Positions 1-64,000 of a stretch of DNA of 64,000 nucleotides are shown here, one piece after another. The notes below the pieces were generated by a model that was not told the origin of the DNA, ran no database searches, and saw only the letters and a program-made list of their open reading frames with translations. Numbering within the stretch: position 1 is the first letter of the stretch; the number at the start of each line of letters is the position of its first letter. The position numbers and the translations under genes are program-made. The stretch spans positions 3,584,324 through 3,648,323 of the forward strand of contig NZ_LT559262.1 of NCBI RefSeq assembly GCF_900083545.1. Direction: 5' to 3'. Origin of the DNA: Alistipes provencensis. Lineage in GTDB: Bacteria; Bacteroidota; Bacteroidia; Bacteroidales; Rikenellaceae.

Positions 1-28
1 GATCAATTACGAATAAAGACGAACGACC

Positions 29-1597
29 ATGAAAATACTCAAATACCTGACGGTTATTCTGGCAGCCGCCCTCGCGGCGACGGGCTGCTACGACGACAAG
101 GGCAGCTACTACACCGGTTCGTGGACCAGCATCGCCGCGGTGGAAGGCATGAGCATACCCGGTACCGAAACGAAAGCCAACATCGAACTGATCGAGGATG
201 AAACGCTGAGCCTCAACCCCACGGTCCGGTTCAATCCGGGTGTGGACGCATCGCAGTTCACCTACGACTGGATTATGGGCGGCGACACCATCGCCTCGGG
301 ACTCAAACTTGACTGGACGGTAACCCGTACCGAGAAGATGGAGTTCAACAACCAAGGGCAAACCTCGTTCTGGCTGGCCATCAACAACAAAAAATCGGGC
401 GAAAACTGGTGCTATTACATCCAAAACACAAGCGGCTCCATTCAAAAGGTAACGATTTCCCAAACGGTAACGCCGAAGATCGGTGTCTTCGTCTATGAAA
501 AGGAGGACGGAACCATCGAATGGGGTTCGGTCAAAGGCTCGAACGCCGAAACTCCGGAGGCATTTACGACGCTCTACACCGACCTTTACACCCGTTACAA
601 CACGTCGCGCAAGATCGACGGCACCGTAGCCGGAGCTACCTACACCGGACCGAAACTTATTGTCTACACCAATCATGCACCGGATTACGGCGTGATCGTG
701 GAAACGTCGGAATCGGGCGATTACCCGATGGGCTTCCACATGGGTACGATCAGCGACGAGGTATTCCAGGGTGCCCCCGACGGCGAGATCAAGGGGCAGG
801 GATTCTACAAAGGAGGCATGCAGGAGATGCTGATCGGCAGTTCGCTCTTCATCGCTCCGAGCAATAATGCCTATCAGGTGATTCTTCCCGGGGCCGATCC
901 CACACAAGGCAATGTGGTGCAGACCATGGGTGCAAATCCCTATGCGAACCGGATGCATTTCTCGGTACAGCGCATGACCTCGGACGAACTCTGGTATTAC
1001 CGCTACGACGCCAGCCGGGGTTACCTGCGCCAGATACTGCCGGACGAGAACGGTGCGGTGCTCAAAGCCGACCGGATCATCGGCGTATGCCGCCAGCCGA
1101 CATTCACCGACAAGCAAATCAAGATGTTCGTGGCGGTGAAATCGGGCTCCTCCTATCTGCTCTACACCTACACCTATGAGCAGAAGACCAGCGGCAGCGA
1201 CATTATCACCTATGTCGGCAAGAAGGACATCACCTCATGGGCCGGAGGCATGAGCGACGACTGCACGATGTTCACCAACGGCGTCGAAGTACCGCTCAAC
1301 TACCTCTACATCGCCAAGGGACGCGATCTCTGGCGTACGAGCTACGAGTCGCAGGACGCCCCGCAGGTGGCAAAGAGTTTCCCGGCGCCGATCACGGCCG
1401 CTGAAGTGGTCATAACCGCCCCGAACAGCATCAGCGTCAACACCAAAGAGGTATATACGGCGGTATTCACCTACGACAGCAGCGCCAAAACGGCGAAAAT
1501 GTACGTTCTGGATGCCAAGGCCGACGACCTGAGGGCCTACTCCGAGGTGGAAACCGCGATCCCGGGCAAGGTGGTTCGCTACCGGGCCAACCAATAG
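29..1597 (+). CDS. PKD-like family surface lipoprotein of a SusCD-type locus
   Basis: A 522-aa predicted lipoprotein. The N-terminus is a signal peptide ending in a lipobox (LAATGC, Cys about residue 20), so it should be lipid-anchored and probably surface exposed. An Ig/PKD-like segment follows (about residues 25-140), then a long beta-rich region. In Bacteroidetes, proteins of this type are usually encoded with SusC, SusD, a DUF4843 lipoprotein and a zinc metalloprotease; the proteases follow here at 2359-7505, and the SusC/D genes would lie left of the window. A perfect 18-bp hairpin closes the unit just after the stop. The role is inferred to be binding of a peptide or protein ligand at the cell surface; the family call rests on composition and context. 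Confidence 0.75.
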   Translation: MKILKYLTVILAAALAATGCYDDKGSYYTGSWTSIAAVEGMSIPGTETKANIELIEDETLSLNPTVRFNPGVDASQFTYDWIMGGDTIASGLKLDWTVTRTEKMEFNNQGQTSFWLAINNKKSGENWCYYIQNTSGSIQKVTISQTVTPKIGVFVYEKEDGTIEWGSVKGSNAETPEAFTTLYTDLYTRYNTSRKIDGTVAGATYTGPKLIVYTNHAPDYGVIVETSESGDYPMGFHMGTISDEVFQGAPDGEIKGQGFYKGGMQEMLIGSSLFIAPSNNAYQVILPGADPTQGNVVQTMGANPYANRMHFSVQRMTSDELWYYRYDASRGYLRQILPDENGAVLKADRIIGVCRQPTFTDKQIKMFVAVKSGSSYLLYTYTYEQKTSGSDIITYVGKKDITSWAGGMSDDCTMFTNGVEVPLNYLYIAKGRDLWRTSYESQDAPQVAKSFPAPITAAEVVITAPNSISVNTKEVYTAVFTYDSSAKTAKMYVLDAKADDLRAYSEVETAIPGKVVRYRANQ

Positions 1598-1615
1598 ACA
1601 ACCCAAAACGAAGGG

Positions 1616-1655
1616 ATTATTTCCGGCAGTCCCGCATGGGACTGCCGGAAATAAT
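1616..1655 (+). terminator. Strong hairpin terminator after the PKD-like lipoprotein
   Basis: A perfect 18-bp inverted repeat (arms 1616-1633 and 1638-1655, loop GCAT) starts 19 bases after the stop codon. There is no long T run after it, so it may also act by protecting the mRNA end. Confidence 0.7.
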
Positions 1656-1681
1656 GCTTATCTTTCGAAGACAATCCGCAC

Positions 1682-2329
1682 ATGCAAACCATGAAAAGAA
1701 TCCTATTCGTCCTGCTGCTCTTCGCCGCCGCGACCGGGTTCGCCCAAGAGCCGTTCCGGCTCCAGACGGGCGACCTGCTCTTTCAGGTCAACGGCCGGAG
1801 CGCCTACACCGAAGCCATCATGAACGTGACATCGGGCATCGAGCAACTGGAATTTTCGCATGTGGGCGTGGCCTATGTCGAAGACGGGGAGACCTATGTG
1901 CTCGAAGCCGTGCCCTACGGGGTCGTCAAGAGCAGGCTGGACAAGTTTTTCCGCAACTCCCAACTGGTCGACGGCAAGCCGGTCGTGGTGGTCGGCAGGC
2001 TGAAGCCCCGGTTGCAGAAGAACATCCCGGCGGCCATCGACCGGATCGAAAAGCTGTTGGGAAAACGTTACGACTATCTCTTCAACCCCGACGACGACAC
2101 CTACTATTGCAGTGAACTAATCTATGTCTCCTACCTCCGTCCCAACGGAAAGCCGATCTTTCGGATGAAGCCCATGACCTTCCGCGATAAGACGACAGGC
2201 GAGACGAGCCCCCTGTGGATCGAACATTTCAAGCGCCACAAATGCGATATTCCCGAGGGCGTGCCGGGCACCAACCCGGGCGACATGTCCCGTTCGAAGG
2301 CTATCCGCATCGTCCATCGCTATTTCTGA
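1682..2329 (+). CDS. YiiX/NlpC-P60-like permuted papain-fold cysteine hydrolase, secreted
   Basis: A 215-aa protein with a signal peptide (about residues 1-22) followed by the hallmarks of the YiiX/YebB group: LQTGDLLFQ near residue 28, a catalytic His in FSHVGVA and a catalytic Cys in YYCSEL. The permuted order (His before Cys) is typical of this family. Members are thought to cut amide or ester bonds in the periplasm; the exact substrate is unknown. A second ATG at 1691 starts directly at the signal peptide and is equally plausible. A TATCTTTC box at 1659-1666 could be its own -7 element, just after the hairpin of the preceding gene. Confidence 0.8.
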   Translation: MQTMKRILFVLLLFAAATGFAQEPFRLQTGDLLFQVNGRSAYTEAIMNVTSGIEQLEFSHVGVAYVEDGETYVLEAVPYGVVKSRLDKFFRNSQLVDGKPVVVVGRLKPRLQKNIPAAIDRIEKLLGKRYDYLFNPDDDTYYCSELIYVSYLRPNGKPIFRMKPMTFRDKTTGETSPLWIEHFKRHKCDIPEGVPGTNPGDMSRSKAIRIVHRYF

Positions 2330-2358
2330 AACTCCTACAAACTATCAACACACAATTT

Positions 2359-4965
2359 ATGTTCAAACAAGTTCTTACGCTTTCGCTCTGCGCCCTGATC
2401 GCCGCCGCGCCCCTCGAGGCCAAAAGCAAGAAAAGCAGCCGGAAAAAAGTCCAGACGTCGCAAACCGCGGAAAAACCCAAGGAGAGCGCCTACGACAAGC
2501 TCTTCAAGAAAAAGCACGAAGTGGCCGATGGCATGGTCAAGCTGCACAAGATCGACAACAAACTCTATTTCGAATTCCCGCAGGAGCTCTTCGGACGTGA
2601 AATGCTGCTGGGATCGGTGATCTCGGAGACCTCGGACAACCTCACGGGAGTCCCCGGCTCGAAATCCTACACGCCGCTCCACATCACCTTCACCAAGACG
2701 GGCGAGAACGTGCAGATCCGCGAAATCAACGCCGACAACTATACGCTGGGCGTGGCCGGGAACATCCTCCGCTCGCTCGACCGGAACAACATCCCCACGA
2801 TCTTCCGCAACTTCAAGATCGACGCCTACAACGCCGACTCGACGGCCGTGGTGTTCAACGTCACGGACCTCTTCGTGAGCCACGTCAAGGAGCTGTCGCC
2901 CTTCTCGTACCTCGGGGCCTACGGCGGTTCGGGGTCGCCGAGCCTCAGCGAGTCGTTCAAAAAGGAGCTCTCGTCGCTGGGCGGCATCAAGTCCTTCGCC
3001 GACAACCTCACGGTGAAGAGCACCCTGAGCTACACCTACTCGGTAACGCACCCCGTGACGAAACAGAAGATCGTGGACAACGAGCCGCTGACGGCTGTCA
3101 TGACCCGCACGCTGGTGCTGCTCGACGAGGAGCCCTACCGCCCCCGCATCACCGACAGCCGCATGTCGGTATTCCCCACCGGAAAATACCTGTACAGCGA
3201 CAAGGAGCAGCGCGTGAAGGCCGTCTATCTGGCCAACCGCTGGCGACTGGAGCCGTCGGACACGGAGGCATGGAAGCGCGGCGAGTTGGTCGAGCCCGTG
3301 AAGCCGGTCGTCTTCTACATCGACCCGGATTTCCCCGAGAAGTGGCAGCCCGCAGTCTATGAGGGCGTCATGCAGTGGAACGAGCTCTTCGCCAAGATCG
3401 GGTTCAAGAACGCCGTGAAGGCGCTGCCCTACCCCGAAGACGATCCGGAGTTCGATCCCGACAACATCAAATACTCCTGCCTGCGCTACGCCCCGGTGCC
3501 CATCGCCAACGCCATGGGTCCCTCGTGGGTCGATCCGCGCAGCGGCGAGATACTCAACGCCTCGGTCTACGTCTTCCATGACGTCGTGAAGATGCTCAAC
3601 CGGATGATCTTCGTGCAGACCTCGCAGGCCGACGAGCGCGTCCGCCGGGTCAACCTCCCCGACGAGGTGATGCTCGACGGGCTCCGCTATGTACTGGCGC
3701 ACGAGGTGGGACACTGTCTGGGATTCATGCACAACATGAGCTCGTCGTCGGTGATTCCCGTCGATTCGCTCCGCTCGCCGTCGTTCACCCAAAAATACGG
3801 CACGACGACCTCGATCATGGACTACGCCCGTTTCAACTATGTGGCCCAGCCCGGTGACCGGGAGCGCGGCGTGAAGCTCACCCCGCCCCGTTTCGGCATC
3901 TACGACGAATATGCCGTGAAGTGGCTCTACACCCCGGTTCCCGACGCCAAGACCCCCGAGGAGGAGTATGCCGTGACCTCGAAATGGATCACCGAGGCTT
4001 CGGCCGACCCGACCTACCGCTACGGCAAGCAGCAGTTCGGCGGCATCGTCGATCCCAAGTCGCAGACCGAGGACCTCGGCGACGACGCCGTGGCCGCTTC
4101 GGAGTACGGCATCAAGAACCTGCGCTACATCCTCGCCAATCTCGACGCATGGCTGGCGGCCGGGGACGACGACTATTCGCAGCGCAACAGCATGTACACC
4201 AACATCGTGAACCAGTACATGAACTACATCCAGCACGTCTACGCCAACATCGGCGGCATCTACCTCAACGAGAAGATGGAGGGCGACCCCGTGGAGGCCG
4301 TGGTGTGCGTACCGCGCGAGAAGCAGCGCCGGGCGCTGAAATTCATCCTCGCGGAGCTCAAGCAGATGCAGTGGCTCGACAATGCGCCGCTGCTGGAGAA
4401 GGTGACCATCCTCGGTTCACCGAAGGAGGCCGTGCGCGAAGCCGTCATCAAGGCCGTAGTCAACGCCCCGGCCAAGAAGACTCTGGCGATCAACGCCCAG
4501 TTGTCGAAGGACCCCTACACCCCCGAAGCCTGCTACAAGGACGTTTCGGACTTCGTGTGGGAGCCGACCGTGCGCAACCGCCGCCTGACCGAGGATGAAA
4601 TGGCCATCCAGCGCGAATTCCTCAAGGCCGCAACCGCCAAGGCCGGGCTGAAGAACTACACCGCCGGAGGCAGCACGGCATTCGCCGCGGACGACGCCGA
4701 ACGGGAGGCTTTCGGAGCATTCACCCAGCCGGCACCGCTGTGCAGTTGTGCAGGGTGCGAGCACGGAATCGCGGCCGACGCCGTGTCGGGATTCGGGGCT
4801 CCCCGGTTCCAATACTTCACGCAGAAGGACATCTCGATGATCTACTACAACGACATCCTGCGCATCCGCAACCTGCTGCGCGGCAAGGCGGCATCGGCGT
4901 CGGGCGAGACCCGCATGCACTACCAGTACCTGCTGCACAACCTCGACAAAGCGCTCAACAAATAA
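2359..4965 (+). CDS. Zinc-dependent metalloprotease, DUF5117/DUF5118 type (active copy)
   Basis: An 868-aa secreted metalloprotease. The start at 2359 gives a clean signal peptide (MFKQVLTLSLCALIAAAPLEA) followed by a Lys/Ser-rich stretch. The zinc-binding signature HEVGHCLGFMH lies at residues 448-458 (H448, E449, H452, H458), the metzincin-like HExxHxxGxxH pattern. A conserved SIMDYARFNYVAQPGD segment follows, probably containing the Met-turn. Such large proteases are typical partners of SusCD/PKD-lipoprotein loci and probably degrade protein outside the cell or in the periplasm. The stop overlaps the start of its paralogue by one base (TAATG), so the two are translationally coupled. Confidence 0.9.
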   Translation: MFKQVLTLSLCALIAAAPLEAKSKKSSRKKVQTSQTAEKPKESAYDKLFKKKHEVADGMVKLHKIDNKLYFEFPQELFGREMLLGSVISETSDNLTGVPGSKSYTPLHITFTKTGENVQIREINADNYTLGVAGNILRSLDRNNIPTIFRNFKIDAYNADSTAVVFNVTDLFVSHVKELSPFSYLGAYGGSGSPSLSESFKKELSSLGGIKSFADNLTVKSTLSYTYSVTHPVTKQKIVDNEPLTAVMTRTLVLLDEEPYRPRITDSRMSVFPTGKYLYSDKEQRVKAVYLANRWRLEPSDTEAWKRGELVEPVKPVVFYIDPDFPEKWQPAVYEGVMQWNELFAKIGFKNAVKALPYPEDDPEFDPDNIKYSCLRYAPVPIANAMGPSWVDPRSGEILNASVYVFHDVVKMLNRMIFVQTSQADERVRRVNLPDEVMLDGLRYVLAHEVGHCLGFMHNMSSSSVIPVDSLRSPSFTQKYGTTTSIMDYARFNYVAQPGDRERGVKLTPPRFGIYDEYAVKWLYTPVPDAKTPEEEYAVTSKWITEASADPTYRYGKQQFGGIVDPKSQTEDLGDDAVAASEYGIKNLRYILANLDAWLAAGDDDYSQRNSMYTNIVNQYMNYIQHVYANIGGIYLNEKMEGDPVEAVVCVPREKQRRALKFILAELKQMQWLDNAPLLEKVTILGSPKEAVREAVIKAVVNAPAKKTLAINAQLSKDPYTPEACYKDVSDFVWEPTVRNRRLTEDEMAIQREFLKAATAKAGLKNYTAGGSTAFAADDAEREAFGAFTQPAPLCSCAGCEHGIAADAVSGFGAPRFQYFTQKDISMIYYNDILRIRNLLRGKAASASGETRMHYQYLLHNLDKALNK

Positions 4966-7505
4966 TGTCTTCAGCCATGAGAACATCCCTGAACAAGATC
5001 GGCGCGCTGCTGCTTGCCGCACTTCTGGCCACGACCGTGCTGCCCGGCGGGGCGCACGCGGCGGCAAAGGGCCGCAAGGACAAGAAGAAGAGCGAGGCCC
5101 CGGCGCCCAAGAAGCTGTCGGCCTATGAAAAACTCTTCAAGGACAAGAAGGCCAAGACGTCCGACGGACTTTTCAAACTCCATATCATCGACGGAAAACT
5201 CTACACGGAGATTCCGCTCGACATCCTCGAACGCGAGTTCGTCATCAACACCTCGATCGAGGAGTCGTCGCTGGCCGACTACGGACTGGCGGGTCAGCAG
5301 CCGCTGCCGCCCTACCACATCACGTTCTCGCGCCGGGATTCGGTGGTGAGGATGCACGAGGTGCCGCGCCGCACGCTCTCCGACGGCGACGCCGGCATCG
5401 CCCGGGCGCTGGAGATCAGCACGGCGATGCCCATCGTCGCCAGCTACCCGATCAAGGCCTACAACGCCGATTCGACGGCCGTGGTGATCGAGAATACGGC
5501 GCTGTTCATGAGCGACAACGAACACCTCAAGGCGTTCGAAGCCCGCGGCATGAGCCCGCTGCACATCTCCCGGGCCAGCTACAAGTCGGACCGTTCGCTG
5601 CTCCGCGACGTGGAGGGCGGAAAGGAGTATGCGTCGGTCATCAGCGACATGACCTACGGCGTGACGACGCAGTATTTCATCTTCACCATCTGCAAGGACA
5701 AGCCCTTCACGGCCCGCGCACGCCGCACGATCACGATGCTCCCCGAGGAGTGCGCCCCGGCGCGCATCGCCGACCCGCGGATCGGCGTGCTGCCCGTACC
5801 CTTCACCCGCTTCACCGCGGAGCAGGGCGCGCGTCCGGCCTACTTCGCCTCGCGGATCAACTTCCGGCACGGGGATGAGATTCGTCCCGTGACCTTCTAC
5901 ATCGACACCCTGTTCGCCCCGGCATGGCAGCAGGGCATCCGCCGCGGCATCGGGCTGTGGAACGAAGCCTTCCGCCGCATCGGCATGGGCGACGTGCTGA
6001 AAGCCGAAACCTACCCCGCCGGCGGGTTCGACAGCAACAATCCCGGAGGGTTCTATGTGAAATACGTCGCATCGACCAATCCGAAGATGACGGTCAACCT
6101 CTCGACCGACCCCCGCAGCGGCGAGATCACGGGCGGACGCATCCACCTGACGGAGAGCCTGCTCGACGAGATCCGCCTGCGCCGCTTCATCGACCTCTCG
6201 GCCGCAGACCCCGCGGCACGCGACATGGTGCTCGACGACGAGGAGCTCGCCTCGTCGCTGGCCGCTCACACGGCGCGCGGCGTGGCTCAGGTGCTCGGCC
6301 TTGCGACCAACTACGCGGCGGCAGCGGCCTACCCGACCGATTCGCTGCGCTCGGCGTCGTTCACCCGCGAGAACGGCATCTGCTCGTCGGTCACGGCGCT
6401 GAACGACTACAACTACCTCGCACAGCCCGGGGACAAGGGCGTGCGGCTGGTGAACGACTGTCTGGGCAAATACGACTACTTCGCCATCCGCTGGCTCTAC
6501 GGCGACATCGCAGGGGCCAAGACCCCCGACGAGGAGCAGAAAGCCCTTTCGGAGATGCTGCGCGAGAAAGCCGGCGACCCGGCCTACTACTACGGCAATT
6601 ACTGGTACGACTACTATTTCGGCGACGTACGGCTGGCCTACTACAATCTGGGCGACGATCCCGTGAAGCGGACCCTTTACCGGTTCGAGAACCTGCGCAC
6701 CGTTGCACGGCATGCGGCGGAGTGGCTCGAAGGACGCGATGCGGACGGGAGCTACCGCGCAGAGGCTATCGCGGCACTATCGCGGGGCGTCCGGGAGGTG
6801 GTCTCCTACATGGCGGCCTACATCGGCGGCGTCTACTACACCGAGGTCACGGAGGGCGACGGGCAGACGATGCTCCGCGTCGTGCCCAAGGAGGAGCAGC
6901 GGCGCTATGTGAAGGAGACGCTGAAGGCCATCGAGGACCTTTCGTGGCTCGACACGAAGCTCACCGAAGGCCAGTTGGCCAACCTTTCGCAGTCCGTGCA
7001 GACGGATTGTCTGGGGACGCTGGTGAAGCGGCTGGAGACCCTGCCCCGTTACCAGAACGGGCTGGCGGGGGCTTACACCCCGGGCGAAATGGCCGCGGAC
7101 ATGGCCGACTACATCTTCCGCGACGTGAAGGCCGGACGCAAACTGTCGGACTACAACCGGCTGCTCCAGCAGGCGTTCACGGGCGTGGTCATCGGCGGCT
7201 CGAAAGTCCTCGCCGAGCCCAAGGCCGCCAAGGGCCGGGCCGCGGCGTTTGCGGCGACGGACGAAGAGGCCATGCAGCCCGCATTCCCCTACGAAGCCAC
7301 GGCGACGCTGGAACCGATCAGCGCATACGGCAAATACCGGATGATGTACTACGCCAAGGATTTCTCGGAACACATCTACTACGGCATGCTGCTGCAGCTC
7401 CGCGACATCTACCGGCAGGGCGTCACAGCGGCGTCGGACGCTTCGTCGCGCGACTTCTGCCGCTACATGCTCCGCCGAATCGAGAACTCGCTGAAAACAG
7501 ACTGA
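4965..7505 (+). CDS. Metalloprotease paralogue that has lost its zinc-binding motif (pseudo-protease)
   Basis: An 846-aa secreted paralogue of the preceding protease, with the same architecture: signal peptide, Lys-rich linker, LSAYEKLFKDKKAKTSDG near the N-terminus, and shared motifs such as TDSLRSASFT and YNYLAQPGDKG. Where the active copy has AHEVGHCLGFMHN, this one has ARGVAQVLGLATN (residues 437-449, bases 6273-6311). All three zinc His and the catalytic Glu are replaced (R438, G439, Q442, T448), so proteolysis by the usual mechanism is not expected. Start 4965 overlaps the upstream stop (TAATG); ATG 4977 is an alternative. It may be a chaperone, inhibitor or binding partner of the active sibling; that is inference. 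Confidence 0.85.
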   Translation: MSSAMRTSLNKIGALLLAALLATTVLPGGAHAAAKGRKDKKKSEAPAPKKLSAYEKLFKDKKAKTSDGLFKLHIIDGKLYTEIPLDILEREFVINTSIEESSLADYGLAGQQPLPPYHITFSRRDSVVRMHEVPRRTLSDGDAGIARALEISTAMPIVASYPIKAYNADSTAVVIENTALFMSDNEHLKAFEARGMSPLHISRASYKSDRSLLRDVEGGKEYASVISDMTYGVTTQYFIFTICKDKPFTARARRTITMLPEECAPARIADPRIGVLPVPFTRFTAEQGARPAYFASRINFRHGDEIRPVTFYIDTLFAPAWQQGIRRGIGLWNEAFRRIGMGDVLKAETYPAGGFDSNNPGGFYVKYVASTNPKMTVNLSTDPRSGEITGGRIHLTESLLDEIRLRRFIDLSAADPAARDMVLDDEELASSLAAHTARGVAQVLGLATNYAAAAAYPTDSLRSASFTRENGICSSVTALNDYNYLAQPGDKGVRLVNDCLGKYDYFAIRWLYGDIAGAKTPDEEQKALSEMLREKAGDPAYYYGNYWYDYYFGDVRLAYYNLGDDPVKRTLYRFENLRTVARHAAEWLEGRDADGSYRAEAIAALSRGVREVVSYMAAYIGGVYYTEVTEGDGQTMLRVVPKEEQRRYVKETLKAIEDLSWLDTKLTEGQLANLSQSVQTDCLGTLVKRLETLPRYQNGLAGAYTPGEMAADMADYIFRDVKAGRKLSDYNRLLQQAFTGVVIGGSKVLAEPKAAKGRAAAFAATDEEAMQPAFPYEATATLEPISAYGKYRMMYYAKDFSEHIYYGMLLQLRDIYRQGVTAASDASSRDFCRYMLRRIENSLKTD

Positions 7506-7524
7506 CCCCCGGGGCGACCCGACT

Positions 7525-7560
7525 GAAACGAAGGCGCGGAATGTTCCGCGCCTTCGTTTC
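7525..7560 (+). terminator. Hairpin terminator after the metalloprotease pair
   Basis: A perfect 17-bp inverted repeat (7525-7541 and 7544-7560) with a 2-base gap, 20 bases after the stop codon. It has only a short T run. Confidence 0.7.
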
Positions 7561-7617
7561 GTATCCGGGTGCAAAAGACGACGGAGAGCGCCGCAACACC
7601 CTGCACCGCCGATAGAA

Positions 7618-7633
7618 CCCGCTTTTAAGCGGG
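7618..7633. repeat. CCCGCTT-AAGCGGG palindrome, solitary copy
   Basis: A perfect 16-base palindrome (CCCGCTTTTAAGCGGG) related to the hairpins at 30736, 38381, 38450, 41086 and 41157. It lies just upstream of the promoter of the LUD gene. Confidence 0.6.
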
Positions 7634-7641
7634 AAAGGCGT

Positions 7642-7672
7642 TTTGCAGAAACCGGAAAATAAATTACCTTTG
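7642..7672 (+). promoter_or_regulatory. Bacteroidetes-type promoter of the LUD-lipoprotein-radA unit
   Basis: TTTG at 7642-7645, a 19-bp spacer and a perfect TACCTTTG (TAnnTTTG) at 7665-7672. The first ATG is at 7677, only 4 bases after the -7 box, so the transcript is probably leaderless or starts at the in-frame ATG at 7692. Confidence 0.75.
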
Positions 7673-7676
7673 TGTG

Positions 7677-8318
7677 ATGGCAAAAGAGAGCATGGAAAAA
7701 CTGGAAGCCTGCGCCGCAGCGCTGCGCAGACATCATTTCGAAGCGGCAGTCGTCGGCGGCACGGCCGAGGCTTTCGCCGTGATGAAAGCCGTCGCGGAGG
7801 CCGAACGCCCGCGGCTGGCGTCGTTCGGCGATTCGATGACGATGCGCGCAACGGGCATCATCGAATGGCTGGCCGGCAACGAAGAAGTAACCCTGCTCGA
7901 CGGATTCGACGCCTCGATGCCCTACGGGGAGCGGCTCGAAATACGCCGGCAAGCCCTGATGTCGGACCTCTTCGTGACGGGCGTGAACGCCGTGACCGAA
8001 GCGGGAACGCTCCTCTGGCTCGACAAAGTCGGCAACCGCATCGCTCCGGTGGCGTTCGGGCCCCGCAAAGTCATCATCGTGGCGGGCCGCAACAAGGTGG
8101 TGGCCGACCGCAACGAGGCCGAGGAGCGCATCCGCCGCATCGCGGCGCCGCAGAACATCGCCCGCCACCCCGGATTCCGCACGCCCTGCGCCGTAACGGG
8201 CGTCTGCTCGGACTGCAACTCACCGGACCGGGTATGCAACACGCGGATGGAGATGCTGCGCTGCTGGCCCGACAAGCGGGTGCTGGTGGTATTGATCGAC
8301 GAAGATTTGGGATTATGA
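7677..8318 (+). CDS. LUD-domain protein (LutC/YkgG-like lactate utilisation family)
   Basis: A 213-aa protein of the LUD (DUF162) family. Matching features are FGDSMTMRATG near residue 43, a VTGVNAVTEAGTLL core typical of LutC-like proteins and the Cys-rich C-terminal motif CSDCNSPDRVCN. LutC works with LutA/LutB in lactate oxidation in other bacteria, but no lutA or lutB is adjacent, so the role of this stand-alone member is unknown. The ATG lies just 4 bases past the promoter -7 box; ATG 7692 (MEKLE) would give a more normal but still very short leader. It overlaps the following lipoprotein gene (ATGATGA). Confidence 0.8.
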   Translation: MAKESMEKLEACAAALRRHHFEAAVVGGTAEAFAVMKAVAEAERPRLASFGDSMTMRATGIIEWLAGNEEVTLLDGFDASMPYGERLEIRRQALMSDLFVTGVNAVTEAGTLLWLDKVGNRIAPVAFGPRKVIIVAGRNKVVADRNEAEERIRRIAAPQNIARHPGFRTPCAVTGVCSDCNSPDRVCNTRMEMLRCWPDKRVLVVLIDEDLGL

Positions 8319-8905
8319 TGAAAGGACTGAAATACTGCGCCGCAGCGCTGCTGACGCTCGTGCTGGCGGCCTGCAACGAATCGGAAGTGTTCTACACGGT
8401 GGCTTATCCCGTCGTGCGCGTCGAGGCCGAAGTAACCGTTCCGAGCCCCGAACCCGAACCCGAACCTGAGCCGGAACCTGAGCCCGAGCCGGAACCGGAA
8501 CCCGATCCGACGCCGGAAAGCCGGGCGGACGAGGGTGAAACGACAGACCCGGTGATCGAGCGGATCAAGGCCGAGATCGTCGCGTCGGCACATGTGCAGG
8601 CGGGCGGGCGTTATGTGCTCAACTTCTCGAAATACAACGGCGGGCGGGCGCAGATCGAGACCGCAACGGAGACCGGAACGGTGGCGGCGGCATTCTTCAA
8701 GACCCCGGGCACGAGCGACATCCTGTTCTACTGTCCGGAGCCCGAAGCGGAGTACACCTGTACCCTCTCGACCTACAAGGATACGGACGGGCAGACCAAG
8801 ACGATGCTCGTCACCGACCTGACCGAGGAATACAAAGCCCTCTACCCCGATGCGGGAATCACGAAGGCCGAACGCCGGTCGTACACCTCGACAAACGCGA
8901 ATTGA
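8315..8905 (+). CDS. Lipoprotein with Pro-Glu repeat linker, function unknown
   Basis: A 196-aa predicted lipoprotein: signal peptide and lipobox LAAC (Cys about residue 20). A Pro-Glu dipeptide run (encoded at 8446-8505) follows, then a DPTPESRADEGE acidic stretch and a small globular domain of about 110 residues. I do not recognise the domain. The PE run is probably a rigid spacer that holds the domain away from the membrane. The gene overlaps the LUD gene upstream by 4 bases (ATGA) and is 1 base from radA, so all three are probably co-transcribed. Confidence 0.75.
   Translation: MMKGLKYCAAALLTLVLAACNESEVFYTVAYPVVRVEAEVTVPSPEPEPEPEPEPEPEPEPEPDPTPESRADEGETTDPVIERIKAEIVASAHVQAGGRYVLNFSKYNGGRAQIETATETGTVAAAFFKTPGTSDILFYCPEPEAEYTCTLSTYKDTDGQTKTMLVTDLTEEYKALYPDAGITKAERRSYTSTNAN
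8446..8505 (+). repeat. Hexanucleotide-like Pro-Glu codon repeat
   Basis: About ten consecutive CC(N)GA(A/G) units encoding Pro-Glu inside the lipoprotein gene. The synonymous codons vary (GAACCC, GAGCCG, GAACCT), so it is not a pure tandem repeat and slippage should be limited. Confidence 0.7.
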
Positions 8906-8906
8906 G

Positions 8907-10274
8907 ATGGCTAAAGTCAAAAAGGCATATTTCTGCAAGAACTGCGGGTTCGAAGCCCCCAAATGGCTGGGGCGCTGTCCGTCGTGCGGCGAATGGAATA
9001 CCTTCACCGAGGAGATCATCGCCCGCGAAAGCGGCTCGGTGGCAGCGACCGTGGCGGGACCCCTGCCCACGGCGAAGCCCCAGCGGGTGAAGGACATCCG
9101 CGAAAGCGAGCATGTGCGCATCGACCTCGGGAATGCCGAGGTCAACCGGGTGCTGGGCGGCGGCATGGTCCCCGGATCGCTGGTGTTGGTGGGCGGCGAG
9201 CCGGGAATCGGCAAATCGACCCTCTCGCTGCAGATCGCGCTGGCGGCCAACGGGCTGAAAACCCTCTACGTCTCGGGCGAGGAGTCGGCCGAGCAGATCA
9301 AGATGCGCGCGGCACGCATAGGAATCGGCAACGACGAGTGTCTGATCTATCCCGAAACGCTGTTGGAGAACATCGTAGCGCAGATCGCCGAGCACCGTCC
9401 CGACTTAGTGGTGATCGACTCGATACAGACCATCTACACCGACCTGCTGGATTCGTCGGCGGGAAGCGTATCGCAGATCCGCGAATGCGCGGCGACGCTG
9501 CTGAAATACGCCAAGTCGACCGGAACGTCGATCTTCATCATCGGACACATCACCAAGGACGGTTCGATAGCCGGTCCCAAGATATTAGAACACATCGTCG
9601 ACGTGGTCCTGCAGTTCGAGGGCGACAGCAACAACATCTACCGCATCCTGCGGGGCATCAAGAACCGCTTCGGCGCCACGTTCGAAATCGGCGTGTTCGA
9701 GATGCTCGACGCCGGGCTGCGGGGGGTCGACAATCCGTCGGAAATCCTGCTGACCCACTACGAAGAGCCCCTTTCGGGCATCGCCGTGGGGGCTTCGGCC
9801 GACGGCGTGAGGCCCTATCTGATCGAAGTGCAGGCGCTGGTGAGCGGCGCGGCCTACGGCACGCCCCAGCGTTCGACGACGGGTTACGACGGGCGGCGCA
9901 TGAACATGCTGCTGGCCGTACTGGAAAAGCGCGTGGGGATGAAGATGTTCCAGAAGGACGTCTTCCTGAACTTCGCGGGCGGATTCAAGGTCGCCGACCC
10001 GGGGCTGGACCTCGCGGTGGTGGCGGCCGTCATTTCGTCCTACTACGACCGGCCCGTGGCCGAAGGGGTCTGCTGCGCGGGCGAAATCGGACTCTCGGGC
10101 GAAGTGCGCCCCGCACCCCGCACCGAACAGCGCATCAGCGAGGCGGCGCGGCTGGGATTCAAACGCATCATCGTCTCGGGCTATCTGGCCAAAGGCGCCA
10201 AACGCCCCAGAGGAATCGAGGTCGTGCCGATAAACAGCATCGACCAGCTCCCCCGGGCGCTCTTTCTGGAATAA
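8907..10274 (+). CDS. radA: DNA repair protein RadA
   Basis: A 455-aa RadA/Sms. It has an N-terminal four-Cys zinc finger (C10, C13, C24, C27), a RecA-like ATPase with Walker A GGEPGIGKSTL, the RadA-specific KNRFG motif, and a C-terminal Lon-like domain. RadA helps process branched recombination intermediates, often by driving branch migration from RecA filaments. The start at 8907 (MAKVKKAYFC) is supported by the zinc finger position and lies 1 base after the previous stop. It ends 4 bases before the convergent gene at 10279. Confidence 0.97.
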   Translation: MAKVKKAYFCKNCGFEAPKWLGRCPSCGEWNTFTEEIIARESGSVAATVAGPLPTAKPQRVKDIRESEHVRIDLGNAEVNRVLGGGMVPGSLVLVGGEPGIGKSTLSLQIALAANGLKTLYVSGEESAEQIKMRAARIGIGNDECLIYPETLLENIVAQIAEHRPDLVVIDSIQTIYTDLLDSSAGSVSQIRECAATLLKYAKSTGTSIFIIGHITKDGSIAGPKILEHIVDVVLQFEGDSNNIYRILRGIKNRFGATFEIGVFEMLDAGLRGVDNPSEILLTHYEEPLSGIAVGASADGVRPYLIEVQALVSGAAYGTPQRSTTGYDGRRMNMLLAVLEKRVGMKMFQKDVFLNFAGGFKVADPGLDLAVVAAVISSYYDRPVAEGVCCAGEIGLSGEVRPAPRTEQRISEAARLGFKRIIVSGYLAKGAKRPRGIEVVPINSIDQLPRALFLE

Positions 10275-10278
10275 GCTT

Positions 10279-11358
10279 CTAATTGAACCGATACCCCGCC
10301 TTGCGCAGGTCGTCCGACGAACGGAAAGGCTTGGGAGGCGTCAGGTAACGGGCGAGAAACTCGTAAGCCTTATAACGGATGTCGGTCGCTTCGCGGGTGT
10401 CGATGCGGTCGAACAGGTGTGCCCCGGGCATCGGCGGATAGACCTTATATTCGAAATCCTTTTTATAGAAATTCAGCGAGTCGATCATGCGCCGGACCTC
10501 GCGGACGCTCACGTCGTCGTCGTTCTCCGCAGTAGTGATCATCAACGGAATCCGCAGCTCTTTGGCATAGTTCACCGGTGAACGGCGGGCATACTCCTCG
10601 GGAGCCTCTTGCGGGGTCTTGCCGATATGGTACGAAGCGGTGAAGTTATCGGTATACCCCGGCTTCTGATATTCGAGACGGTAGGTCACGTCGGAGACCG
10701 GGACCCCCGCATAACCGCAGGCATAGACCTCGGGATATTTACAGGCGTTCATCAGCGTAATCATCCCGCCGTGGCTCCATCCCAGCAGCCCCACCCGCCG
10801 GGAATCGACCATGCGGTAATTCTCCACCATGTAACGGGCAGCCGCCAGCACGTCCTCGTTCTCCAGTCCGCCGTAGTCGATGCTCCGGTAGAAACCCTTG
10901 CCGTAGCCCGTGCTGCCGCGGTAGTCGGGCGCCACGACAAGGTATCCCTGAGCCACGAGTTCACGGATGACATGCGCATAGACCGTGGAGAAAGTGCCGT
11001 GGATGCCCCCGTGGGAGAAAACGACCAACGGATATTTCCTGTTCTGCTTCGCCTTTTTGGGAATGAAGACATAGGCGTAGAAGACGAGGTCGTTGTCCAG
11101 CAGGGCGTCGTGGAAAGCATTGCCCGTTGGGATTTGCCGGAAACGCGGCGGACCGGTCAGGCGGACCTTATCGACATAGGCCACGTCGTCCATCTTGTCG
11201 TACCACAGCACATCCTCGAGTTTCTTGACCACCACGTCAAAATCATGTCCCTGATCTGCGATGCGAGCGGCGAGCGCCGTATGGCTCACCTCCTTTTTCT
11301 CCTGCGCCCCGGCTGCTGCGACGAACAGCAGGAAGAGCGCAACGATCGTTTTTTTCAT
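10279..11358 (-). CDS. Secreted alpha/beta hydrolase, S9 (prolyl oligopeptidase-like) type
   Basis: A 359-aa protein with a signal peptide (MKKTIVALFLLFVAAAGAQ). Its alpha/beta-hydrolase core has a nucleophile elbow GWSHGG, an oxyanion region VFSHGGIHGTFS, an Asp in the TTAENDDDVSV segment and a late His (PGAHLFD). This matches the catalytic domain of S9 peptidases and related acyl hydrolases, without the beta-propeller. It is leftward and lies 43 bases after the regulator at 11402-15487, so it may be co-transcribed with it. Substrate unknown; ester or peptide hydrolysis on the target glycoconjugate of the neighbouring locus is possible. Confidence 0.8.
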   Translation of the reverse strand: MKKTIVALFLLFVAAAGAQEKKEVSHTALAARIADQGHDFDVVVKKLEDVLWYDKMDDVAYVDKVRLTGPPRFRQIPTGNAFHDALLDNDLVFYAYVFIPKKAKQNRKYPLVVFSHGGIHGTFSTVYAHVIRELVAQGYLVVAPDYRGSTGYGKGFYRSIDYGGLENEDVLAAARYMVENYRMVDSRRVGLLGWSHGGMITLMNACKYPEVYACGYAGVPVSDVTYRLEYQKPGYTDNFTASYHIGKTPQEAPEEYARRSPVNYAKELRIPLMITTAENDDDVSVREVRRMIDSLNFYKKDFEYKVYPPMPGAHLFDRIDTREATDIRYKAYEFLARYLTPPKPFRSSDDLRKAGYRFN

Positions 11359-11401
11359 AGTTCCGAGCGATTTAATCATTCATTGTATTGACTGTCGTTT
11401 T

Positions 11402-14400
11402 TCAGAATTCGGCCCCGTCACCGGGCGCAGCCCGTTCGAGACTCTTGATATAGTCGTTGGGACGCATCCCGAACTGCTTGAAAAAGCACTTGGCAAAATA
11501 GGACGACGAGTTGAACCCCACCAGAAAACCCACCTCCGTGGCCCGGTAATGCCCCTCGGCCATCAGTTTGCAGGCCACTTTGAGTCGGATGAGTTTGATA
11601 AAATCGTTGGGGGTCGTCCCGGTGATGGCTTTCAGTTTGACGAACACCGAGGTGCGGCTCATCCCCATCTCTTGTGCCAACATTTCAATGGAGAAGTCCG
11701 GCACGGTGATGTTCTCCGTAATGATGGCCGTACAGCGGTCTACAAACTCCTGATCCAGCCGGTTGTAGGCCTCGATGCGCGTCGCAGGCTGGGGCGTGGA
11801 AACAAAGACCTCGCGGAGCCGGTTGCGGCCGGCAATGAGGTTTGTGAGCTGTGCATTGAGGTGGGCAATGGAGAAGGGTTTTTCGATGTAGGCGTCGGCG
11901 CCGTACTCCAACCCCTGAATCTTGGTTTCGAGGTTGGTCTTGGCGGTCAGCAGCACCACCGGGATATGCGAAGTGTCGATGTCGGTCTTGATGCGGCGAC
12001 ACAGCTCGAGGCCGTCCATTCCGTCCATCATCACGTCGCTTATCACCAGATCGACCCGGTTTTTGGCCAGCATAAGCAACGCCTCCTCGCTGCTCGCCAC
12101 AGCGATACAGAAGTAGCGTTCGCCCAATACCCGGGTGAGAAAATCCAGTATTTCGGCATTATCGTCGACCAGCATGACAGTATAGCGCCGCACCGGGGCT
12201 CCGGCCTCCTCAACGGCCTCCGGATCGGAGTCGGCAGGGCTCTCCGAGATGAGATCGTCGATGATGAACTCATGGAGCCGGCTCTCCGTCCCGGTGTCGG
12301 CCGCCGACGTCCCGCGGACGGGCAGTTCCACACGGAAGGAGGCGCCCGAAAGCCCATCGTCCCGGTCGGAAACGGAGATCGTCCCTCCGAGTAATTCAAC
12401 CAATTGCCGGGTCATGTGCAGCCCGATGCCGCTGCCTTTGGTCGCCGAACGGTCGGAAGCGACCTGATAGAAAGGCCGGAATATCTTCTCGCGCTCAGCA
12501 GGGGCAACGCCCGGCCCGTCGTCTCCGACAACGAATGTCACCAGCTCCCCGCATTGCCGCACTTCGAGCCAGATATACCCGGAGGCATGTTTGATGGCAT
12601 TGGAAAGGAGGTTGCTGAGAATCTTGGTCAGCGCCTCACGATCGGTGATCAGCGTCAGGTCCTGCGGCTCGACCGCCACATTCAACCGGATGCCCCGCTG
12701 CCGGGCCGTCGGGCCGAACAGCGGCACGATCCCGTCGACGAGCTCCTTCACGCCGCAGGGAGCATAGCTGAGACGGTAATTGCCCGAATCGACCTTGCGG
12801 AAGTCGAGCAGTTGTGTCACCAGCGCAAAGAGACGTTTGTAGTTCATCTCGATAATATCGAGGTATTCGCCGTATCTGTCGTTCATCGGCCGCGACTTGC
12901 GAATGTATTCCAGCGGCCCGATGATGAGGCTCAGCGGCGTCCGTATCTCGTGCGTAATGTGGGTGAAGAAGTTGATCTTGGCGTCGTAGACCTCCTGCCG
13001 GGTCTTCGCTTCAAGCTGCCGGAGTTTCTCGCTGTGCTTCCTGTCCGAACGCCGGAGCAGGTAACGGATCAGGACGGTCAGCCCCAGCAGCAGGATAAGC
13101 GCATAGAGCGTCAGCGCCACGGGCGATTTGAGCGCATGCGGACGGACGACGATATCGAGCACGGTCTGTCCGCCACCCCACACCCTGTTGTTGCCTGCAC
13201 TCTCGATACGCAACGTATAGCGGCCGGAAGGAAGGTTGTTGTAGTTGACGATACGGTTGCGGCCGTCGGTGACATACCATTTGTCGTCGAAGCCATCCAG
13301 TTTGTAACGGTAGAGCATCTCGGCCGGATTGACGTAACTCAATGCCGCGAATTCGATACTGAGCATCCGCTGGTCGTGAGCCAGCACAACCTCACGCGTC
13401 GTCTCGATGGAACGCACCAGCGGCGATCCGTCGCTCCGGGGAGTGACAGGGCGGTTGTAAATGGAAAGCGACGTGAGTACCACCGGCGGAACCGCGCGGT
13501 TATTGTCCGTGAGACGATGGGGCGAGAAAGTACAAAGGCCGTCGGTGGTGCCCAGAACAAACAGACCGCTATAGTCAACCAAGCAGGCGTGCCCGGAGAA
13601 CTGCTCGTTGTAAAGCCCGTCCGAGCGGGAAAAAAGCCGCGTCACATTCGTTGCCGTGTTCCAGCGCACGAGCCCCTTATTGGTTGCGATCCAAAGCGTT
13701 TCGCCGCTGGGAACGATACCCGAAATGATGCGGTTGGGAAGCGGCAGATCGTCGTAACGGACAAAAGCGTCCGTAGCGGCATCGTAACGGCAGACGCCGT
13801 AACCGTCGGAACCGATCCACAGACGGCCGTCGTGATCGACGGTCAGCACCGTAAGCACGTTGCGCACCAACGAGTGAGGATTGTCCGGATCAGCCAGATA
13901 GTGACGGCAAGCCCCTGTCCGAACGTCGTAGCGATAGAGTCCGTCCTCTTTGGTTGCGATCCAGAGATTGTGGTCGCCATCCTCGGCGATGGCCGCGATA
14001 CGGACGGGAATACCCAGCCGGACGAAGCAATCCTGCTCACGGTCATAACGGCACAACCCGTTGGCCGTTCCCAGATAGATACGCCCGGTAGCGCTCTTGA
14101 AAAGGACGAAGACACGCGACGAGGGAAGCGAATGTTCGTCGTCCGGATCGTGGGAATAGCTCTTCACGCGGCCGGTCCGCAGGTCGAACACCTCCAGTCC
14201 CCGTTCATAGGTGGCGACAAAGAGCTGGTTGCCGTCGTACAGCAGGTCCGAAACAATGTATTGGGACGCCCCGATATCCGCCGCCGTGCGGAAAGGCTTG
14301 ACTTCCCCGGTCAGCGTATTGACGGTATAGACGCCGTCGTCGTCGGTACCCACCCAGATAATCCCTTTTTCACCCTCGCTCAGGGCCTTGATGATCCGTC

Positions 14401-15487
14401 CCTTACCCGAGGAGGAGCAGTTGTCGCATCCGTAGAAGCGAAAATCGTGCTGCATCGGCGGAAAATACTCCGCTCCGTAGAAATAGGAACCCAGCCACAA
14501 ACCGCCCTCACGGTCTTTATAGGCCTTGTAAACCAGTTCGTTCGCAACGGGAAGCACGCGCGGTTTGTGTTTATCGCCCGAACGGATCACCCCCTCTTCG
14601 ATCTGAAAGATGCCGACCCCGTTGTCCGAAGCGACGAGTATCTCGTCGGGACCATAGGCGACGATGTCGTGGATGTGGTGGAGCAGGCTGCCGGGACGCC
14701 CGTCGCGGTAGTTGACGAAACGTCCGGTCCGGCGGTCAAAACAATCGATACCGGAAGAGTAGGTTCCGATCCAGAGATAGCCGACCGCATCTTCGTAGAT
14801 GCTGTGCACCTGATTGTCCGAAAGACCGCCCGGCTGTTTGCGGTAGGCGGTAAAACGCCCGGTCCGCTTCGAAAAGGCGCAGAGCCCCTGATCGTAGGTC
14901 CCCACCCAGACAACTCCTTCGCTGTCAACCAAGAGCGAAGCGACCGAATTCTGAGAAATGGTCGACGCATCGGCCGGATCATGCCGGTAAACCCGCAACC
15001 GGCCGGTGGAGGGCGTATAACGGTAAAGTCCGTCGGTCATCGTCCCGATCCACAATTCACCGTCCGCGTCCTCGGCAATACGCAGCACCCGGCCGCTGAT
15101 GGCTTCACCCGCATCGGTCCGGACGTCGAAATGGCTGAAAACGCCCGTTTGGGGATCGTAGACATCGACCCCGCTGTCCAAAGCGATCCACATACGATTG
15201 TCCCGGCTTATCAGCAGCCAGCGGACACTGTTGCTCGACATCCCGTCGCCATCCTCGCCTGTATAGTAGTACTTTCGGAAATCGAGCCCGTCGAAACGGT
15301 TGAGCCCGTCGTTGGTCCCGAACCAAATGAAGCCCAGCGAATCCTGCACAATGCTGTAAACACGATTCGACGAAAGTCCGTTCTCCATCACATACCGACG
15401 CGATATAACGCGGTCCGAGGTACGGGCCGCCACGACCGAGACCGCTGCGAACAGTAACAAGATATGGAGGATGATTCCGCGTTTCAT
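11402..15487 (-). CDS. Hybrid two-component system regulator (HTCS) of the GH89 locus
   Basis: A 1361-aa one-protein signalling chain. The order is signal peptide; about 14 Reg_prop beta-propeller repeats (to about residue 690); Y_Y_Y domain; a transmembrane helix (LTLYALILLLGLTVLI); HisKA with the phospho-acceptor His in FFTHITHEIRTP; HATPase (NLLSNAIKHA, GDDGPGV, GSGIGLHM); a complete receiver (MLVDDNAE, DVMMDGMDG, LLTAKT, IEKPFS); and an AraC-type HTH at the C-terminus. HTCS proteins sense glycan fragments in the periplasm and activate the linked susCD genes. The start is ATG 15487; a perfect TAAATTTG box sits 24 bases upstream. It is transcribed separately from the SusCD run by virtue of the terminator at 15531-15568. 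Confidence 0.95.
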   Translation of the reverse strand: MKRGIILHILLLFAAVSVVAARTSDRVISRRYVMENGLSSNRVYSIVQDSLGFIWFGTNDGLNRFDGLDFRKYYYTGEDGDGMSSNSVRWLLISRDNRMWIALDSGVDVYDPQTGVFSHFDVRTDAGEAISGRVLRIAEDADGELWIGTMTDGLYRYTPSTGRLRVYRHDPADASTISQNSVASLLVDSEGVVWVGTYDQGLCAFSKRTGRFTAYRKQPGGLSDNQVHSIYEDAVGYLWIGTYSSGIDCFDRRTGRFVNYRDGRPGSLLHHIHDIVAYGPDEILVASDNGVGIFQIEEGVIRSGDKHKPRVLPVANELVYKAYKDREGGLWLGSYFYGAEYFPPMQHDFRFYGCDNCSSSGKGRIIKALSEGEKGIIWVGTDDDGVYTVNTLTGEVKPFRTAADIGASQYIVSDLLYDGNQLFVATYERGLEVFDLRTGRVKSYSHDPDDEHSLPSSRVFVLFKSATGRIYLGTANGLCRYDREQDCFVRLGIPVRIAAIAEDGDHNLWIATKEDGLYRYDVRTGACRHYLADPDNPHSLVRNVLTVLTVDHDGRLWIGSDGYGVCRYDAATDAFVRYDDLPLPNRIISGIVPSGETLWIATNKGLVRWNTATNVTRLFSRSDGLYNEQFSGHACLVDYSGLFVLGTTDGLCTFSPHRLTDNNRAVPPVVLTSLSIYNRPVTPRSDGSPLVRSIETTREVVLAHDQRMLSIEFAALSYVNPAEMLYRYKLDGFDDKWYVTDGRNRIVNYNNLPSGRYTLRIESAGNNRVWGGGQTVLDIVVRPHALKSPVALTLYALILLLGLTVLIRYLLRRSDRKHSEKLRQLEAKTRQEVYDAKINFFTHITHEIRTPLSLIIGPLEYIRKSRPMNDRYGEYLDIIEMNYKRLFALVTQLLDFRKVDSGNYRLSYAPCGVKELVDGIVPLFGPTARQRGIRLNVAVEPQDLTLITDREALTKILSNLLSNAIKHASGYIWLEVRQCGELVTFVVGDDGPGVAPAEREKIFRPFYQVASDRSATKGSGIGLHMTRQLVELLGGTISVSDRDDGLSGASFRVELPVRGTSAADTGTESRLHEFIIDDLISESPADSDPEAVEEAGAPVRRYTVMLVDDNAEILDFLTRVLGERYFCIAVASSEEALLMLAKNRVDLVISDVMMDGMDGLELCRRIKTDIDTSHIPVVLLTAKTNLETKIQGLEYGADAYIEKPFSIAHLNAQLTNLIAGRNRLREVFVSTPQPATRIEAYNRLDQEFVDRCTAIITENITVPDFSIEMLAQEMGMSRTSVFVKLKAITGTTPNDFIKLIRLKVACKLMAEGHYRATEVGFLVGFNSSSYFAKCFFKQFGMRPNDYIKSLERAAPGDGAEF

Positions 15488-15510
15488 GGGCAATTCGCCG
15501 TATCCGGAAA

Positions 15511-15518
15511 CAAATTTA
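15511..15518 (-). promoter_or_regulatory. -7 box for the HTCS gene
   Basis: TAAATTTG on the minus strand, matching TAnnTTTG, 24 bases before the ATG at 15487. No clear -33 TTTG. Confidence 0.55.
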
Positions 15519-15530
15519 ATCTTTTTTTCG

Positions 15531-15568
15531 AAAAAGAGCTTTCATGACCCGACAGGCCATGAAAGCTC
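15531..15568 (-). terminator. Terminator of the SusC-SusD-FISUMP operon
   Basis: A perfect 11-bp inverted repeat (15536-15546 and 15558-15568), followed in the leftward direction by five T. It lies 29 bases past the stop of the lipoprotein gene at 15597. Confidence 0.8.
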
Positions 15569-15596
15569 GGCTCCGGTATTCCTCTCTACGAGAGAA

Positions 15597-17357
15597 TTAC
15601 TGCGCCTTGATCTTGATGCCGCCGTCGTTGAGGCTACGGATAGACATAGAACGGGCACTATTCTGCGATGTCTGCACATCTATCACATGAAACATGGAAG
15701 ACCCCGTGGCATTCTGATAAGAACGTGTCCACATCCAGCAACCATTCTCAGCTCCGGAAGTCCAACTTCCTGTATTACTCCTATAACCGCTTCTGGGAGC
15801 ATTGAACCCAGAAATATTGTCATCCTGCCGTCCTGCTGTCGGGAATACCTGCGGCTGGCCTTCGGCATCATAGTCGCAGAAGCAGCGCAGACGTCCCATG
15901 CAGCCATTGCCCCCGAGGTAGGCTTTCAGAGAATTAGCTTCGTCCTTGGTCGGCACGATCCAACCTTCAGGCGAAAGATTGTCCGCAATAAGGTCCTCCG
16001 CATTGCTCAACCCGGCATCCGCAACGGTCTCGAAACCGCCGATGGTCAGATAGGGATAAAGCAGTCCAAAACGTTCGCGATTCATCAACGCAGCAGTTTC
16101 CGTGCTCGCACCGTTGTTGTAATTGAAGATACAGTAGTTCGGTTTCCGACGGTCTGTTTCATTGGTCGTCACGTTCGTCGGAATGGCCTCGAAATTCTTG
16201 TTCTTGTTGTAATAGACCGTATTGAGGTGCTTGCCCATCCAGTACTGCGTGCCGATCTTCACGATAGGATAGATATTGGTTTCATCTTTACGCACATCGG
16301 TAATGACATGCGCAACCACAGTAGCCTCCTTGCTGCCGACGACCTCCTCGGGACCCATCCCCACGTCGCCGGGCATATAGACTTTTGTTACAGGTTCGGC
16401 CAGCGTCCCGGCGATATAGCCCGACAGCGTATTGTCGGCCGCATTGAACGATACGGTTCCACCGTGCACGGCGCCCGTCGGGGCAGCATAGACATAGGTA
16501 GCATCATCCAGATCGGAGTTGGCGAGCACGATCTGCGCCACATAGCCCATCGAGAGATCGACCTCGTCATTCTCCACCGGGTAGACCACCACGGCCTGCG
16601 CATTGATCTTGCCTTTCGCGCGCAGGAACTCCCGGGTAATCTGCGCCACCTGTTTCTGGCCGTCCATCACCTTGTAAACCTGCGACTCGCTGAAGTCGGG
16701 AATCTCGAAAACATAGGGCGTCATACCACCCTTACCCTGATAGACGGTGACGAAGGCCGTGCGCGTCTCACCGGTGATGGCCCGCTTGCCCGTAACGGTC
16801 AGCAGGGCGCTGCGCGCCTCCGTGCGGTCGTTGAAGCGGGTGTTGACGAAAAGCTGGTCGCCGTCAACCAATGCGGAGCACCACTCCTTCTCGGTATCCT
16901 CGACCGAGACCGACAGGTCGGTCAGGAACTCCGTGTTGAGTATGGTAAGCGTCGACGATGCCCCCAGATAGCGCACCGGAAGGTAGTCCGACGAAAGCGA
17001 GATGCCACCCTCGGTGTCCTGCGCCACCCGGATGCGCTGCGTCTGGCGTCCGCTGCGCACCATGATGTAGGAGGAACGCACATCGTCGGTGAGATTGCCG
17101 TCCACAACCACATACATCGACTTGCGGCCCGGAATCACCTCGTACTGAAGCCACGAATCCTCCGACGGAGCATAGATATGCCAATAGTTGCTGATCCGGT
17201 CGAGCGGCAGGTCGACCTGAACCGATTTCTTGGCCGGAGCGAAGTTCAGCGTCACATCGTCGAGCATCACCTCCTCGTCCGACTCCTCCTTCTCACACGA
17301 GAAGCCGACCAGCGCGAAGCACAATACGATCAGCGTCCGATACAGATACTTTTTCAT
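15597..17357 (-). CDS. BACON/FISUMP-domain surface lipoprotein of the GH89 locus
   Basis: A 586-aa lipoprotein (lipobox GFSC, Cys about residue 21). The N-terminal half has BACON-like beta domains (a WLQYEVIPG segment and RSGRQTQRIRVAQD). The C-terminal half, from IGTQYWMGKHLNTVYYN through GWIVPTKDEANSLKAYLG to RSLND, matches the FISUMP (major paralogous) domain. These accessory lipoproteins sit at the outer membrane beside SusCD and probably bind glycan or glycoprotein. Last gene of the leftward operon; 31 bases after SusD. Ligand unknown. Confidence 0.75.
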   Translation of the reverse strand: MKKYLYRTLIVLCFALVGFSCEKEESDEEVMLDDVTLNFAPAKKSVQVDLPLDRISNYWHIYAPSEDSWLQYEVIPGRKSMYVVVDGNLTDDVRSSYIMVRSGRQTQRIRVAQDTEGGISLSSDYLPVRYLGASSTLTILNTEFLTDLSVSVEDTEKEWCSALVDGDQLFVNTRFNDRTEARSALLTVTGKRAITGETRTAFVTVYQGKGGMTPYVFEIPDFSESQVYKVMDGQKQVAQITREFLRAKGKINAQAVVVYPVENDEVDLSMGYVAQIVLANSDLDDATYVYAAPTGAVHGGTVSFNAADNTLSGYIAGTLAEPVTKVYMPGDVGMGPEEVVGSKEATVVAHVITDVRKDETNIYPIVKIGTQYWMGKHLNTVYYNKNKNFEAIPTNVTTNETDRRKPNYCIFNYNNGASTETAALMNRERFGLLYPYLTIGGFETVADAGLSNAEDLIADNLSPEGWIVPTKDEANSLKAYLGGNGCMGRLRCFCDYDAEGQPQVFPTAGRQDDNISGFNAPRSGYRSNTGSWTSGAENGCWMWTRSYQNATGSSMFHVIDVQTSQNSARSMSIRSLNDGGIKIKAQ

Positions 17358-17388
17358 AGTTCTCGGTTTTAGATTGTTCTATTTTCGT

Positions 17389-18978
17389 TTATTCGTTATT
17401 GGTCTGGTATACCTCGTCATAGGTCTCGTAACCCGGATTCTGCTGGTTGCGGATGGCCTTGTTGGCCTCCAGTTCCGACAGCGGAATCGGATAGACGACC
17501 TGCATGCGTGCCTGACTCTTGCCCGAGCCGTAACCGAAGGCAATGGTTATCTTGTTGGCATTTTCAAGCAGTTCGGGACGCTTCATCGTCTCGCCCCGGC
17601 GAAAATAGTCCCAGTAGTTGTGCCCCTCGAGCATCAGTTCCCGGCGCCGCTCGGCGAGCACCTCGGCGAGAGCCCCCGAAACAGAGGAGGACTCGAATCC
17701 CGTCGTGTTCGCGCGCGCCTCACGCACGCAGTTGTAATAGGGTTCGGCCAGCGCAACGGAACCGCCCTCCTTGCAGAGGTAAGCCTCGGCCAGCGTCAGA
17801 TAGATCTCAGGCAGGCGGATGACAGGCTGATTGTAGACATAGTGATAGGTCTCACCCACATATTTGCGGTAACCCTTATAGTCCTTGTTGGCAATGCCCA
17901 AGTCGCAGACCAGATAGCCGCGCACATCGTCGGGATCGGACTGCAGCAGGGCGACCGTGGCCGGGAACAATCCGTAGGCGGCATAACCGACAGCCTGCGA
18001 CACCTGTCCGTCGTTCTCTGCACCCGGATTTTCGTAGGTGGGCTTGCGGACAAGGTAGTTGAGGCTGTTGCCGCCGTTGTTGTCCGAAAGGCTGTAGACG
18101 AGTTCCCAGATATTCTCCGAGTTGAAGGGCTTGTAGTAGGAGGTCTTGTAGGTGTCGTAAGGAATCATCCGGTAGGTCCCGGCGGCGGCCCTCAACGCCT
18201 CCTCGCCCTGCTCAATGACATCGTCCCAGCGCTCCATGTAGAGATACAGGCGCGCCAGCAGGCCGCAGACGGCCACATAGTTGACGTGTCCCTGACGCGG
18301 AGCCGTGCCGGTCAGCAATCGCTTGGCCTCGAGCAGTTCGCCCTCGATGTAACCATAGACCGTGACCGCCGAATCGCGGCGCACCTCGTAGTCGAGGATG
18401 TTGTTGGCCATGTCCATGCCATCGAGAATGGGCACGCCCCACGCATAGGCTCCGGGCGTGGCGCCGATGTCGTACTCCTCGCCGTCGGGGAAGGAGAAGC
18501 GCGGCGGGTAGGCGAACAGCCGCATCAGGTCGAAATAGGCCAGTCCGCGCAGTGCACGGGCTTCACCCTCGACCCGGTGCAGGTCGTCGTCGCCCATGCC
18601 CTGCACTCCGCCGATAGCCTCGATGACGTCGGTGGCGGTCCGGATGCCGCCGTAAATCTTGAGCCACAGTCCCGAAGCGGCCCCCGACGAGGCTGTAGAC
18701 TCGGCATAGCGGTTCTCGCGTTCGAAGCTGTTGCCGCTCGACACGCGCACGAAGAAGTCGTTGCCCTTGGCGGCCTCGTAGGCCATCAGGTTGCGTCCGT
18801 AATAGTTCGCATGCTGGAAGATGTCGTAGACACCGTTGAGCAGCGCTTCGATACCTTCGGGGGTCTTCAGTATCTCCCTGTCCTGATCGGTGTAGGACTC
18901 CTTGTCGAGGAAATCCCCGCACGAAGACAGCCCCGGAAGCAGGAGAAGCGCAGCCAAATAGATCCGTATCTTTTTCAT
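17389..18978 (-). CDS. SusD/RagB-family glycan-binding outer membrane lipoprotein
   Basis: A 529-aa SusD-like protein: lipobox LSSC (Cys about residue 20) and the family opening CGDFLDKES. TPR-like helices follow (RGLAYFDLMRLFAYPP), and the C-terminal RagB/SusD region has EVLAERRRELMLEGHNYWDYFRRGE. SusD proteins cap the SusC channel and capture glycan at the surface. It is 12 bases downstream of SusC and on the same strand. Confidence 0.95.
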   Translation of the reverse strand: MKKIRIYLAALLLLPGLSSCGDFLDKESYTDQDREILKTPEGIEALLNGVYDIFQHANYYGRNLMAYEAAKGNDFFVRVSSGNSFERENRYAESTASSGAASGLWLKIYGGIRTATDVIEAIGGVQGMGDDDLHRVEGEARALRGLAYFDLMRLFAYPPRFSFPDGEEYDIGATPGAYAWGVPILDGMDMANNILDYEVRRDSAVTVYGYIEGELLEAKRLLTGTAPRQGHVNYVAVCGLLARLYLYMERWDDVIEQGEEALRAAAGTYRMIPYDTYKTSYYKPFNSENIWELVYSLSDNNGGNSLNYLVRKPTYENPGAENDGQVSQAVGYAAYGLFPATVALLQSDPDDVRGYLVCDLGIANKDYKGYRKYVGETYHYVYNQPVIRLPEIYLTLAEAYLCKEGGSVALAEPYYNCVREARANTTGFESSSVSGALAEVLAERRRELMLEGHNYWDYFRRGETMKRPELLENANKITIAFGYGSGKSQARMQVVYPIPLSELEANKAIRNQQNPGYETYDEVYQTNNE

Positions 18979-18990
18979 GGTGCTTTGCGA

Positions 18991-21900
18991 TTAGAAGTTG
19001 AAGTTGAGACCGGCCGTGAAGGTCATGGCCGAGGGGTATTTGGCCGTAGCGATGTAACCGTCGATCTGCAGGTCGGGATCGTAGCCCTGCGCCTCGGTCC
19101 ACACCCAGAGGTTCTCGGCCTGCACGAAGAGCGAGAAGCCTGTCATGCGCAGTTTGCGGAAAGTGCTGGCCGGGAAGGTGTATTGCAGGCGAACGTTCTT
19201 CATCTTGAGGTAGTCGCCCTTATAGAGGTAACGCGTGGAACTGCCCGCCGAGGTCTGGCCGTTGATGCGGATGCGGTTGGAGGCGTAGCGGTTGTCCGGG
19301 GTCCAGCGGTCGAGCTGGCGCGCGTCGATGTTGTAGTCCATCGACTGGCCGTCGATACCCGTGCGGCCCGCGGCGCGCGAATCGTAGACGTCGTGTCCCC
19401 ACGCATAGGTGAACAACGCCGAGAGGTCCCAGCCGCGGTAGCTGAACAGTGTGTTGAAACCGCCCGACACGGTCGGAACGCCCTTGCCCACGATGCGGCG
19501 GAACGAGGGGTTGTCGCTGTTGGAAATGATGTCGTTGCCATATTCGTCCACACCGTAGTAGAGCACCTGTCCGGTGTTGGAGTCGATGCCGGCGAACTTG
19601 TTCAGGTACCACGCACCGACACTCTGTCCGTTGCGCATGATCTGGGCATTGGAGCCGATGATGTCCTGTTCCAAACCGAAATATTTGGCGCTCAGGGTGG
19701 CCATGTTGAGCTTGAGATCCCACTTGAAGAGCTTGTTGAGGATATGCGCGTCGAGGTCCAGCTCGAAGCCCCGGTTGCGGATGCCCGCCGAGGTGTTCAT
19801 CAGCATCGTGCTGTATCCCGACACCTGCGACACGGGAACCTCCTGCAACAGATCGGTGGATTTGCGCGAGTAGTACTCGGCCGAAATGCGGATGCGGTCC
19901 CTGAACATCCCCAAGTCGACGCCCACATTGAAGACGTTATTCTTCTCCCAGCTCAGGTCGTAAGTCGCACGGAACGTCTGCGAAAGGGCGTGCCCGGAGT
20001 CATAACGTCCCGAACCGTTGTAAAGCGTCCGCCAGTTGTAGTATTTCGACGGCAGGTTGCCGTTGTAGCCGTAGCTCGCCTTGAACTTGATGTTGTTGAA
20101 TATCCGCTTCACAGGGTCCAGCCACGCCCAATTCTCGTTGGTGATGCGGTAAGCCGCCGACACGGACCAGAAATTACCCGTTCGGTGTTCGGGCGAGAAA
20201 CGCGAAGAACGATCCTGACGGAACGACCCCCCGATGAAATAGCGGTAGCGGTAGGAATAGTCGGCACGGGTGACGATCGAGACCTGCGAATAGTCATAAC
20301 CGCTGCCGTTCCACCCCGAGATTTCGGCGGCGGACGAAAGTACGGGCCGCAGGTCGTTGAGGAAATTGACCGCCGTCACGGAGTTCCACTCCTGACGGAA
20401 ATCCACCAGTTCCAACCCCGCCGTCGCGCTGAAGCGGTGACGTCCGTTGAGCGTATAGTTGAAGTTGAGCATATTCTTGTTGGTGGTCTTCAGGCGCTTC
20501 GAATCATAATCGGTCAGCTCGCCGCCCACGAGGTAACCCGTACCGAAATCCCGGTCGAAATAGTCGGAGCGTCGGCCGGTGATGTAGTACTGCGAAATAT
20601 CCGAACGGAAATCGAGCCAGTCGGTGATGTTGAGCCGCACCCACGCCGAGACGAAGAGGTTGAACTGCGGGCGTTTGCGGATGTTGTCGCGGGCACTGGC
20701 GATGGGGTTGTGGTTGCCGTTGAGCAGGTTGTTGGGAAAGCGGAAGTTATAGGAACCGTCTTCGAGGTAGGCCGGGACGACCGACGGCAGCAACAGCGCC
20801 GCGTAATGGGGCATGTTGTAGTTCGAACCGCTGGTGAGAGGCCCCGACTGTTCGGTTCGGCTGATGTTGGCCGAAGCTCCCCAGTTGATACGTTTCTTGC
20901 GGTCGTCGGCGCTCACGCTGACACGGGCCGAATAGCGTTGCAGGTCGCTGTTGATAATGATGCCCTGCTGGTTGAGGTAGCCCACGGACATATAGTATTT
21001 CAGGGTCGAACTGCCGCCCGAAAGCGAAAGGTCGTACTGCTGGAACGAGGCGTTGCGCAGGATCTTGTCGTACCAGTCGACCGAAGGGAGTTTACCGGCG
21101 TCGGCTCCCCAGAAGTCGTAGCTGTAGTACGAACCGTCGGGCCGGGGAACGGCGTAGTAATTGTTGAAATCCTGCTGCGCCTGCTTGTACCACTGGTAGT
21201 AGTTCTTACCGTCGACCGTGAAGCCAAGCTTGTTGTTATAAAGCCCGTTGAGGTTCTCGACGAACTGTCCGCCGGCCTGTTGCACCAAACGGTGGAATTG
21301 ACCTTCGGTCCAAAGTTCCTTGTACTGCTCCGAATCGACGAGGTCGGGCCGCACTGCCGGAGAGATGCGCGAGAAACCCGCTTGCACCGAGAGCGTATAG
21401 CGCACGCGATCGGACGGGACGCCCTGCTTGGTGGTAATGACGATCACGCCGTTGGCGCCCTGCGAACCGTAGAGCGACGCCGAGGCGGCGTCCTTGAGGA
21501 TGGTGATGCTGGCAATGTCAGCCGGATTGAGCGTAGCCATGGGGCTCGACACCGCACCGCTGTGCCCCGAGGTGTTGTCCTGATCGAAGACCACTCCGTC
21601 GATGACATAGAGGGGTTGCCCGCCCGAACCGATCGACCCGAAGCCGCGCAGACGCAGTTCGGCCGCATCGCCGGGCTGTCCGGAGCCCGAAGAGAGCAGG
21701 CCGGGGACAAGTCCGCCGAGCAGACCCTCGAACGACCCCGCGGCACGCCGGGAAATGTCGTTCGACGAAAGTATCGAGGCTGAACCCGTATAGGCCTCCC
21801 TAAGGATGTTCCCGTAACCGGTCACCACCACGTCGCTGATTTTCACGGCATCGCTTTTCAGCACCACGTCGATCGTACTCCGACGCCCCACCTCGACCGT

Positions 21901-22242
21901 CTGCGGCTCCATGCCGAGGAAACGATAGGTCAGCTTCAGGCCTTCGCGGGGCATTACCTGTATCTGGTAAGAACCGTTCTTGTCGACGGCCACGGCGTTC
22001 GTGGTCCCCTCCTCGGTGACGGTGGCGCCGAAAAGCGGCTGGTTGCTCTCGTCGAAGACATACCCTTTGACGGTTGTCTTCGCCGCGGCCGGCTGCCGCC
22101 GCACCGAATCCGCTGCCGGGGAGGCCGGATTCCCGGCAGCGTGCACCGACGCGAAAGCCGGGACAAGCAGGGTCAGAAATGCGACACATGCCGCCACACC
22201 CTTGCGCCGCAAACGGTTCGCATTTGTAGGACAATAGTTCAT
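18991..22242 (-). CDS. SusC/RagA-family TonB-dependent outer membrane transporter
   Basis: A 1083-aa transporter. The order is signal sequence (hydrophobic GVAACVAFLTLLVPAFASVHA), carboxypeptidase-regulatory-like domain (TVKGYVFDESNQPLFGATV, about residues 57-130), plug domain with the SusC signature (VVVTGYGNILREAYTGSAS), and a long beta-barrel ending in an aromatic C-terminus (GLNFNF). With SusD it imports oligosaccharides using TonB energy. It is first of the SusC-SusD-FISUMP block and lies 34 bases after the esterase gene, so probably in one transcript with the two esterases. Confidence 0.96.
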   Translation of the reverse strand: MNYCPTNANRLRRKGVAACVAFLTLLVPAFASVHAAGNPASPAADSVRRQPAAAKTTVKGYVFDESNQPLFGATVTEEGTTNAVAVDKNGSYQIQVMPREGLKLTYRFLGMEPQTVEVGRRSTIDVVLKSDAVKISDVVVTGYGNILREAYTGSASILSSNDISRRAAGSFEGLLGGLVPGLLSSGSGQPGDAAELRLRGFGSIGSGGQPLYVIDGVVFDQDNTSGHSGAVSSPMATLNPADIASITILKDAASASLYGSQGANGVIVITTKQGVPSDRVRYTLSVQAGFSRISPAVRPDLVDSEQYKELWTEGQFHRLVQQAGGQFVENLNGLYNNKLGFTVDGKNYYQWYKQAQQDFNNYYAVPRPDGSYYSYDFWGADAGKLPSVDWYDKILRNASFQQYDLSLSGGSSTLKYYMSVGYLNQQGIIINSDLQRYSARVSVSADDRKKRINWGASANISRTEQSGPLTSGSNYNMPHYAALLLPSVVPAYLEDGSYNFRFPNNLLNGNHNPIASARDNIRKRPQFNLFVSAWVRLNITDWLDFRSDISQYYITGRRSDYFDRDFGTGYLVGGELTDYDSKRLKTTNKNMLNFNYTLNGRHRFSATAGLELVDFRQEWNSVTAVNFLNDLRPVLSSAAEISGWNGSGYDYSQVSIVTRADYSYRYRYFIGGSFRQDRSSRFSPEHRTGNFWSVSAAYRITNENWAWLDPVKRIFNNIKFKASYGYNGNLPSKYYNWRTLYNGSGRYDSGHALSQTFRATYDLSWEKNNVFNVGVDLGMFRDRIRISAEYYSRKSTDLLQEVPVSQVSGYSTMLMNTSAGIRNRGFELDLDAHILNKLFKWDLKLNMATLSAKYFGLEQDIIGSNAQIMRNGQSVGAWYLNKFAGIDSNTGQVLYYGVDEYGNDIISNSDNPSFRRIVGKGVPTVSGGFNTLFSYRGWDLSALFTYAWGHDVYDSRAAGRTGIDGQSMDYNIDARQLDRWTPDNRYASNRIRINGQTSAGSSTRYLYKGDYLKMKNVRLQYTFPASTFRKLRMTGFSLFVQAENLWVWTEAQGYDPDLQIDGYIATAKYPSAMTFTAGLNFNF

Positions 22243-22276
22243 AAGCTCGGGTTTTAAGTTTTGTTCTCGGTTCGGT

Positions 22277-23284
22277 CTATCGTTCGAAAATCAGGCTGTA
22301 GGCCCCGCGGCCCGTCACATCCTTGAGGTTGTAGACCCGCTCGTCGTTCTCGATGCGCCAGTTGCGCACGCTTCCCTGTCCGTAGACCATCTGGCCGCTG
22401 TTGTGCCCGGCGCCGGGCACCTCCTGAATGGTCCAGTTGAACTCCAGCCCCTTTTTGAGAGCGATGTCGCGCGAGGCGTTGAAGAACTTCCATGCCCGCT
22501 CGTAGCGGTGACGGCCCTGAATGCGGTTGGGATTGTTCTCGGCCATGTCGGGGCTGACGGGCTCGGTGTCCTCGGTGCCGATCAGGATGATCAGGTCGCG
22601 CTTGAAGAAGGGCGCGAGATAGTCGTCCGAAGCAAAGGGGGTGTCCTTCACCGAATAGGGCCAACCGGGAGGATCCGCAGGTTCGCCCGAAGGGGTGAAA
22701 AGCCCGCGCTCGTCGGGATAGGTGTAGTTGCCGGGATTGGCCGCCACGGCACGTCCCACACGCGCTTCGGGCATGGCCAGCAGGTAACGGTGGACGAACT
22801 GCCCGCCGGCCGAATGGCCGAACATGTCGTAAGTCTCGCTCACATTGCCGGTCTTCTCCTTGAAATAGTCGAAAATGGCCTCGATAAGCCGGTAAGTCCA
22901 CACCTCGCGCGGCCGCAGGCGGAAAATCTTCGGATCCTCGGAGACCCAGCCGAACTGGTAGCCGTTCTCCAGATAGCCGTTGTCGTGCTTGAACTCGGGA
23001 GCCAGTACGATGAAGCCGTACTCCTCGGCCAGATTGCGCCAGACACCGCGCTGGATGCGGCCGCTGCGCTCGGCGCCGTGCATGGAGACAAGCACCCGCA
23101 TCTTCTTGATGTTGCCCTGCGTGGGAATGTAGTAATAGAGGTTCACGGGGTGCTCTTTCATCGGTCCGTAGCCCGTGAAGACCATCATCCCGCCACCGCG
23201 CCGAAACTTGCCGTCGTCTTGGGCGAAAGAGCCCGAAAAGACGAAGAGCACGGCGAAAATCGAAAGGATCGTACGTTTTATCAT
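22277..23284 (-). CDS. Secreted esterase, alpha/beta hydrolase (esterase 2 of a tandem pair)
   Basis: A 335-aa secreted alpha/beta hydrolase (signal peptide to about residue 21). It has an oxyanion-type VSMHGAERSG motif, the nucleophile S158 in FGHSAGGQF and a probable catalytic His in GAGHNSGQM. This resembles feruloyl/acetyl esterases of the CE1 or PHB-depolymerase-like group. It is closely similar to the next gene (23290-24303) along its length, so the two arose by tandem duplication. It has no lipobox, so it is probably periplasmic, unlike its sibling. Likely removes O-acyl groups from the glycan handled by this locus; substrate is inferred. Confidence 0.8.
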   Translation of the reverse strand: MIKRTILSIFAVLFVFSGSFAQDDGKFRRGGGMMVFTGYGPMKEHPVNLYYYIPTQGNIKKMRVLVSMHGAERSGRIQRGVWRNLAEEYGFIVLAPEFKHDNGYLENGYQFGWVSEDPKIFRLRPREVWTYRLIEAIFDYFKEKTGNVSETYDMFGHSAGGQFVHRYLLAMPEARVGRAVAANPGNYTYPDERGLFTPSGEPADPPGWPYSVKDTPFASDDYLAPFFKRDLIILIGTEDTEPVSPDMAENNPNRIQGRHRYERAWKFFNASRDIALKKGLEFNWTIQEVPGAGHNSGQMVYGQGSVRNWRIENDERVYNLKDVTGRGAYSLIFER

Positions 23285-23289
23285 AGCAG

Positions 23290-24303
23290 TTATTCGAACA
23301 GTAAGTTAAATGCGCTGTTTTTGCCGCGGGCCTCGGTATCGGCGGGATTCGTCACGGAAGCCTTGCCGTAGACCATCCGCAGGGTCGAGTGGCCGACGCC
23401 GTCGACCTCGGAGAGAACGAAATGAAGCGGCAGTCCCGACTCCCCCGCCACCGTCGTACAGGCCGCGAAGAAATTCCGCCCGCGGGCATAACGGTGCGGA
23501 CCCTGAGCCATCGACGGAGCGTCCTTGGGCAGCGACGAGTCGTTCTCGTCGGTATCGGCGGTACCTACCTGAACATACATTTTCCGGGCGAAGAAGGCCG
23601 TAAGGTGTCCGGCATCGGCAAAGGGCGTCGCGGCGACAGCATAGGGCCAGCCGTAGGATTTCCCGTCGGTTCCCGTGATACCCTCGGCAAAGGGAAAGGT
23701 CCACGACCCGGGATTGGCGGCCACGGCACGCCCCACACGCGCCCCGGGCATGGCCAGCAGGAAGCGGTGGACGAACTGCCCGCCGGCCGAATGACCGAAG
23801 AGATGATAGGTCGCAGAGGTATTGCCCGTTTCGCTTTTGAAATAATCGAAAAGCGCCTCGACGGTCCGATAGGTCCACTTCGGCTCCTCATTGAGCACAC
23901 CGGAACCGGCCGAACGGTAGACACCCCCGAACTGGTAGTCATTTTCCGTATAATAAGTCTTGGAATATTCCGGCGCCAGAACGACGAAGCCGTACTCTTC
24001 GGCGAAATATTTCCAAGCGTTGCGCTGGATGGTGCCGTCACGCTCGGCGCCGTGCATGGAAAAGAGCACGGGCATCCGTTCGACCTCGCCGCCGGAAGGA
24101 ATGTAGTAGTAGAGCGTGATCGGCTTGTCCTTCAACGGTTCATAGCCCGTATAGACGAACGAACCTTCGCCGCGCTGCTCGAACACCCCGTCCTTAGGCA
24201 CGATGCCGGGCGGGGGGGGGTTCACGGGTTCGCCCTGATCCTTGCCGGAGCAGGAGGCAGACAGAAGGACAGCCAGCAAAAGATATTTCAGTTTGTCATA
24301 CAT
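23290..24303 (-). CDS. Lipid-anchored esterase, alpha/beta hydrolase (esterase 1 of a tandem pair)
   Basis: A 337-aa paralogue of the preceding entry, but with a lipobox (SASC, about residue 18), so it is probably anchored at the membrane, perhaps at the surface. Shared motifs: FSMHGAERDG, FGHSAGGQFVHRF and a His in GVGHSTLRM. A run of nine C on the coding strand (window 24212-24220) encodes the Pro stretch just after the lipid anchor; a one-base slip there would truncate the protein. The start at 24303 is chosen because it begins the signal peptide (MYDKLKYLLLAVLL). It is 5 bases upstream of esterase 2. Confidence 0.8.
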   Translation of the reverse strand: MYDKLKYLLLAVLLSASCSGKDQGEPVNPPPPGIVPKDGVFEQRGEGSFVYTGYEPLKDKPITLYYYIPSGGEVERMPVLFSMHGAERDGTIQRNAWKYFAEEYGFVVLAPEYSKTYYTENDYQFGGVYRSAGSGVLNEEPKWTYRTVEALFDYFKSETGNTSATYHLFGHSAGGQFVHRFLLAMPGARVGRAVAANPGSWTFPFAEGITGTDGKSYGWPYAVAATPFADAGHLTAFFARKMYVQVGTADTDENDSSLPKDAPSMAQGPHRYARGRNFFAACTTVAGESGLPLHFVLSEVDGVGHSTLRMVYGKASVTNPADTEARGKNSAFNLLFE

Positions 24304-24406
24304 GGGCGGACGGGTTTCATATTTTAAAATTAGACAATTCGTCAATATCCGAAGGAAAATCGAGTACAAAAAAACAACAAAATCGTGCGACCGGCCTTCG
24401 GGGGCA

Positions 24407-26944
24407 TCAGCGGACCAGCTCGATGATCCCGAACGAATCGGCTGCCGCAGGACCGTCGAGAGTGACGAAAAGCGCCGCTTCGGCCGGAACGGTGCGCTGC
24501 GCATGACGGATCGGAATGACCGCTTCGGTGTGTGCGGGCCCCATCTCGGCTTCGCGCTGCGTCGAAGCGATATTCACCCGGTTGACCTGAAGGACGGGAT
24601 TCCCCGCACGCACGCTCCCGCCACCCCGCAGAACATGGAAACGGACACCCCGGATACCGGGCACGGTCGCAGGATCGAGCGTCAGGCGGATGCGCCGCCG
24701 GGAGCCGTCGAATTCGAACGGCGACCACGAACCGACCATTCCCCGCGATTCGGGACGCACGAAGTCGCTCCCATAGGCTCCGTAGCGGGCGAACAGCTCT
24801 TCGACCGCAGCCTGCACATCGGGACAGCGTTCCTGCGGCGAAAGGGGTTCGGCGGCCGACGCGAGCCATGCAGAGTCGAGCCGCGCGAAGTCGGGCGTCA
24901 TGCCGCGTTCCTTGCAATCGAAATAGTGCTCCCAACGGGGCACGATATAGTCGCGGATCAACCCCGACCAGACCCGACAGGCGTAATCGTGGAGCGAGGC
25001 ACCATCGCTCCAGCAGGTGACAAGCCGCCGGGCGTCACGCCGGTAACGCTCCTTCTCCGCATCGCTGTGCCCCCGGGCTTCGGCAAAGCCGAGCCACCGT
25101 TCGAGCCTGTAATTGGGAGTCGATTCCAGCAAACGGTCGGCGGCGAGGAGCAGCGAGAGGAAGGTATCGCGTTCCGCAGCGGCGGTCGCCGGATCGCCCG
25201 CAAGATAGGCGGCGTTAGCGCGCTCGACGGCAATGTCCGCCTTGCCGGCCGCATAGAGCGCCGCATAGAGCGCCAGATCAGCGCGGTAGAGCCTGCTGTC
25301 GGACAGTTCCGGTCCGGCAGCCGCAAAGTGTTCCACGGCCCGGAAGAAATCGGCCGAAAGATCGACCGGACTGCGCCGCTGATCGTAAGGGGTCATCTGC
25401 CAGCGGTAGCGGGCCTGATTGGGAATGGAAACCGAATAGGAAGAACGGAGGATATGGTCCCAGAAACGGCCGAGCTCCCCGGGACAATCCCCGTAGCGGT
25501 TGCGGGCATAGCGTCGCACCCATTGCCCCACGTCGATCGGCTCGGAGGACCAGCCCGCATCGGCGATCATTTCGTACACCACATCGTTGTTCTCCACCCC
25601 TTCGGGTGCCGTGCCGTAGCCGACGAGGTTACCCCTACGCGCCGATTGCAGGGCAGCCAGATGACCGTTTGCATAGAATTCCAACGAGCCGCTGAGGGCC
25701 GAACGTCCCCCGAAATTGGGCACGGTGCTGTAAATCCACTGCTTGCCGCAGAAACCGTCGGCATACTCCCAGCCGGGGGTGTTGCGCCACACCATGGCGT
25801 TGAAATCCTCGGCCAGATCGACCACCAGCAATTTGTCGTCAGGAGCCCCCGCCAGCAGGGCCCGGATATTGTCCGGAGTCCATATGTCGCGCTGGTAGCC
25901 GAACATCCATCCCTGCAACACCCACACGGCGTCAGGATTGACGGCTGCGATGCTCTCGTAGATGGTTTTGCCGTAACGGGTCAACTGCGTGTGGACCTCC
26001 TCGGGCGAAAGTTCCCCGAAGGGAAGTTCCATCTCGTTGAACGAATCCACGAGGTAGTATTCACCCCGTCCGAACTCCCGTTCCCACTCCTCCATATAGC
26101 GGGCGGCAATCTCCCGGAAGACGGGCGATTCGACCGGGAGCATCCAACTCTTCATGTGACCGTTCCAGCGGGTCTCAGTCAACGTGACCCCGGGACGCAC
26201 GCGGGCGATGGCCGGAGGCACGAAGCCGGCGAAACCGCTGAATACGGGCGTGATGCCCAGTCCGCGCATGCGTTCGAGAATCCGGTGCTGGAGGGCGACC
26301 TGTTCGTCGAGCCACTGCTCCGAAAGAGGAGAGTCCAGCCCGCTCATGTTCCCCATACGCATCCAAGGCAAGTGCCCCGGGGCGGTGAAGAGTTCATTGA
26401 TCTCCTCTTCCGTAAGCCCCATATCACGCCATACGCGCGCCAGAATGGCCTCGCTGCCGATAGGCGCCAGCGCCATATCGAAGCCGTGCAGCGCCATCCA
26501 GTCGAGTTCCTTCTCCCACTCGTTCCAGCTCCAGTAGGGATAGGTATAGCCAAACGTGCATACGTTCATATAATAATGGTGGCGAAACGGCGATCTGACC
26601 TCGCGCAGCGGTGTATCGGGGAGCCGTTCGGGCAGTTCCATACGCGTACCCGTCCACGTCACCTGACCGTAGCCGTTGGTCGTAACATAATCGTAGAATC
26701 CCCGCGTCAGGGCCACGCCGCTGCTGCCCTCGATCACGAGGCATCCGTCCGTCACACGGGTCGCAAAGCGGTCATGCCCGTCGGGCGCCTTCTCCGTCAG
26801 ACGCAGTTCGACATCGGGGGCGCGGCGGCCGAGCGTGCGTTCGATCACCTCCCGGGCACAGGATTCGGGACTTTGCGGAGCATCGCCGCACGACAGTGTC
26901 ACCACAGCGAGAAGAAACAAAAGGACAGGTCGGTAGATTTTCAT
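24407..26944 (-). CDS. Alpha-N-acetylglucosaminidase, GH89 (NAGLU family) lipoprotein
   Basis: An 845-aa lipoprotein (lipobox TLSC) of glycoside hydrolase family 89. Recognisable family blocks are YYMNVCTFGYTYPYWSWNEWEKELDWMALHGF, GNMSGLDSPL, and the active-site segments VDSFNEMELPF and GYGTAPEGVENN. E304 and E448 fit the acid/base and nucleophile positions of human NAGLU and Clostridium GH89 enzymes. The activity is release of terminal alpha-linked GlcNAc, as in alpha-1,4-GlcNAc-capped gastric mucin O-glycans or heparan fragments. ATG 26944 is preferred because a TAATTTTG promoter box lies at 26978-26985; ATG 26968 is the alternative. It heads the leftward glycan locus. Confidence 0.93.
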   Translation of the reverse strand: MKIYRPVLLFLLAVVTLSCGDAPQSPESCAREVIERTLGRRAPDVELRLTEKAPDGHDRFATRVTDGCLVIEGSSGVALTRGFYDYVTTNGYGQVTWTGTRMELPERLPDTPLREVRSPFRHHYYMNVCTFGYTYPYWSWNEWEKELDWMALHGFDMALAPIGSEAILARVWRDMGLTEEEINELFTAPGHLPWMRMGNMSGLDSPLSEQWLDEQVALQHRILERMRGLGITPVFSGFAGFVPPAIARVRPGVTLTETRWNGHMKSWMLPVESPVFREIAARYMEEWEREFGRGEYYLVDSFNEMELPFGELSPEEVHTQLTRYGKTIYESIAAVNPDAVWVLQGWMFGYQRDIWTPDNIRALLAGAPDDKLLVVDLAEDFNAMVWRNTPGWEYADGFCGKQWIYSTVPNFGGRSALSGSLEFYANGHLAALQSARRGNLVGYGTAPEGVENNDVVYEMIADAGWSSEPIDVGQWVRRYARNRYGDCPGELGRFWDHILRSSYSVSIPNQARYRWQMTPYDQRRSPVDLSADFFRAVEHFAAAGPELSDSRLYRADLALYAALYAAGKADIAVERANAAYLAGDPATAAAERDTFLSLLLAADRLLESTPNYRLERWLGFAEARGHSDAEKERYRRDARRLVTCWSDGASLHDYACRVWSGLIRDYIVPRWEHYFDCKERGMTPDFARLDSAWLASAAEPLSPQERCPDVQAAVEELFARYGAYGSDFVRPESRGMVGSWSPFEFDGSRRRIRLTLDPATVPGIRGVRFHVLRGGGSVRAGNPVLQVNRVNIASTQREAEMGPAHTEAVIPIRHAQRTVPAEAALFVTLDGPAAADSFGIIELVR

Positions 26945-26977
26945 TATTTCATATGCTTTACGGTTCATCGGACAGTA

Positions 26978-26985
26978 CAAAATTA
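26978..26985 (-). promoter_or_regulatory. -7 box for the GH89 gene and downstream locus
   Basis: TAATTTTG on the minus strand, a perfect TAnnTTTG match, 33 bases before the preferred start at 26944. Confidence 0.55.
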
Positions 26986-27126
26986 AACGGCCGATATCCG
27001 AGAGATAAAAAAATAGATACAAAAGAAGGCTAAAATAGTACGGATATGCCCTTCGTCAAAGAGCAAAAAGGAATACGCAGGGAATCCGCGTCCCGAAAGC
27101 CGGCAAATGGAATAGATTTTGCTTTT

Positions 27127-27146
27127 GTTCCGGTAAAAACCGGAAC
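27127..27146 (+). promoter_or_regulatory. Perfect inverted repeat directly before the SDR start codon
   Basis: GTTCCGGT-AAAA-ACCGGAAC, an 8-bp perfect inverted repeat ending 3 bases before ATG 27150. As an operator it would block initiation; as an RNA hairpin it would mask the ribosome site. Confidence 0.5.
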
Positions 27147-27149
27147 GAG

Positions 27150-28115
27150 ATGCAAAAGAGAATAGTCGTACTGGGCGGCGTGGGGTTCATCGGCACCCAC
27201 CTGTGCCTGCGTCTGCTGGACGAGGGCCACGAAGTTTTCTGCGTGGACGTACGCGATACCGCCAATTCGCCGCTGCTGCGCGACATGCCCCCGTATCCGG
27301 GGTTCCGGTATGTCCGCCACAACATCGTCAACCATTTCGGGATTCGCTGCGACGAGATCTACAACCTCACCTCGCCGTCGCGCGTGCGTTACAACAAGGC
27401 GCTGCCCGTCGAAACGCTCAAGGTCAGCATGCTGGGGTCGATAAACGCCCTCGACACCGCCCGCACGGAGCATGCCCGCATCCTGTTCGCTTCGGCGGGA
27501 AATATTTACGCCACGGACGGCCGCGACACCTCCGAGCAGTCCGGCTCCGGCTCCACGCACCGCATCCTCGCCGAAGGCAATCGCGCCGCCGAGGCGATAC
27601 ACCGCGCCTATCAGCAAGAATTCGGGGTGGACGCCCGCATAGCCCGCATCTTCAACACCTACGGCAGCGGCGCCGACCTGATGGACCAGCGCGTGGTGAT
27701 GAAGATGATCGTCGCGGCGTTACAGAACCGCGACATCCCGGTAAACGGCAGCGGCGAACAGTTGCGGACCTTCTGCTGGGTGGAGGATATCGTGGACGGG
27801 CTGGTGCGGCTGATGGACGCCCCGCCGACCGAGACCACGCGGACGATCAATTTCGGCAGCAACCACGAGGTGGCGATCCGCGCGCTGGCCGAGAAGATCA
27901 TCGCCCTGACGGGCAGCCGCTCGCAGATCGTACACACCGACGCCCGCATCGACGACGTCCGGCGACGTACACCCGACATCTCGGCGGCACGCCGCGAGTT
28001 GGGATGGGCGCCCCGCACGCCGCTCGTCGAAGGGCTGCGCCGCACGATCAGCTACGTCGAGAAGGAGCTCGCCGACAAGACCCATGCGGGAATAACGTGG
28101 GTGGAGATAAGTTAA
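27150..28115 (+). CDS. Extended SDR related to UDP-glucuronate decarboxylase, catalytic residues missing
   Basis: A 321-aa protein of the NAD-dependent epimerase/dehydratase family, closest in layout to UDP-xylose synthase (UXS): Rossmann motif GGVGFIGTHL, YNLTSPS and NTYGSGADLMDQRVV. In UXS the catalytic Tyr and Lys are in YDEGK; here the aligned stretch reads LAEGN (L140, N144, bases 27567-27581), and the upstream TSE is replaced in FASAGNIYA. NAD and sugar-nucleotide binding could be kept, but normal SDR chemistry should not work. It is 12 bases upstream of thioredoxin and probably co-transcribed with it. Role unknown. Confidence 0.8.
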   Translation: MQKRIVVLGGVGFIGTHLCLRLLDEGHEVFCVDVRDTANSPLLRDMPPYPGFRYVRHNIVNHFGIRCDEIYNLTSPSRVRYNKALPVETLKVSMLGSINALDTARTEHARILFASAGNIYATDGRDTSEQSGSGSTHRILAEGNRAAEAIHRAYQQEFGVDARIARIFNTYGSGADLMDQRVVMKMIVAALQNRDIPVNGSGEQLRTFCWVEDIVDGLVRLMDAPPTETTRTINFGSNHEVAIRALAEKIIALTGSRSQIVHTDARIDDVRRRTPDISAARRELGWAPRTPLVEGLRRTISYVEKELADKTHAGITWVEIS

Positions 28116-28127
28116 AAACAGACGAAT

Positions 28128-28451
28128 ATGAAAGACTTCGACAAGATCATCTGGCGGGATGCACTGACGTTCGTGGATTTCTTCGCCGTCTGGTGCGGGC
28201 CGTGCCGGGCGATGCACCCCGTGATCGACAAATTTCAAAAAGAGATGAACGGCCGCGCGGATGTTTACCGGGCAGACATCGAGGACCCCGACCTGATCGA
28301 AATCGTGCGGCGCTACAACATCATGTCGGTGCCGACACTGATGTTCTTCCGCCGCGGGGAGGTGCTGTGGCGCGAGAGCGGACGGGTGGACTACGAGCAT
28401 CTGGTGAACGTGCTCAACGAACTCGAGAAGCGCGAACACATACTGCTTTAG
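28128..28451 (+). CDS. Thioredoxin
   Basis: A 107-aa thioredoxin with the active site WCGPC (C23, C26) and the cis-Pro in MSVPTLMFFRRGE. No signal peptide, so cytoplasmic. It lies 12 bases after the SDR-like gene. The last four bases overlap the end of the convergent AlkD-like gene. Confidence 0.95.
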   Translation: MKDFDKIIWRDALTFVDFFAVWCGPCRAMHPVIDKFQKEMNGRADVYRADIEDPDLIEIVRRYNIMSVPTLMFFRRGEVLWRESGRVDYEHLVNVLNELEKREHILL

Positions 28452-29077
28452 GGCTCCAGACGCCAAGCCAGCTCCCCGCGGAGATACTCCGCGGCAGGGG
28501 ACGGCTCCAGCGAACCGGCTGCGCGGAGTACCGCCTGCCGGTTTTCATCGTTCAGGGCCCCCACGGCGACCAGCAGCGCCACGGCCCCCTGCGCAAGCAT
28601 TGTGTGTTCTTTTACTTGTTCATTTGGGGCGATCCACTCCGGCGACGGATGCGGGGCACGGGCGGCGGCCATCAGGACGGCATACTGCCGGAGGCAGGAA
28701 GCGTCCGGCGTGGTCCACGCTTCGAAGAGCGCGGGAAAGGATTCCGAACGGCTCAGGAGGGCGAAAGCGACCTCCTCGGCCATCTCGGAATTGAGCAGTC
28801 CGTCGCCCCAGAAAGCGAATTCGGAGGGCGTAAGGAGTGCGGGATCGGCGATGTGGAATGCCGCAAGGCGCAGACAGCGGACATCCTGCTGATAAAGGTA
28901 TCGGGCAAATGCGTGATCGGTGCCCTCGGCACGCGCCAGCGTGCGGAGCGTCGGGAGGCTCACGCCGTAGTTCAGGCCGTAGGGCTTGCCGTAGAAGCGC
29001 ATCGAATCGGCCACGGCGCCGTTGCGCTCACGTCGGAAAGCCCCGAGCAGCGCGGCCATTCGGGAGGTGAAATCCAT
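28448..29077 (-). CDS. AlkD-like HEAT-repeat protein (DNA alkylation repair family)
   Basis: A 209-aa all-helical protein resembling the DNA alkylation repair (AlkD/AlkC) HEAT-repeat fold: MRFYGKPYGLNYGVSLPTLRTLAR at the N-terminus, then repeated short helices (LRLAAFHIAD, EMAEEVAFALLS). Known AlkD enzymes excise bulky or cationic alkyl bases; I cannot confirm that the catalytic Asp and Trp are kept. It lies 12 bases after the DUF4831-type gene and is probably co-transcribed. The 3' end overlaps thioredoxin by 4 bases. Confidence 0.65.
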   Translation of the reverse strand: MDFTSRMAALLGAFRRERNGAVADSMRFYGKPYGLNYGVSLPTLRTLARAEGTDHAFARYLYQQDVRCLRLAAFHIADPALLTPSEFAFWGDGLLNSEMAEEVAFALLSRSESFPALFEAWTTPDASCLRQYAVLMAAARAPHPSPEWIAPNEQVKEHTMLAQGAVALLVAVGALNDENRQAVLRAAGSLEPSPAAEYLRGELAWRLEP

Positions 29078-29089
29078 ATTCGGGACAGA

Positions 29090-29983
29090 TTATTTGCGGC
29101 GCGGCAGGGCGACGTTGATCGTGCGGCCGAATTCAAAGACGGGAAGCACGGCACGGGCATATTCGCGGCCGCCCGCGAGGACGGTACAGGTCGAAGGATC
29201 GGCGACACGGCAGGCCACGACCGAAGTCTCCTTCGGACCGGCTTCGAGATCGCACTTCGTATTGCCCGAAGGCTCGATCTGCAACAGCACGATGTCGCCC
29301 GAAAGGTCGCTGTCAGGAAGCAGTCCGGCGGCCGGGCTGAAGCGGCAGACGATATATTGTTTCTTGTCGGCCTGCGGATAGACCACATAGCGGCGGGTCT
29401 GGGTCGAAACGGTGCGCTTGCCGAGGAACAGCTCCAGATAGCTCTGCTCCATGCGGTCGATCTCGGCCAGAGCGGCCCGGAGGCCCTCGCCGAAGACATT
29501 CTCACCGGCCTCGCCCGTGATGAGTTCGATGCGGTGGCGGCGCAGCGAGAAAATTTGGTTGGCGGCGGCACGCGCGGCATCCTCCAGCGCGGGAGTCGTC
29601 ATGTCGGTCTTGTCGGGCTGCAGGCGCGCGAACTCCTCGTCGGAGGAGGCGTGGGTATAGGTGCGCGTCGAAGCGGGCACGGGAGCCGCGGCATTGAGGT
29701 AGGTATCGCGGTCCAACAGGGCGATCTGCGCCCCGGTGATGCTCCACGTCGTCTTGTCGGCAAGCGGGGCGCGCACGCCGAGGTATTTCTGGGCATAACG
29801 CGCATAGGGTCCCGTGAGGGTCAGGTCGCGCTCGACCGTGACATCCACGGCGAGGATCGTGCGGGGCTGGGCGATCGTGACGCCCGAAGCGGTCTCGTTC
29901 GCGCCTTGCAGGGCGATGTATGGGTTCTGTGCCGAAATGCCGCCCGTGAGCAGCAGGGCAAATGCCAAAAGTCTGAGTTTCAT
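29090..29983 (-). CDS. DUF4831-family secreted protein
   Basis: A 297-aa protein with a signal peptide (MKLRLLAFALLLTGGISAQ) and no lipobox. The body has ILAVDVTVERDLTLTGPYARYAQKYLG and a C-terminal VLPVFEFGRTINVALPR, as in DUF4831 proteins of Bacteroidales. Function unknown; periplasmic location is inferred. The start at 29983 is the first ATG of the signal peptide. Confidence 0.75.
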   Translation of the reverse strand: MKLRLLAFALLLTGGISAQNPYIALQGANETASGVTIAQPRTILAVDVTVERDLTLTGPYARYAQKYLGVRAPLADKTTWSITGAQIALLDRDTYLNAAAPVPASTRTYTHASSDEEFARLQPDKTDMTTPALEDAARAAANQIFSLRRHRIELITGEAGENVFGEGLRAALAEIDRMEQSYLELFLGKRTVSTQTRRYVVYPQADKKQYIVCRFSPAAGLLPDSDLSGDIVLLQIEPSGNTKCDLEAGPKETSVVACRVADPSTCTVLAGGREYARAVLPVFEFGRTINVALPRRK

Positions 29984-30036
29984 AGTCCGAGTCTTTTTAT
30001 TGCAGTTCGACAAATGTAACTTTTTTTCGTGAGCCG

Positions 30037-30771
30037 TCAAAATTTCAGGTAAAAATCGCGGGTCAGGGTGCGGTATTCGGGGGTATAGCACTCGTGTTCG
30101 CCCGTGCCGACGACCAGTTCCGAGATTTCGGGTGCGGTCGCGGCCGCATCCGCCCGGGAGAACTCCATCAGCGCCCGTTTGGCCGGATGGCGGAGCGTGG
30201 TGCGCACGTCGGTGCGGCGCGTGAGGGCCAGCCGCCCGGCGCAGACTGTGAGAAACCGTGCGGCCTCGGACGTGGGAAGGATCACGGCGAAGCGGCCCGC
30301 AGGGGCCAGCAGGCGGAGGACGGCATCGCGCAGTTCGTCGAAAGGCAGGTGCACGGCATGGCGCGCGGCGGTGCGCCCCTCGTCGGGACAGGTGAGCGAA
30401 TCGACGAAAAAAGGCGGGTTCGAGACGATCAGATCGAACAGCTCCGGCGTCGAAAACTCCTGCACCGCACACCGTTCGAAGGCTACCCTATCACCCCACG
30501 GCGAGGCGTCGGCATTCTCACGGGCCTGCACGACATCGTCGATATCGACACCTATAACGGATGCCTTCGGGGCCCGCTGGGCCAGCATCAGGGCGATCAG
30601 CCCCGTGCCGGTGCCGATGTCGAGCATCCGCCGGTCGGAGGGCCGCACGCCGGCCCATGCCCCCAGCAGGACGCCGTCGGTGCCGACCTTCATCGGGCAG
30701 CGGTCCTGACGGATGGAGAATTGTTTAAACCGGAACCCGCTTAAGAAGCGGGATTTATGCGGAGTATTCAT
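30037..30771 (-). CDS. trmN6: tRNA1(Val) (adenine-37-N6)-methyltransferase
   Basis: A 244-aa class I SAM methyltransferase: FRFKQFSIRQDRCPMKVGTDG opening, SAM motif LDIGTGTGLIALML, and the N6-adenine catalytic NPPFF. It methylates A37 of tRNA1(Val) (YfiC in E. coli). The first 12 residues ([12 protein letters not shown]) precede the conserved FRFKQF start and are encoded by a copy of the CCCGCTT-AAGCGGG palindrome (30736-30752), so the N-terminus is derived from a repeat. It overlaps the TIGR02757 gene by 17 bases. Last gene of the YbbR-coaE-folP operon. Confidence 0.9.
   Translation of the reverse strand: MNTPHKSRFLSGFRFKQFSIRQDRCPMKVGTDGVLLGAWAGVRPSDRRMLDIGTGTGLIALMLAQRAPKASVIGVDIDDVVQARENADASPWGDRVAFERCAVQEFSTPELFDLIVSNPPFFVDSLTCPDEGRTAARHAVHLPFDELRDAVLRLLAPAGRFAVILPTSEAARFLTVCAGRLALTRRTDVRTTLRHPAKRALMEFSRADAAATAPEISELVVGTGEHECYTPEYRTLTRDFYLKF
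30736..30752 (-). repeat. CCCGCTT-AAGCGGG palindrome inside the trmN6 start region
   Basis: A 17-base palindrome identical, over 22 bases and in reverse orientation, to 38376-38397. It encodes about residues 6-12 of the methyltransferase. Confidence 0.75.
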
Positions 30772-31535
30772 TATTCCTTAAATAGTTATCGATCCCGGCC
30801 CCGAATAACGAGAAATCGTACCGCACGGGGTCGGCCGCATCGAACGTGCGGAGCGCGGCGGTGATCTCCTCCACGGCGCGCCAGTCGTTCTGGCGGCGGG
30901 TCAGCAGTCCCAGCGCACGCCCCATATTGCCGACATGGACGTCCAGCGGCAGATAGAGGGCCGACATGGGGATGCGCTCCCACGCGCCGAAATCGACACC
31001 CCGGTCGTCGCGGCGCACCATCCACCGCAGATACATGCAGAGCCGTTTGCAGGCCGCGCCCTTCTCGATCGACGAGAGGTGTTTCTCGCACCGCGGAGCA
31101 TGGTCCCCGGCGAAAAACGCACGCCGGAAGTCGGCCAGCACCGCAGGCATGCTTTGCGTGACCTCGTAACGCTCTTCGAAGAAATTGCCGATGCCCCCGT
31201 GGCACTCCTCCATGCGCCGCAGGGCCAGCACGAAATCGCGCAGGTCCTGCCCGTTGAAAGTCCGGTGGACATAGGAGGAGAGCAGCGCCAGTTCGCGTTC
31301 CGAGGCGTTGCGGACGAAATCGGCCGGGGCGTCGTCCATGAAGTGCATCATGCGGTGGCCGCTGCTGACGATGGCTTTGCGGTTGCCCCACGCGATGGTG
31401 GCGGAGAAGAAGCCCGCGATCTCCCGGTCGGCACGCTCCGTATAGCGGTGCGGCACCGAAATCGGGTCGTCGGGGATAAATTCGGGACGGTTGTATTTGT
31501 CGTGCAGAGCTTCCAGCAGCTCCCGCAGGTCGTCG

Positions 31536-31552
<17 letters not shown>
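30755..31552 (-). CDS. TIGR02757 (DUF2400) family protein
   Basis: A 265-aa protein matching TIGR02757: a DRE(I/L)[16 protein letters not shown] segment, then [19 protein letters not shown], and a C-terminal [22 protein letters not shown]. The fold resembles an HhH-type DNA glycosylase without an obvious Fe-S cluster. Function unknown. Overlaps both neighbours by 17 bases, so translation is tightly coupled. Confidence 0.88.
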
Positions 31553-32182
<630 letters not shown>

Positions 32183-32186
<4 letters not shown>

Positions 32187-33007
32187 TGGCGGAACATATT
32201 AAACAATTGGACCGTATCGACGGCTTCCCGCACGTCGTGGACGCGCAGGATCGCCGCACCCTGCCGCAGGCACTCCCACCCCAGCGCGACGGTTCCGGCC
32301 AAGGATTCGGCGGGCGTCGCGTCGAGGACCTTATAGATCATCGACTTGCGCGAAAGGCCCGCCAGTACGGGATAGCCCAGTTCGCAGAGGCGGTGCAGGC
32401 CCGCCAGCAGTTCGTAATTCTGCTCCGTGGTCTTGGCGAAGCCGAAGCCGGGGTCGAGGATGATGTTCCCGGGCCGGATGCCCGCCGCAAGCATCGCCTC
32501 GGCGCGCATGCGGAAATAGTCCACGACCTCGGTGGTGATGTCGCGCCGGGAGTCGGTCTGCGACTGCATCGTGCGGGGATCGCCCTTCATGTGCATGGCG
32601 ATGTAGGGAACGTCGTATTTCGCGGCGACGGAGAGCATCGCGGGGTCGAGTTCCCCGGCGGAAATGTCGTTGATAATGAGCGGACCGAACGTCTCGATGG
32701 CCTTTGCAGCCACCTCGCTGCGGAACGTGTCGACCGAGACCGTCACACCGGGAGCCAGCCGCCGCACGGCCTCTACGCCCAGCGCCACACGCCGCCACTC
32801 CTCGTCGGCAGGGACCTCGTCGGCACCGGGGCGCGAGGAGTAGCCCCCCACATCGATCAGATGCGCACCCTCGGCCACGGCCTCCCGGACATGCCGTTCG
32901 ACAGCCCCGGCATCGGGCATGCGGCTGCCGGCGTAGAACGAATCGGGCGTGACGTTCAGGATCGCCATCACCTGCGGCGCGGAAAGGTCAATCGATACGG
33001 GCTTCAT
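32183..33007 (-). CDS. folP: Dihydropteroate synthase
   Basis: A 274-aa DHPS. It has the pterin-binding opening [24 protein letters not shown] and the late [12 protein letters not shown]. It joins para-aminobenzoate to dihydropterin pyrophosphate in folate synthesis and is the sulfonamide target. In many Bacteroidetes folP lies next to cdaA; here cdaA is 13 kb away. It overlaps coaE by 20 bases. Confidence 0.96.
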
Positions 33008-33581
33008 GGCTGAAAATTCGGTCGAGTTTCAAAACGGCAAGTTCGAGGTCCTCCTCGAAAATATTGATCACGACATAATCGGCTTTCTCGCTCAGCGCGT
33101 CGTCGTCCAACTGCACGGCGATGCGGCGGCGGACCGCTTCGGGATCGCACTTGTCGCGGCGGCAGGTGCGTTCGAGACGCAGTTCCAGCGGTGCGAGGAC
33201 AGCGACGGTCCGATCGACCGAATCCTCCAGTCCCGCGTCGAAAAGGATAGCGCTTTCGAAAATCACATAACTCCCCTCCTGCCGTTCGGCCCATGCGGCG
33301 AAATCCGCAAGGACGGCCGGATGGACCAATGCGTTCAGGTCGGCCAGAGCCGCCGGGTCGGAAAAGACCTTTCCGGCGAGATAAGAGCGGTTCAGGGCAC
33401 CGTCGGCATAGGCTTCGGCGCCGAAACGGGCCGAAATAGCCGTCCGTAATTCCGGGTTCTCCGCCATCAGCCGCTTGGCTTCGGCATCGGAGTCGTAGAC
33501 CGCAACACCCCGCTGTGCGAAAAGGCGGCAAACCGCACTTTTGCCGCTGCCGATGCCTCCCGTAATTCCGACCTTCATCAT
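32988..33581 (-). CDS. coaE: Dephospho-CoA kinase
   Basis: A 197-aa P-loop kinase: Walker A GGIGSGKSAVC, YDSDAEAKRLM and the LID region RRDKCDPEAVRRRIAVQL. Catalyses the last step of coenzyme A synthesis. Start overlaps the YbbR-like stop (ATGATGA). Confidence 0.95.
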   Translation of the reverse strand: MMKVGITGGIGSGKSAVCRLFAQRGVAVYDSDAEAKRLMAENPELRTAISARFGAEAYADGALNRSYLAGKVFSDPAALADLNALVHPAVLADFAAWAERQEGSYVIFESAILFDAGLEDSVDRTVAVLAPLELRLERTCRRDKCDPEAVRRRIAVQLDDDALSEKADYVVINIFEEDLELAVLKLDRIFSHEARID

Positions 33582-33973
33582 GGATTTTCAGGGACGTTGA
33601 TTTCGGGAATGTCGCCGACGGAGATAATCTTGATATCGCTGAAACGCGGAGCAAGGGCATTCTGCAACGACTGCGGGTCGATGATGAGCTTGCCTTCGTG
33701 TCCCTCCTCGTGCGACCGCTTCGTCTTAAGGTCCGTGAGCGGGATGCGCAGCGTCTTGTTCATGTAGACCCGGTAGCCGAAGAGGTTCGTGCCGACACCC
33801 TCGACCACGCATGTGACCTCGAAAGGCTGTCCGTCGACACTCACCTTCACGGTCTGTTCGGCGGTATATGTGTAGCTCAGCTTGGCGATATACCACAGGA
33901 TGAACGACGCGACCAGCAGCGCCAGAAAAACCGGCGACACATAGCGGTGCATCCATTTCAGCAAATTTTCCAT
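33578..33973 (-). CDS. Short YbbR-like membrane-anchored protein
   Basis: A 131-aa protein: one N-terminal transmembrane helix (VSPVFLALLVASFILWYIAKL), then a single beta-rich periplasmic domain similar to one YbbR repeat (VKVSVDGQPFEVTCVVEG). In Bacteroidetes a YbbR-like gene commonly precedes coaE. YbbR proteins (CdaR) modulate CdaA in Firmicutes; here cdaA is present but not adjacent. Start at ATG 33973; a perfect -7 box lies at 33995-34002. Confidence 0.65.
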   Translation of the reverse strand: MENLLKWMHRYVSPVFLALLVASFILWYIAKLSYTYTAEQTVKVSVDGQPFEVTCVVEGVGTNLFGYRVYMNKTLRIPLTDLKTKRSHEEGHEGKLIIDPQSLQNALAPRFSDIKIISVGDIPEINVPENP

Positions 33974-33994
33974 AGTGCGGATAGATTCTCTACG

Positions 33995-34002
33995 CAAAGA
34001 TA
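33995..34002 (-). promoter_or_regulatory. -7 box of the YbbR-coaE-folP-trmN6 operon
   Basis: TATCTTTG on the minus strand, perfect TAnnTTTG, 21 bases before the ATG at 33973. Confidence 0.65.
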
Positions 34003-34063
34003 ATACAAGCCGCGCGCAATGCCAAATTTATTTGGCCATTGCAGGGCACAGCCGACAGCGTGC

Positions 34064-34099
34064 AAAAAAAGGACCGCCCCAAAGTCGGACAGTCCTTTT
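34064..34099 (-). terminator. Terminator of secDF
   Basis: A stem (34071-34074 with 34092-34095, extended by the A and T flanks and the inner CG pairs) followed leftward by seven T. It lies 21 bases after the secDF stop. Confidence 0.7.
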
Positions 34100-34120
34100 C
34101 AAAGAAATTAGCTTTGCGGA

Positions 34121-37100
34121 TTATTTCTCCTCGTCGATCTTGGCACGCTTGGCCATCAGGTCGTAAGCGAGCGGCGTAGCGATGAAGATCGTGGCAGCCG
34201 TACCTACGACCACGCCGATGATCAGCGCGAAGATGAAGCCGCGGATCGTCTCGCCGCCGAAGAAGAAGATAGCCAGCAGCGTCACGAGCGTCGTACCCGA
34301 GGTGTTGATCGTACGCGACAGCGTCGAGTTGATGGCGTTGTTCACGTTCTCCTTCAGGTTGCGTTTGGGATAGAGGCCCAAGAACTCGCGGATACGGTCG
34401 AAGACCACCACGGTGTCGTTGATGGCATAACCGATGATCGTCAGGATCGCCGCGATGAACGCCTGATTGACCTCGAGGTTGAAGGGCAGCAGACCGTAGA
34501 ACATCGAGAAGATACCGATAATCAGCAGGGCGTTGAAAGCCAATGCCGCCGTGGCACCCGTAGCCCACTGCCAGCGCTTGAAACGGAAGGTGATGTAGAG
34601 ACCGATGGCGATGAGTGAGAAAAGCACCGAGTAGATGGCATTCCAAGTCATGTCCTTGGCAATCGAGGGGCCGATCTTGTCGGCCGTCAGGATACCGTTC
34701 TCGTCGGTCTGCGTATTGCGGAACTGCTCGAAGGTGATGTCATACGAGTAAAGCGATTTCAGCGCGTCGTAGATGATCTGTTCGACCTCGTCCGTAGCCT
34801 CGTCCGACGTGTCGTCGTAACGATACTGCGTCACGATACGCATCTGGTTCTCATTACCGTACTGCTTCACCTCGAAACTAATCGACGAGGCGTCGGCACC
34901 GGCGATCTGCGAGAAGGTCTCCTCCACATTGGCACGCACCTCTTCGGCCGAAACCGGTTTGTCGAAACGGATCACATAGGCGCGACCGCCGGTGAACTCG
35001 GCACCGAGGTTCAGGCCGCGGGCGAAGAACGACACGCACGAAAGAACCATCAGGGCACCGGTGATCATATAGGCAATTTTACGCATACGGATAAAATCGA
35101 CATGCGTGTTGTTCAGGAAATTCTCCGACCACTTGTACGAGAAAGAGATGCTGCCCCACTTACCGACAACCCACTCGATCAGGAGGCGCGTAATGAAGAT
35201 GGCGCAGAAGACCGAGGTGATGATACCGATGATCAGCGTCGTGGCGAAGCCCTGTACCGGACCCGTACCGAAAATAAAGAGGACGATACCCGTGATGATG
35301 GTGGTCAGCTGGCCGTCGATGATGGCCGAGTAGGCTTTCGAGAAACCGTCCTTGATGGCCAGACCAAGGCCCTTGCCGCCGCGGAGCTCCTCCTTGATAC
35401 GTTCGTAGATGATGACGTTCGCATCGACGGCCATACCCATCGTCAGCACGATACCCGCAATACCCGGAAGGGTCAGCACGGCGCCGAACGACACCAGAAC
35501 GCCCATCAGCAGGAAGACATTGGTAAGCAGCGCGATGTCGGCCATCCAGCCCGCAGTCTTGTAGAACAGCCCCATGTAGAGCAGGACGAGGATGAAGGCC
35601 AGCACGAACGAGATCATACCGGCATTGATCGACTCCTGTCCCAGCGAAGGACCTACGACCGTATCCTGAATGATCTTGGCGGGAGCGGGAACCTTACCCG
35701 AGTTGAGCACGTTGGCAAGGTCCTTGGCCTCCTGAATGGTGAAGTCGCCGGTGATCTGCGACTGGCCCTTGTCGATCTTCGAATTGACGCGGGGAGCCGA
35801 ATAGACGTAACCGTCGAGGACGATGGCGATGCATTTGCCGATGTTCTCGCCCGTCATGCGCGCCCACTCCGAGGTGCCCTCGGCGTTCATGGTCATCGAA
35901 ACCTCGGCCGTAGCGCCGCGCTGGGCGTACTGCTCGGTAGCCTCGGTAACAACCGAACCGTCGAGCGGAGCCTTGCCGTCGGGGGTCGAAACCCGGATGG
36001 CATAGAGGTAGAAGCGGCCGTCGATCTTGTCGTCGCCCTTGACGCCCCACTTGAACAGGATGTCGGCGGGGAACAACTCGCGCACGGCGGGCTGGGCGAG
36101 GTATTCGTTCACGGCAGCCATGTCGGCCTTGTAGGCGGCACCGATGGCGGCACCTCCGGCAAAGCCCGGATCGAGAACGGCAAAGAGCGGGTTCTGCTTG
36201 CGGTCGTAACGGCCCGTATGGGCAGCCTCGGCCGTGGCGGTCGAATCGGCGGCACCGACCTCGGCGATCAGGTCACCGGTCTCGGCAGCGGCAGTTTCGG
36301 CAGCGGCGGCAGCCTCGGCGGAAGCGGTTTCAGGCTCCGCAACAACGGGGGCCTGCTCCATTTCGGCCTTGATGAGCTTGTCGGCGGCAACCAGCGTCGG
36401 CAGCACCTCGTTGGCATCATAGGTGGTCCAGAACTCCAGCGAAGCGGTGCCCTGCAACAGGTCGCGGACACGCTGCGGCTCCTTCACGCCCGGAAGCTCG
36501 ACCAGAATGCGGTGCGAGTTGGGAAGGCGCATGATGTTGGGCTGCGTAACGCCGAAGTGGTCGATACGGCTGCGCAACACGTTGAACGACGCGTTGATGG
36601 CGGCCTCGGTCTCCTTCTTCAGGATCTTCTCGACATCGGCGTCCGAACTCTCGAGCGTGATGTCCTTACGGTCGGGGCTCACGAAGATCTCGGCGATGGA
36701 ACGGCCGTTCGACAGACGCGAATAAGCCTTCACGAAGTCGGAAATATAGTCGCTCGACGTGCCCTTCTTCATGGCCTCGTTCGCCTCGGCAACGGCCTCG
36801 ACGAAGGCGGGATCGTTCTGGCTGTCGCCGGCGAGCGCCTTGATGACGTCCTCGACCTGCACCTCCAGCATGACGTTCATACCGCCCTTGAGGTCGAGAC
36901 CCAGATTCAGCTCCTTCTCCTTGCACTCCTTGTAAGTGAACTTACGGAAGCCCAGATTGTAAACCGGCAGGTTCTGCACCGAATCGAGGTAGTGCTGTTC
37001 GGCCTCGGCCTGCTGGTCGAGGGGGAACTGCGCGGCATACGCGGCCGCCTTCTTCTCTACGCCACGCGTTTTAAACGTGAACGAGAGCTGGTAAACGCAT

Positions 37101-37150
37101 GCGAGGCCCAGCAGGACCGCGATGAGTTTAATGAAACCTTTGCTTTGCAT
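34121..37150 (-). CDS. secDF: Protein translocase subunit SecDF (fused)
   Basis: A 1009-aa fusion of SecD and SecF, as usual in Bacteroidetes. The SecD half has TM1 (FIKLIAVLLGLACVYQLSF), LNLGLDLKGGMNV, a large periplasmic domain with an Ala/Glu-rich insert (about residues 245-300) and TM2-6 with GIVLTMGMAVDANVIIYERI. The SecF half has LGAEFTGGRAYVIRF and GYAINDTVVVFDRIRE. Uses proton motive force to pull secreted proteins through SecYEG. A perfect -7 box lies at 37211-37218, giving a leader of about 55 bases. Confidence 0.97.
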   Translation of the reverse strand: MQSKGFIKLIAVLLGLACVYQLSFTFKTRGVEKKAAAYAAQFPLDQQAEAEQHYLDSVQNLPVYNLGFRKFTYKECKEKELNLGLDLKGGMNVMLEVQVEDVIKALAGDSQNDPAFVEAVAEANEAMKKGTSSDYISDFVKAYSRLSNGRSIAEIFVSPDRKDITLESSDADVEKILKKETEAAINASFNVLRSRIDHFGVTQPNIMRLPNSHRILVELPGVKEPQRVRDLLQGTASLEFWTTYDANEVLPTLVAADKLIKAEMEQAPVVAEPETASAEAAAAAETAAAETGDLIAEVGAADSTATAEAAHTGRYDRKQNPLFAVLDPGFAGGAAIGAAYKADMAAVNEYLAQPAVRELFPADILFKWGVKGDDKIDGRFYLYAIRVSTPDGKAPLDGSVVTEATEQYAQRGATAEVSMTMNAEGTSEWARMTGENIGKCIAIVLDGYVYSAPRVNSKIDKGQSQITGDFTIQEAKDLANVLNSGKVPAPAKIIQDTVVGPSLGQESINAGMISFVLAFILVLLYMGLFYKTAGWMADIALLTNVFLLMGVLVSFGAVLTLPGIAGIVLTMGMAVDANVIIYERIKEELRGGKGLGLAIKDGFSKAYSAIIDGQLTTIITGIVLFIFGTGPVQGFATTLIIGIITSVFCAIFITRLLIEWVVGKWGSISFSYKWSENFLNNTHVDFIRMRKIAYMITGALMVLSCVSFFARGLNLGAEFTGGRAYVIRFDKPVSAEEVRANVEETFSQIAGADASSISFEVKQYGNENQMRIVTQYRYDDTSDEATDEVEQIIYDALKSLYSYDITFEQFRNTQTDENGILTADKIGPSIAKDMTWNAIYSVLFSLIAIGLYITFRFKRWQWATGATAALAFNALLIIGIFSMFYGLLPFNLEVNQAFIAAILTIIGYAINDTVVVFDRIREFLGLYPKRNLKENVNNAINSTLSRTINTSGTTLVTLLAIFFFGGETIRGFIFALIIGVVVGTAATIFIATPLAYDLMAKRAKIDEEK

Positions 37151-37210
37151 TTGAATGAAAAATAGTTGTTATTATTTGTTGTAATTCTTGTCATTACGCA
37201 TAATAGCACG

Positions 37211-37218
37211 CAAAGATA
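37211..37218 (-). promoter_or_regulatory. -7 box of secDF
   Basis: TATCTTTG on the minus strand, perfect TAnnTTTG match, 61 bases upstream of the ATG. Confidence 0.65.
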
Positions 37219-37424
37219 GAAAAAAAGAATTAAATAACGCGGGTTCGGCGGGAGGAAATTGGGGATAATATGCAAAAATATCGCCATAAAGGTCCCGCCG
37301 GACCCGCATTGCAGCGTCCTGCCGACGCCGGATTTTCTGTCGGCAATCCCCGCCGGAAAGAAAGGCTTCAGCCATTATTCGGCTCCGAGGGGAGAAAACC
37401 GGCTTGCAAATGTCAAAAAATCCG

Positions 37425-37432
37425 TATTTTTG
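37425..37432 (+). promoter_or_regulatory. -7 box of the DMT transporter gene, leaderless arrangement
   Basis: TATTTTTG, perfect TAnnTTTG, 8 bases before ATG 37440. The -33 region is only a weak CTTG at 37403-37406. Confidence 0.5.
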
Positions 37433-37439
37433 GGACCGC

Positions 37440-38324
37440 ATGACAAAACATCCGGAATACAAATACCACCTCGCGGCGCTGTTCACCGTCACGGTGTGGG
37501 GCGCGACGTTCGTCTCGACCAAAGTGCTGATCGCCAACTCGCTGACCCCGGCGGAGATATTCCTGCTGCGGTTCGCGACAGCCTACGTCTGCATCTGGCC
37601 TTTCGCTCGACGGCGCATGTGGGCCGCGAACCTGCGCGACGAGCTGCTGCTGGCTGCGGCGGGACTGAGCGGCGGATCGCTCTATTTCCTCACCGAGAAC
37701 ATCGCTCTGGAGTATGCCCCGGCCTCGAACGTGTCGCTGATCGTCTGCACGGCACCCGTATGGACGGCCGTGGCGATGAGCCTCTTCTACCGCGGCGAAC
37801 GGATGTCGCGGCGGCAGGTCACCGGATCGGCGCTGGCCTTCGCGGGGATGGTGCTCGTGGTCCTCAACGGCCATTTCGTGCTGCACCTATCGCCGCGGGG
37901 CGATATGCTGGCGCTGTCGGCGGCGTTGCTATGGATGGTCTATTCGCTGGTCATCAAGCGCATCGGAGGCCGCTACCCCGCCATCTTCATCACCCGGAAA
38001 GTATTTTTCTACGGGTTATTGACGATCCTCCCGGTCTTTGCCTTCCGGCCCTTCGCGGTGGAATGGGAGGTACTCGCGCGTCCGGTGGTCTGGGGCAACC
38101 TGCTGTTTCTGGGGGTCATCGCCTCGATGCTCTGCTATGTGCTCTGGAACGCCGTGATGCACCGTCTGGGAGCCGTGCGCACGACCAACTACATCTACTT
38201 CAATCCGTTGGTGACAATCGTCACCGCGGCGCTCTGCATCGGCGAGCGCATCACCCTTGCAGCGCTGACCGGCGCGGCGCTGATTCTCTACGGGATGTGG
38301 AGAGCCGAAAGGCCCGCCTCTTAA
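37440..38324 (+). CDS. EamA/DMT-family transporter
   Basis: A 294-aa inner-membrane protein with about ten transmembrane helices in two EamA repeats (first: AALFTVTVWGATFVSTKVL; second: MLALSAALLWMVYSLVIKRI). The family exports amino acids, metabolites or drugs; the substrate here is unknown. ATG 37440 is preferred over the upstream in-frame ATG at 37410 because a perfect -7 box lies between them (37425-37432). The stop codon falls inside a copy of the palindromic repeat (38313-38336). Confidence 0.85.
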   Translation: MTKHPEYKYHLAALFTVTVWGATFVSTKVLIANSLTPAEIFLLRFATAYVCIWPFARRRMWAANLRDELLLAAAGLSGGSLYFLTENIALEYAPASNVSLIVCTAPVWTAVAMSLFYRGERMSRRQVTGSALAFAGMVLVVLNGHFVLHLSPRGDMLALSAALLWMVYSLVIKRIGGRYPAIFITRKVFFYGLLTILPVFAFRPFAVEWEVLARPVVWGNLLFLGVIASMLCYVLWNAVMHRLGAVRTTNYIYFNPLVTIVTAALCIGERITLAALTGAALILYGMWRAERPAS

Positions 38325-38466
38325 ACAGGGGGGGGGCAGAACCGGATGATTAGCAGGCAGTGCATCTGCCGCCCCTAAATCCCGCTTCTTAAGCGGGCGG
38401 GAGCGCAGATTAGGGCCTGACACGCCAATTCCTGCAATCGCCCCTAAAACCCGCCTCTTAGGCGGG
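38313..38466. repeat. Array of three palindromic units with related spacers
   Basis: Three hairpins at 38313-38336 (degenerate, followed by nine G), 38381-38397 (CCCGCTTCTTAAGCGGG) and 38450-38466 (CCCGCCTCTTAGGCGGG), about 69 bases apart. The spacers are similar to each other (GCAGAACCGGATG or GCGCAGATTAGGG at the left, CGCCCCTAAAA at the right). A further two-hairpin copy is at 41086-41173. The EamA stop lies in the first hairpin and the SMR stop in the third. This resembles REP/BIME elements. Confidence 0.8.
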
Positions 38467-38781
38467 GACCATCTTCAGGCCGACGATGCCGATGAAAACC
38501 AGCGAGAGAAAGAACATCCGCCAGAAAGTCACGGCGTCGTGGAAAAAGACGATGCCGAGGATCACGGTTCCCATGCCCCCGATGCCCGTCCAGATCATAT
38601 AGGCCGTACCCATCGGAATGCTTTTCTGCGCAATATACAGCAGCCAGCCGCTGACGCCCATCGAAACGGCCGAAAGGACCAGAAAAAGGAAATGGTAGCG
38701 CGGATTGAGGCTTGCCAGCTTGAAGCCCAGCGGCCACCCCATCTCGAAAAGACCCGCGAAAATCAGATAAACCCAAGCCAT
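38458..38781 (-). CDS. SMR-family small multidrug/guanidinium-type exporter
   Basis: A 107-aa protein with four transmembrane helices. The conserved membrane Glu is E13 (FAGLFEMGWP). Further family motifs are YIAQKSIPMGTAYMIWTGIGG and GIVFFHDAVTFWR. SMR proteins work as dimers that exchange cationic drugs or guanidinium for protons; this sequence is nearer the SugE/Gdx type than EmrE, but I cannot assign a substrate. The ATG at 38781 begins the first helix. The last two codons and the stop are part of the palindromic repeat at 38450-38466. Confidence 0.9.
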   Translation of the reverse strand: MAWVYLIFAGLFEMGWPLGFKLASLNPRYHFLFLVLSAVSMGVSGWLLYIAQKSIPMGTAYMIWTGIGGMGTVILGIVFFHDAVTFWRMFFLSLVFIGIVGLKMVPA

Positions 38782-38846
38782 CGGAATCAAATTTTGTTGG
38801 CGAAGATAACGAAATTTACTGAAACACGCAGTTCCCATCCGGAAAT

Positions 38847-38972
38847 CGTTATTTTTGATTATCGCGGAACAGATTTCGGCATAACACAAGTTCACCCCGG
38901 ATGGGTCATACTAACGTATTTCCCATTCGGGGTGAACAAGGCAGGACGAAATATGTCCGCAAGAATCGAAAA
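38847..38972. repeat. Structured intergenic repeat, copy 1 (3' side of dnaK)
   Basis: About 120 bases similar to 41396-41516 in the same orientation. The shared start is ATTATCGCGGA-CAGATTTCGG. A 15-bp hairpin (38891-38905 and 38922-38936, one G-T pair) has a 16-base loop, and the end is AAGGCAGG-CGAAA. Paired bases differ together between copies, which supports an RNA structure. Confidence 0.75.
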
Positions 38973-40895
38973 TTACTTAACCTCTTCGAACTCCACATCC
39001 TCAGGCTGTCCGTCGCCGCCCTGCTGGCCGCCGGCGTTCGACTGCGACTGCTGGCCGGCGTCGGCACCGGGCTGCTGGGCGCCCTGAGCCTGCTGCTGGG
39101 CAGCGTAGATGTCCTGCGAAGCGGCCTGCCATGCGGCGTTGAGCTCGGTCATCGCGGTGTCGATGGCAGCCACGTCGGCGTTCTTGTGCGCCTCCTTCAG
39201 CTTGCCGAGCGCCGTCTCGATGGCGGCCTTCTTGTCGGCGGGCAGTTTGTCGCCGTACTCGCTGAGCTGCTTCTCGGTCGAGAAGATGTTCGAGTCGGCA
39301 GCGTTGATCTTGTCGATACGCTCCTTCTCGGCCTTGTCCTTCTCCTCGTTGGCCTTGGCCTCGTCGCGCATCCGCTGGATCTCCTGCTCGGTAAGGCCCG
39401 AAGAAGCCTCGATGCGGATCTTCTGCTCCTTGCCCGTGCCCTTGTCCTTGGCCGAGACGTTCAGGATGCCGTTGGCGTCGATGTCGAACGTAACCTCGAT
39501 CTGCGGCACGCCGCGCGGTGCGGCGGGGATGCCGTCGAGGTGGAAGCGGCCGATCGACTTGTTGTCGCGGGCCAGCGGACGCTCGCCTTGGCAGACGTTG
39601 ATCTCCACCGAAGGCTGGTTGTCGGCAGCCGTCGAGAAGGTCTCCGACTTGCGGGTCGGGATCGTCGTGTTGGCGTCGATGAGCTTCGTCATCACACCGC
39701 CCAGAGTCTCGATACCCAGCGACAGCGGCGTAACGTCCAGCAGCAGCACGTCCTTCACCTCGCCCGTGAGCACACCGCCCTGAATGGCGGCGCCGATGGC
39801 CACGACCTCGTCGGGGTTGACCGAACGGTTCGGGGTCTTGCCGAAGAACTCCTCAACGATCTTCTGGATCGCGGGGATACGCGTCGAACCGCCCACGAGA
39901 ATCACCTCGTTGATCTGCGAAGCCTCCAGACCCGCGTCACGCAGAGCCAGTTTGCAAGGCTCGATGGTCTTGCGGATCAGGTGGTCGCACAACTGCTCGA
40001 ACTTGGCGCGGGTGAGCGTCATCACGAGGTGCTGCGGAATGCCGTTGACGGGCATGATATACGGCAGGTTAATCTCCGTGGTGGTCGAGGAGGAAAGTTC
40101 GATCTTCGCTTTCTCGGCAGCCTCCTTCAGACGCTGCAGGGCCATCGGGTCCTGACGCAGGTCGATCTGGTGCTCGGCCTTGAACGCCTCGGCCATGTAG
40201 TCGATCAGCACATGGTCGAAGTCGTCACCTCCGAGGTGCGTGTCGCCGTTGGTCGATTTCACCTCGAAAACGCCGTCGCCCAGCTCGAGGATCGAAATAT
40301 CGAACGTACCGCCGCCCAAGTCATACACGGCGATCTTCATGTCGCTCGACTTCTTGTCCATGCCGTAGGCCAGCGCTGCGGCCGTAGGCTCGTTGATGAT
40401 ACGGCGCACCTTCAGGCCGGCGATCTCGCCCGCCTCCTTCGTAGCCTGACGCTGCGAGTCGGAGAAGTAGGCCGGGACGGTGATGACGGCCTCCGAGACC
40501 TCCTGTCCCAGATAATCCTCGGCCGTCTTCTTCATCTTCTGCAGAATGATGGCCGAAATCTCCTGCGGGGTATACTGCCGTCCGTCGATATCCACACGCG
40601 GGGTGTTGTTGTCGCCCTTGACGATCGTATAGGGAGCGCGCGCGATGTCGGCCGAAACCTTGTCGTAGGCCTCACCCATGAAACGCTTGATCGAGAAGAC
40701 CGTGCGCTTGGGGTTGGTGATCGCCTGACGCTTGGCCGGGTCGCCGACCTTACGCTCGCCATCGGCCGTGAACGCCACGACGGAAGGGGTCGTGCGGTGT
40801 CCCTCGGAGTTGGGTATTACAACGGGCTCGCTGCCCTCCATCACTGCTACGCAGGAGTTCGTGGTTCCTAAGTCAATACCAATAATCTTTGCCAT
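38973..40895 (-). CDS. dnaK: Chaperone DnaK (Hsp70)
   Basis: A 640-aa Hsp70: [45 protein letters not shown] and [19 protein letters not shown] in order. The C-terminal lid ends in a Gln/Gly-rich tail and EDVEFEEVK. Cytoplasmic ATP-driven protein folding. grpE and dnaJ are not adjacent, so dnaK is monocistronic here. A candidate heat-shock-type promoter lies at 40991-41030. The gene is flanked on both sides by copies of the structured repeat. Confidence 0.99.
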
Positions 40896-40990
40896 AATCG
40901 TAAATATGTTTTAATTGTTATTTATTTTCTTTTTCGTACCCCCGGTCCAGCCTCCCGGACTCCAGCCGCGGGTTACGCCCAAGATTTGAA

Positions 40991-41030
40991 CAAAGGTCGT
41001 ACCAATCGGCAATCCCTGCCAAATTGTCAG
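40991..41030 (-). promoter_or_regulatory. dnaK promoter with an overlapping inverted-repeat operator
   Basis: On the minus strand: CTGACAATTTGGCAG (41016-41030, palindromic with one mismatched pair) overlaps the -33 TTTG (41020-41023). A 21-bp spacer leads to GACCTTTG (40991-40998, six of eight to TAnnTTTG). It leaves a leader of about 90 bases. The inverted repeat is a candidate heat-shock control site. Confidence 0.5.
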
Positions 41031-41042
41031 CCCGATGGCAGA

Positions 41043-41077
41043 AAAATGCCATACATCGGGTTGTTGTACGGCATTTT
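41043..41077. other. Hairpin upstream of the dnaK promoter
   Basis: A 12-bp stem with one mismatch (AAAATGCCATAC at 41043-41054 and GTACGGCATTTT at 41066-41077), loop of 11. Probably a structural or terminator-like element that insulates the dnaK promoter. Confidence 0.45.
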
Positions 41078-41085
41078 GTCACCCG

Positions 41086-41204
41086 CCCGCTTAAGAAGCG
41101 GGGCGGGAGCGCAGAACCGGATGGGAAGCGTTCCTGCATACTATCGCGCCCTAAAACCCACCTCTTAGGTGGGCGAAAGCTCGTACCTTTTGGTGCCAAA
41201 AGGT
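41086..41204. repeat. Palindromic repeat pair plus a third hairpin
   Basis: Hairpins at 41086-41102 (CCCGCTTAAGAAGCGGG) and 41157-41173 (CCCACCTCTTAGGTGGG), with a spacer of the same type as in 38313-38466. A perfect 11-bp inverted repeat follows (GTACCTTTTGG-TG-CCAAAAGGTAC, 41181-41204). The rest of the 680-base gap 40896-41576 (to the structured repeat at 41396) has no gene that I can support. Confidence 0.7.
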
Positions 41205-41395
41205 ACCCAAAACCATCCGCATGTCGCTTTCGCGGGACCGTCGCTCGGCTGCACTAAAACGGGCGCCTGCGCGGGTTTGCAAGCAAACCGGCCCCGTTTT
41301 TAACGCTCCGCCTTCGCACCGTTCTTTTTCCGCTGCAAGCGATAATGCGGACCACTTCCCCGCACCGCCGGCATCGAGTAGGAGATTTAAAACCC

Positions 41396-41516
41396 GTTTT
41401 TTAATTATCGCGGAGCAGATTTCGGCATAACGCAGTTCGGCCCGGACGGGACATACAGAGGTATTTCCCGTCCGGGACGGACAAGGCAGGGCGAAAGGGA
41501 CCCGTGAGAATCAAAA
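41396..41516. repeat. Structured intergenic repeat, copy 2 (5' side of dnaK)
   Basis: Same orientation as copy 1 at 38847. Hairpin arms CCCGGACGGG (41441-41450) and CCCGTCCGGG (41467-41476) are exactly complementary, with a 16-base loop that also ends in GTATTT as in copy 1. Confidence 0.75.
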
Positions 41517-41537
41517 AAGGCCTGCAAGATGCAGGCC
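41513..41537 (-). terminator. Terminator of the small DNA-binding gene
   Basis: A perfect 8-bp stem (GGCCTGCA 41519-41526, TGCAGGCC 41530-41537), then six T in the leftward direction. 40 bases past the stop. Confidence 0.85.
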
Positions 41538-41576
41538 CTTCTCCGGCGGATGCCGGACTTAATCGCTATAACTCAA

Positions 41577-41813
41577 CTACTCGCTCAGGATACGCATTGC
41601 AACGTCGAGAATCGTCGTGTCGTCCAACGTGACGACGCCCCCATCCGGACCCGGTTCGAAGTGCACGCCGACACATTCTTTCGACTCGTGCTTGCCCCCG
41701 AAATAGTTCCGGACCGTGTCCACATCGATTCCCAATTCATCTGCAATGCGTTGCGAGCTGCCGCTGGGCAGCCTGTCCTTGATACGGCGCAACTCGTTAA
41801 ATGTGATAATCAT
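41577..41813 (-). CDS. Small DNA-binding protein with N-terminal helix-turn-helix
   Basis: A 78-aa cytoplasmic protein. Residues 1-40 look like an HTH (NELRRIKDRLPSGSSQRIADELGIDVDTVRNYF), and the C-terminal half is a short acidic domain ending TTILDVAMRILSE. Similar small proteins are common in Bacteroidales, where they are annotated only as DNA-binding. It has its own promoter (41848-41878) and terminator. Targets unknown. Confidence 0.8.
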   Translation of the reverse strand: MIITFNELRRIKDRLPSGSSQRIADELGIDVDTVRNYFGGKHESKECVGVHFEPGPDGGVVTLDDTTILDVAMRILSE

Positions 41814-41847
41814 ATCCCTTGAATTTTTGGTTGATAGTTCTGCACAA

Positions 41848-41878
41848 CTAAGTTAGTACAATTTTGCGTAATTGCAAA
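41848..41878 (-). promoter_or_regulatory. Promoter of the small DNA-binding gene
   Basis: On the minus strand TTTG (41875-41878), a 19-bp spacer and TAACTTAG (41848-41855, seven of eight). The ATG is 35 bases downstream. Confidence 0.6.
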
Positions 41879-41950
41879 ATTTCTGCCTGAAAAAGTGGAA
41901 TTAAAATGAAACGCGCCGCAAAAAGGACGAAAGGCATTCCGGGGCAAAAG

Positions 41951-41976
41951 AAAAACCCCGCCGAAGCAGGGTTTTT
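41951..41976 (-). terminator. Terminator of the FKBP lipoprotein pair
   Basis: A stem CCCTGC-TTCG-GCGGGG on the minus strand with a stable TTCG loop, followed by five T. It is 31 bases past the stop at 42008. Confidence 0.8.
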
Positions 41977-42007
41977 CGTAGGTCGAAACCGTTGTGCGAC
42001 ACGCGGA

Positions 42008-43597
42008 TCAATCCTCCGCCGGTTCGATATAGAACTGGAAAATCAGCGGCGCGAAAGAGGGAATCTCGGTCGTTACGGTCGTCGTGGTCGAGGTTTCGCC
42101 CGTCGAACCGTAATTGTAACCGTAGTCGCCGTAATAGCCGTAGCCGTAACCATAGCCGCCCAGACCGCCGTAACCGTAGTAATCGCCGTAATAGCCGCCG
42201 TAAAGGCCGCTGTTGCCGTAATACATCTGCGAATAGTTCAGGTAGTTCAGGTAATCCAGATAGTTCGAAGAATAGCCGTTACCCGACGGCGACGAGGTCG
42301 AACTGCCGCTCTTGCCGCTCGTCCCGTAGGCATTAGTCGAAGTGGTGACGAATGCCGCCCACTGACCGTATCGCAGGTTGGGGACCGTGTAGTAGAAAGC
42401 CGTAATCAGGCCGCCTTCCTCCGGCGTATAGGAGAGCGCCTCTCCCTCGGAGGTAACCTCTCCGTAGATGATTTTCTTCACTTCGTCGATATTCGTGTCG
42501 AAAATGAAGCCGTCGAGGAAACGGCCGATATACCAGATTTTGGCCGTACCGTCGAGTCCGACCGAATCCGATTCGAGTTTATCGACGCCTTCATAGGCTT
42601 TGTAGTCGTCGCCTTCGCCGTGGAAACGCTTTACAAGCGCCTCGGAAATCTCTTTTTCCAGATCGGAGCCGTTATAGGGCTCGAAACCGACATTATAAGG
42701 CTTGTTGCTGACCTTACTCTCCGCATCGCTGAAATCGAACGAGAACTTATCTCCTTTCCCCGTTTCGGCCGGATCGTACTTGACATTGACATAGAGCTGC
42801 GCCACGGTATCGCAGGCCGAAACCCACCGTTCGGCACGGTTATAGGGGTGCTTTCCGTCCTCGGGATCGGTCGGGCGCTTTTCGCTGCCGTCTTCCCCGT
42901 CCTTGGTGAACATCACCATCCCGCCGTTCTCTTTGGCAAAGGCGTCGACCAGCGAACCTTCGGCCTCCAGCGGGTTTTTGTCGATGCCGACAATCTCCAT
43001 CTCCATGATAAGGGGACGCTTGGCGCTGAGCGAATACTGGCCCTCGTAACCGCCGTCGCCGCTTATGCCGCCCGAACCGACGACACGCGACGGCATATAG
43101 AGCCGCACTACGTCGCCATCGCGCAGAAGATACTCCCGGTCGATTCCCTTGTTGCGGGCATACTCCTCTCCCAGATGCAACGTATTGCGCATGGCCAGAT
43201 AGGTACCCTCGATCAGACCAGCGTTCGCCTCGCCGCAATAGCGGTAATAAGGTACATAATGGGTATATTTGGTAAAGGTCCCGAGCTGGTAGGCTTCCGC
43301 GGCGCGGCGCGTGAGGGCGATGTTGCCGCTCAGGTCGCGGCCCGAGAAATCGAACTTCACCCAGCAGATCGTATCGTTCACCGGTTTGGCGTCGGCCTTG
43401 CCGGGCTCGAGTATATCGACATAATAACCGCCGTCGGTCTGCAGATTCTCCAACAGTTCGGGATGTTTCTGCGTCATATACGCCTCGAGGGCCTGGTCCT
43501 CGAACTTGTCGTACGACTCGGTCTGCTCTTTGGCACAGGAGGCCAGCAGCACGATGCAGGCTGCCGGGAGGTACAGAAAACGGGTGATCAATTTCAT
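42008..43597 (-). CDS. FKBP-like lipoprotein with a Gly/Tyr-rich insertion in the FKBP domain
   Basis: A 529-aa lipoprotein (lipobox LASC, about residue 21). The C-terminal part reads as an FKBP domain: IGRFLDGFIFDTN, then VPNLRYGQWAAFVTTSTNAYG (to G425), then EIPSFAPLIFQFYIE at the very end. In ordinary FKBPs only a few residues separate the AYG and the IPxxxPLxFxxxL strands. Here about 85 residues (426-510, bases 42068-42322) lie between them, with about 20 Tyr and many Gly and Ser in runs such as GYGYGYGYYGDYGYNYG. Possible roles are peptidyl-prolyl isomerase or chaperone at the envelope; the insert may be adhesive or aggregation-prone. Coupled to the FKBP gene upstream (34-base gap). Confidence 0.75.
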   Translation of the reverse strand: MKLITRFLYLPAACIVLLASCAKEQTESYDKFEDQALEAYMTQKHPELLENLQTDGGYYVDILEPGKADAKPVNDTICWVKFDFSGRDLSGNIALTRRAAEAYQLGTFTKYTHYVPYYRYCGEANAGLIEGTYLAMRNTLHLGEEYARNKGIDREYLLRDGDVVRLYMPSRVVGSGGISGDGGYEGQYSLSAKRPLIMEMEIVGIDKNPLEAEGSLVDAFAKENGGMVMFTKDGEDGSEKRPTDPEDGKHPYNRAERWVSACDTVAQLYVNVKYDPAETGKGDKFSFDFSDAESKVSNKPYNVGFEPYNGSDLEKEISEALVKRFHGEGDDYKAYEGVDKLESDSVGLDGTAKIWYIGRFLDGFIFDTNIDEVKKIIYGEVTSEGEALSYTPEEGGLITAFYYTVPNLRYGQWAAFVTTSTNAYGTSGKSGSSTSSPSGNGYSSNYLDYLNYLNYSQMYYGNSGLYGGYYGDYYGYGGLGGYGYGYGYYGDYGYNYGSTGETSTTTTVTTEIPSFAPLIFQFYIEPAED

Positions 43598-43631
43598 ATT
43601 TTGTTAAACGGTTCTTTTTTCGGGTTCTGTA

Positions 43632-44225
43632 TTATTCGACGGATTCGACCCTGAAATACCACGCGACCGGGCTTTCCCGCGGAATCGTCGTGAAATATTT
43701 GTCGCCGAAAGCCTCGTTGTAGGTCATGTATGCCTCGACATCGTCCTTCGCGCGACAACCAAGTAACGCATGCCGGAGCCCTTTTAGTATGTCGCCGCGC
43801 ATATCGAGCGTCAGCGGTTCGAACGACCAAGCCCCGGGCGTCAGCCCCAAGTCCTCGTAAGCCTTCAGCAGCAGCGGATCGTTCGAGTAGAACGGGAACG
43901 TCGAATCCGTGATGTTCGAATAGCCGAAGACGTAGGCCCGGAAAGTAATGGTGACTTTCGACGCGGCCGTAACCTCCGGATTGGACTCCCGGTCGGGGCG
44001 GTAATAATTGACGATATACCGGTAGACCGTGCTGCCCGCCGTGGTGTAGAACGGCAACTGCCCGTCCTCACCGACCGACGCCTCGGGGATGAGCGCAGGG
44101 GAGTGAGTCTTCTCGAGGTACGAGACGATCTTCTGACGCTGCTCGGGAAGGATGTCCTTCTCGTCGGAGCAACCGCTCAGCAGCACGGGCAGGGCCAAGC
44201 CCAACAGGGTGATAAGTCGTTTCAT
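43632..44225 (-). CDS. FKBP-like lipoprotein without insertion
   Basis: A 197-aa lipoprotein (lipobox LSGC, about residue 19). The C-terminal FKBP-like domain has MRGDILKGLRHALLGCRAKDDVEAYMTYNEAFG and the final strand TTIPRESPVAWYFRVESVE. The short distance between the AFG and the IPxxSP strands shows the normal loop, unlike its neighbour. The start at 44225 begins the signal peptide (MKRLITLLGLALPVLLSGC). A -7 box lies at 44241-44248. First gene of the two-gene unit. Confidence 0.75.
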   Translation of the reverse strand: MKRLITLLGLALPVLLSGCSDEKDILPEQRQKIVSYLEKTHSPALIPEASVGEDGQLPFYTTAGSTVYRYIVNYYRPDRESNPEVTAASKVTITFRAYVFGYSNITDSTFPFYSNDPLLLKAYEDLGLTPGAWSFEPLTLDMRGDILKGLRHALLGCRAKDDVEAYMTYNEAFGDKYFTTIPRESPVAWYFRVESVE

Positions 44226-44240
44226 CGGCATATAATCGTG

Positions 44241-44248
44241 CAAATTTA
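44241..44248 (-). promoter_or_regulatory. -7 box of the FKBP lipoprotein pair
   Basis: TAAATTTG on the minus strand, perfect TAnnTTTG, 15 bases before the ATG at 44225. Confidence 0.6.
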
Positions 44249-44279
44249 CATAAAACAATCCGATTTACGAACAAGAAAC

Positions 44280-44312
44280 GAAAAAAAACGTCCGCCCGGC
44301 ATGCCGGCGGAC
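44280..44312 (-). terminator. Terminator of the 49-aa membrane protein gene
   Basis: Stem GTCCGCC (44290-44296) with GGCGGAC (44306-44312) and inner GGC pairs, followed leftward by eight or nine T. Confidence 0.85.
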
Positions 44313-44340
44313 AAAAAAAGCAAAGGAACCGGAACACCGG

Positions 44341-44490
44341 CTATCCCCTGCGCCTGTAATAATCCTTGTGCGGGTCTTTGAGACGCTGCAATTTACGCTG
44401 CTTCCACGCGTAAATGAGCATCGTGAACACGATACCGGCGGCAACGACACCAAGGAGAATGAAAATAAATCCGACAGGAATCCCTTCCAT
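44341..44490 (-). CDS. 49-aa single-pass membrane protein
   Basis: MEGIPVGF, a hydrophobic helix (FILLGVVAAGIVFTMLIYAW) and a basic C-terminal tail (KQRKLQRLKDPHKDYYRRRG). The positive-inside rule puts the tail in the cytoplasm. It has its own -7 box (44535-44542) and terminator, so it is a real gene. No function recognised. Confidence 0.7.
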   Translation of the reverse strand: MEGIPVGFIFILLGVVAAGIVFTMLIYAWKQRKLQRLKDPHKDYYRRRG

Positions 44491-44534
44491 AGACACAAAA
44501 AATTGGTGAGGCAAAACATTTTGATTAGGCGGTG

Positions 44535-44542
44535 CAAAGTTA
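44535..44542 (-). promoter_or_regulatory. -7 box of the 49-aa membrane protein gene
   Basis: TAACTTTG on the minus strand, perfect TAnnTTTG. A run of nine G (44566-44574) sits near the -33 region. Confidence 0.6.
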
Positions 44543-44633
44543 ATACAAATAATTTGCCAAAGCAAGGGGGGGGGAAATTCCGGGACTCTTTCCGCAAAAA
44601 GAGCCGTTTGGTATACCATTCGGTCTTTTTATA

Positions 44634-45224
44634 TTACAGCCGCTTGAGGGCCGCACGGATCAGCTCTTCGACCGAAGCCCGGGGAAGTTCGCGCATCACG
44701 GCGCGCAGGACCTTCTCGGCTGTGGCGCGGGCGAAGCCCAGCATGACCAGCGCGGCGAGAGCCTCGTCGAAGCTGCCTCCGTCAGCCCCGGCAAGGGGCG
44801 CATCGCCCGCCGCATCGGTGCCCAGCACGGCCAGCTTGCCGCTCAGCTCGACGATGATCTTCTGCGCCGTCTTCAGGCCCAGCCCCTTGACATTTTTCAG
44901 CAGCACGGCGTTGCCCGAGGTGATGATGCCCTGCAGCTCGCGCGGCGAGTAGGTCGAAAGGATCATGCGCGCCGTATTGCCGCCCACGCCCGAGACGCTT
45001 ATCAGCAGCCGGAACACCTCGCGCTCGACCTTCGTCGAGAAGCCGTAGAGCAACTGGGCATCCTCGCGCACGACGTAGTGCACATAGAGTTTGGCCTCGG
45101 CGGCATGCTCGACGGCGGCATAGGTTTCGAGTGAAATATGGAGGTAGTAGCCTACCCCGCCGGCGTCGATAACGGCATAAGCGGGAGCGACTTCGGCAAC
45201 GGAGCCCTTGATGTATTCGTACAT
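44634..45224 (-). CDS. ruvA: Holliday junction branch migration protein RuvA
   Basis: A 196-aa RuvA: OB-fold N-terminus (MYEYIKGSVAEVAPAYAVIDAGGVGY), two HhH motifs (LISVSGVGGNTARMIL and LKNVKGLGLKTAQKII) and a C-terminal UBA-like domain (DEALAALVMLGFARATAEKVL). Binds four-way junctions for RuvB. The start at 45224 is the conserved MYEYIKG. Confidence 0.97.
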   Translation of the reverse strand: MYEYIKGSVAEVAPAYAVIDAGGVGYYLHISLETYAAVEHAAEAKLYVHYVVREDAQLLYGFSTKVEREVFRLLISVSGVGGNTARMILSTYSPRELQGIITSGNAVLLKNVKGLGLKTAQKIIVELSGKLAVLGTDAAGDAPLAGADGGSFDEALAALVMLGFARATAEKVLRAVMRELPRASVEELIRAALKRL

Positions 45225-45251
45225 GAAAATCAAAATTTAATGCGGGTTGGG

Positions 45252-45279
45252 CAAAAGTAAAGATTTTTTTTTACCTTTG
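45252..45279. promoter_or_regulatory. Divergent promoter pair between ruvA and the OmpH-like gene
   Basis: TACTTTTG on the minus strand (45252-45259, for ruvA) and TACCTTTG on the plus strand (45272-45279). Both are perfect TAnnTTTG, only 12 bases apart, so the two polymerases should compete. Confidence 0.65.
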
Positions 45280-45323
45280 TGACTCAAACGCGGAATAATT
45301 AACTTTTCAAATAGAAAAACGAC

Positions 45324-45911
45324 ATGAAAAAAACTCTCTTTCCGGCGCTGGCTGCGGCTCTCGTCCTTGCGGCCTGCGGCACGAAAACCGCAGAGCAGAC
45401 CGGGGATGCGGCTGAAGCGGTCGCACAGCAGGTTATTTCGAGCGACATCGCTTACGTTCAGGTCGAAGCCGTGCTGGCACAGTGCGACCTTTACAAGACC
45501 GAAGGCGTAGCGCTTCAGGAGAAGACCGAGAAGGCGCAGAAGAGCTGGGCACAGCGTGAAAAGGGACTTCAGGCCGAGGCCGCACAGTTGCAGGAGAAGT
45601 ACCAGAAGGGACTCATCACCTCGCGCGACGCACAGACCCAGCAGGAGAATATTCAGAAGAAGGCCGAGTCCTATCAGGCCAACGCCCAGAAGGAGGCCCA
45701 GACGCTCGACGAGGAGAACTATGTGTTCACCAACCGCGCTCAGGACCTGTTGCAGCGTGCCGTGCAGGATATCAACGCCGACAAGAAGTACAAACTGATC
45801 ATCAACGCCACGGCGCTCATCGATGCCGACACGACGCTCAACATCACCCCCGCCGTGCTGGCGAAGGTCAATGAGCTCTATGCTGCGGACAAGAAAGCCG
45901 TGAAGAAATAA
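45324..45911 (+). CDS. OmpH/Skp-like periplasmic lipoprotein
   Basis: A 195-aa lipoprotein (lipobox LAAC, about residue 18). A short beta segment (SSDIAYVQVEAVLAQCDLYK) is followed by a long coiled coil rich in Gln, Glu, Lys and Ala (about residues 65-140), then a returning strand (KYKLIINATALIDADTTLNITP). This is the Skp/OmpH layout: a jellyfish-like trimer that holds outer membrane proteins. The lipid anchor is unusual for classic Skp but seen in Bacteroidales. Confidence 0.85.
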   Translation: MKKTLFPALAAALVLAACGTKTAEQTGDAAEAVAQQVISSDIAYVQVEAVLAQCDLYKTEGVALQEKTEKAQKSWAQREKGLQAEAAQLQEKYQKGLITSRDAQTQQENIQKKAESYQANAQKEAQTLDEENYVFTNRAQDLLQRAVQDINADKKYKLIINATALIDADTTLNITPAVLAKVNELYAADKKAVKK

Positions 45912-45932
45912 CCCCGCCCCGCGGAATCTTAA

Positions 45933-45972
45933 AATACCGGCTTCCCCGCAAAGCGGAAGTCGGTATTTTTTT
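45933..45972 (+). terminator. Terminator of the OmpH-like gene
   Basis: A 13-bp stem (45933-45945 and 45955-45967, one mismatch) followed by seven or more T. It abuts the promoter box of cdaA. Confidence 0.85.
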
Positions 45973-45974
45973 CG

Positions 45975-45982
45975 TACCTTTG
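45975..45982 (+). promoter_or_regulatory. -7 box of cdaA
   Basis: TACCTTTG immediately after the preceding terminator, 30 bases before the cdaA ATG. Confidence 0.6.
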
Positions 45983-46012
45983 CGAACGACTAATTAATAA
46001 CGCCGACAAACG

Positions 46013-46813
46013 ATGGGATTCGTTCCGTTTACATTCGTCGATTTCATCGACATCATCTTGGTTGCCGTCATCATGTATTGGATATACCGCATGACCAAGG
46101 GCACCAATGCGCCGTATATCCTCTCGGGAATCATAGCCGTCTACCTGCTGTGGGTGGTCGTGCGGGCGCTGAACATGGAGTTGTTGTCGACCATCCTCGG
46201 GCAGTTGATCTCGGTGGGAGCCATCGCGCTGATTATCGTCTTCCAGCCCGAACTGCGGCGGTTCCTGCAGATGATCGGCATGCGCCAGAAGCATTTCAAC
46301 TTCATCTCGCGCATCTTCTCGACGGGCGAGGACACCGTGCAGACCAACGTGGCGCCGATCGTCACGGCCTGCCGCGAAATGTCGGAGACCAAGACCGGGG
46401 CCCTGATCGTCATCGGACAGCAGAGCGACCTGCGGCTGATCGCCGAGGGCGGCATCGCCCTCGACGCCAAGGTTTCGACGTCGCTCCTGAAGAACATTTT
46501 CTTCAAGAACGCCCCCCTGCACGACGGCGCCGTGCTGATCGAGGGCGACCGGATCGTGGCGGCCAAGTGCATCCTCCCGGTGACGCAGAGCGACGTACCC
46601 AAGTCGTTCGGCACGCGCCACCGCGCGGCGATCGGCATGAGCGAGATTTCGGACGCCATCATCGTGGTCGTCTCCGAGGAGACGGGCGACATCTCGATCG
46701 CGCAGGGCGGCGAAATCCGCCTGAACATCGACCCTGTCCGGTTGCAGCAGACCTTGCAGCGCTACCTGACGATCAATTCGCGCAAACGTTCGAAAAAAGA
46801 GGTGGCGGAATAA
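46013..46813 (+). CDS. cdaA: Diadenylate cyclase CdaA (c-di-AMP synthase)
   Basis: A 266-aa membrane enzyme: three N-terminal transmembrane helices (about residues 8-80), then the DAC domain with its two signature motifs, DGA (APLHDGAVLIE) and RHR (TRHRAAIGMSE). It joins two ATP into c-di-AMP, a second messenger linked to osmotic and envelope homeostasis. It is not next to folP or the YbbR-like gene in this genome. Confidence 0.96.
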   Translation: MGFVPFTFVDFIDIILVAVIMYWIYRMTKGTNAPYILSGIIAVYLLWVVVRALNMELLSTILGQLISVGAIALIIVFQPELRRFLQMIGMRQKHFNFISRIFSTGEDTVQTNVAPIVTACREMSETKTGALIVIGQQSDLRLIAEGGIALDAKVSTSLLKNIFFKNAPLHDGAVLIEGDRIVAAKCILPVTQSDVPKSFGTRHRAAIGMSEISDAIIVVVSEETGDISIAQGGEIRLNIDPVRLQQTLQRYLTINSRKRSKKEVAE

Positions 46814-46911
46814 TCAGCGCAAGACGCCGGATTCAGGGGCGGCGAAAGTTTTTCACGCTTTCCACCCGCTCCGCGTCCCCGCAACAGTCCAAAATACCCA
46901 AAACATAAATT

Positions 46912-47442
46912 ATGCTTTATCCATCCCAAACGGCCCGCCTCGCACTGCGCGCATGGCGGGAGGAAGACCGGCCGGCTTTCGCCGCCATGAACGCCGACGA
47001 GCGTGTCATGGAGTTTTTCCCCGCACCGCTGACGGATGCCGAATCCCGGGAGATGTTCGACCGCATCCGCGACGAATTCTCGACGGAAGGATTCGGTCCT
47101 TACGCCGTGGAACGCCTCTCCGACGGCGAATGGCTGGGCTATGTGGGACTGCACCGCGTGACCTACTCCGGCGGCATGGAGGGTCAGGTTGAGATTCTCT
47201 GGCGCCTGCGTTACGACGTCTGGGGGCAGGGCTATGCCACCGAAGCGGCCCGGGCCTGCATCGCACACGCCGCGAAACTCGGCATCCCGGAGCTCATCGC
47301 TTTCACCTACGTCGGCAACCTGCGTTCGCTGGACGTGATGAAGAAGCTCGGCATGGAGTGCGTCGGGGAGTTCGACCACCCCGGTCTGGCGCCCGGCCAT
47401 CCCCTGAGGCGTCACGCGCTCTACCACATCTGGACCGAATAA
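46912..47442 (+). CDS. GNAT acetyltransferase, RimJ/RimL-like
   Basis: A 176-aa GNAT protein with TARLALRAWREEDRPAF at the N-terminus and the acetyl-CoA loop YDVWGQGYATEAARACI. The RimJ/RimL subgroup modifies N-termini or small molecules such as antibiotics; substrate unknown. Confidence 0.88.
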   Translation: MLYPSQTARLALRAWREEDRPAFAAMNADERVMEFFPAPLTDAESREMFDRIRDEFSTEGFGPYAVERLSDGEWLGYVGLHRVTYSGGMEGQVEILWRLRYDVWGQGYATEAARACIAHAAKLGIPELIAFTYVGNLRSLDVMKKLGMECVGEFDHPGLAPGHPLRRHALYHIWTE

Positions 47443-47446
47443 CGAC

Positions 47447-47478
47447 AAAGTCCGCGGCCCCTCGGGGTCGCGGACTTT
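47447..47478. terminator. Bidirectional terminator between the GNAT and GH3 genes
   Basis: A 15-bp stem with one G-T pair (47447-47461 and 47464-47478), flanked by A on the left and T on the right, so it can serve both converging genes. Confidence 0.85.
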
Positions 47479-47499
47479 TCTTTTACAAGAGTTCAAAGG

Positions 47500-49734
47500 T
47501 TACTTCAGCTCGAATCCCGCCGTGCCGCGGATATCGTCCGAAGCGGCTCCAACATAGGCCGTAAACGTGCCCGGTTCGGCAACCCACGCGCCCTTGGCGG
47601 CGTCATAGTATTGCAGCATATCGGGCGTTATGTCGAACGTCACCGTCTGCGTCTGCCCGGGGTTCAGCGAAATTTTCCGGAACCCTTTCAGTTCCTTCAC
47701 GGGGCGCGGCAGCGACGACTGCTCGTCGCCGATATAGAGCTGCACCACCTCGGCACCCGGACGCGAACCCGTGTTGGTCACATCAGCCGAGATACGGATG
47801 CGGCCTTTGCCCGAAAGCGTCGAACGGTCGGCCTTCACGTTGGCGATGTCGAACGTCGTATAGCTCAGGCCGTGGCCGAAGGCGAACAGCGGCTTGAGCT
47901 GTTCCTTGTCGTGCCAGCGATAACCCACGAAGATGCCCTCATTATAGGTGACCTTGTCCGTGCCGGGGTATTCGCCCAGCGCATGGGCGCTGTTGTCCTC
48001 CAGCCGCACGGGGAACGTAAAGGGCAGTTTGCCCGAGGGATTCACAGCCCCGAACACCACGTCGGCCAGCGCATTGCCCGCCTCCGAGCCCGAGAACCAA
48101 GCCTCCAAAACGGCCGGAACGCGGTCGATCCACGGCATCGCAACGGCGTTGCCCGAGACGATCACCACCGCCAGATTGGGATTGGCCCCGGCCAATGCCT
48201 CGATCACCCGGTCCTGCGCATACGGCAGGCCGTACTGCAGGCGGTCGGAACCCTCGCAGTCCTGATGCTGGCTCTTGTTCAATCCCCCGACGAAGATCAC
48301 GGCGTCGGCCTTGCGAGCCGCGGCCACGGCATCGGCAATGAGCTGCTCCTCGGAACGGCTCTCGCTCAGGTCCTGACCGGTCTTCACGCCGTTGTAGTTG
48401 CCCGTCACGTCACCGACATAACCACGCTCGTAAATCACCTCGGCCTTGTCGTCCACGGCGGCACGGATACCCTCGAGCGGCGTATATTCGTGCCGCACCT
48501 TGAGCGACGAGGAACCGCCGCCCACGGTCATCATCTTGACGGCGTTCTCACCGACGACGGCAATCGTCCGGGCTTTCCCGAGGTCGATCGGCAGCACCCC
48601 GCCGTCGTTCTTCAGCAGCACCATGCCCTCGCCCGCAATGCGGCGTGCGGCAGCCAGATGTTCGGGCGAATTGAGCGACCCGAAAGGCTTCTGCGAATTC
48701 ATCGCCGTGCGGAAGATCAGCCGAAGCACCCGGCGCGCCTTGTCGTCGAGCGTCGCCGTCGAAGCCTCGCCCTTGCGCAGCATATCGAGGTAGGGAGCCG
48801 CCAGATAGTAGTTGTCATAGGCGTTGCTCGCGCCCCAGCTCAGGCCGTCGGTCCACGAGCCGAACTCCATGTCGAGGCCGTTCTCGGCCGACTGCTTCGT
48901 GTCGTGCGTACCGCCCCAGTCGGAAACGACCACGCCGTCGAACGCCCAATCGCGTTTGAGGATGTCGTTCAGCAGGTATTGGTTGTGGCAGCAATGCTGG
49001 CCCTTGTATTTATTATAGGAGCCCATGATGGCCCAAGCTCCGCCCTCCTCGACAGCCGCCTTGAAGGCCGGAAGGTAAATCTCGTAGAGGGTCCGGTCGT
49101 CGACCTCGACGTCGATGCCGTGGCGGTGCTCCTCCTGATTGTTCAGCGCGAAGTGCTTGACGCAGGCGGCGACACCGTTTTTCTGCACCTCCTGAACATA
49201 GGGAACCACCATCCGCGAAGCAAGGAACGGATCTTCGCCCATATACTCGAAATTGCGGCCGTTGAGCGGCGTGCGGTAGATGTTCACGCCGGGACCCAGC
49301 AGGATGTCCTTTTCGCGGTAGCGGGCCTCCTCGCCGATGGACTGCCCGTAAAGGGCCGACATCTCGGGATTCCACGTCGCGGCGAGGCACGTCAGGGCCG
49401 GGAATGCCGTGCAGGAGTCGTTCGTCCAGCCCGCCTGATCCCATTCGTCCCACAGCACCTCGGGGCGGATACCGTGGGGGCCGTCGGTGCACCAAACCTC
49501 GGGGATACCCAGACGCGGAACACCCGCCGAGGAGAATTTGGACTGCGCATGCAGGATGGCGACCTTCTCTTCGAGGGTCATGCGCGAGAGGGCGTCCTCC
49601 ACCCGTTTTTCAAGCGGCTGCGACTCGTCGAGGTAGACGGCCACATCGCTCCCCGGCTGCTGAACGCCGCCGCAGGCGACCGCCGCAAGGGCACACAGCA
49701 CAGTGAGGCTTTTCAAAAGCGATTTATTGTTCAT
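47500..49734 (-). CDS. Glycoside hydrolase family 3 (beta-glucosidase-like) lipoprotein
   Basis: A 744-aa lipoprotein (lipobox VAC near residue 18). The GH3 N-terminal domain has LGIPEVWCTDGPHGIRPE, VKHFALNNQEEHRH and the probable nucleophile Asp in VVVSDWGGTHD. The GH3 C-terminal domain has GMVLLKNDGGVLPI, and a fibronectin-III-like domain ends the protein (FGHGLSYTTFDIANV onward). It removes terminal beta-linked sugars (glucose, xylose or similar). No SusCD genes adjoin it. Start 49734 begins the signal peptide; a -7 box lies at 49762-49769. Confidence 0.93.
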   Translation of the reverse strand: MNNKSLLKSLTVLCALAAVACGGVQQPGSDVAVYLDESQPLEKRVEDALSRMTLEEKVAILHAQSKFSSAGVPRLGIPEVWCTDGPHGIRPEVLWDEWDQAGWTNDSCTAFPALTCLAATWNPEMSALYGQSIGEEARYREKDILLGPGVNIYRTPLNGRNFEYMGEDPFLASRMVVPYVQEVQKNGVAACVKHFALNNQEEHRHGIDVEVDDRTLYEIYLPAFKAAVEEGGAWAIMGSYNKYKGQHCCHNQYLLNDILKRDWAFDGVVVSDWGGTHDTKQSAENGLDMEFGSWTDGLSWGASNAYDNYYLAAPYLDMLRKGEASTATLDDKARRVLRLIFRTAMNSQKPFGSLNSPEHLAAARRIAGEGMVLLKNDGGVLPIDLGKARTIAVVGENAVKMMTVGGGSSSLKVRHEYTPLEGIRAAVDDKAEVIYERGYVGDVTGNYNGVKTGQDLSESRSEEQLIADAVAAARKADAVIFVGGLNKSQHQDCEGSDRLQYGLPYAQDRVIEALAGANPNLAVVIVSGNAVAMPWIDRVPAVLEAWFSGSEAGNALADVVFGAVNPSGKLPFTFPVRLEDNSAHALGEYPGTDKVTYNEGIFVGYRWHDKEQLKPLFAFGHGLSYTTFDIANVKADRSTLSGKGRIRISADVTNTGSRPGAEVVQLYIGDEQSSLPRPVKELKGFRKISLNPGQTQTVTFDITPDMLQYYDAAKGAWVAEPGTFTAYVGAASDDIRGTAGFELK

Positions 49735-49761
49735 CGACAAAGTGTTATTGGTAATTATACA

Positions 49762-49769
49762 CAAAGATA
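49762..49769 (-). promoter_or_regulatory. -7 box of the GH3 gene
   Basis: TATCTTTG on the minus strand, perfect TAnnTTTG, 28 bases before the ATG. Confidence 0.6.
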
Positions 49770-49794
49770 ACAAAAAGACGAAAGGGCGCAAAAT

Positions 49795-49920
49795 CGAATA
49801 ACGTTCAGCTCGGCAAAACGTTCCGACTGATAAAAGTGTCGTTACGACACCAAAACCGAATAACGTCCGGCCCTGTAAAAACTTTCCGACCTTCTGAAAG
49901 TGCCGTTACGGCACCAAAAA
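49795..49920. repeat. Tandem 62-base repeat with covarying hairpins
   Basis: Two imperfect units, 49795-49856 and 49857-49920, each starting CGAATAACGT. Each contains a short hairpin: GTGTCG-TTA-CGACAC (49836-49850) and GTGCCG-TTA-CGGCAC (49900-49914). The stem pair changes from T-A to C-G between units. Upstream of the GH3 promoter and downstream of secG. Confidence 0.7.
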
Positions 49921-49943
49921 AGACCGTGGAAAAATCCACGGTC
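49915..49943 (-). terminator. Terminator of the secG operon
   Basis: A perfect 9-bp stem (GACCGTGGA 49922-49930, TCCACGGTC 49935-49943) followed by T in the leftward direction, 38 bases after the secG stop. Confidence 0.85.
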
Positions 49944-49980
49944 CCATTCTTTATCGTCCGTCCCTTGCGGGATGCGGAAA

Positions 49981-50349
49981 CTACTCGGCCGATTGATCTG
50001 CGGCGGGCTGCTCGGCGGCCGGAATCTCGGCCTGCGGCATCGGGGCCGGAATCTCCGACTCGAGCACACGCTCCTGCAGTGCCTTGGCGTCGTTCGAAAT
50101 CTTCGTATTGCTCTCGATCACGCGTCCCCGGTCCATGGTCAGCGTAGCCGCGAGGCTCAGCACCACGATGGCGACGGCCATCGTCCAAGTGAACTTCTCG
50201 AGGAAATTCGACGTCTCGCGCACACCCATGACTTGGTTCGACGCGCCGAAGTTGGCGGCCATGCCGCTCTTGGGGTTCTGCACCAACACCGCGAGGATCA
50301 CCAATACGCTCGCAACGAGTATCAGGGCAATGCAAATCGTGTATAACAT
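49981..50349 (-). CDS. secG: Preprotein translocase subunit SecG
   Basis: A 122-aa protein with two transmembrane helices (TICIALILVASVLVILAVLVQ and WTMAVAIVVLSLAATL) around the SecG loop NPKSGMAANFGASNQVMG. The C-terminus is an Ala/Pro/Glu-rich tail of about 30 residues. Part of the SecYEG channel. Last gene of its run. Confidence 0.93.
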   Translation of the reverse strand: MLYTICIALILVASVLVILAVLVQNPKSGMAANFGASNQVMGVRETSNFLEKFTWTMAVAIVVLSLAATLTMDRGRVIESNTKISNDAKALQERVLESEIPAPMPQAEIPAAEQPAADQSAE

Positions 50350-50360
50350 ATCCTTAAATT

Positions 50361-50849
50361 TTAATTATTGTTATCTATTTTGCCAATTAGCTCGGCAAAG
50401 TAAACACTTTTTTCGGGATTTAGCAAACTTAATTTGCGATAAATCGCCACGGCCCGGTCCCGAAGCCCTTGGGCGAGATAGATTTCGGCCAGTTCCTCGG
50501 AGACCACCTCGTCCTCCTCCTCCAGCCGGGCCTGCGTCAGCACCTCCTCCTCGGGTTCGCCCTCCTGAGCGACGATGCGCAGGTTCTCCTCCCCGAGGAA
50601 GCGGTCGATGATTTCGTCGGACGAAAGCCTGCCCAGCGCCGAAGCATCGACGGCAGGCATGCACAGCGAACTCTCGGCCCGCCACGGAGCCATCAGCGCC
50701 GCCCGCGGGTCCTCTTCGCCCGTGACAGTCCCGAGCAGGATGCGCCCCGGAATGAACCACGGGCAGGCCCCGACCAGCGCCGAAACTTCGGCGGCGGAGG
50801 GCAGTCCGGCAGTGCGGGGTGCGGCAAAGTATGCTTTCAGGTCAGCCAT
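50361..50849 (-). CDS. TPR-like hypothetical protein between lptE and secG
   Basis: A 162-aa soluble protein. The C-terminal EELAEIYLAQGLRDRAVAIYRKLSLLNPEKSVYFAELIGKI resembles a tetratricopeptide helix pair; the N-terminal half is not recognised. The position between lptE and secG is common in Bacteroidales. It may help assemble envelope machinery, but that is inference. Confidence 0.7.
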   Translation of the reverse strand: MADLKAYFAAPRTAGLPSAAEVSALVGACPWFIPGRILLGTVTGEEDPRAALMAPWRAESSLCMPAVDASALGRLSSDEIIDRFLGEENLRIVAQEGEPEEEVLTQARLEEEDEVVSEELAEIYLAQGLRDRAVAIYRKLSLLNPEKSVYFAELIGKIDNNN

Positions 50850-50856
50850 GTCCGGA

Positions 50857-51366
50857 TTACCAGTTGGAGGCCGAAGCCTGAAAGATGTCGGTCACGAGTT
50901 TGTCGACGATCTGCGGGATGAGCGTCCCCTCGACCTCGGTCAGCAGTTGGGTCGATTCGTAGTCCTCGTAGGCAGTGAAGGTCTTGTTCCACGAAGCCTT
51001 CTCGTCGAGGGCGTTCGTGAAGCGCACCTTGACGGTGATCGTCAGGCGGTTGAGCAGGGCGTAGTCGTCGCTCGACACCGAGGCCGTCGTCGACGTGTAG
51101 TTGACGATCTCGCCCTCGAAAGCGAAGTCGCCGCCCTCGTCGACCTGCATCAGCCGCGTGCGGCGCGTGAACATGTCGACCAGCGCCTCGGTGAGCGTCG
51201 AACTCAGGATCGGCGACACCATCGTCGCGTTGTTGGGGAAATAAGCCACCGAGAAAGTTTTGGCGTCGGGCGGGATCGAAGCGCCCGACAACGAGTACTT
51301 GATGGCCACGCCGCAGCCCGTGAGCAATGCGGCGCAGAGCGCCGCTATCGTAAGTTTGATCTTCAT
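50857..51366 (-). CDS. lptE: LptE-like LPS-assembly lipoprotein
   Basis: A 169-aa lipoprotein (lipobox LTGC, about residue 18): CGVAIKYSLSGASIPPDAKTFSVAYFPNNA and alternating beta segments, the Bacteroidetes LptE type. With LptD it inserts lipopolysaccharide into the outer membrane. Three bases after the sigma-54-type activator. Confidence 0.88.
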   Translation of the reverse strand: MKIKLTIAALCAALLTGCGVAIKYSLSGASIPPDAKTFSVAYFPNNATMVSPILSSTLTEALVDMFTRRTRLMQVDEGGDFAFEGEIVNYTSTTASVSSDDYALLNRLTITVKVRFTNALDEKASWNKTFTAYEDYESTQLLTEVEGTLIPQIVDKLVTDIFQASASNW

Positions 51367-51369
51367 AAG

Positions 51370-52599
51370 CTAAATTTCCTCTATACCCAACTCCTTTATC
51401 TTGCGGTATAGTGTGCGCTCCGACATAAATAGTTCGGCGGCGGCTTCGCGGCGGCGGCCGTTGTTGCGCCTCAGCGCGCGCACGATCTGTTCGCGCTGCA
51501 TGTCGGCCTTGGTCATCTCGCGGGGCGGCTCGTCGGTCACCTCCTCGCTCTCGGCATAGACCGGGGCGGAGGGATAAGCGGGAGCGGCCGGGACCACGGC
51601 CGGGACGAAACTGCTCTGCGTCGCGCTCGGCAGCAGGGCCTTGATGTCGCGGGCGGGTTCCGGGCAGCGGCCCGTGCCCTGAATCAGTTCGGCCATCATC
51701 CGCTTGAGGTCGTTGATATCGGCGCGCATGTCGAACAGCACCTTGTAGAGCAGTTCACGCTCGGTGGTCATGTCGTCCGGATGCGGCGTCCCGGCGGCCA
51801 TCGGCGCACCGCCGCCCTGCGGAGGCAGGTATTTGGCCAGCACCTCGGCGGAGATCACCCGGGTCTGCTCGATGGCCGAGATCTGCTCAGCGACGTTCTT
51901 CAACTGGCGGATGTTGCCCCGCCAGTAATAGCGCATCAGCATCTCGCGGGCACTGTCGTCGAGCGTCACGGCGGGCATGCGGGACTGCACGGCCACATCG
52001 GCGGCGAAACGGCGGAACAACAGCGGAATATCCTCGGGGCGGTCGCGCAGCGACGGCACGAGGATCGGCACCGTGCCCAGACGGTAGTAGAGGTCCTCGC
52101 GGAAACGCCCTTTGGCAATGGCTTCCTGCAAGTTGACATTCGTGGCGGCCACGACCCGCACGTTGGTCTTCTGCACCTTCGACGAACCCACACGGATAAA
52201 TTCGCCGGTCTGCAATACGCGCAGCAGGCGCGCCTGCGTCGAATGGGGCAGCTCGGCCACCTCGTCCAGAAAGATAGTGCCGCCGTCGGCCTCCTCGAAA
52301 TAGCCCTTGCGGGCTTCGAGGGCTCCGGTAAAGGCGCCCTTCTCGTGGCCGAAAAGCTCCGAGTCGATCGTACCCTCGGGAATCGCCGCACAGTTGACGG
52401 CTATATATTTATTGTGTTTGCGCGCCGAGTAGGCATGGATGACCTGCGGGAAGAACTCCTTGCCCACACCGCTCTCGCCCGTGACGAGCACCGTCAGGTC
52501 GGTCGGAGCCACACGCAGGGCCACCTCCAGCGCCCGGTCGAGGAGCGGAGAGGTGCCGATGATGCCGAAGCGCTGTTTTACGGTCGTGATGTCTGTCAT
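51370..52599 (-). CDS. Sigma-54-type transcriptional activator without a receiver domain
   Basis: A 409-aa AAA+ activator: Walker A GESGVGKEFFPQ, the sigma-54 contact motif GAFTGA, Walker B-like GGTIFLDEVAELP, and a C-terminal Fis-type HTH (IVRALRRNNGRRREAAAELFMSERTLYRKIKELG). There is no N-terminal receiver or GAF domain, so it is either constitutive or controlled by partners. In Bacteroidetes this gene commonly precedes lptE. It starts the base after the stop of the HU-domain gene (52600), so the two are coupled. Confidence 0.92.
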   Translation of the reverse strand: MTDITTVKQRFGIIGTSPLLDRALEVALRVAPTDLTVLVTGESGVGKEFFPQVIHAYSARKHNKYIAVNCAAIPEGTIDSELFGHEKGAFTGALEARKGYFEEADGGTIFLDEVAELPHSTQARLLRVLQTGEFIRVGSSKVQKTNVRVVAATNVNLQEAIAKGRFREDLYYRLGTVPILVPSLRDRPEDIPLLFRRFAADVAVQSRMPAVTLDDSAREMLMRYYWRGNIRQLKNVAEQISAIEQTRVISAEVLAKYLPPQGGGAPMAAGTPHPDDMTTERELLYKVLFDMRADINDLKRMMAELIQGTGRCPEPARDIKALLPSATQSSFVPAVVPAAPAYPSAPVYAESEEVTDEPPREMTKADMQREQIVRALRRNNGRRREAAAELFMSERTLYRKIKELGIEEI

Positions 52600-53355
52600 T
52601 TATTCGTTTTGTTCGGGTTGTGACGCCCCGTCGGGAGTCGTGGCCGCGGCCGTCTGCGCCGCCGGGACTTCGAGGTATTCCGCCTCGGCCTGCCTCTCCT
52701 TCGCGTCGCGCCAGTAGCCGAAGGCGATGGCGCCCGCGGCGATCACGGCGGCGGCGATCGCTATCCAGATGAACCAGTCGGCACGCCGCCGCGGAGGGCG
52801 GTCGACATAGCGGCAGGCGGCAGTGGTCTTGGGCGGCTTGCCGTAGCGCAGGCCCCGCACCGAAGGATCGGGATTCATCTTCGCGGAGGGCGACACATGC
52901 GGCTCGGCGAAGGCCGTGCGGACCGCTTCGGCCAGTTTTCCGGGTTCCAACTGCGACTGGCGGGCGGGTTTCCCGCCGTCGGGGAGCGGAGCCGCGGGGC
53001 CGGGGTCATAGATAAAGGCGATGGTGCCGTTGGGGCCGGGGTTCATCACCCCGAAACCCTCGAGCGGGTACTCCTGCCCGTGTTCGACGGCATGGCGCAC
53101 TTCGAAAACGAAGCGGGCGATCTCGCCGGCGGCCTCCAGATCGCCCGTGCCGCCGTCGCGCAGGAGTCCCCGCAGGACCCCGTCGTCACGCTTGAGCAGC
53201 TCGGAAAAGACGACGCTCCGCTCCGGCTCCTTGACGATGAACGCACCGAGCTGGGGCACGACCAACCGCTTGTGCGCGGCCAGATATTGTTTTATAATGG
53301 GAATCAGCACTGTCGAATCTTCTTTAAATCCGGGTTCAAAATTACCTTTTTTCAT
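52600..53355 (-). CDS. HU-domain (CCDC81-like) membrane protein
   Basis: A 251-aa protein. The N-terminal 100 residues (IIKQYLAAHKRLVVPQLGAFIVKEPERSVVFSELLKRDDGVL, ending GFGVMNPGPNGTIAFIYDP) match the HU-CCDC81 domains of Bacteroidetes. A basic linker, one transmembrane helix (WFIWIAIAAAVIAAGAIAFGYW) and a short tail follow. The HU domain is predicted cytoplasmic and may tie DNA or another HU protein to the membrane. Start 53355 is preferred over an upstream ATG because the conserved domain begins soon after. Confidence 0.75.
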   Translation of the reverse strand: MKKGNFEPGFKEDSTVLIPIIKQYLAAHKRLVVPQLGAFIVKEPERSVVFSELLKRDDGVLRGLLRDGGTGDLEAAGEIARFVFEVRHAVEHGQEYPLEGFGVMNPGPNGTIAFIYDPGPAAPLPDGGKPARQSQLEPGKLAEAVRTAFAEPHVSPSAKMNPDPSVRGLRYGKPPKTTAACRYVDRPPRRRADWFIWIAIAAAVIAAGAIAFGYWRDAKERQAEAEYLEVPAAQTAAATTPDGASQPEQNE

Positions 53356-53528
53356 AGAAAAAAGCAAAATATAACGGCCTTTTTCAAAATAATCGGACAA
53401 AGTGTTGGTTATCCGGAAAATATTCGCCTACTTTGCATCCCGATTTTTCGGAAAATCCGGGCGAGCTACTTCGGCCGAAAATTCACGATGTAGCCGAGCC
53501 GGATTGAAAAAACCTTACCGAACGAGCC

Positions 53529-54923
53529 ATGAAAGACAAGTACATCGACCTGATCGAACAATCGTTCGATTTCCCGCAGGATGAGTTCTCCGTCGAGGAC
53601 AACGAGCTGAATTTCCACGACATTCCGTTGATGGAACTGATCAAACAGTACGGAACTCCGCTCAAGATCACCTACCTGCCGAAGATCTCCCAGCAGATCA
53701 ACCGTGCCAAGCGCATGTTCAACGTGGCGATGGCGAAGGTCGACTACAAGGGTTCGTACAACTATTGCTACTGCACCAAGTCGAGCCACTTCTCGTTCGT
53801 GCTGGAGGAGGCCATGAAGAACGACATCCACTTGGAAACCTCGTCGGCCTACGACATCCACATCATCAACGCCCTCTACGACGGCGGCATCATCGACAAG
53901 GACCGTTACATCATCTGCAACGGCTTCAAACGCCCGCAGTATGTCGAGAACATCGCCCAACTGGTCAACGACGGCTTCTCGAACACGATCCCCGTGCTGG
54001 ACAACAAAGAGGAGCTCGAATTGTTCGAGGACTCCTTCACCAAGAAGTGCAAGGTCGGCATCCGCATCGCCTGCGAGGAGGAGCCCAAGTTCGATTTCTA
54101 CACCTCCCGGCTGGGCATACGCTACAACGACATCGTCGATTTCTACAAGGCCAAGCTCAAAAACAGCAAGAAGTTCCAGCTCAAAATGCTGCATTTCTTC
54201 ATCAACACCGGCATCAAAGACACGGCCTACTACTGGAACGAGTTGTCGAAGTGCATGAACGTCTACTGCGAGCTGAAGGCCATCTGCCCCGAGCTGGACA
54301 GCCTCAACATCGGCGGCGGTTTCCCGATCAAGAACACGCTCAACTTCGAATACGACTACGAATACCTCACCGAGGAGATCATCAGCCAGATCAAGAACAT
54401 CTGCGAGCGCAACGGCGTCGAGGAACCCAACATCTTCACCGAGTTCGGTTCGTTCACCGTGGGCGAAAGCGGCGCGGCGCTCTACTCGATCGTCAACCAG
54501 AAGCAGCAGAACGACCGCGAGAACTGGTACATGATCGACTCGTCGTTCATCACTACCCTGCCCGACACATGGGGCATCAACCAGCGCTACATCATGCTGG
54601 CCGTCAACAACTGGGACAAGGAGTACCAGCGCGTGCTGCTGGGCGGGCTGACGTGCGACAGCGAGGATTTCTACAACTCGGAGTGCCACACCAGCGCCAT
54701 CTTCCTCCCGAAACTCGAAGCGGGCAACACGCAGTATATCGGGTTCTTCCACACGGGAGCCTATCAGGAGTCGCTGGGCGGCTTCGGAGGCATCCAGCAC
54801 TGCCTGATCCCCGCCCCCAAGCACATCATCATCGACCGCGACAAGTCGGACAACGAGTATTACACGCGTCTGTTCGCCAAGGAACAGTCCTACCGTTCGA
54901 TGCTGCGCATACTGGGGTACTGA
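53529..54923 (+). CDS. Biosynthetic arginine decarboxylase-like PLP enzyme (fold III)
   Basis: A 464-aa fold-III decarboxylase. The PLP-binding Lys is in NYCYCTKSSHF. The glycine-rich phosphate motif is LNIGGGFP, the late EFGSFTVGESGAALY and LGGLTCDSEDFY blocks follow, and the C-terminal region resembles SpeA-type arginine decarboxylases, though it is shorter than the classic 630-aa form. It would make agmatine for polyamine synthesis. The last 60 bases recur downstream at 55008-55067. Confidence 0.8.
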   Translation: MKDKYIDLIEQSFDFPQDEFSVEDNELNFHDIPLMELIKQYGTPLKITYLPKISQQINRAKRMFNVAMAKVDYKGSYNYCYCTKSSHFSFVLEEAMKNDIHLETSSAYDIHIINALYDGGIIDKDRYIICNGFKRPQYVENIAQLVNDGFSNTIPVLDNKEELELFEDSFTKKCKVGIRIACEEEPKFDFYTSRLGIRYNDIVDFYKAKLKNSKKFQLKMLHFFINTGIKDTAYYWNELSKCMNVYCELKAICPELDSLNIGGGFPIKNTLNFEYDYEYLTEEIISQIKNICERNGVEEPNIFTEFGSFTVGESGAALYSIVNQKQQNDRENWYMIDSSFITTLPDTWGINQRYIMLAVNNWDKEYQRVLLGGLTCDSEDFYNSECHTSAIFLPKLEAGNTQYIGFFHTGAYQESLGGFGGIQHCLIPAPKHIIIDRDKSDNEYYTRLFAKEQSYRSMLRILGY

Positions 54924-55067
54924 TCCGACGCGCTTAAAAACGCGTGTAATACCCAGCGCAGACAATCCTCCCAACCCTCCTTTGAGAAGGAGGGCTTCCA
55001 CGGGCCGCTGTTCGCCAAGGAGCAGTCCTACCGTTCGATGCTGCGCATACTGGGGTACTGATCCGAC
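54870..55067 (+). repeat. Duplicated 3' end of the arginine decarboxylase gene
   Basis: Bases 54870-54929 (last 18 codons, stop and 6 bases beyond) recur at 55008-55067 with a single A/G difference, 138 bases apart. The second copy has no upstream coding part. Between the copies are two hairpins (54928-54945; 54974-54993). Confidence 0.9.
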
Positions 55068-55110
55068 AGCCCCGCTATTAGGCTATTGACCCACAGCCGG
55101 TTCAATGCAG

Positions 55111-55137
55111 GTCCTCCCCCAAAGGGAGGACTTTTTT
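55111..55137 (+). terminator. Terminator after the arginine decarboxylase region
   Basis: A perfect 8-bp stem (GTCCTCCC 55111-55118, GGGAGGAC 55124-55131) followed by six T. The remainder of 54924-55217 has no gene that I can support. Confidence 0.85.
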
Positions 55138-55217
55138 CAGTATTAGTAGGTCCGCGGTTGCCGGGATTGCGGAAAAATTCGTAACTTCGGCGTCAAAACA
55201 AGAATTTGAGCCTCACG

Positions 55218-56630
55218 ATGAAAAATAAAATACGGACTTGGAAAACTGCGGTTCTTGCGGGAATCCTCGTCCTCCTGTCCGGCATGGCTGCGGCGCAAAG
55301 GCCCCCGGCAGGGACTCCCACAACCGACGAAACGACAGCCGATGCCCCGGACAGCATCCGCCAGCGCGACAGCAGCGCCTACCGAACAGGCTATCGGGCA
55401 GGATACCGCGCAGGCTATGAGGCCGGGCTGCGGGACCGGTCCGGATTCGACGCCAACCGGTTCCCCGCCGCAGGTAATACGGCATACAGCGCCAAAGCAG
55501 CCTCCACGCGCCGCTTCATGCACCGTCTCGGCGGCGAATTCCGCCCCGAATACATCTTCCCGACCAACCCCTTCGTGCAGGGCAACAATCTGGCCGGGAA
55601 ACCCATCGACCTCTCCCTTTCGGGGCACCTCCGCTACTCGTTCCAGTACCGTCCGGGGTCGCTGCCCGACCGGATTTACGGCGGCGCCTATCAGGGACTC
55701 GGAGTCGCCTACTACGACTTCGGAAACCCCGACGAACTGGGCAACCCCATCGCGGTTTATCTTTTCCAAGGCGCCCGCATCGCCCGCATCAGCCCCCGGC
55801 TGTCGTTCGACTACGAATGGAATTTCGGGCTTTCGTTCGGCTGGAAGCCCTACGACGGGGAGACCAACCGGCTCAATATGATGATGGGCTCGAAGATGAA
55901 CGCCTTCCTCAATGTCGATTTCCTCCTCAACTGGATGGTCACGCGCGAGGTCGATTTCTCGGCGGGCGTCTCGCTCTCGCATTTCTCCAACGGCAATACC
56001 AAGTTCCCCAACGCGGGCCTCAACTCCGTGGGCCTGCGCGCCGGGCTGACCTATAATTTCGGCCGCAACCCCTCCGAAGCCCCCACGAGAACCATCTACC
56101 CCGCATTCCCGCGCCACGTCAGCTACGACCTCACGCTCTTCGGTTCGTGGCGCCGCAAGGGCATCGAGGAGGGCGACAGGCAGTACGCCGCGCCGGACGC
56201 CTACACGGTCGTGGGATTCAACTTCGCCTCGATGTACAACTTCGGCTACAAGTTCCGGGCGGGCGTGTCGCTCGACGGCGTCTACGACGGCAGCGCCAAC
56301 ATCACCATCGGCGATCAGATCGTGCCGATGGGCGAAAGGCGGGACCTCGTGGTGGAGAAACCCGGGTTCGACAAGCAGATCGCGCTGGGAGTTTCGGCCC
56401 GCGGGGAGTTCGTGATGCCCTATTTCAACATCGGCATCGGACTGGGCGTCAACGTCCTGCACAAAGGCGGCGACCTGAAATCCTTCTACCAGATGCTGAC
56501 CCTGAAAGTCGCCGTGACGCACAGTTCGTATGTCCACATCGGATACAGTCTGCGCGATTTTCACATGCCCAACTACCTGATGCTGGGCGTCGGCTACCGC
56601 TTCAACAACAAATATCCCCGTCACCGCTGA
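55218..56630 (+). CDS. PagL-like (lipid A 3-O-deacylase family) outer membrane protein
   Basis: A 470-aa outer membrane protein: signal peptide (to AAAQ near residue 28), a linker with RTGYRAGYRAGYEAGLRD repeats, then a beta-barrel. The LSHFSNGNTKFPNAGLNSVG motif (H255, S257, N258) matches the PagL signature; the catalytic Glu of Pseudomonas PagL aligns with Asn 269. The barrel ends in GVGYRFNNKY. Activity on lipid A is plausible but the acid residue is missing. ATG 55218 is preferred over an upstream TTG. Confidence 0.75.
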   Translation: MKNKIRTWKTAVLAGILVLLSGMAAAQRPPAGTPTTDETTADAPDSIRQRDSSAYRTGYRAGYRAGYEAGLRDRSGFDANRFPAAGNTAYSAKAASTRRFMHRLGGEFRPEYIFPTNPFVQGNNLAGKPIDLSLSGHLRYSFQYRPGSLPDRIYGGAYQGLGVAYYDFGNPDELGNPIAVYLFQGARIARISPRLSFDYEWNFGLSFGWKPYDGETNRLNMMMGSKMNAFLNVDFLLNWMVTREVDFSAGVSLSHFSNGNTKFPNAGLNSVGLRAGLTYNFGRNPSEAPTRTIYPAFPRHVSYDLTLFGSWRRKGIEEGDRQYAAPDAYTVVGFNFASMYNFGYKFRAGVSLDGVYDGSANITIGDQIVPMGERRDLVVEKPGFDKQIALGVSARGEFVMPYFNIGIGLGVNVLHKGGDLKSFYQMLTLKVAVTHSSYVHIGYSLRDFHMPNYLMLGVGYRFNNKYPRHR

Positions 56631-56635
56631 TACGA

Positions 56636-56667
56636 AAAATCCCCGGAGCGCAAACTCCGGGGATTTT
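56636..56667. terminator. Bidirectional terminator between the PagL-like and choloylglycine-hydrolase genes
   Basis: A perfect 13-bp stem (56636-56648 and 56655-56667) with A and T flanks on either side, serving both converging genes. Confidence 0.88.
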
Positions 56668-56684
56668 CATTTCCAGCAGCGCCG

Positions 56685-57728
56685 TCACGCCCCGAACAGG
56701 AACACGAACGGCTTGGCGCTCTTGCGGAACTTCGCCGTGGCGTCGCCCGCGTAGTTCTTTCCGCCGACGAGCGTGAGGGTCCGCTCGCCGCTGCCCTTCG
56801 AAAAGTCGATCGCCGCGAGGTTCACCCAGAAGGTCTCCATAGCCAGCGTCGGCTCGAAATAATAGACCCGGTTCTTCTGGTCGCAGACCGAACGCCAGCG
56901 CGTCGAGGAGATGTGCGGTTTGTCGGGCGTCGAGATGCCGTAGGGCACCGAGACGTTGCGCATGACCGACATCACAGCCGGCACGGCGATTTTCGGATCG
57001 GAGCTCTGCACGACGGCGTTGATGTAGAACGAAGCCCGCACGAAGCGGTCCGGAGCGCGGTTGGTGCCGGGAAGCATCGTAAGACCGCCGATCTGCTGCC
57101 AGTAGTCGAGGATCGCCAACTGGTCGTTGTAGAACGGTGAATTGGTCATCACCTGATACTGGCGACCGTGGTGTATCTCCAGTTTGCCGTCGCGGTATTC
57201 GAAGATCGCGCTGTCGCCCGAAGCGTCGGAAATCGCCAGGTGGAGCCGCGACTTCACGCCGTTCGGCAGGTCGGGGGCGTCGAGGCGGAACTTTTCTTTC
57301 GCAAGCTCGGTCACGGCCTCGTCCACGGTGGCGAAATTGTCCAGCACATATTGCGTCCAGATACTCAGGCCCATGACGGGGCGCGTGTCGCCGGGACGTT
57401 CGTAGACCGATTCGGGCAGGAACAGCAGGCTGGCGACCAGTCCGGCCTCGTTCATGCCGTCGGCGACGCCGATGTCGTAGCCTGCGGCCGAGAGCGAGCC
57501 GTATTTCGAGGTCCAGAAGACCGTATTGTCGCTGTTCGCACCGCGGCGCTCGATGCCGCGCGGGAAGATGTAGAGATTGGTGAGCGGGTCCTCGCGCCAG
57601 TCCATCGTGCGGCCCGTCACGGTCATGCCGTCGGGGCCGAGGTAAACGGCGCGGGTGCAGGCCTCGGCCTGGGGTGATTGGACGGCCAGCGCAGCAGCGC
57701 ACAGCATCGTCAGAGCGGGAATTTTCAT
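56685..57728 (-). CDS. Choloylglycine hydrolase family (bile salt hydrolase/penicillin V acylase) enzyme
   Basis: A 347-aa Ntn hydrolase with a signal peptide cut before C24 (SPQAEA-C), which exposes the N-terminal nucleophile Cys. The other family residues are R40 and D43 (TGRTMDW), N92 (GMNEAGL), N196 (MTNSPFY) and R228 or R231 (RFVRASFY). Enzymes of this family cleave amide bonds of conjugated bile salts or penicillin V. The signal peptide and layout fit the Gram-negative branch. Substrate is uncertain. Its 3' end faces the PagL-like gene. Confidence 0.9.
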   Translation of the reverse strand: MKIPALTMLCAAALAVQSPQAEACTRAVYLGPDGMTVTGRTMDWREDPLTNLYIFPRGIERRGANSDNTVFWTSKYGSLSAAGYDIGVADGMNEAGLVASLLFLPESVYERPGDTRPVMGLSIWTQYVLDNFATVDEAVTELAKEKFRLDAPDLPNGVKSRLHLAISDASGDSAIFEYRDGKLEIHHGRQYQVMTNSPFYNDQLAILDYWQQIGGLTMLPGTNRAPDRFVRASFYINAVVQSSDPKIAVPAVMSVMRNVSVPYGISTPDKPHISSTRWRSVCDQKNRVYYFEPTLAMETFWVNLAAIDFSKGSGERTLTLVGGKNYAGDATAKFRKSAKPFVFLFGA

Positions 57729-57920
57729 AAGCGGGTGTTTTTAATCCGGGTGTTTCGCTGCAAAACGGATGCAAAACAGGGCGGAAATCTGTCTTTTCGA
57801 CAGCACAATATACAAAAAACAACCGACATCTCCAACCGACCGCGGCAAAGGTCCGCCGCCCGCCGTGATACGCTACTCGCTGAAGATGGAGCGGACGGGA
57901 GGAAGGTAAAAACTTTTTCG

Positions 57921-57928
57921 TATCTTTG
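57921..57928 (+). promoter_or_regulatory. -7 box of engB
   Basis: TATCTTTG, perfect TAnnTTTG, 17 bases before the engB ATG. Confidence 0.6.
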
Positions 57929-57945
57929 TAGAAAATCCAGAAACG

Positions 57946-58542
57946 ATGCAGATTACCAAAGCCGAATTCAAATGCTCGTCGGAGCGCATTTCGCAGGTCC
58001 CGAAAGACGACCTGAAGGACATCGCCTTCATCGGGCGCAGCAACGTCGGCAAGTCGTCGCTCATCAACATGCTCACCGGACACGGAGGGCTGGCCAAGGT
58101 GTCGGGAACGCCCGGCAAGACCCGGCTGGTAAACCATTTCCGCATCAACGACGCATGGTACCTCGTCGACCTGCCCGGCTACGGCTATGCCCGCACGTCG
58201 AAGGCGCAGCGCGGGGAGTTCTCGAAACTCATCACCGACTACATCCTCAAATGCGAGAAGATGCACTTCCTGTTCGTGTTGGCGGACATCCGCCTCGAAC
58301 CCCAGAAGATCGACCTGCGCTTCATCGAGATGCTGGGCGAGAACGGCATTCCGTTCGCCATCATCTTCACCAAGGCCGACAAGCTCTCGAAAACCCAGCG
58401 GGAGAAGAGCGTGGAGCGGTTCCGGACGGCACTCGCCGAACAGTGGGAGGAGCTGCCTCCGATGTTCGTCTCCTCGTCGGAGAAGGGCACCGGACGCGAG
58501 GAGATCCTCGCCTATATAGATGAATGCTTACAGCAAAACTGA
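57946..58542 (+). CDS. engB: Ribosome biogenesis GTPase EngB (YihA/YsxC)
   Basis: A 198-aa GTPase: G1 GRSNVGKSSLIN (residue 33 on), G3 DLPGYG, G4 TKAD, G5 SSSEKG. Essential in late 50S assembly in many bacteria. Own promoter; followed by a terminator at 58630-58658. Confidence 0.97.
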   Translation: MQITKAEFKCSSERISQVPKDDLKDIAFIGRSNVGKSSLINMLTGHGGLAKVSGTPGKTRLVNHFRINDAWYLVDLPGYGYARTSKAQRGEFSKLITDYILKCEKMHFLFVLADIRLEPQKIDLRFIEMLGENGIPFAIIFTKADKLSKTQREKSVERFRTALAEQWEELPPMFVSSSEKGTGREEILAYIDECLQQN

Positions 58543-58629
58543 CCCTAACCGTCCCGGAGGCCGGGAACAAAATGTCCGGTCCCCGAAGCGAAAACCGGCC
58601 CGTTCCGGAAATGTTTAACCGAATGTTGA

Positions 58630-58658
58630 AAAATCGCGCCTGAAAGGGGGCGATTTTT
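58630..58658 (+). terminator. Terminator between engB and prs
   Basis: Stem AAAATCGC (58630-58637) with GCGATTTTT (58650-58658), with partial inner pairing, ending in five T. Confidence 0.65.
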
Positions 58659-58671
58659 CGTCGTATTGTCC

Positions 58672-58679
58672 TATATTTG
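58672..58679 (+). promoter_or_regulatory. -7 box of prs
   Basis: TATATTTG, perfect TAnnTTTG, 26 bases before the prs ATG. Confidence 0.6.
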
Positions 58680-58705
58680 CAACGTCAAAAAAATCCTCGT
58701 AACCT

Positions 58706-59647
58706 ATGGCTATCCACAAAATCAAAATCTTCACCGGACGCGGTTCGGAATATCTGGCCACCAAGATCGCCGCCAGCTTCGGCACGACGCTCGGACAGTC
58801 GGAGGTCCTGCGTTTCAGCGACGGCGAATTCCAGCCCTGCTACAACGAGTCGATCCGCGGCTGTACGGTCTTCATCATCCAGTCGACTTTCCCGCCCTCG
58901 GACAACCTCATGGAGCTGCTGATGATGATCGACGCCGCACGCCGTGCATCGGCGCATCAGGTCGTGGCCGTGGTGCCCTACTTCGGCTGGGCGCGTCAGG
59001 ACCGCAAGGACCGTCCCCGTGTGCCGATCGGCGCCAAGCTGGTGGCCAACATGCTGATGGCCGCAGGTGTCGACCGCGTGATGACGATGGACCTGCACGC
59101 CGACCAGATTCAGGGATTTTTCGACGTTCCGGTCGATGCCCTCTACGCCAGCGGCATCTTCGTTCCCTACATCAAGAGCCTCAACATCGAGGACCTCTCG
59201 ATCGCGGCCCCCGACATGGGCGGCGCCAAACGCGCCAACACCTACTCCAAGCTGCTGGGAACGCCGATCATCATTTCGCACAAGGAGCGTGCGAAGGCCA
59301 ACGTCGTGGGCAAGATGACCGCCATCGGCGATGTGGAGGGCCGTAACGTGCTGATCGTCGACGATATGATCGACACCGCCGGCACGATCTGCATGGCCGC
59401 CGACATGCTCATGGCCCGCGGGGCGAAGAGCGTCCGCGCCGCCATCACCCACCCGGTGCTTTCGGGCCCGGCCTACGAGCGCATCAACGACAGCGCCCTC
59501 GAGGAGGTGATCGTCACGGACACCATTCCGCTCAACCCCGACAAGGACCTGCACAAATTCACCGTCCTGTCGGTCGCCGACCTCTTCGCCGACGTCATCG
59601 AGCGCGTACACAACTACAAGGAAATCTCGTCGATCTTCTCCAAATAG
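58706..59647 (+). CDS. prs: Ribose-phosphate pyrophosphokinase (PRPP synthetase)
   Basis: A 313-aa PRPP synthetase: opening IKIFTGRGSEYLA, catalytic loop YFGWARQDRKDRPR, MDLHADQIQGFF, and the PRPP motif VLIVDDMIDTAGTI. Makes PRPP from ribose-5-phosphate and ATP for nucleotide, histidine and tryptophan synthesis. Confidence 0.97.
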   Translation: MAIHKIKIFTGRGSEYLATKIAASFGTTLGQSEVLRFSDGEFQPCYNESIRGCTVFIIQSTFPPSDNLMELLMMIDAARRASAHQVVAVVPYFGWARQDRKDRPRVPIGAKLVANMLMAAGVDRVMTMDLHADQIQGFFDVPVDALYASGIFVPYIKSLNIEDLSIAAPDMGGAKRANTYSKLLGTPIIISHKERAKANVVGKMTAIGDVEGRNVLIVDDMIDTAGTICMAADMLMARGAKSVRAAITHPVLSGPAYERINDSALEEVIVTDTIPLNPDKDLHKFTVLSVADLFADVIERVHNYKEISSIFSK

Positions 59648-59670
59648 GAGAACCGACCGGCTCACTTACA

Positions 59671-59709
59671 AAAATCCCCGGGACCTGCGCCAAAGGTTCC
59701 GGGGATTTT
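59671..59709. terminator. Bidirectional terminator between prs and the second HTCS gene
   Basis: A 15-bp stem with one mismatch (59671-59685 and 59695-59709), A-rich left and T-rich right. Confidence 0.85.
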
Positions 59710-59728
59710 CTGCATGCGAATGAGGCTT

Positions 59729-62700
59729 CTACCCTGCCTTCTCGCCCTTGGTGCGGCTGCGGACATACTCCGTGGGCAGGCATCCGACGTGCTTCTTGAA
59801 ACTCGTGGCGAAATACGACGGGGAGTTGAAACCCACCATCGAGCTGATTTCCGAAATCGAGTATTTGCGGTCCAGCAGCAGTTTGCAGGCGTAGTTGAAA
59901 CGTATCTTGCGGATGAACTTCGTGGCCGACTCGCCCGTGATGGACTTCATCTTCAGGTGGAGGTTCGAACGGCTCATGCAGAGCGCCTTGCTGAAATCGT
60001 TCGACGAGAACTCCTCGTTGTCCATGTTCTCCTCGACGATGCGGATGGCCTTTTTCAAGAACTCCCCGTCCATCGAGTTGGAGGTGATCTTGTCGGGGTC
60101 GATCTCCGCGTCGTCGGAATAGTAGTGGCGCATCCGGTAGCGGGCCTTCAGCAGGTTCTGGACATTGGCCGCAAGCAGCGAGATCGACAGCGGCATCGGC
60201 AGGTAGCTGTCGGCCCCGGCCTCGATGCCCGTGATCTGCTCCTCGACGCTGCCTTCGGTGGCGAGGATCACCACCGGGATGTGGCAGGTGCGGATGTTCT
60301 GCTTCACCGCCTGACAGAGTTTCAGCCCGTCCAATCCCGGCAGGACGCGGTCGGCGATGATGATGTCGGGCTCCAGCGTCTTGAGCCGTTCGAGGGCGTC
60401 GTTGCCGTCGGCGGCCACCTCGACGCTGTAACGGGCCTTGAAATGGTCGGCGACATAGCGCGCCACTTCGGCGTTGGACTCGACCAGCAGGATCGTGCCG
60501 CGCGTCTGCTCCGGAACCTCCTCGGCCGGAGCGAAATCGCCGCCCTCGCCCGACCACTCCTCGGGCAGGAACTTCTCGGCGTCGCGGATGATCGAGGCCC
60601 GCACGTCGTGCTCCCCGGCGCGTTTCCCGGCCGGATAGACTTCGATATTGTCGGGCAGCGTGATGGTGAACTCCGAAAAACGCCCCGGTTCGCTGCGCAG
60701 GGCGATCGACCCCTGATGCAGTTCGACGATGCGGCGGACGATCGAGAGCCCGATGCCCGAACCGTCGTGCGATTCGCTGACCTGATAGAAACGCTCGAAA
60801 ATACGCTCCTGCTGGTCGGGCGGGATGCCGATGCCGGAGTCGCGGACCGTAAGGCGGAAACACCCCTCGCCGCGCTGCAACGCAACGCGGATGATGCCGC
60901 CGTCGGGCGTGAACTTGAAGGCGTTCGACAGCAGGTTGGTGAGCATCATCTCGAGGAACATCCGGTCGACGGGCAGCGCCTCGCCCTTCAGCTCGGAGCT
61001 GAGGATATAATCCATGTCGCGGTTCTGGGCCACCTCCTCGAACATCGAGAAGACCTCGGCGACGATGGCGTCGACGTCCTGCACGGCGACCTTCATCTTG
61101 AACATCTCCAGTTCGGCCTTGCGGTAGTCCAGCAGTTGGTTGATGATGTGTAACAGTTTGAGGCTGTTGCGGTAGATGTAGTTCAGACGCGACGAAACGT
61201 ATTTGTCGGCCGTGCCGTGTTCACGAATCTCCTGCAGGGGCGAGAGAATCAGCGTCAGCGGCGTGCGCAGTTCGTGCGAGAGGTTGATGTAGAAACGTAT
61301 CTTCTCCTGACTGAGCTGGCCGATGGACTCCTTCTCCAGCCGCTCCACACGCAACTGCATCTTCATCTTCATGCGGCCCAGCAGCGCCGCCACGACACCT
61401 CCGACGAAGCCCAGCGCCAGCAGCACCCACAGAATTTTCGCCACGAGAGTCTGCCACCACATCGGCAGCACGCGGATCTCGACCGTCGCGGGGAGTTCGT
61501 TCCAGCGTCCGTCGTTGTTCGCCGCGCGGACCTTGAAGACATAGTGCCCGGGCTTGAGGTTCGAATAGTTGGCCTCGAGGTGCGAGGTCTCGTACCAGCG
61601 GGTGTTGAAGCCCTCTAACTTATAGGCAAAGGTGTTGCGACCCCCGGAGAGCGGGTTGACCGCCACGAAGCGCACCGTGAAGATGTTGCGCACGGAGGGG
61701 AACGCCGCCGCCGTGACCCGACCCGCCGAATCGCGCTCGATGCGCACGCGGCGGTCGCCGTCCGCATCGGCCACGTCGACGCCCGTGATCTGCGGCTCGG
61801 GCGCGAATGGGTTGTCCACCAGATCGTGGGGCCGGAACCATGTGATGCCGCCGATGCCGCCGAACCAGAATATCCCGTCGCGGCTCCGGCAGTAGGAGTA
61901 GAGGTTGAACTGGTTGTTGGCGATGCCGTCGCGCAGGGAGTAGCGGCGGAAGGTGTTCTTCCGGGTGTCGAAGCACGCCAGACCGCTGTTGGTCGAAATC
62001 CACAGCCGCGCCAGCTCGTCCTCGAGGATGCCGTAGACGAAGTCGTTGGGCAGTCCGTCGGCCACGGTGAAGCGCGTGAACGAATTGTCCGAAGCGTTGT
62101 AGCGGTATAACCCGTGACGGGTACCGATCCAGATATTACGGTGTGAATCCTCCGTGACGCACATCACGGCGATATCCCGCCGGGGGGGGGAAATTCCCTC
62201 CTTCACCGGATTCAGCTCGCAGGTCATCACCTGCCGCACGTCGGGCTGCCAGAGGTACAGCCCGGCCCCGGTGCCGATCCACACGCGGCGTTTCGAATCG
62301 CGGAAAAGCGTCGTGATCTGCAACGACCCCAGCCGGGGCTCGTAATCGGCGCAGAGGTGGCGCGAGAAACGCCCCGCGGCGGTGTCGAACGACAGCAGTC
62401 CGTTGAGCGTGCCGACCCACAGCGTCCCGTCGCCGCCGTCGAGCAGCGAATAACAACTGTTGTTGATCGGGATCGAGGCGTTGACCGGATAGTGGCGCGT
62501 GCGCCGTGTCGCGGCATCCATCGAGCTCAGTCCCCCGGCGTGGGTGCCGATCCACACGCGGCCGCGGCCGTCGGGATAGACGCATTTGACGTTGTTCGAC
62601 AAAAGGGCGCCGTTGGCGGTGTTGAACTCCGTAAAACGCCCCGTGCGGCGGTCGTAAAGATTCACGCCGTCGTCGTTGGTGCCGATCCAGAGGCTCTCCG

Positions 62701-63757
62701 ACGCGGGGTCCTCGACAATGCAGCTCACCGTGTTGTCGCCCAGCGAATTGCGCGTCGGGTCGTGGCGCAGCACCCCGAAACGGCGGGCCAGCGGATGGTA
62801 GTAGCTCACTCCGCCGTAGTAGGTCCCGAGCCAGACACCCCGCTGGGCGTCGATGAAGATGGAGCGTATCGAGTTGTGGCTCAGCGAACCCGCCTCGGAG
62901 GTGTGCACATAGCGTTCGAAGCGCCCGCTTTGCGGGTCGCGGATCGAAAGGCCGTCGAAAGTGCCGATCCAGAGCCGCCCCTCGGAGTCGGTTTTCAGGA
63001 CGCGGATGTAGTCCGAGACCAGCCCGGGATTCGCCGCCGCGTCATAGCGCCCGGTGACCTGCAACGTCCCGTCGAGGCGGTAGAGGCCGTTGCCGTGGGT
63101 GGCGACCCAGTATCCGTCGCCGTCGGCGACGATGCTGGCGATGTCGTAACGAGCCATCTGCGGCAGGATGCGCACGGCGTTGCCGTAGGTCGAGGAGTAG
63201 GTGTAGATGCCGTTGGAGGTTCCGACCAGAAATCCGTCGCGCGAGGGACAGACGGCATGCACGCTGATGCCCGTAAGGTAAGTCCTGATCTCGAGCTCGC
63301 GGCTGGCGCGGTCGAAGAGCACGATGCCCAGATCGGTGGCGAGGATCAGATCGCCGTCGGCCGTGGCGGCAATGTCGGCGACCTGCATGTTACGCCCCTC
63401 GAGCCGGAAATTCTCGAAAGTCTGCGTCGAGGCGTCGTAACACGACAGTCCCGACGCCGTGCCGATCCAGAGCAGGCCCCCGTCGGCGAACAGCGCGTTG
63501 ACCGAGTTGTCGCCCAGACTCTGCGGATCGCCCTCCATGCGGCGGAACACCGTGAACGAATAGCCGTCGTAGCAGTTCAGACCATCCTGCGTCCCCATCC
63601 AGATACGCCCCATCCCGTCCTGCGCAATGGCCATCACGGTGCTTTGCGACAGACCCTCGTTGACCGACAGCGTCCGGAATTCGATGGCTGCGGAGGCCCT
63701 GCCGGAGAAAACGGCGAACAGAGCGAGCAGGAGAAGCGCATGTTTGAGTTTCAGCAT
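59729..63757 (-). CDS. Hybrid two-component system regulator with a degenerate receiver domain
   Basis: A 1342-aa HTCS. The order is signal peptide; Reg_prop propeller repeats (to about residue 690); Y_Y_Y domain; one transmembrane helix (LVAKILWVLLALGFVGGVVAALL); HisKA (INLSHELRTPLTLI); HATPase (NLLSNAFKFTPDG, RDSGIGIPP, GSGIGLSIV); receiver; and AraC-type HTH. The receiver has ES where DD is usual (LLVESNAE), Ala 1166 for the conserved Thr and Met 1188 for the conserved Lys (YLPMPLS). The probable phospho-Asp remains (IIADRVLPGLDG). The target locus must lie to the right; the partial gene at 63888 may be its first part. A run of nine C (62182-62190) lies in the propeller coding part. Confidence 0.92.
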   Translation of the reverse strand: MLKLKHALLLLALFAVFSGRASAAIEFRTLSVNEGLSQSTVMAIAQDGMGRIWMGTQDGLNCYDGYSFTVFRRMEGDPQSLGDNSVNALFADGGLLWIGTASGLSCYDASTQTFENFRLEGRNMQVADIAATADGDLILATDLGIVLFDRASRELEIRTYLTGISVHAVCPSRDGFLVGTSNGIYTYSSTYGNAVRILPQMARYDIASIVADGDGYWVATHGNGLYRLDGTLQVTGRYDAAANPGLVSDYIRVLKTDSEGRLWIGTFDGLSIRDPQSGRFERYVHTSEAGSLSHNSIRSIFIDAQRGVWLGTYYGGVSYYHPLARRFGVLRHDPTRNSLGDNTVSCIVEDPASESLWIGTNDDGVNLYDRRTGRFTEFNTANGALLSNNVKCVYPDGRGRVWIGTHAGGLSSMDAATRRTRHYPVNASIPINNSCYSLLDGGDGTLWVGTLNGLLSFDTAAGRFSRHLCADYEPRLGSLQITTLFRDSKRRVWIGTGAGLYLWQPDVRQVMTCELNPVKEGISPPRRDIAVMCVTEDSHRNIWIGTRHGLYRYNASDNSFTRFTVADGLPNDFVYGILEDELARLWISTNSGLACFDTRKNTFRRYSLRDGIANNQFNLYSYCRSRDGIFWFGGIGGITWFRPHDLVDNPFAPEPQITGVDVADADGDRRVRIERDSAGRVTAAAFPSVRNIFTVRFVAVNPLSGGRNTFAYKLEGFNTRWYETSHLEANYSNLKPGHYVFKVRAANNDGRWNELPATVEIRVLPMWWQTLVAKILWVLLALGFVGGVVAALLGRMKMKMQLRVERLEKESIGQLSQEKIRFYINLSHELRTPLTLILSPLQEIREHGTADKYVSSRLNYIYRNSLKLLHIINQLLDYRKAELEMFKMKVAVQDVDAIVAEVFSMFEEVAQNRDMDYILSSELKGEALPVDRMFLEMMLTNLLSNAFKFTPDGGIIRVALQRGEGCFRLTVRDSGIGIPPDQQERIFERFYQVSESHDGSGIGLSIVRRIVELHQGSIALRSEPGRFSEFTITLPDNIEVYPAGKRAGEHDVRASIIRDAEKFLPEEWSGEGGDFAPAEEVPEQTRGTILLVESNAEVARYVADHFKARYSVEVAADGNDALERLKTLEPDIIIADRVLPGLDGLKLCQAVKQNIRTCHIPVVILATEGSVEEQITGIEAGADSYLPMPLSISLLAANVQNLLKARYRMRHYYSDDAEIDPDKITSNSMDGEFLKKAIRIVEENMDNEEFSSNDFSKALCMSRSNLHLKMKSITGESATKFIRKIRFNYACKLLLDRKYSISEISSMVGFNSPSYFATSFKKHVGCLPTEYVRSRTKGEKAG

Positions 63758-63777
63758 ATTGTAGTGGCTTGGGTGTA

Positions 63778-63785
63778 TAAATATA
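63778..63785 (-). promoter_or_regulatory. -7-like box of the second HTCS gene
   Basis: TATATTTA on the minus strand, seven of eight to TAnnTTTG, 20 bases before the ATG. Confidence 0.45.
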
Positions 63786-63887
63786 CGCTTTTTTTCGGAA
63801 TTTCCGAAGCCCTCAGCGTTTTTCGGCCCCGGAAACGCCACCGCCGGGCGTAAGGCACGTCCGGCGGCAGTCGCGGAATCAGCGGCG

Positions 63888-64000
63888 TCAGCGCACCGAC
63901 GCGGGGAGCTCGTCGACCAGTTCGCGGTCGGCCTCACCCCTGCGGCGAACGACGGTGCTGCCCCCGGTCTTCGACGCCGGGGTGTTGTAGAGCACGGCGT
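63888..64000 (-). CDS. 3' end of an unidentified leftward gene, cut by the window edge
   Basis: An open frame from the right edge to a TGA at 63888-63890. It encodes AVLYNTPASKTGGS, TVVRRRGEADREL and VDELPASVR at its end. Base composition fits coding DNA. A hairpin (63841-63869) follows the stop. The fragment is too short to name; being next to an HTCS it could belong to a glycan-utilisation locus. Confidence 0.5.
   Translation of the reverse strand, partial: AVLYNTPASKTGGSTVVRRRGEADRELVDELPASVR

What the first reader, a model, noticed from the sequence alone, without database searches (positions are those of the whole stretch)
10279..26944. GH89 locus with two tandem esterases, SusCD and its own HTCS
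An NAGLU-type alpha-N-acetylglucosaminidase, two paralogous alpha/beta hydrolases (one lipid-anchored, one not), SusC, SusD, a BACON/FISUMP lipoprotein and an HTCS all run leftward and close together. The combination suggests a polysaccharide-utilisation locus for an O-acylated glycan capped with alpha-GlcNAc, such as alpha-1,4-GlcNAc-bearing gastric or duodenal mucin. I know of no described system with exactly this set. The genes are clear; the substrate is inferred.
Basis: partly seen in the sequence, partly recalled or inferred. Interest (0 to 1): 0.75.

Follow-up and report, generated by a model that had tools for sequence, protein, structure and literature searches.

The report
Gut Sus locus with PahZ1-like hydrolases
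A gut bacterium carries a rare set of eight genes for taking up an unknown glycan-bearing molecule; the two enzymes first read as sugar esterases actually resemble enzymes that cut aspartate-polymer amide bonds, so the target may be a sugar-capped peptide rather than a plain acylated sugar.

Summary
The organism is close to a koala-gut Alistipes. The interpretation needs three corrections. (1) The "CE1-like esterases" belong, by sequence, fold and triad, to the poly(aspartate) hydrolase-1 (PahZ1)/LpqC family. (2) In the orthologous loci found, glycosidases are the variable part: a Bacteroides MAG keeps EstA-EstB-SusC-SusD-FISUMP-S9 with no GH89 found in its genome, whereas the koala relative adds a GH97 retaining alpha-galactosidase. 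(3) In 7 of 18 other Bacteroidota genomes with a PahZ1-like gene, isoaspartyl dipeptidase, DcuC and an M14 carboxypeptidase lie nearby; in the other 11 no isoaspartyl dipeptidase was seen nearby, and the window genome has none over cut-off. Best reading: a Sus-type uptake locus for an alpha-capped glycoconjugate, probably a host glycopeptide; the hydrolase pair cuts an acyl bond, amide somewhat more likely than ester. The substrate is undetermined. Alpha-GlcNAc mucin remains possible; "O-acylated glycan" is not shown. New variant of a known kind.

The parts
24407..26944 (-). GH89 alpha-N-acetylglucosaminidase, putative lipoprotein (...VVTLSC|GDAPQ); first gene of the run
   Evidence: Pfam NAGLU 391 bits, NAGLU_C 139, NAGLU_N 61; nearest solved human NAGLU 4xwh, 387 bits; catalytic motifs DSFNEM and NFGGRSALSGSLE present
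23290..24303 (-). EstA: PahZ1/LpqC-type serine hydrolase, putative lipoprotein (...LLSASC|SGKD)
   Evidence: nearest solved PahZ1 6ve6 E 1.9e-43, 9o7u 1.1e-42, LpqC 3d0k 2.6e-33; triad S/D/H kept
22277..23284 (-). EstB: PahZ1/LpqC-type serine hydrolase, putative exported soluble protein; triad S158-D239-H294
   Evidence: AlphaFold pLDDT 91.7; Foldseek top hits are the two PahZ1 structures, TM 0.88-0.90 normalised by target
18991..22242 (-). SusC-type TonB-dependent transporter
   Evidence: TIGR04056, 692 bits against 368
17389..18978 (-). SusD-type surface lipoprotein
   Evidence: Pfam SusD_RagB 76 bits, SusD-like_3 73 bits
15597..17357 (-). BACON/FISUMP lipoprotein (SC|EKEESDEE), in the usual place of a surface glycan-binding protein
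   Evidence: Pfam Fib_succ_major 61.5 bits, BACON 28.1 bits
11402..15487 (-). Hybrid two-component system (HTCS) regulator
   Evidence: Reg_prop, Y_Y_Y, HisKA, HATPase_c, Response_reg, HTH_18
10279..11379 (-).
   Evidence: Pfam Peptidase_S9 124 bits, BD-FAE 49 bits; candidate Ser, Asp and His of the triad invariant in 7 of 7 relatives aligned

Best explanation
The locus is a Sus-type nutrient-uptake locus of a gut Alistipes for an alpha-capped glycoconjugate, most likely a glycoprotein or glycopeptide. Inferred working order: the HTCS senses a breakdown product and switches the run on; surface lipoproteins (GH89, EstA, FISUMP protein, SusD) bind and trim the substrate, GH89 taking off terminal alpha-GlcNAc; EstA outside and EstB after export cut an internal acyl bond, somewhat more likely a (beta-aspartyl-type) amide than an O-acyl ester; SusCD imports the fragments; the S9-type hydrolase finishes them. 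Shown here: the genes, their families, intact catalytic residues, purifying selection, and that in the four loci found SusCD + EstA + EstB + FISUMP + S9 is constant while glycosidases vary. Inferred: location of each step, bond type, substrate.
For: EstA/EstB: nearest solved proteins are PahZ1 from Pedobacter and Sphingomonas, then LpqC. EstB model (pLDDT 91.7): PahZ1 and LpqC TM 0.81-0.90 by target; every other chain among the 50 shown is at 0.59 or less. PahZ1 cleaves beta-Asp amide bonds (PMC4456602, abstract and passages). In 7 of 18 non-Rikenellaceae Bacteroidota genomes with a PahZ1-like gene, isoaspartyl dipeptidase, DcuC and M14 peptidase lie within about 10 kb (NCBIfam and Pfam names for the 4 Bacteroidales loci, TIGR01975 over cut-off in 3 of 4). 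In the tree (midpoint root) the branches next to the window clade hold these IadA-linked rows, mixed with 3 rows that are not IadA-linked. Core without GH89: L009, no GH89 found in its 2.4-Mb MAG. G022 has related SusC, SusD and FISUMP proteins followed by two C1-type cysteine peptidases and no GH89 found. S9 relatives (E up to 1e-70) in 6 of 268 Rikenellaceae, 5 of them among the 8 with PahZ1-like genes. The koala relative has a GH97 alpha-galactosidase in the locus besides GH89.
Against: No isoaspartyl dipeptidase reaches its cut-off in the window genome or in 7 related genomes (0 of 8; 4 of 8 have weak partial matches), so a beta-aspartyl pathway of that kind is not complete here. 11 of 18 genomes show no IadA near the PahZ1-like gene, and the nearest outgroup also holds two Rikenellaceae rows beside other genes. 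PahZ1 is the only family member with a tested activity known to me; alpha/beta hydrolases switch readily between ester and amide. The S9 protein also matches BD-FAE, an esterase family. S9 relatives and PahZ1-like genes also occur apart: G189 has S9 alone, G260, G241 and G236 PahZ1-like alone. SusC's best solved match is a SusC homologue (8aa4), RagA second, so SusCD does not settle glycan against peptide. Two glycosidases in the koala locus speak for a real glycan part.
Confidence: 0.42

Rival explanations
1. One reading: an O-acylated glycan with alpha-GlcNAc caps (such as gastric or duodenal mucin). EstA and EstB remove O-acyl groups, GH89 removes alpha-GlcNAc, SusCD imports.
For: GH89 intact; weak matches to PHB-depolymerase esterases (EstA Esterase_PHB 26.2 bits); alpha-galactosidase GH97 in the koala locus fits mucin-type alpha caps (general knowledge); a bifidobacterial GH89 that recognises GlcNAc-alpha-1,4-Gal and class III mucin glycans is described (PMC8225759 passages).
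Against: Hydrolases are PahZ1/LpqC-type; the core is found without GH89; no sulfatase, sialidase, fucosidase or galactosidase among the eight genes of the window locus.
Confidence: 0.28
2. The core serves a peptide polymer only (isoaspartyl-rich, polyaspartate-like or other protein fragments); GH89 and GH97 are hitch-hikers or deal with contaminating glycans.
For: PahZ1 family and IadA/DcuC/M14 neighbourhoods; cysteine peptidases behind the SusCD-FISUMP run in G022; no GH89 and no HTCS in L009's locus.
Against: GH89 stands directly before EstA in three of the four core loci and is under purifying selection, dN/dS 0.09 and 0.07, the latter with dS near saturation; no IadA over cut-off in these genomes; HTCS regulators are, by general knowledge, mostly glycan-responsive.
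Confidence: 0.12
3. A plant target: phenolic or acyl esters of leaf polysaccharides or glycosides in a herbivore gut; the hydrolases are feruloyl- or tannin-type esterases.
For: Closest named relative is from a koala, a eucalypt feeder; the S9 protein matches BD-FAE; an alpha-galactosidase could also serve plant galactosides (general knowledge).
Against: Alpha-GlcNAc is scarce in plant walls (general knowledge); a feruloyl esterase scores far below PahZ1 in the fold search (8iy8, TM 0.53 by target); no xylanase-, pectinase- or cellulase-type gene among the locus genes identified (flanking genes were not all scanned).
Confidence: 0.1
4. A bacterial cell-wall or capsule polymer with alpha-GlcNAc and alpha-Gal side groups and amide or D-alanyl ester links.
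For: Would join GH89, GH97 and acyl hydrolases in one substrate (inference).
Against: No muramidase, peptidoglycan amidase or phosphodiesterase family among the eight window genes; no direct evidence.
Confidence: 0.05

Closest known systems
Sus-type polysaccharide utilisation locus (PUL) with HTCS
   Same: SusC, SusD, lipoprotein in the surface-glycan-binding-protein place, enzymes and an HTCS in one strand run
   Different: Glycosidase content is one GH89 (plus GH97 in the koala orthologue; none recognised in L009's locus); three of the enzymes are alpha/beta serine hydrolases
PahZ1 poly(aspartic acid) hydrolase-1 (6ve6, 9o7u) and LpqC (3d0k)
   Same: Fold, Ser-Asp-His triad, and G.SAG.QF.HR and QG..R..R motifs
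   Different: 33-34% identity to PahZ1 and 29% to LpqC in the Foldseek alignments; arranged as a tandem pair inside a SusCD locus; activity untested
Bacteroides thetaiotaomicron GH89 Bt3590, human NAGLU, Clostridium perfringens GH89
   Same: GH89 family with both catalytic glutamate motifs
   Different: The window enzyme scores higher to human NAGLU (387 bits) than to CpGH89 (252 bits); no CBM32, a module CpGH89 has, in its Pfam scan; not compared with Bt3590 directly, whose sequence was not held; substrate unknown
Mucin-inducible PUL BT4240-50 of B. theta
   Same: Sus-type locus that mixes glycosidases with a peptide-cutting enzyme (M60-like) to process mucin glycoprotein (PMC11992087, abstract and passages)
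   Different: Different enzyme families; in the passages seen (12 of 63 places) GH89 is named only for a C. perfringens structure
Cyanophycin utilisation locus (cyanophycinase + iadA + transporter)
   Same: Isoaspartyl dipeptidase and transporter beside a polymer hydrolase, as in the IadA-DcuC-M14-PahZ1 clusters found here (described in PMC10206079, passages)
   Different: Those clusters have PahZ1-type hydrolase and M14 peptidase; the window genome has no IadA over cut-off

Membership tests
Sus-type PUL | adjacent SusC and SusD homologues | tested here: met
   TIGR04056 over cut-off; SusD Pfam domains over cut-off
Sus-type PUL | at least one carbohydrate-active enzyme | tested here: met
   GH89; but absent from the orthologous locus L009
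Sus-type PUL | induced by and needed for growth on a glycan | not testable with these tools
   no expression data
GH89 | NAGLU domains and two catalytic glutamates | tested here: met
PahZ1/LpqC family | full-length sequence and fold similarity with Ser-Asp-His triad | tested here: met
   triad in 44 of 44 aligned rows
PahZ1 poly(aspartate) hydrolase | hydrolysis of beta-Asp amide bonds | not testable with these tools
   needs assay
CE1 carbohydrate esterase | closest relatives are CE1-type esterases | tested here: not met
   feruloyl and acetyl xylan esterases and esterase D lie far below PahZ1/LpqC in the fold search; no CE1 model was available to scan, and which chains belong to CE1 is recalled
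HTCS regulator | propeller sensor, Y_Y_Y, kinase, receiver and AraC-type DNA-binding domains in one protein | tested here: met
S9 prolyl oligopeptidase family | S9 catalytic domain with triad | tested here: met
   Peptidase_S9 124 bits; candidate triad residues invariant in 7 of 7
S9 prolyl oligopeptidase family | N-terminal beta-propeller | tested here: not met
   366 aa, no propeller match in Pfam; AlphaFold model too poor to use (pLDDT 58)
Isoaspartyl/cyanophycin-type utilisation locus | isoaspartyl dipeptidase present | tested here: not met
   0 of 8 genomes over cut-off, the window genome included; weak partial matches in 4 of 8

The most novel reading that the evidence does not exclude
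Sus-type loci in gut Bacteroidota have been adapted to glycopeptides or amide polymers through PahZ1-type hydrolases: EstA and EstB are amidases that open beta-aspartyl-type (isoaspartyl) or similar bonds in a host glycoprotein, GH89 and GH97 only remove alpha caps in the way, and this is a natural role for a hydrolase family known from a synthetic polymer.
Probability: 0.25. Interest if true: 0.72.

Novelty: new variant of a known kind. Interest (0 to 1): 0.5.

Why it matters
If right, it shows that a SusCD locus can be built round acyl-bond hydrolases rather than glycosidases, gives the PahZ1 family a natural setting, and warns that annotating such genes as carbohydrate esterases misleads PUL substrate prediction. 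It also gives a testable route to how gut bacteria handle isoaspartyl or glycosylated peptides.

Tried and rejected
Considered and dropped: (a) CE1 esterase pair, because PahZ1/LpqC dominate sequence and fold searches. (b) A complete beta-aspartyl pathway with IadA in the window genome, because no isoaspartyl dipeptidase reaches its cut-off; the unrelated asparaginase-type isoaspartyl peptidase was not searched for. (c) Deciding glycan against peptide from SusC/SusD relatives: SusC's best solved match is 8aa4 and RagA second; SusD's best are named only SusD superfamily or putative sugar-binding protein; inconclusive. (d) Fold search with the S9 model: not done, model too poor (pLDDT 58). (e) A promoter: one weak sigma-70-like match upstream of GH89, chance mean 0.4; also a TAnnTTTG at 26985-26978 (motif recalled, read by eye) without a clear partner; not used. 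(f) Hosts of L008 and L009: one paper search for 'Mgla' gave no usable hit in the 6 of 8 papers listed; none was made for L008's name; hosts stay unknown. (g) Literature on the gene set: the papers listed by searches (5 of 5; 1 of 1; 10 of 11; 12 of 26; 10 of 39) include none whose title or abstract start describes PahZ1-type hydrolases in SusCD loci or beside IadA and DcuC; search 84's terms were too loose to count. No PUL database was available. Papers were read as abstracts and passages only; the rest were seen in listings.

Limits: the order and phylum searches used samples drawn evenly from larger groups, and the E-value cut-offs differ between searches (0.001, 1e-20 in 20, 1e-25 in 46, 1e-60 in 21, 1e-70 in 35, 1e-50 in 45). 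G026 and G100 share gene order around the S9 gene (my reading), so the 5-of-6 overlap is not five independent events; the hypergeometric 3e-8 and the binomial 5e-12 for the IadA neighbourhood (assuming a chance of 0.0055 per genome) ignore relatedness. In G695, G726 and G959 the contig is short or the gene lies at its end, so missing neighbours there mean little. The tree has a midpoint root and no PahZ1 or LpqC rows, since those sequences were not held.
Full report
What is there. Eight minus-strand genes fill 10279-26944 with gaps of about 5 to 110 bases, between a radA-like gene (8850-10274, plus strand) and an epimerase-like gene (27150-28115, plus strand) (coordinates; those two names are my reading of the translations). 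In transcription order: GH89, EstA, EstB, SusC, SusD, BACON/FISUMP lipoprotein, HTCS, S9-type hydrolase.

Where it lives. The window lies in a 3.8-Mb genome held as 5 contigs. The nearest named locus, L007, is 'Alistipes sp. Zagget8'; Zagget is a koala at Lone Pine Koala Sanctuary (PMC5697889, passages; that text does not mention Alistipes, so the link rests on the names). L007, L031 and L063 are the same genome, G015 (contig lengths), and are counted once. The genome-contig scan gave three loci that encode a relative of EstB: L007, L008 and L009.

The two 'esterases'. By sequence the only solved relatives at E up to 0.01 are PahZ1 from two bacteria and LpqC. The EstB model (pLDDT 91.7) gives the same three, then a clear drop to siderophore hydrolases, S-formylglutathione hydrolases and feruloyl esterases. 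The Ser-Asp-His triad is kept in 44 of 44 family members aligned. [quoted passage not shown] So the bond cut here is an acyl bond, ester or amide, and the label CE1 is not supported.

Family neighbourhoods. Of 18 non-Rikenellaceae Bacteroidota genomes with a PahZ1-like gene (5, 13, own genome not counted), 7 have isoaspartyl dipeptidase, DcuC and M14 carboxypeptidase within the stretch fetched round it, 2 more have M14 alone, 9 have none of these (tblastn). NCBIfam names DcuC over cut-off in 4 of 4 Bacteroidales loci scanned and isoAsp_dipep over cut-off in 3 of 4 (the fourth 322.7 against 331.25); Pfam names M14 in the same 4 loci, in two of them in one protein with the PahZ1-like part. The 3 other loci were named by BLAST only. 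In the tree (44 rows, midpoint root) the window pair falls in a 23-row clade (100/95); its sister (96/86) holds two IadA-linked rows and two Rikenellaceae rows that are not; the next two branches out hold the other six IadA-linked rows and one that is not. This suggests, but does not prove, amide-cutting ancestry.

Core and accessories. Four genomes were found with the EstA-EstB-SusC-SusD-FISUMP core: the window's, G015, L008 and L009. S9 follows in all four. GH89 and HTCS are present in three; L009 lacks both at the locus and no GH89 was found in its MAG, whose completeness is unknown. G015 has a GH97 between HTCS and S9, matched by NCBIfam 'retaining alpha-galactosidase' at 1025 bits against 800 and nearest to solved alpha-galactosidases; the window genome's best match to it is 59% identical and lies elsewhere. 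EstA and EstB both have counterparts in L009 and G022, so the duplication is probably old, though EstA's clade support is modest (92/82).

Distribution. PahZ1-like genes: 8 of 268 Rikenellaceae, 6 of 393 genomes sampled from the order and 14 of 365 sampled from the phylum, the own genome counted in each (stricter E-values). SusD: 1 of 393 at E 1e-60, the own genome; 3 of 268 Rikenellaceae by profile. The third, G022, has SusC (48%) and SusD followed by FISUMP-type proteins (three by BLAST, a fourth by my reading) and two C1-type peptidases; no PahZ1-like gene lies on that contig, and I recognised no glycosidase among the genes there, though not all were scanned. S9 relatives: 6 of 268, five of them in genomes with PahZ1-like genes; in G022 one lies directly beside an EstA-type gene; the S9 stretches of G100, G026 and G189 show no PahZ1-like neighbour.

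GH89. Both catalytic motifs are present. The window genome has four GH89 genes, G015 six, G657 two; none was found in G656 and G022. GH89 does not fix the substrate: Bt3590 of B. theta acts on heparosan oligosaccharides, while BfAgnB of Bifidobacterium bifidum recognises GlcNAc-alpha-1,4-Gal and class III mucin glycans (PMC8225759, abstract and passages).

Weighing. A glycan part is supported by GH89 and by GH97 in the koala locus; alpha-GlcNAc and alpha-Gal are both possible mucin caps (general knowledge). A peptide or amide part is supported by the PahZ1 family, its neighbourhoods, S9, and the cysteine peptidases in G022. A sugar-capped glycopeptide fits both. An O-acylated glycan remains the main rival. 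SusC/SusD relatives do not decide.

Verdict. The locus is an ordinary Sus-type system in architecture with an unusual hydrolase core. Interest is moderate because the bond type is undecided without an assay.

Noticed in passing
L067, L068, L069, L070, L099-L102 (unnamed Bacteroidota genomes): A recurring cluster of isoaspartyl dipeptidase, DcuC transporter, M14 carboxypeptidase and PahZ1-like hydrolase, in L067 and L070 with a SusC homologue and in L068 with a Porin_O_P gene; looks like an isoaspartyl or polyaspartate utilisation locus.
   Followed up: partly
L067:9804-12833 and L070:9882-12011: PahZ1-like part and M14 carboxypeptidase domain in one protein.
   Followed up: partly
L032, L034, L038, L040, L042, L043 (genome G022, same genus): Eight PahZ1-like genes in a 1.9-Mb genome, two of the sites tandem pairs, with no match to the window's SusC or SusD in the stretches fetched.
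   Followed up: partly
L098:9052-18705 and L117:223-4807: SusD followed by several FISUMP-type lipoproteins (three by BLAST, a fourth by eye) and two C1-type cysteine peptidases.
   Followed up: partly
L063:8608-10605: GH97 retaining alpha-galactosidase between HTCS and S9 in the koala relative's locus.
   Followed up: yes
L046, L047, L048 (window genome, contig C5): Three further GH89 genes: two beside SusC/SusD homologues, the third (51-52% identical to the window enzyme) near a SusC homologue.
   Followed up: no
L103:5096-10380: A PahZ1-like gene beside a SusC-like receptor and a SusD-looking lipoprotein in a distant Bacteroidota genome (SusD label is my reading).
   Followed up: no
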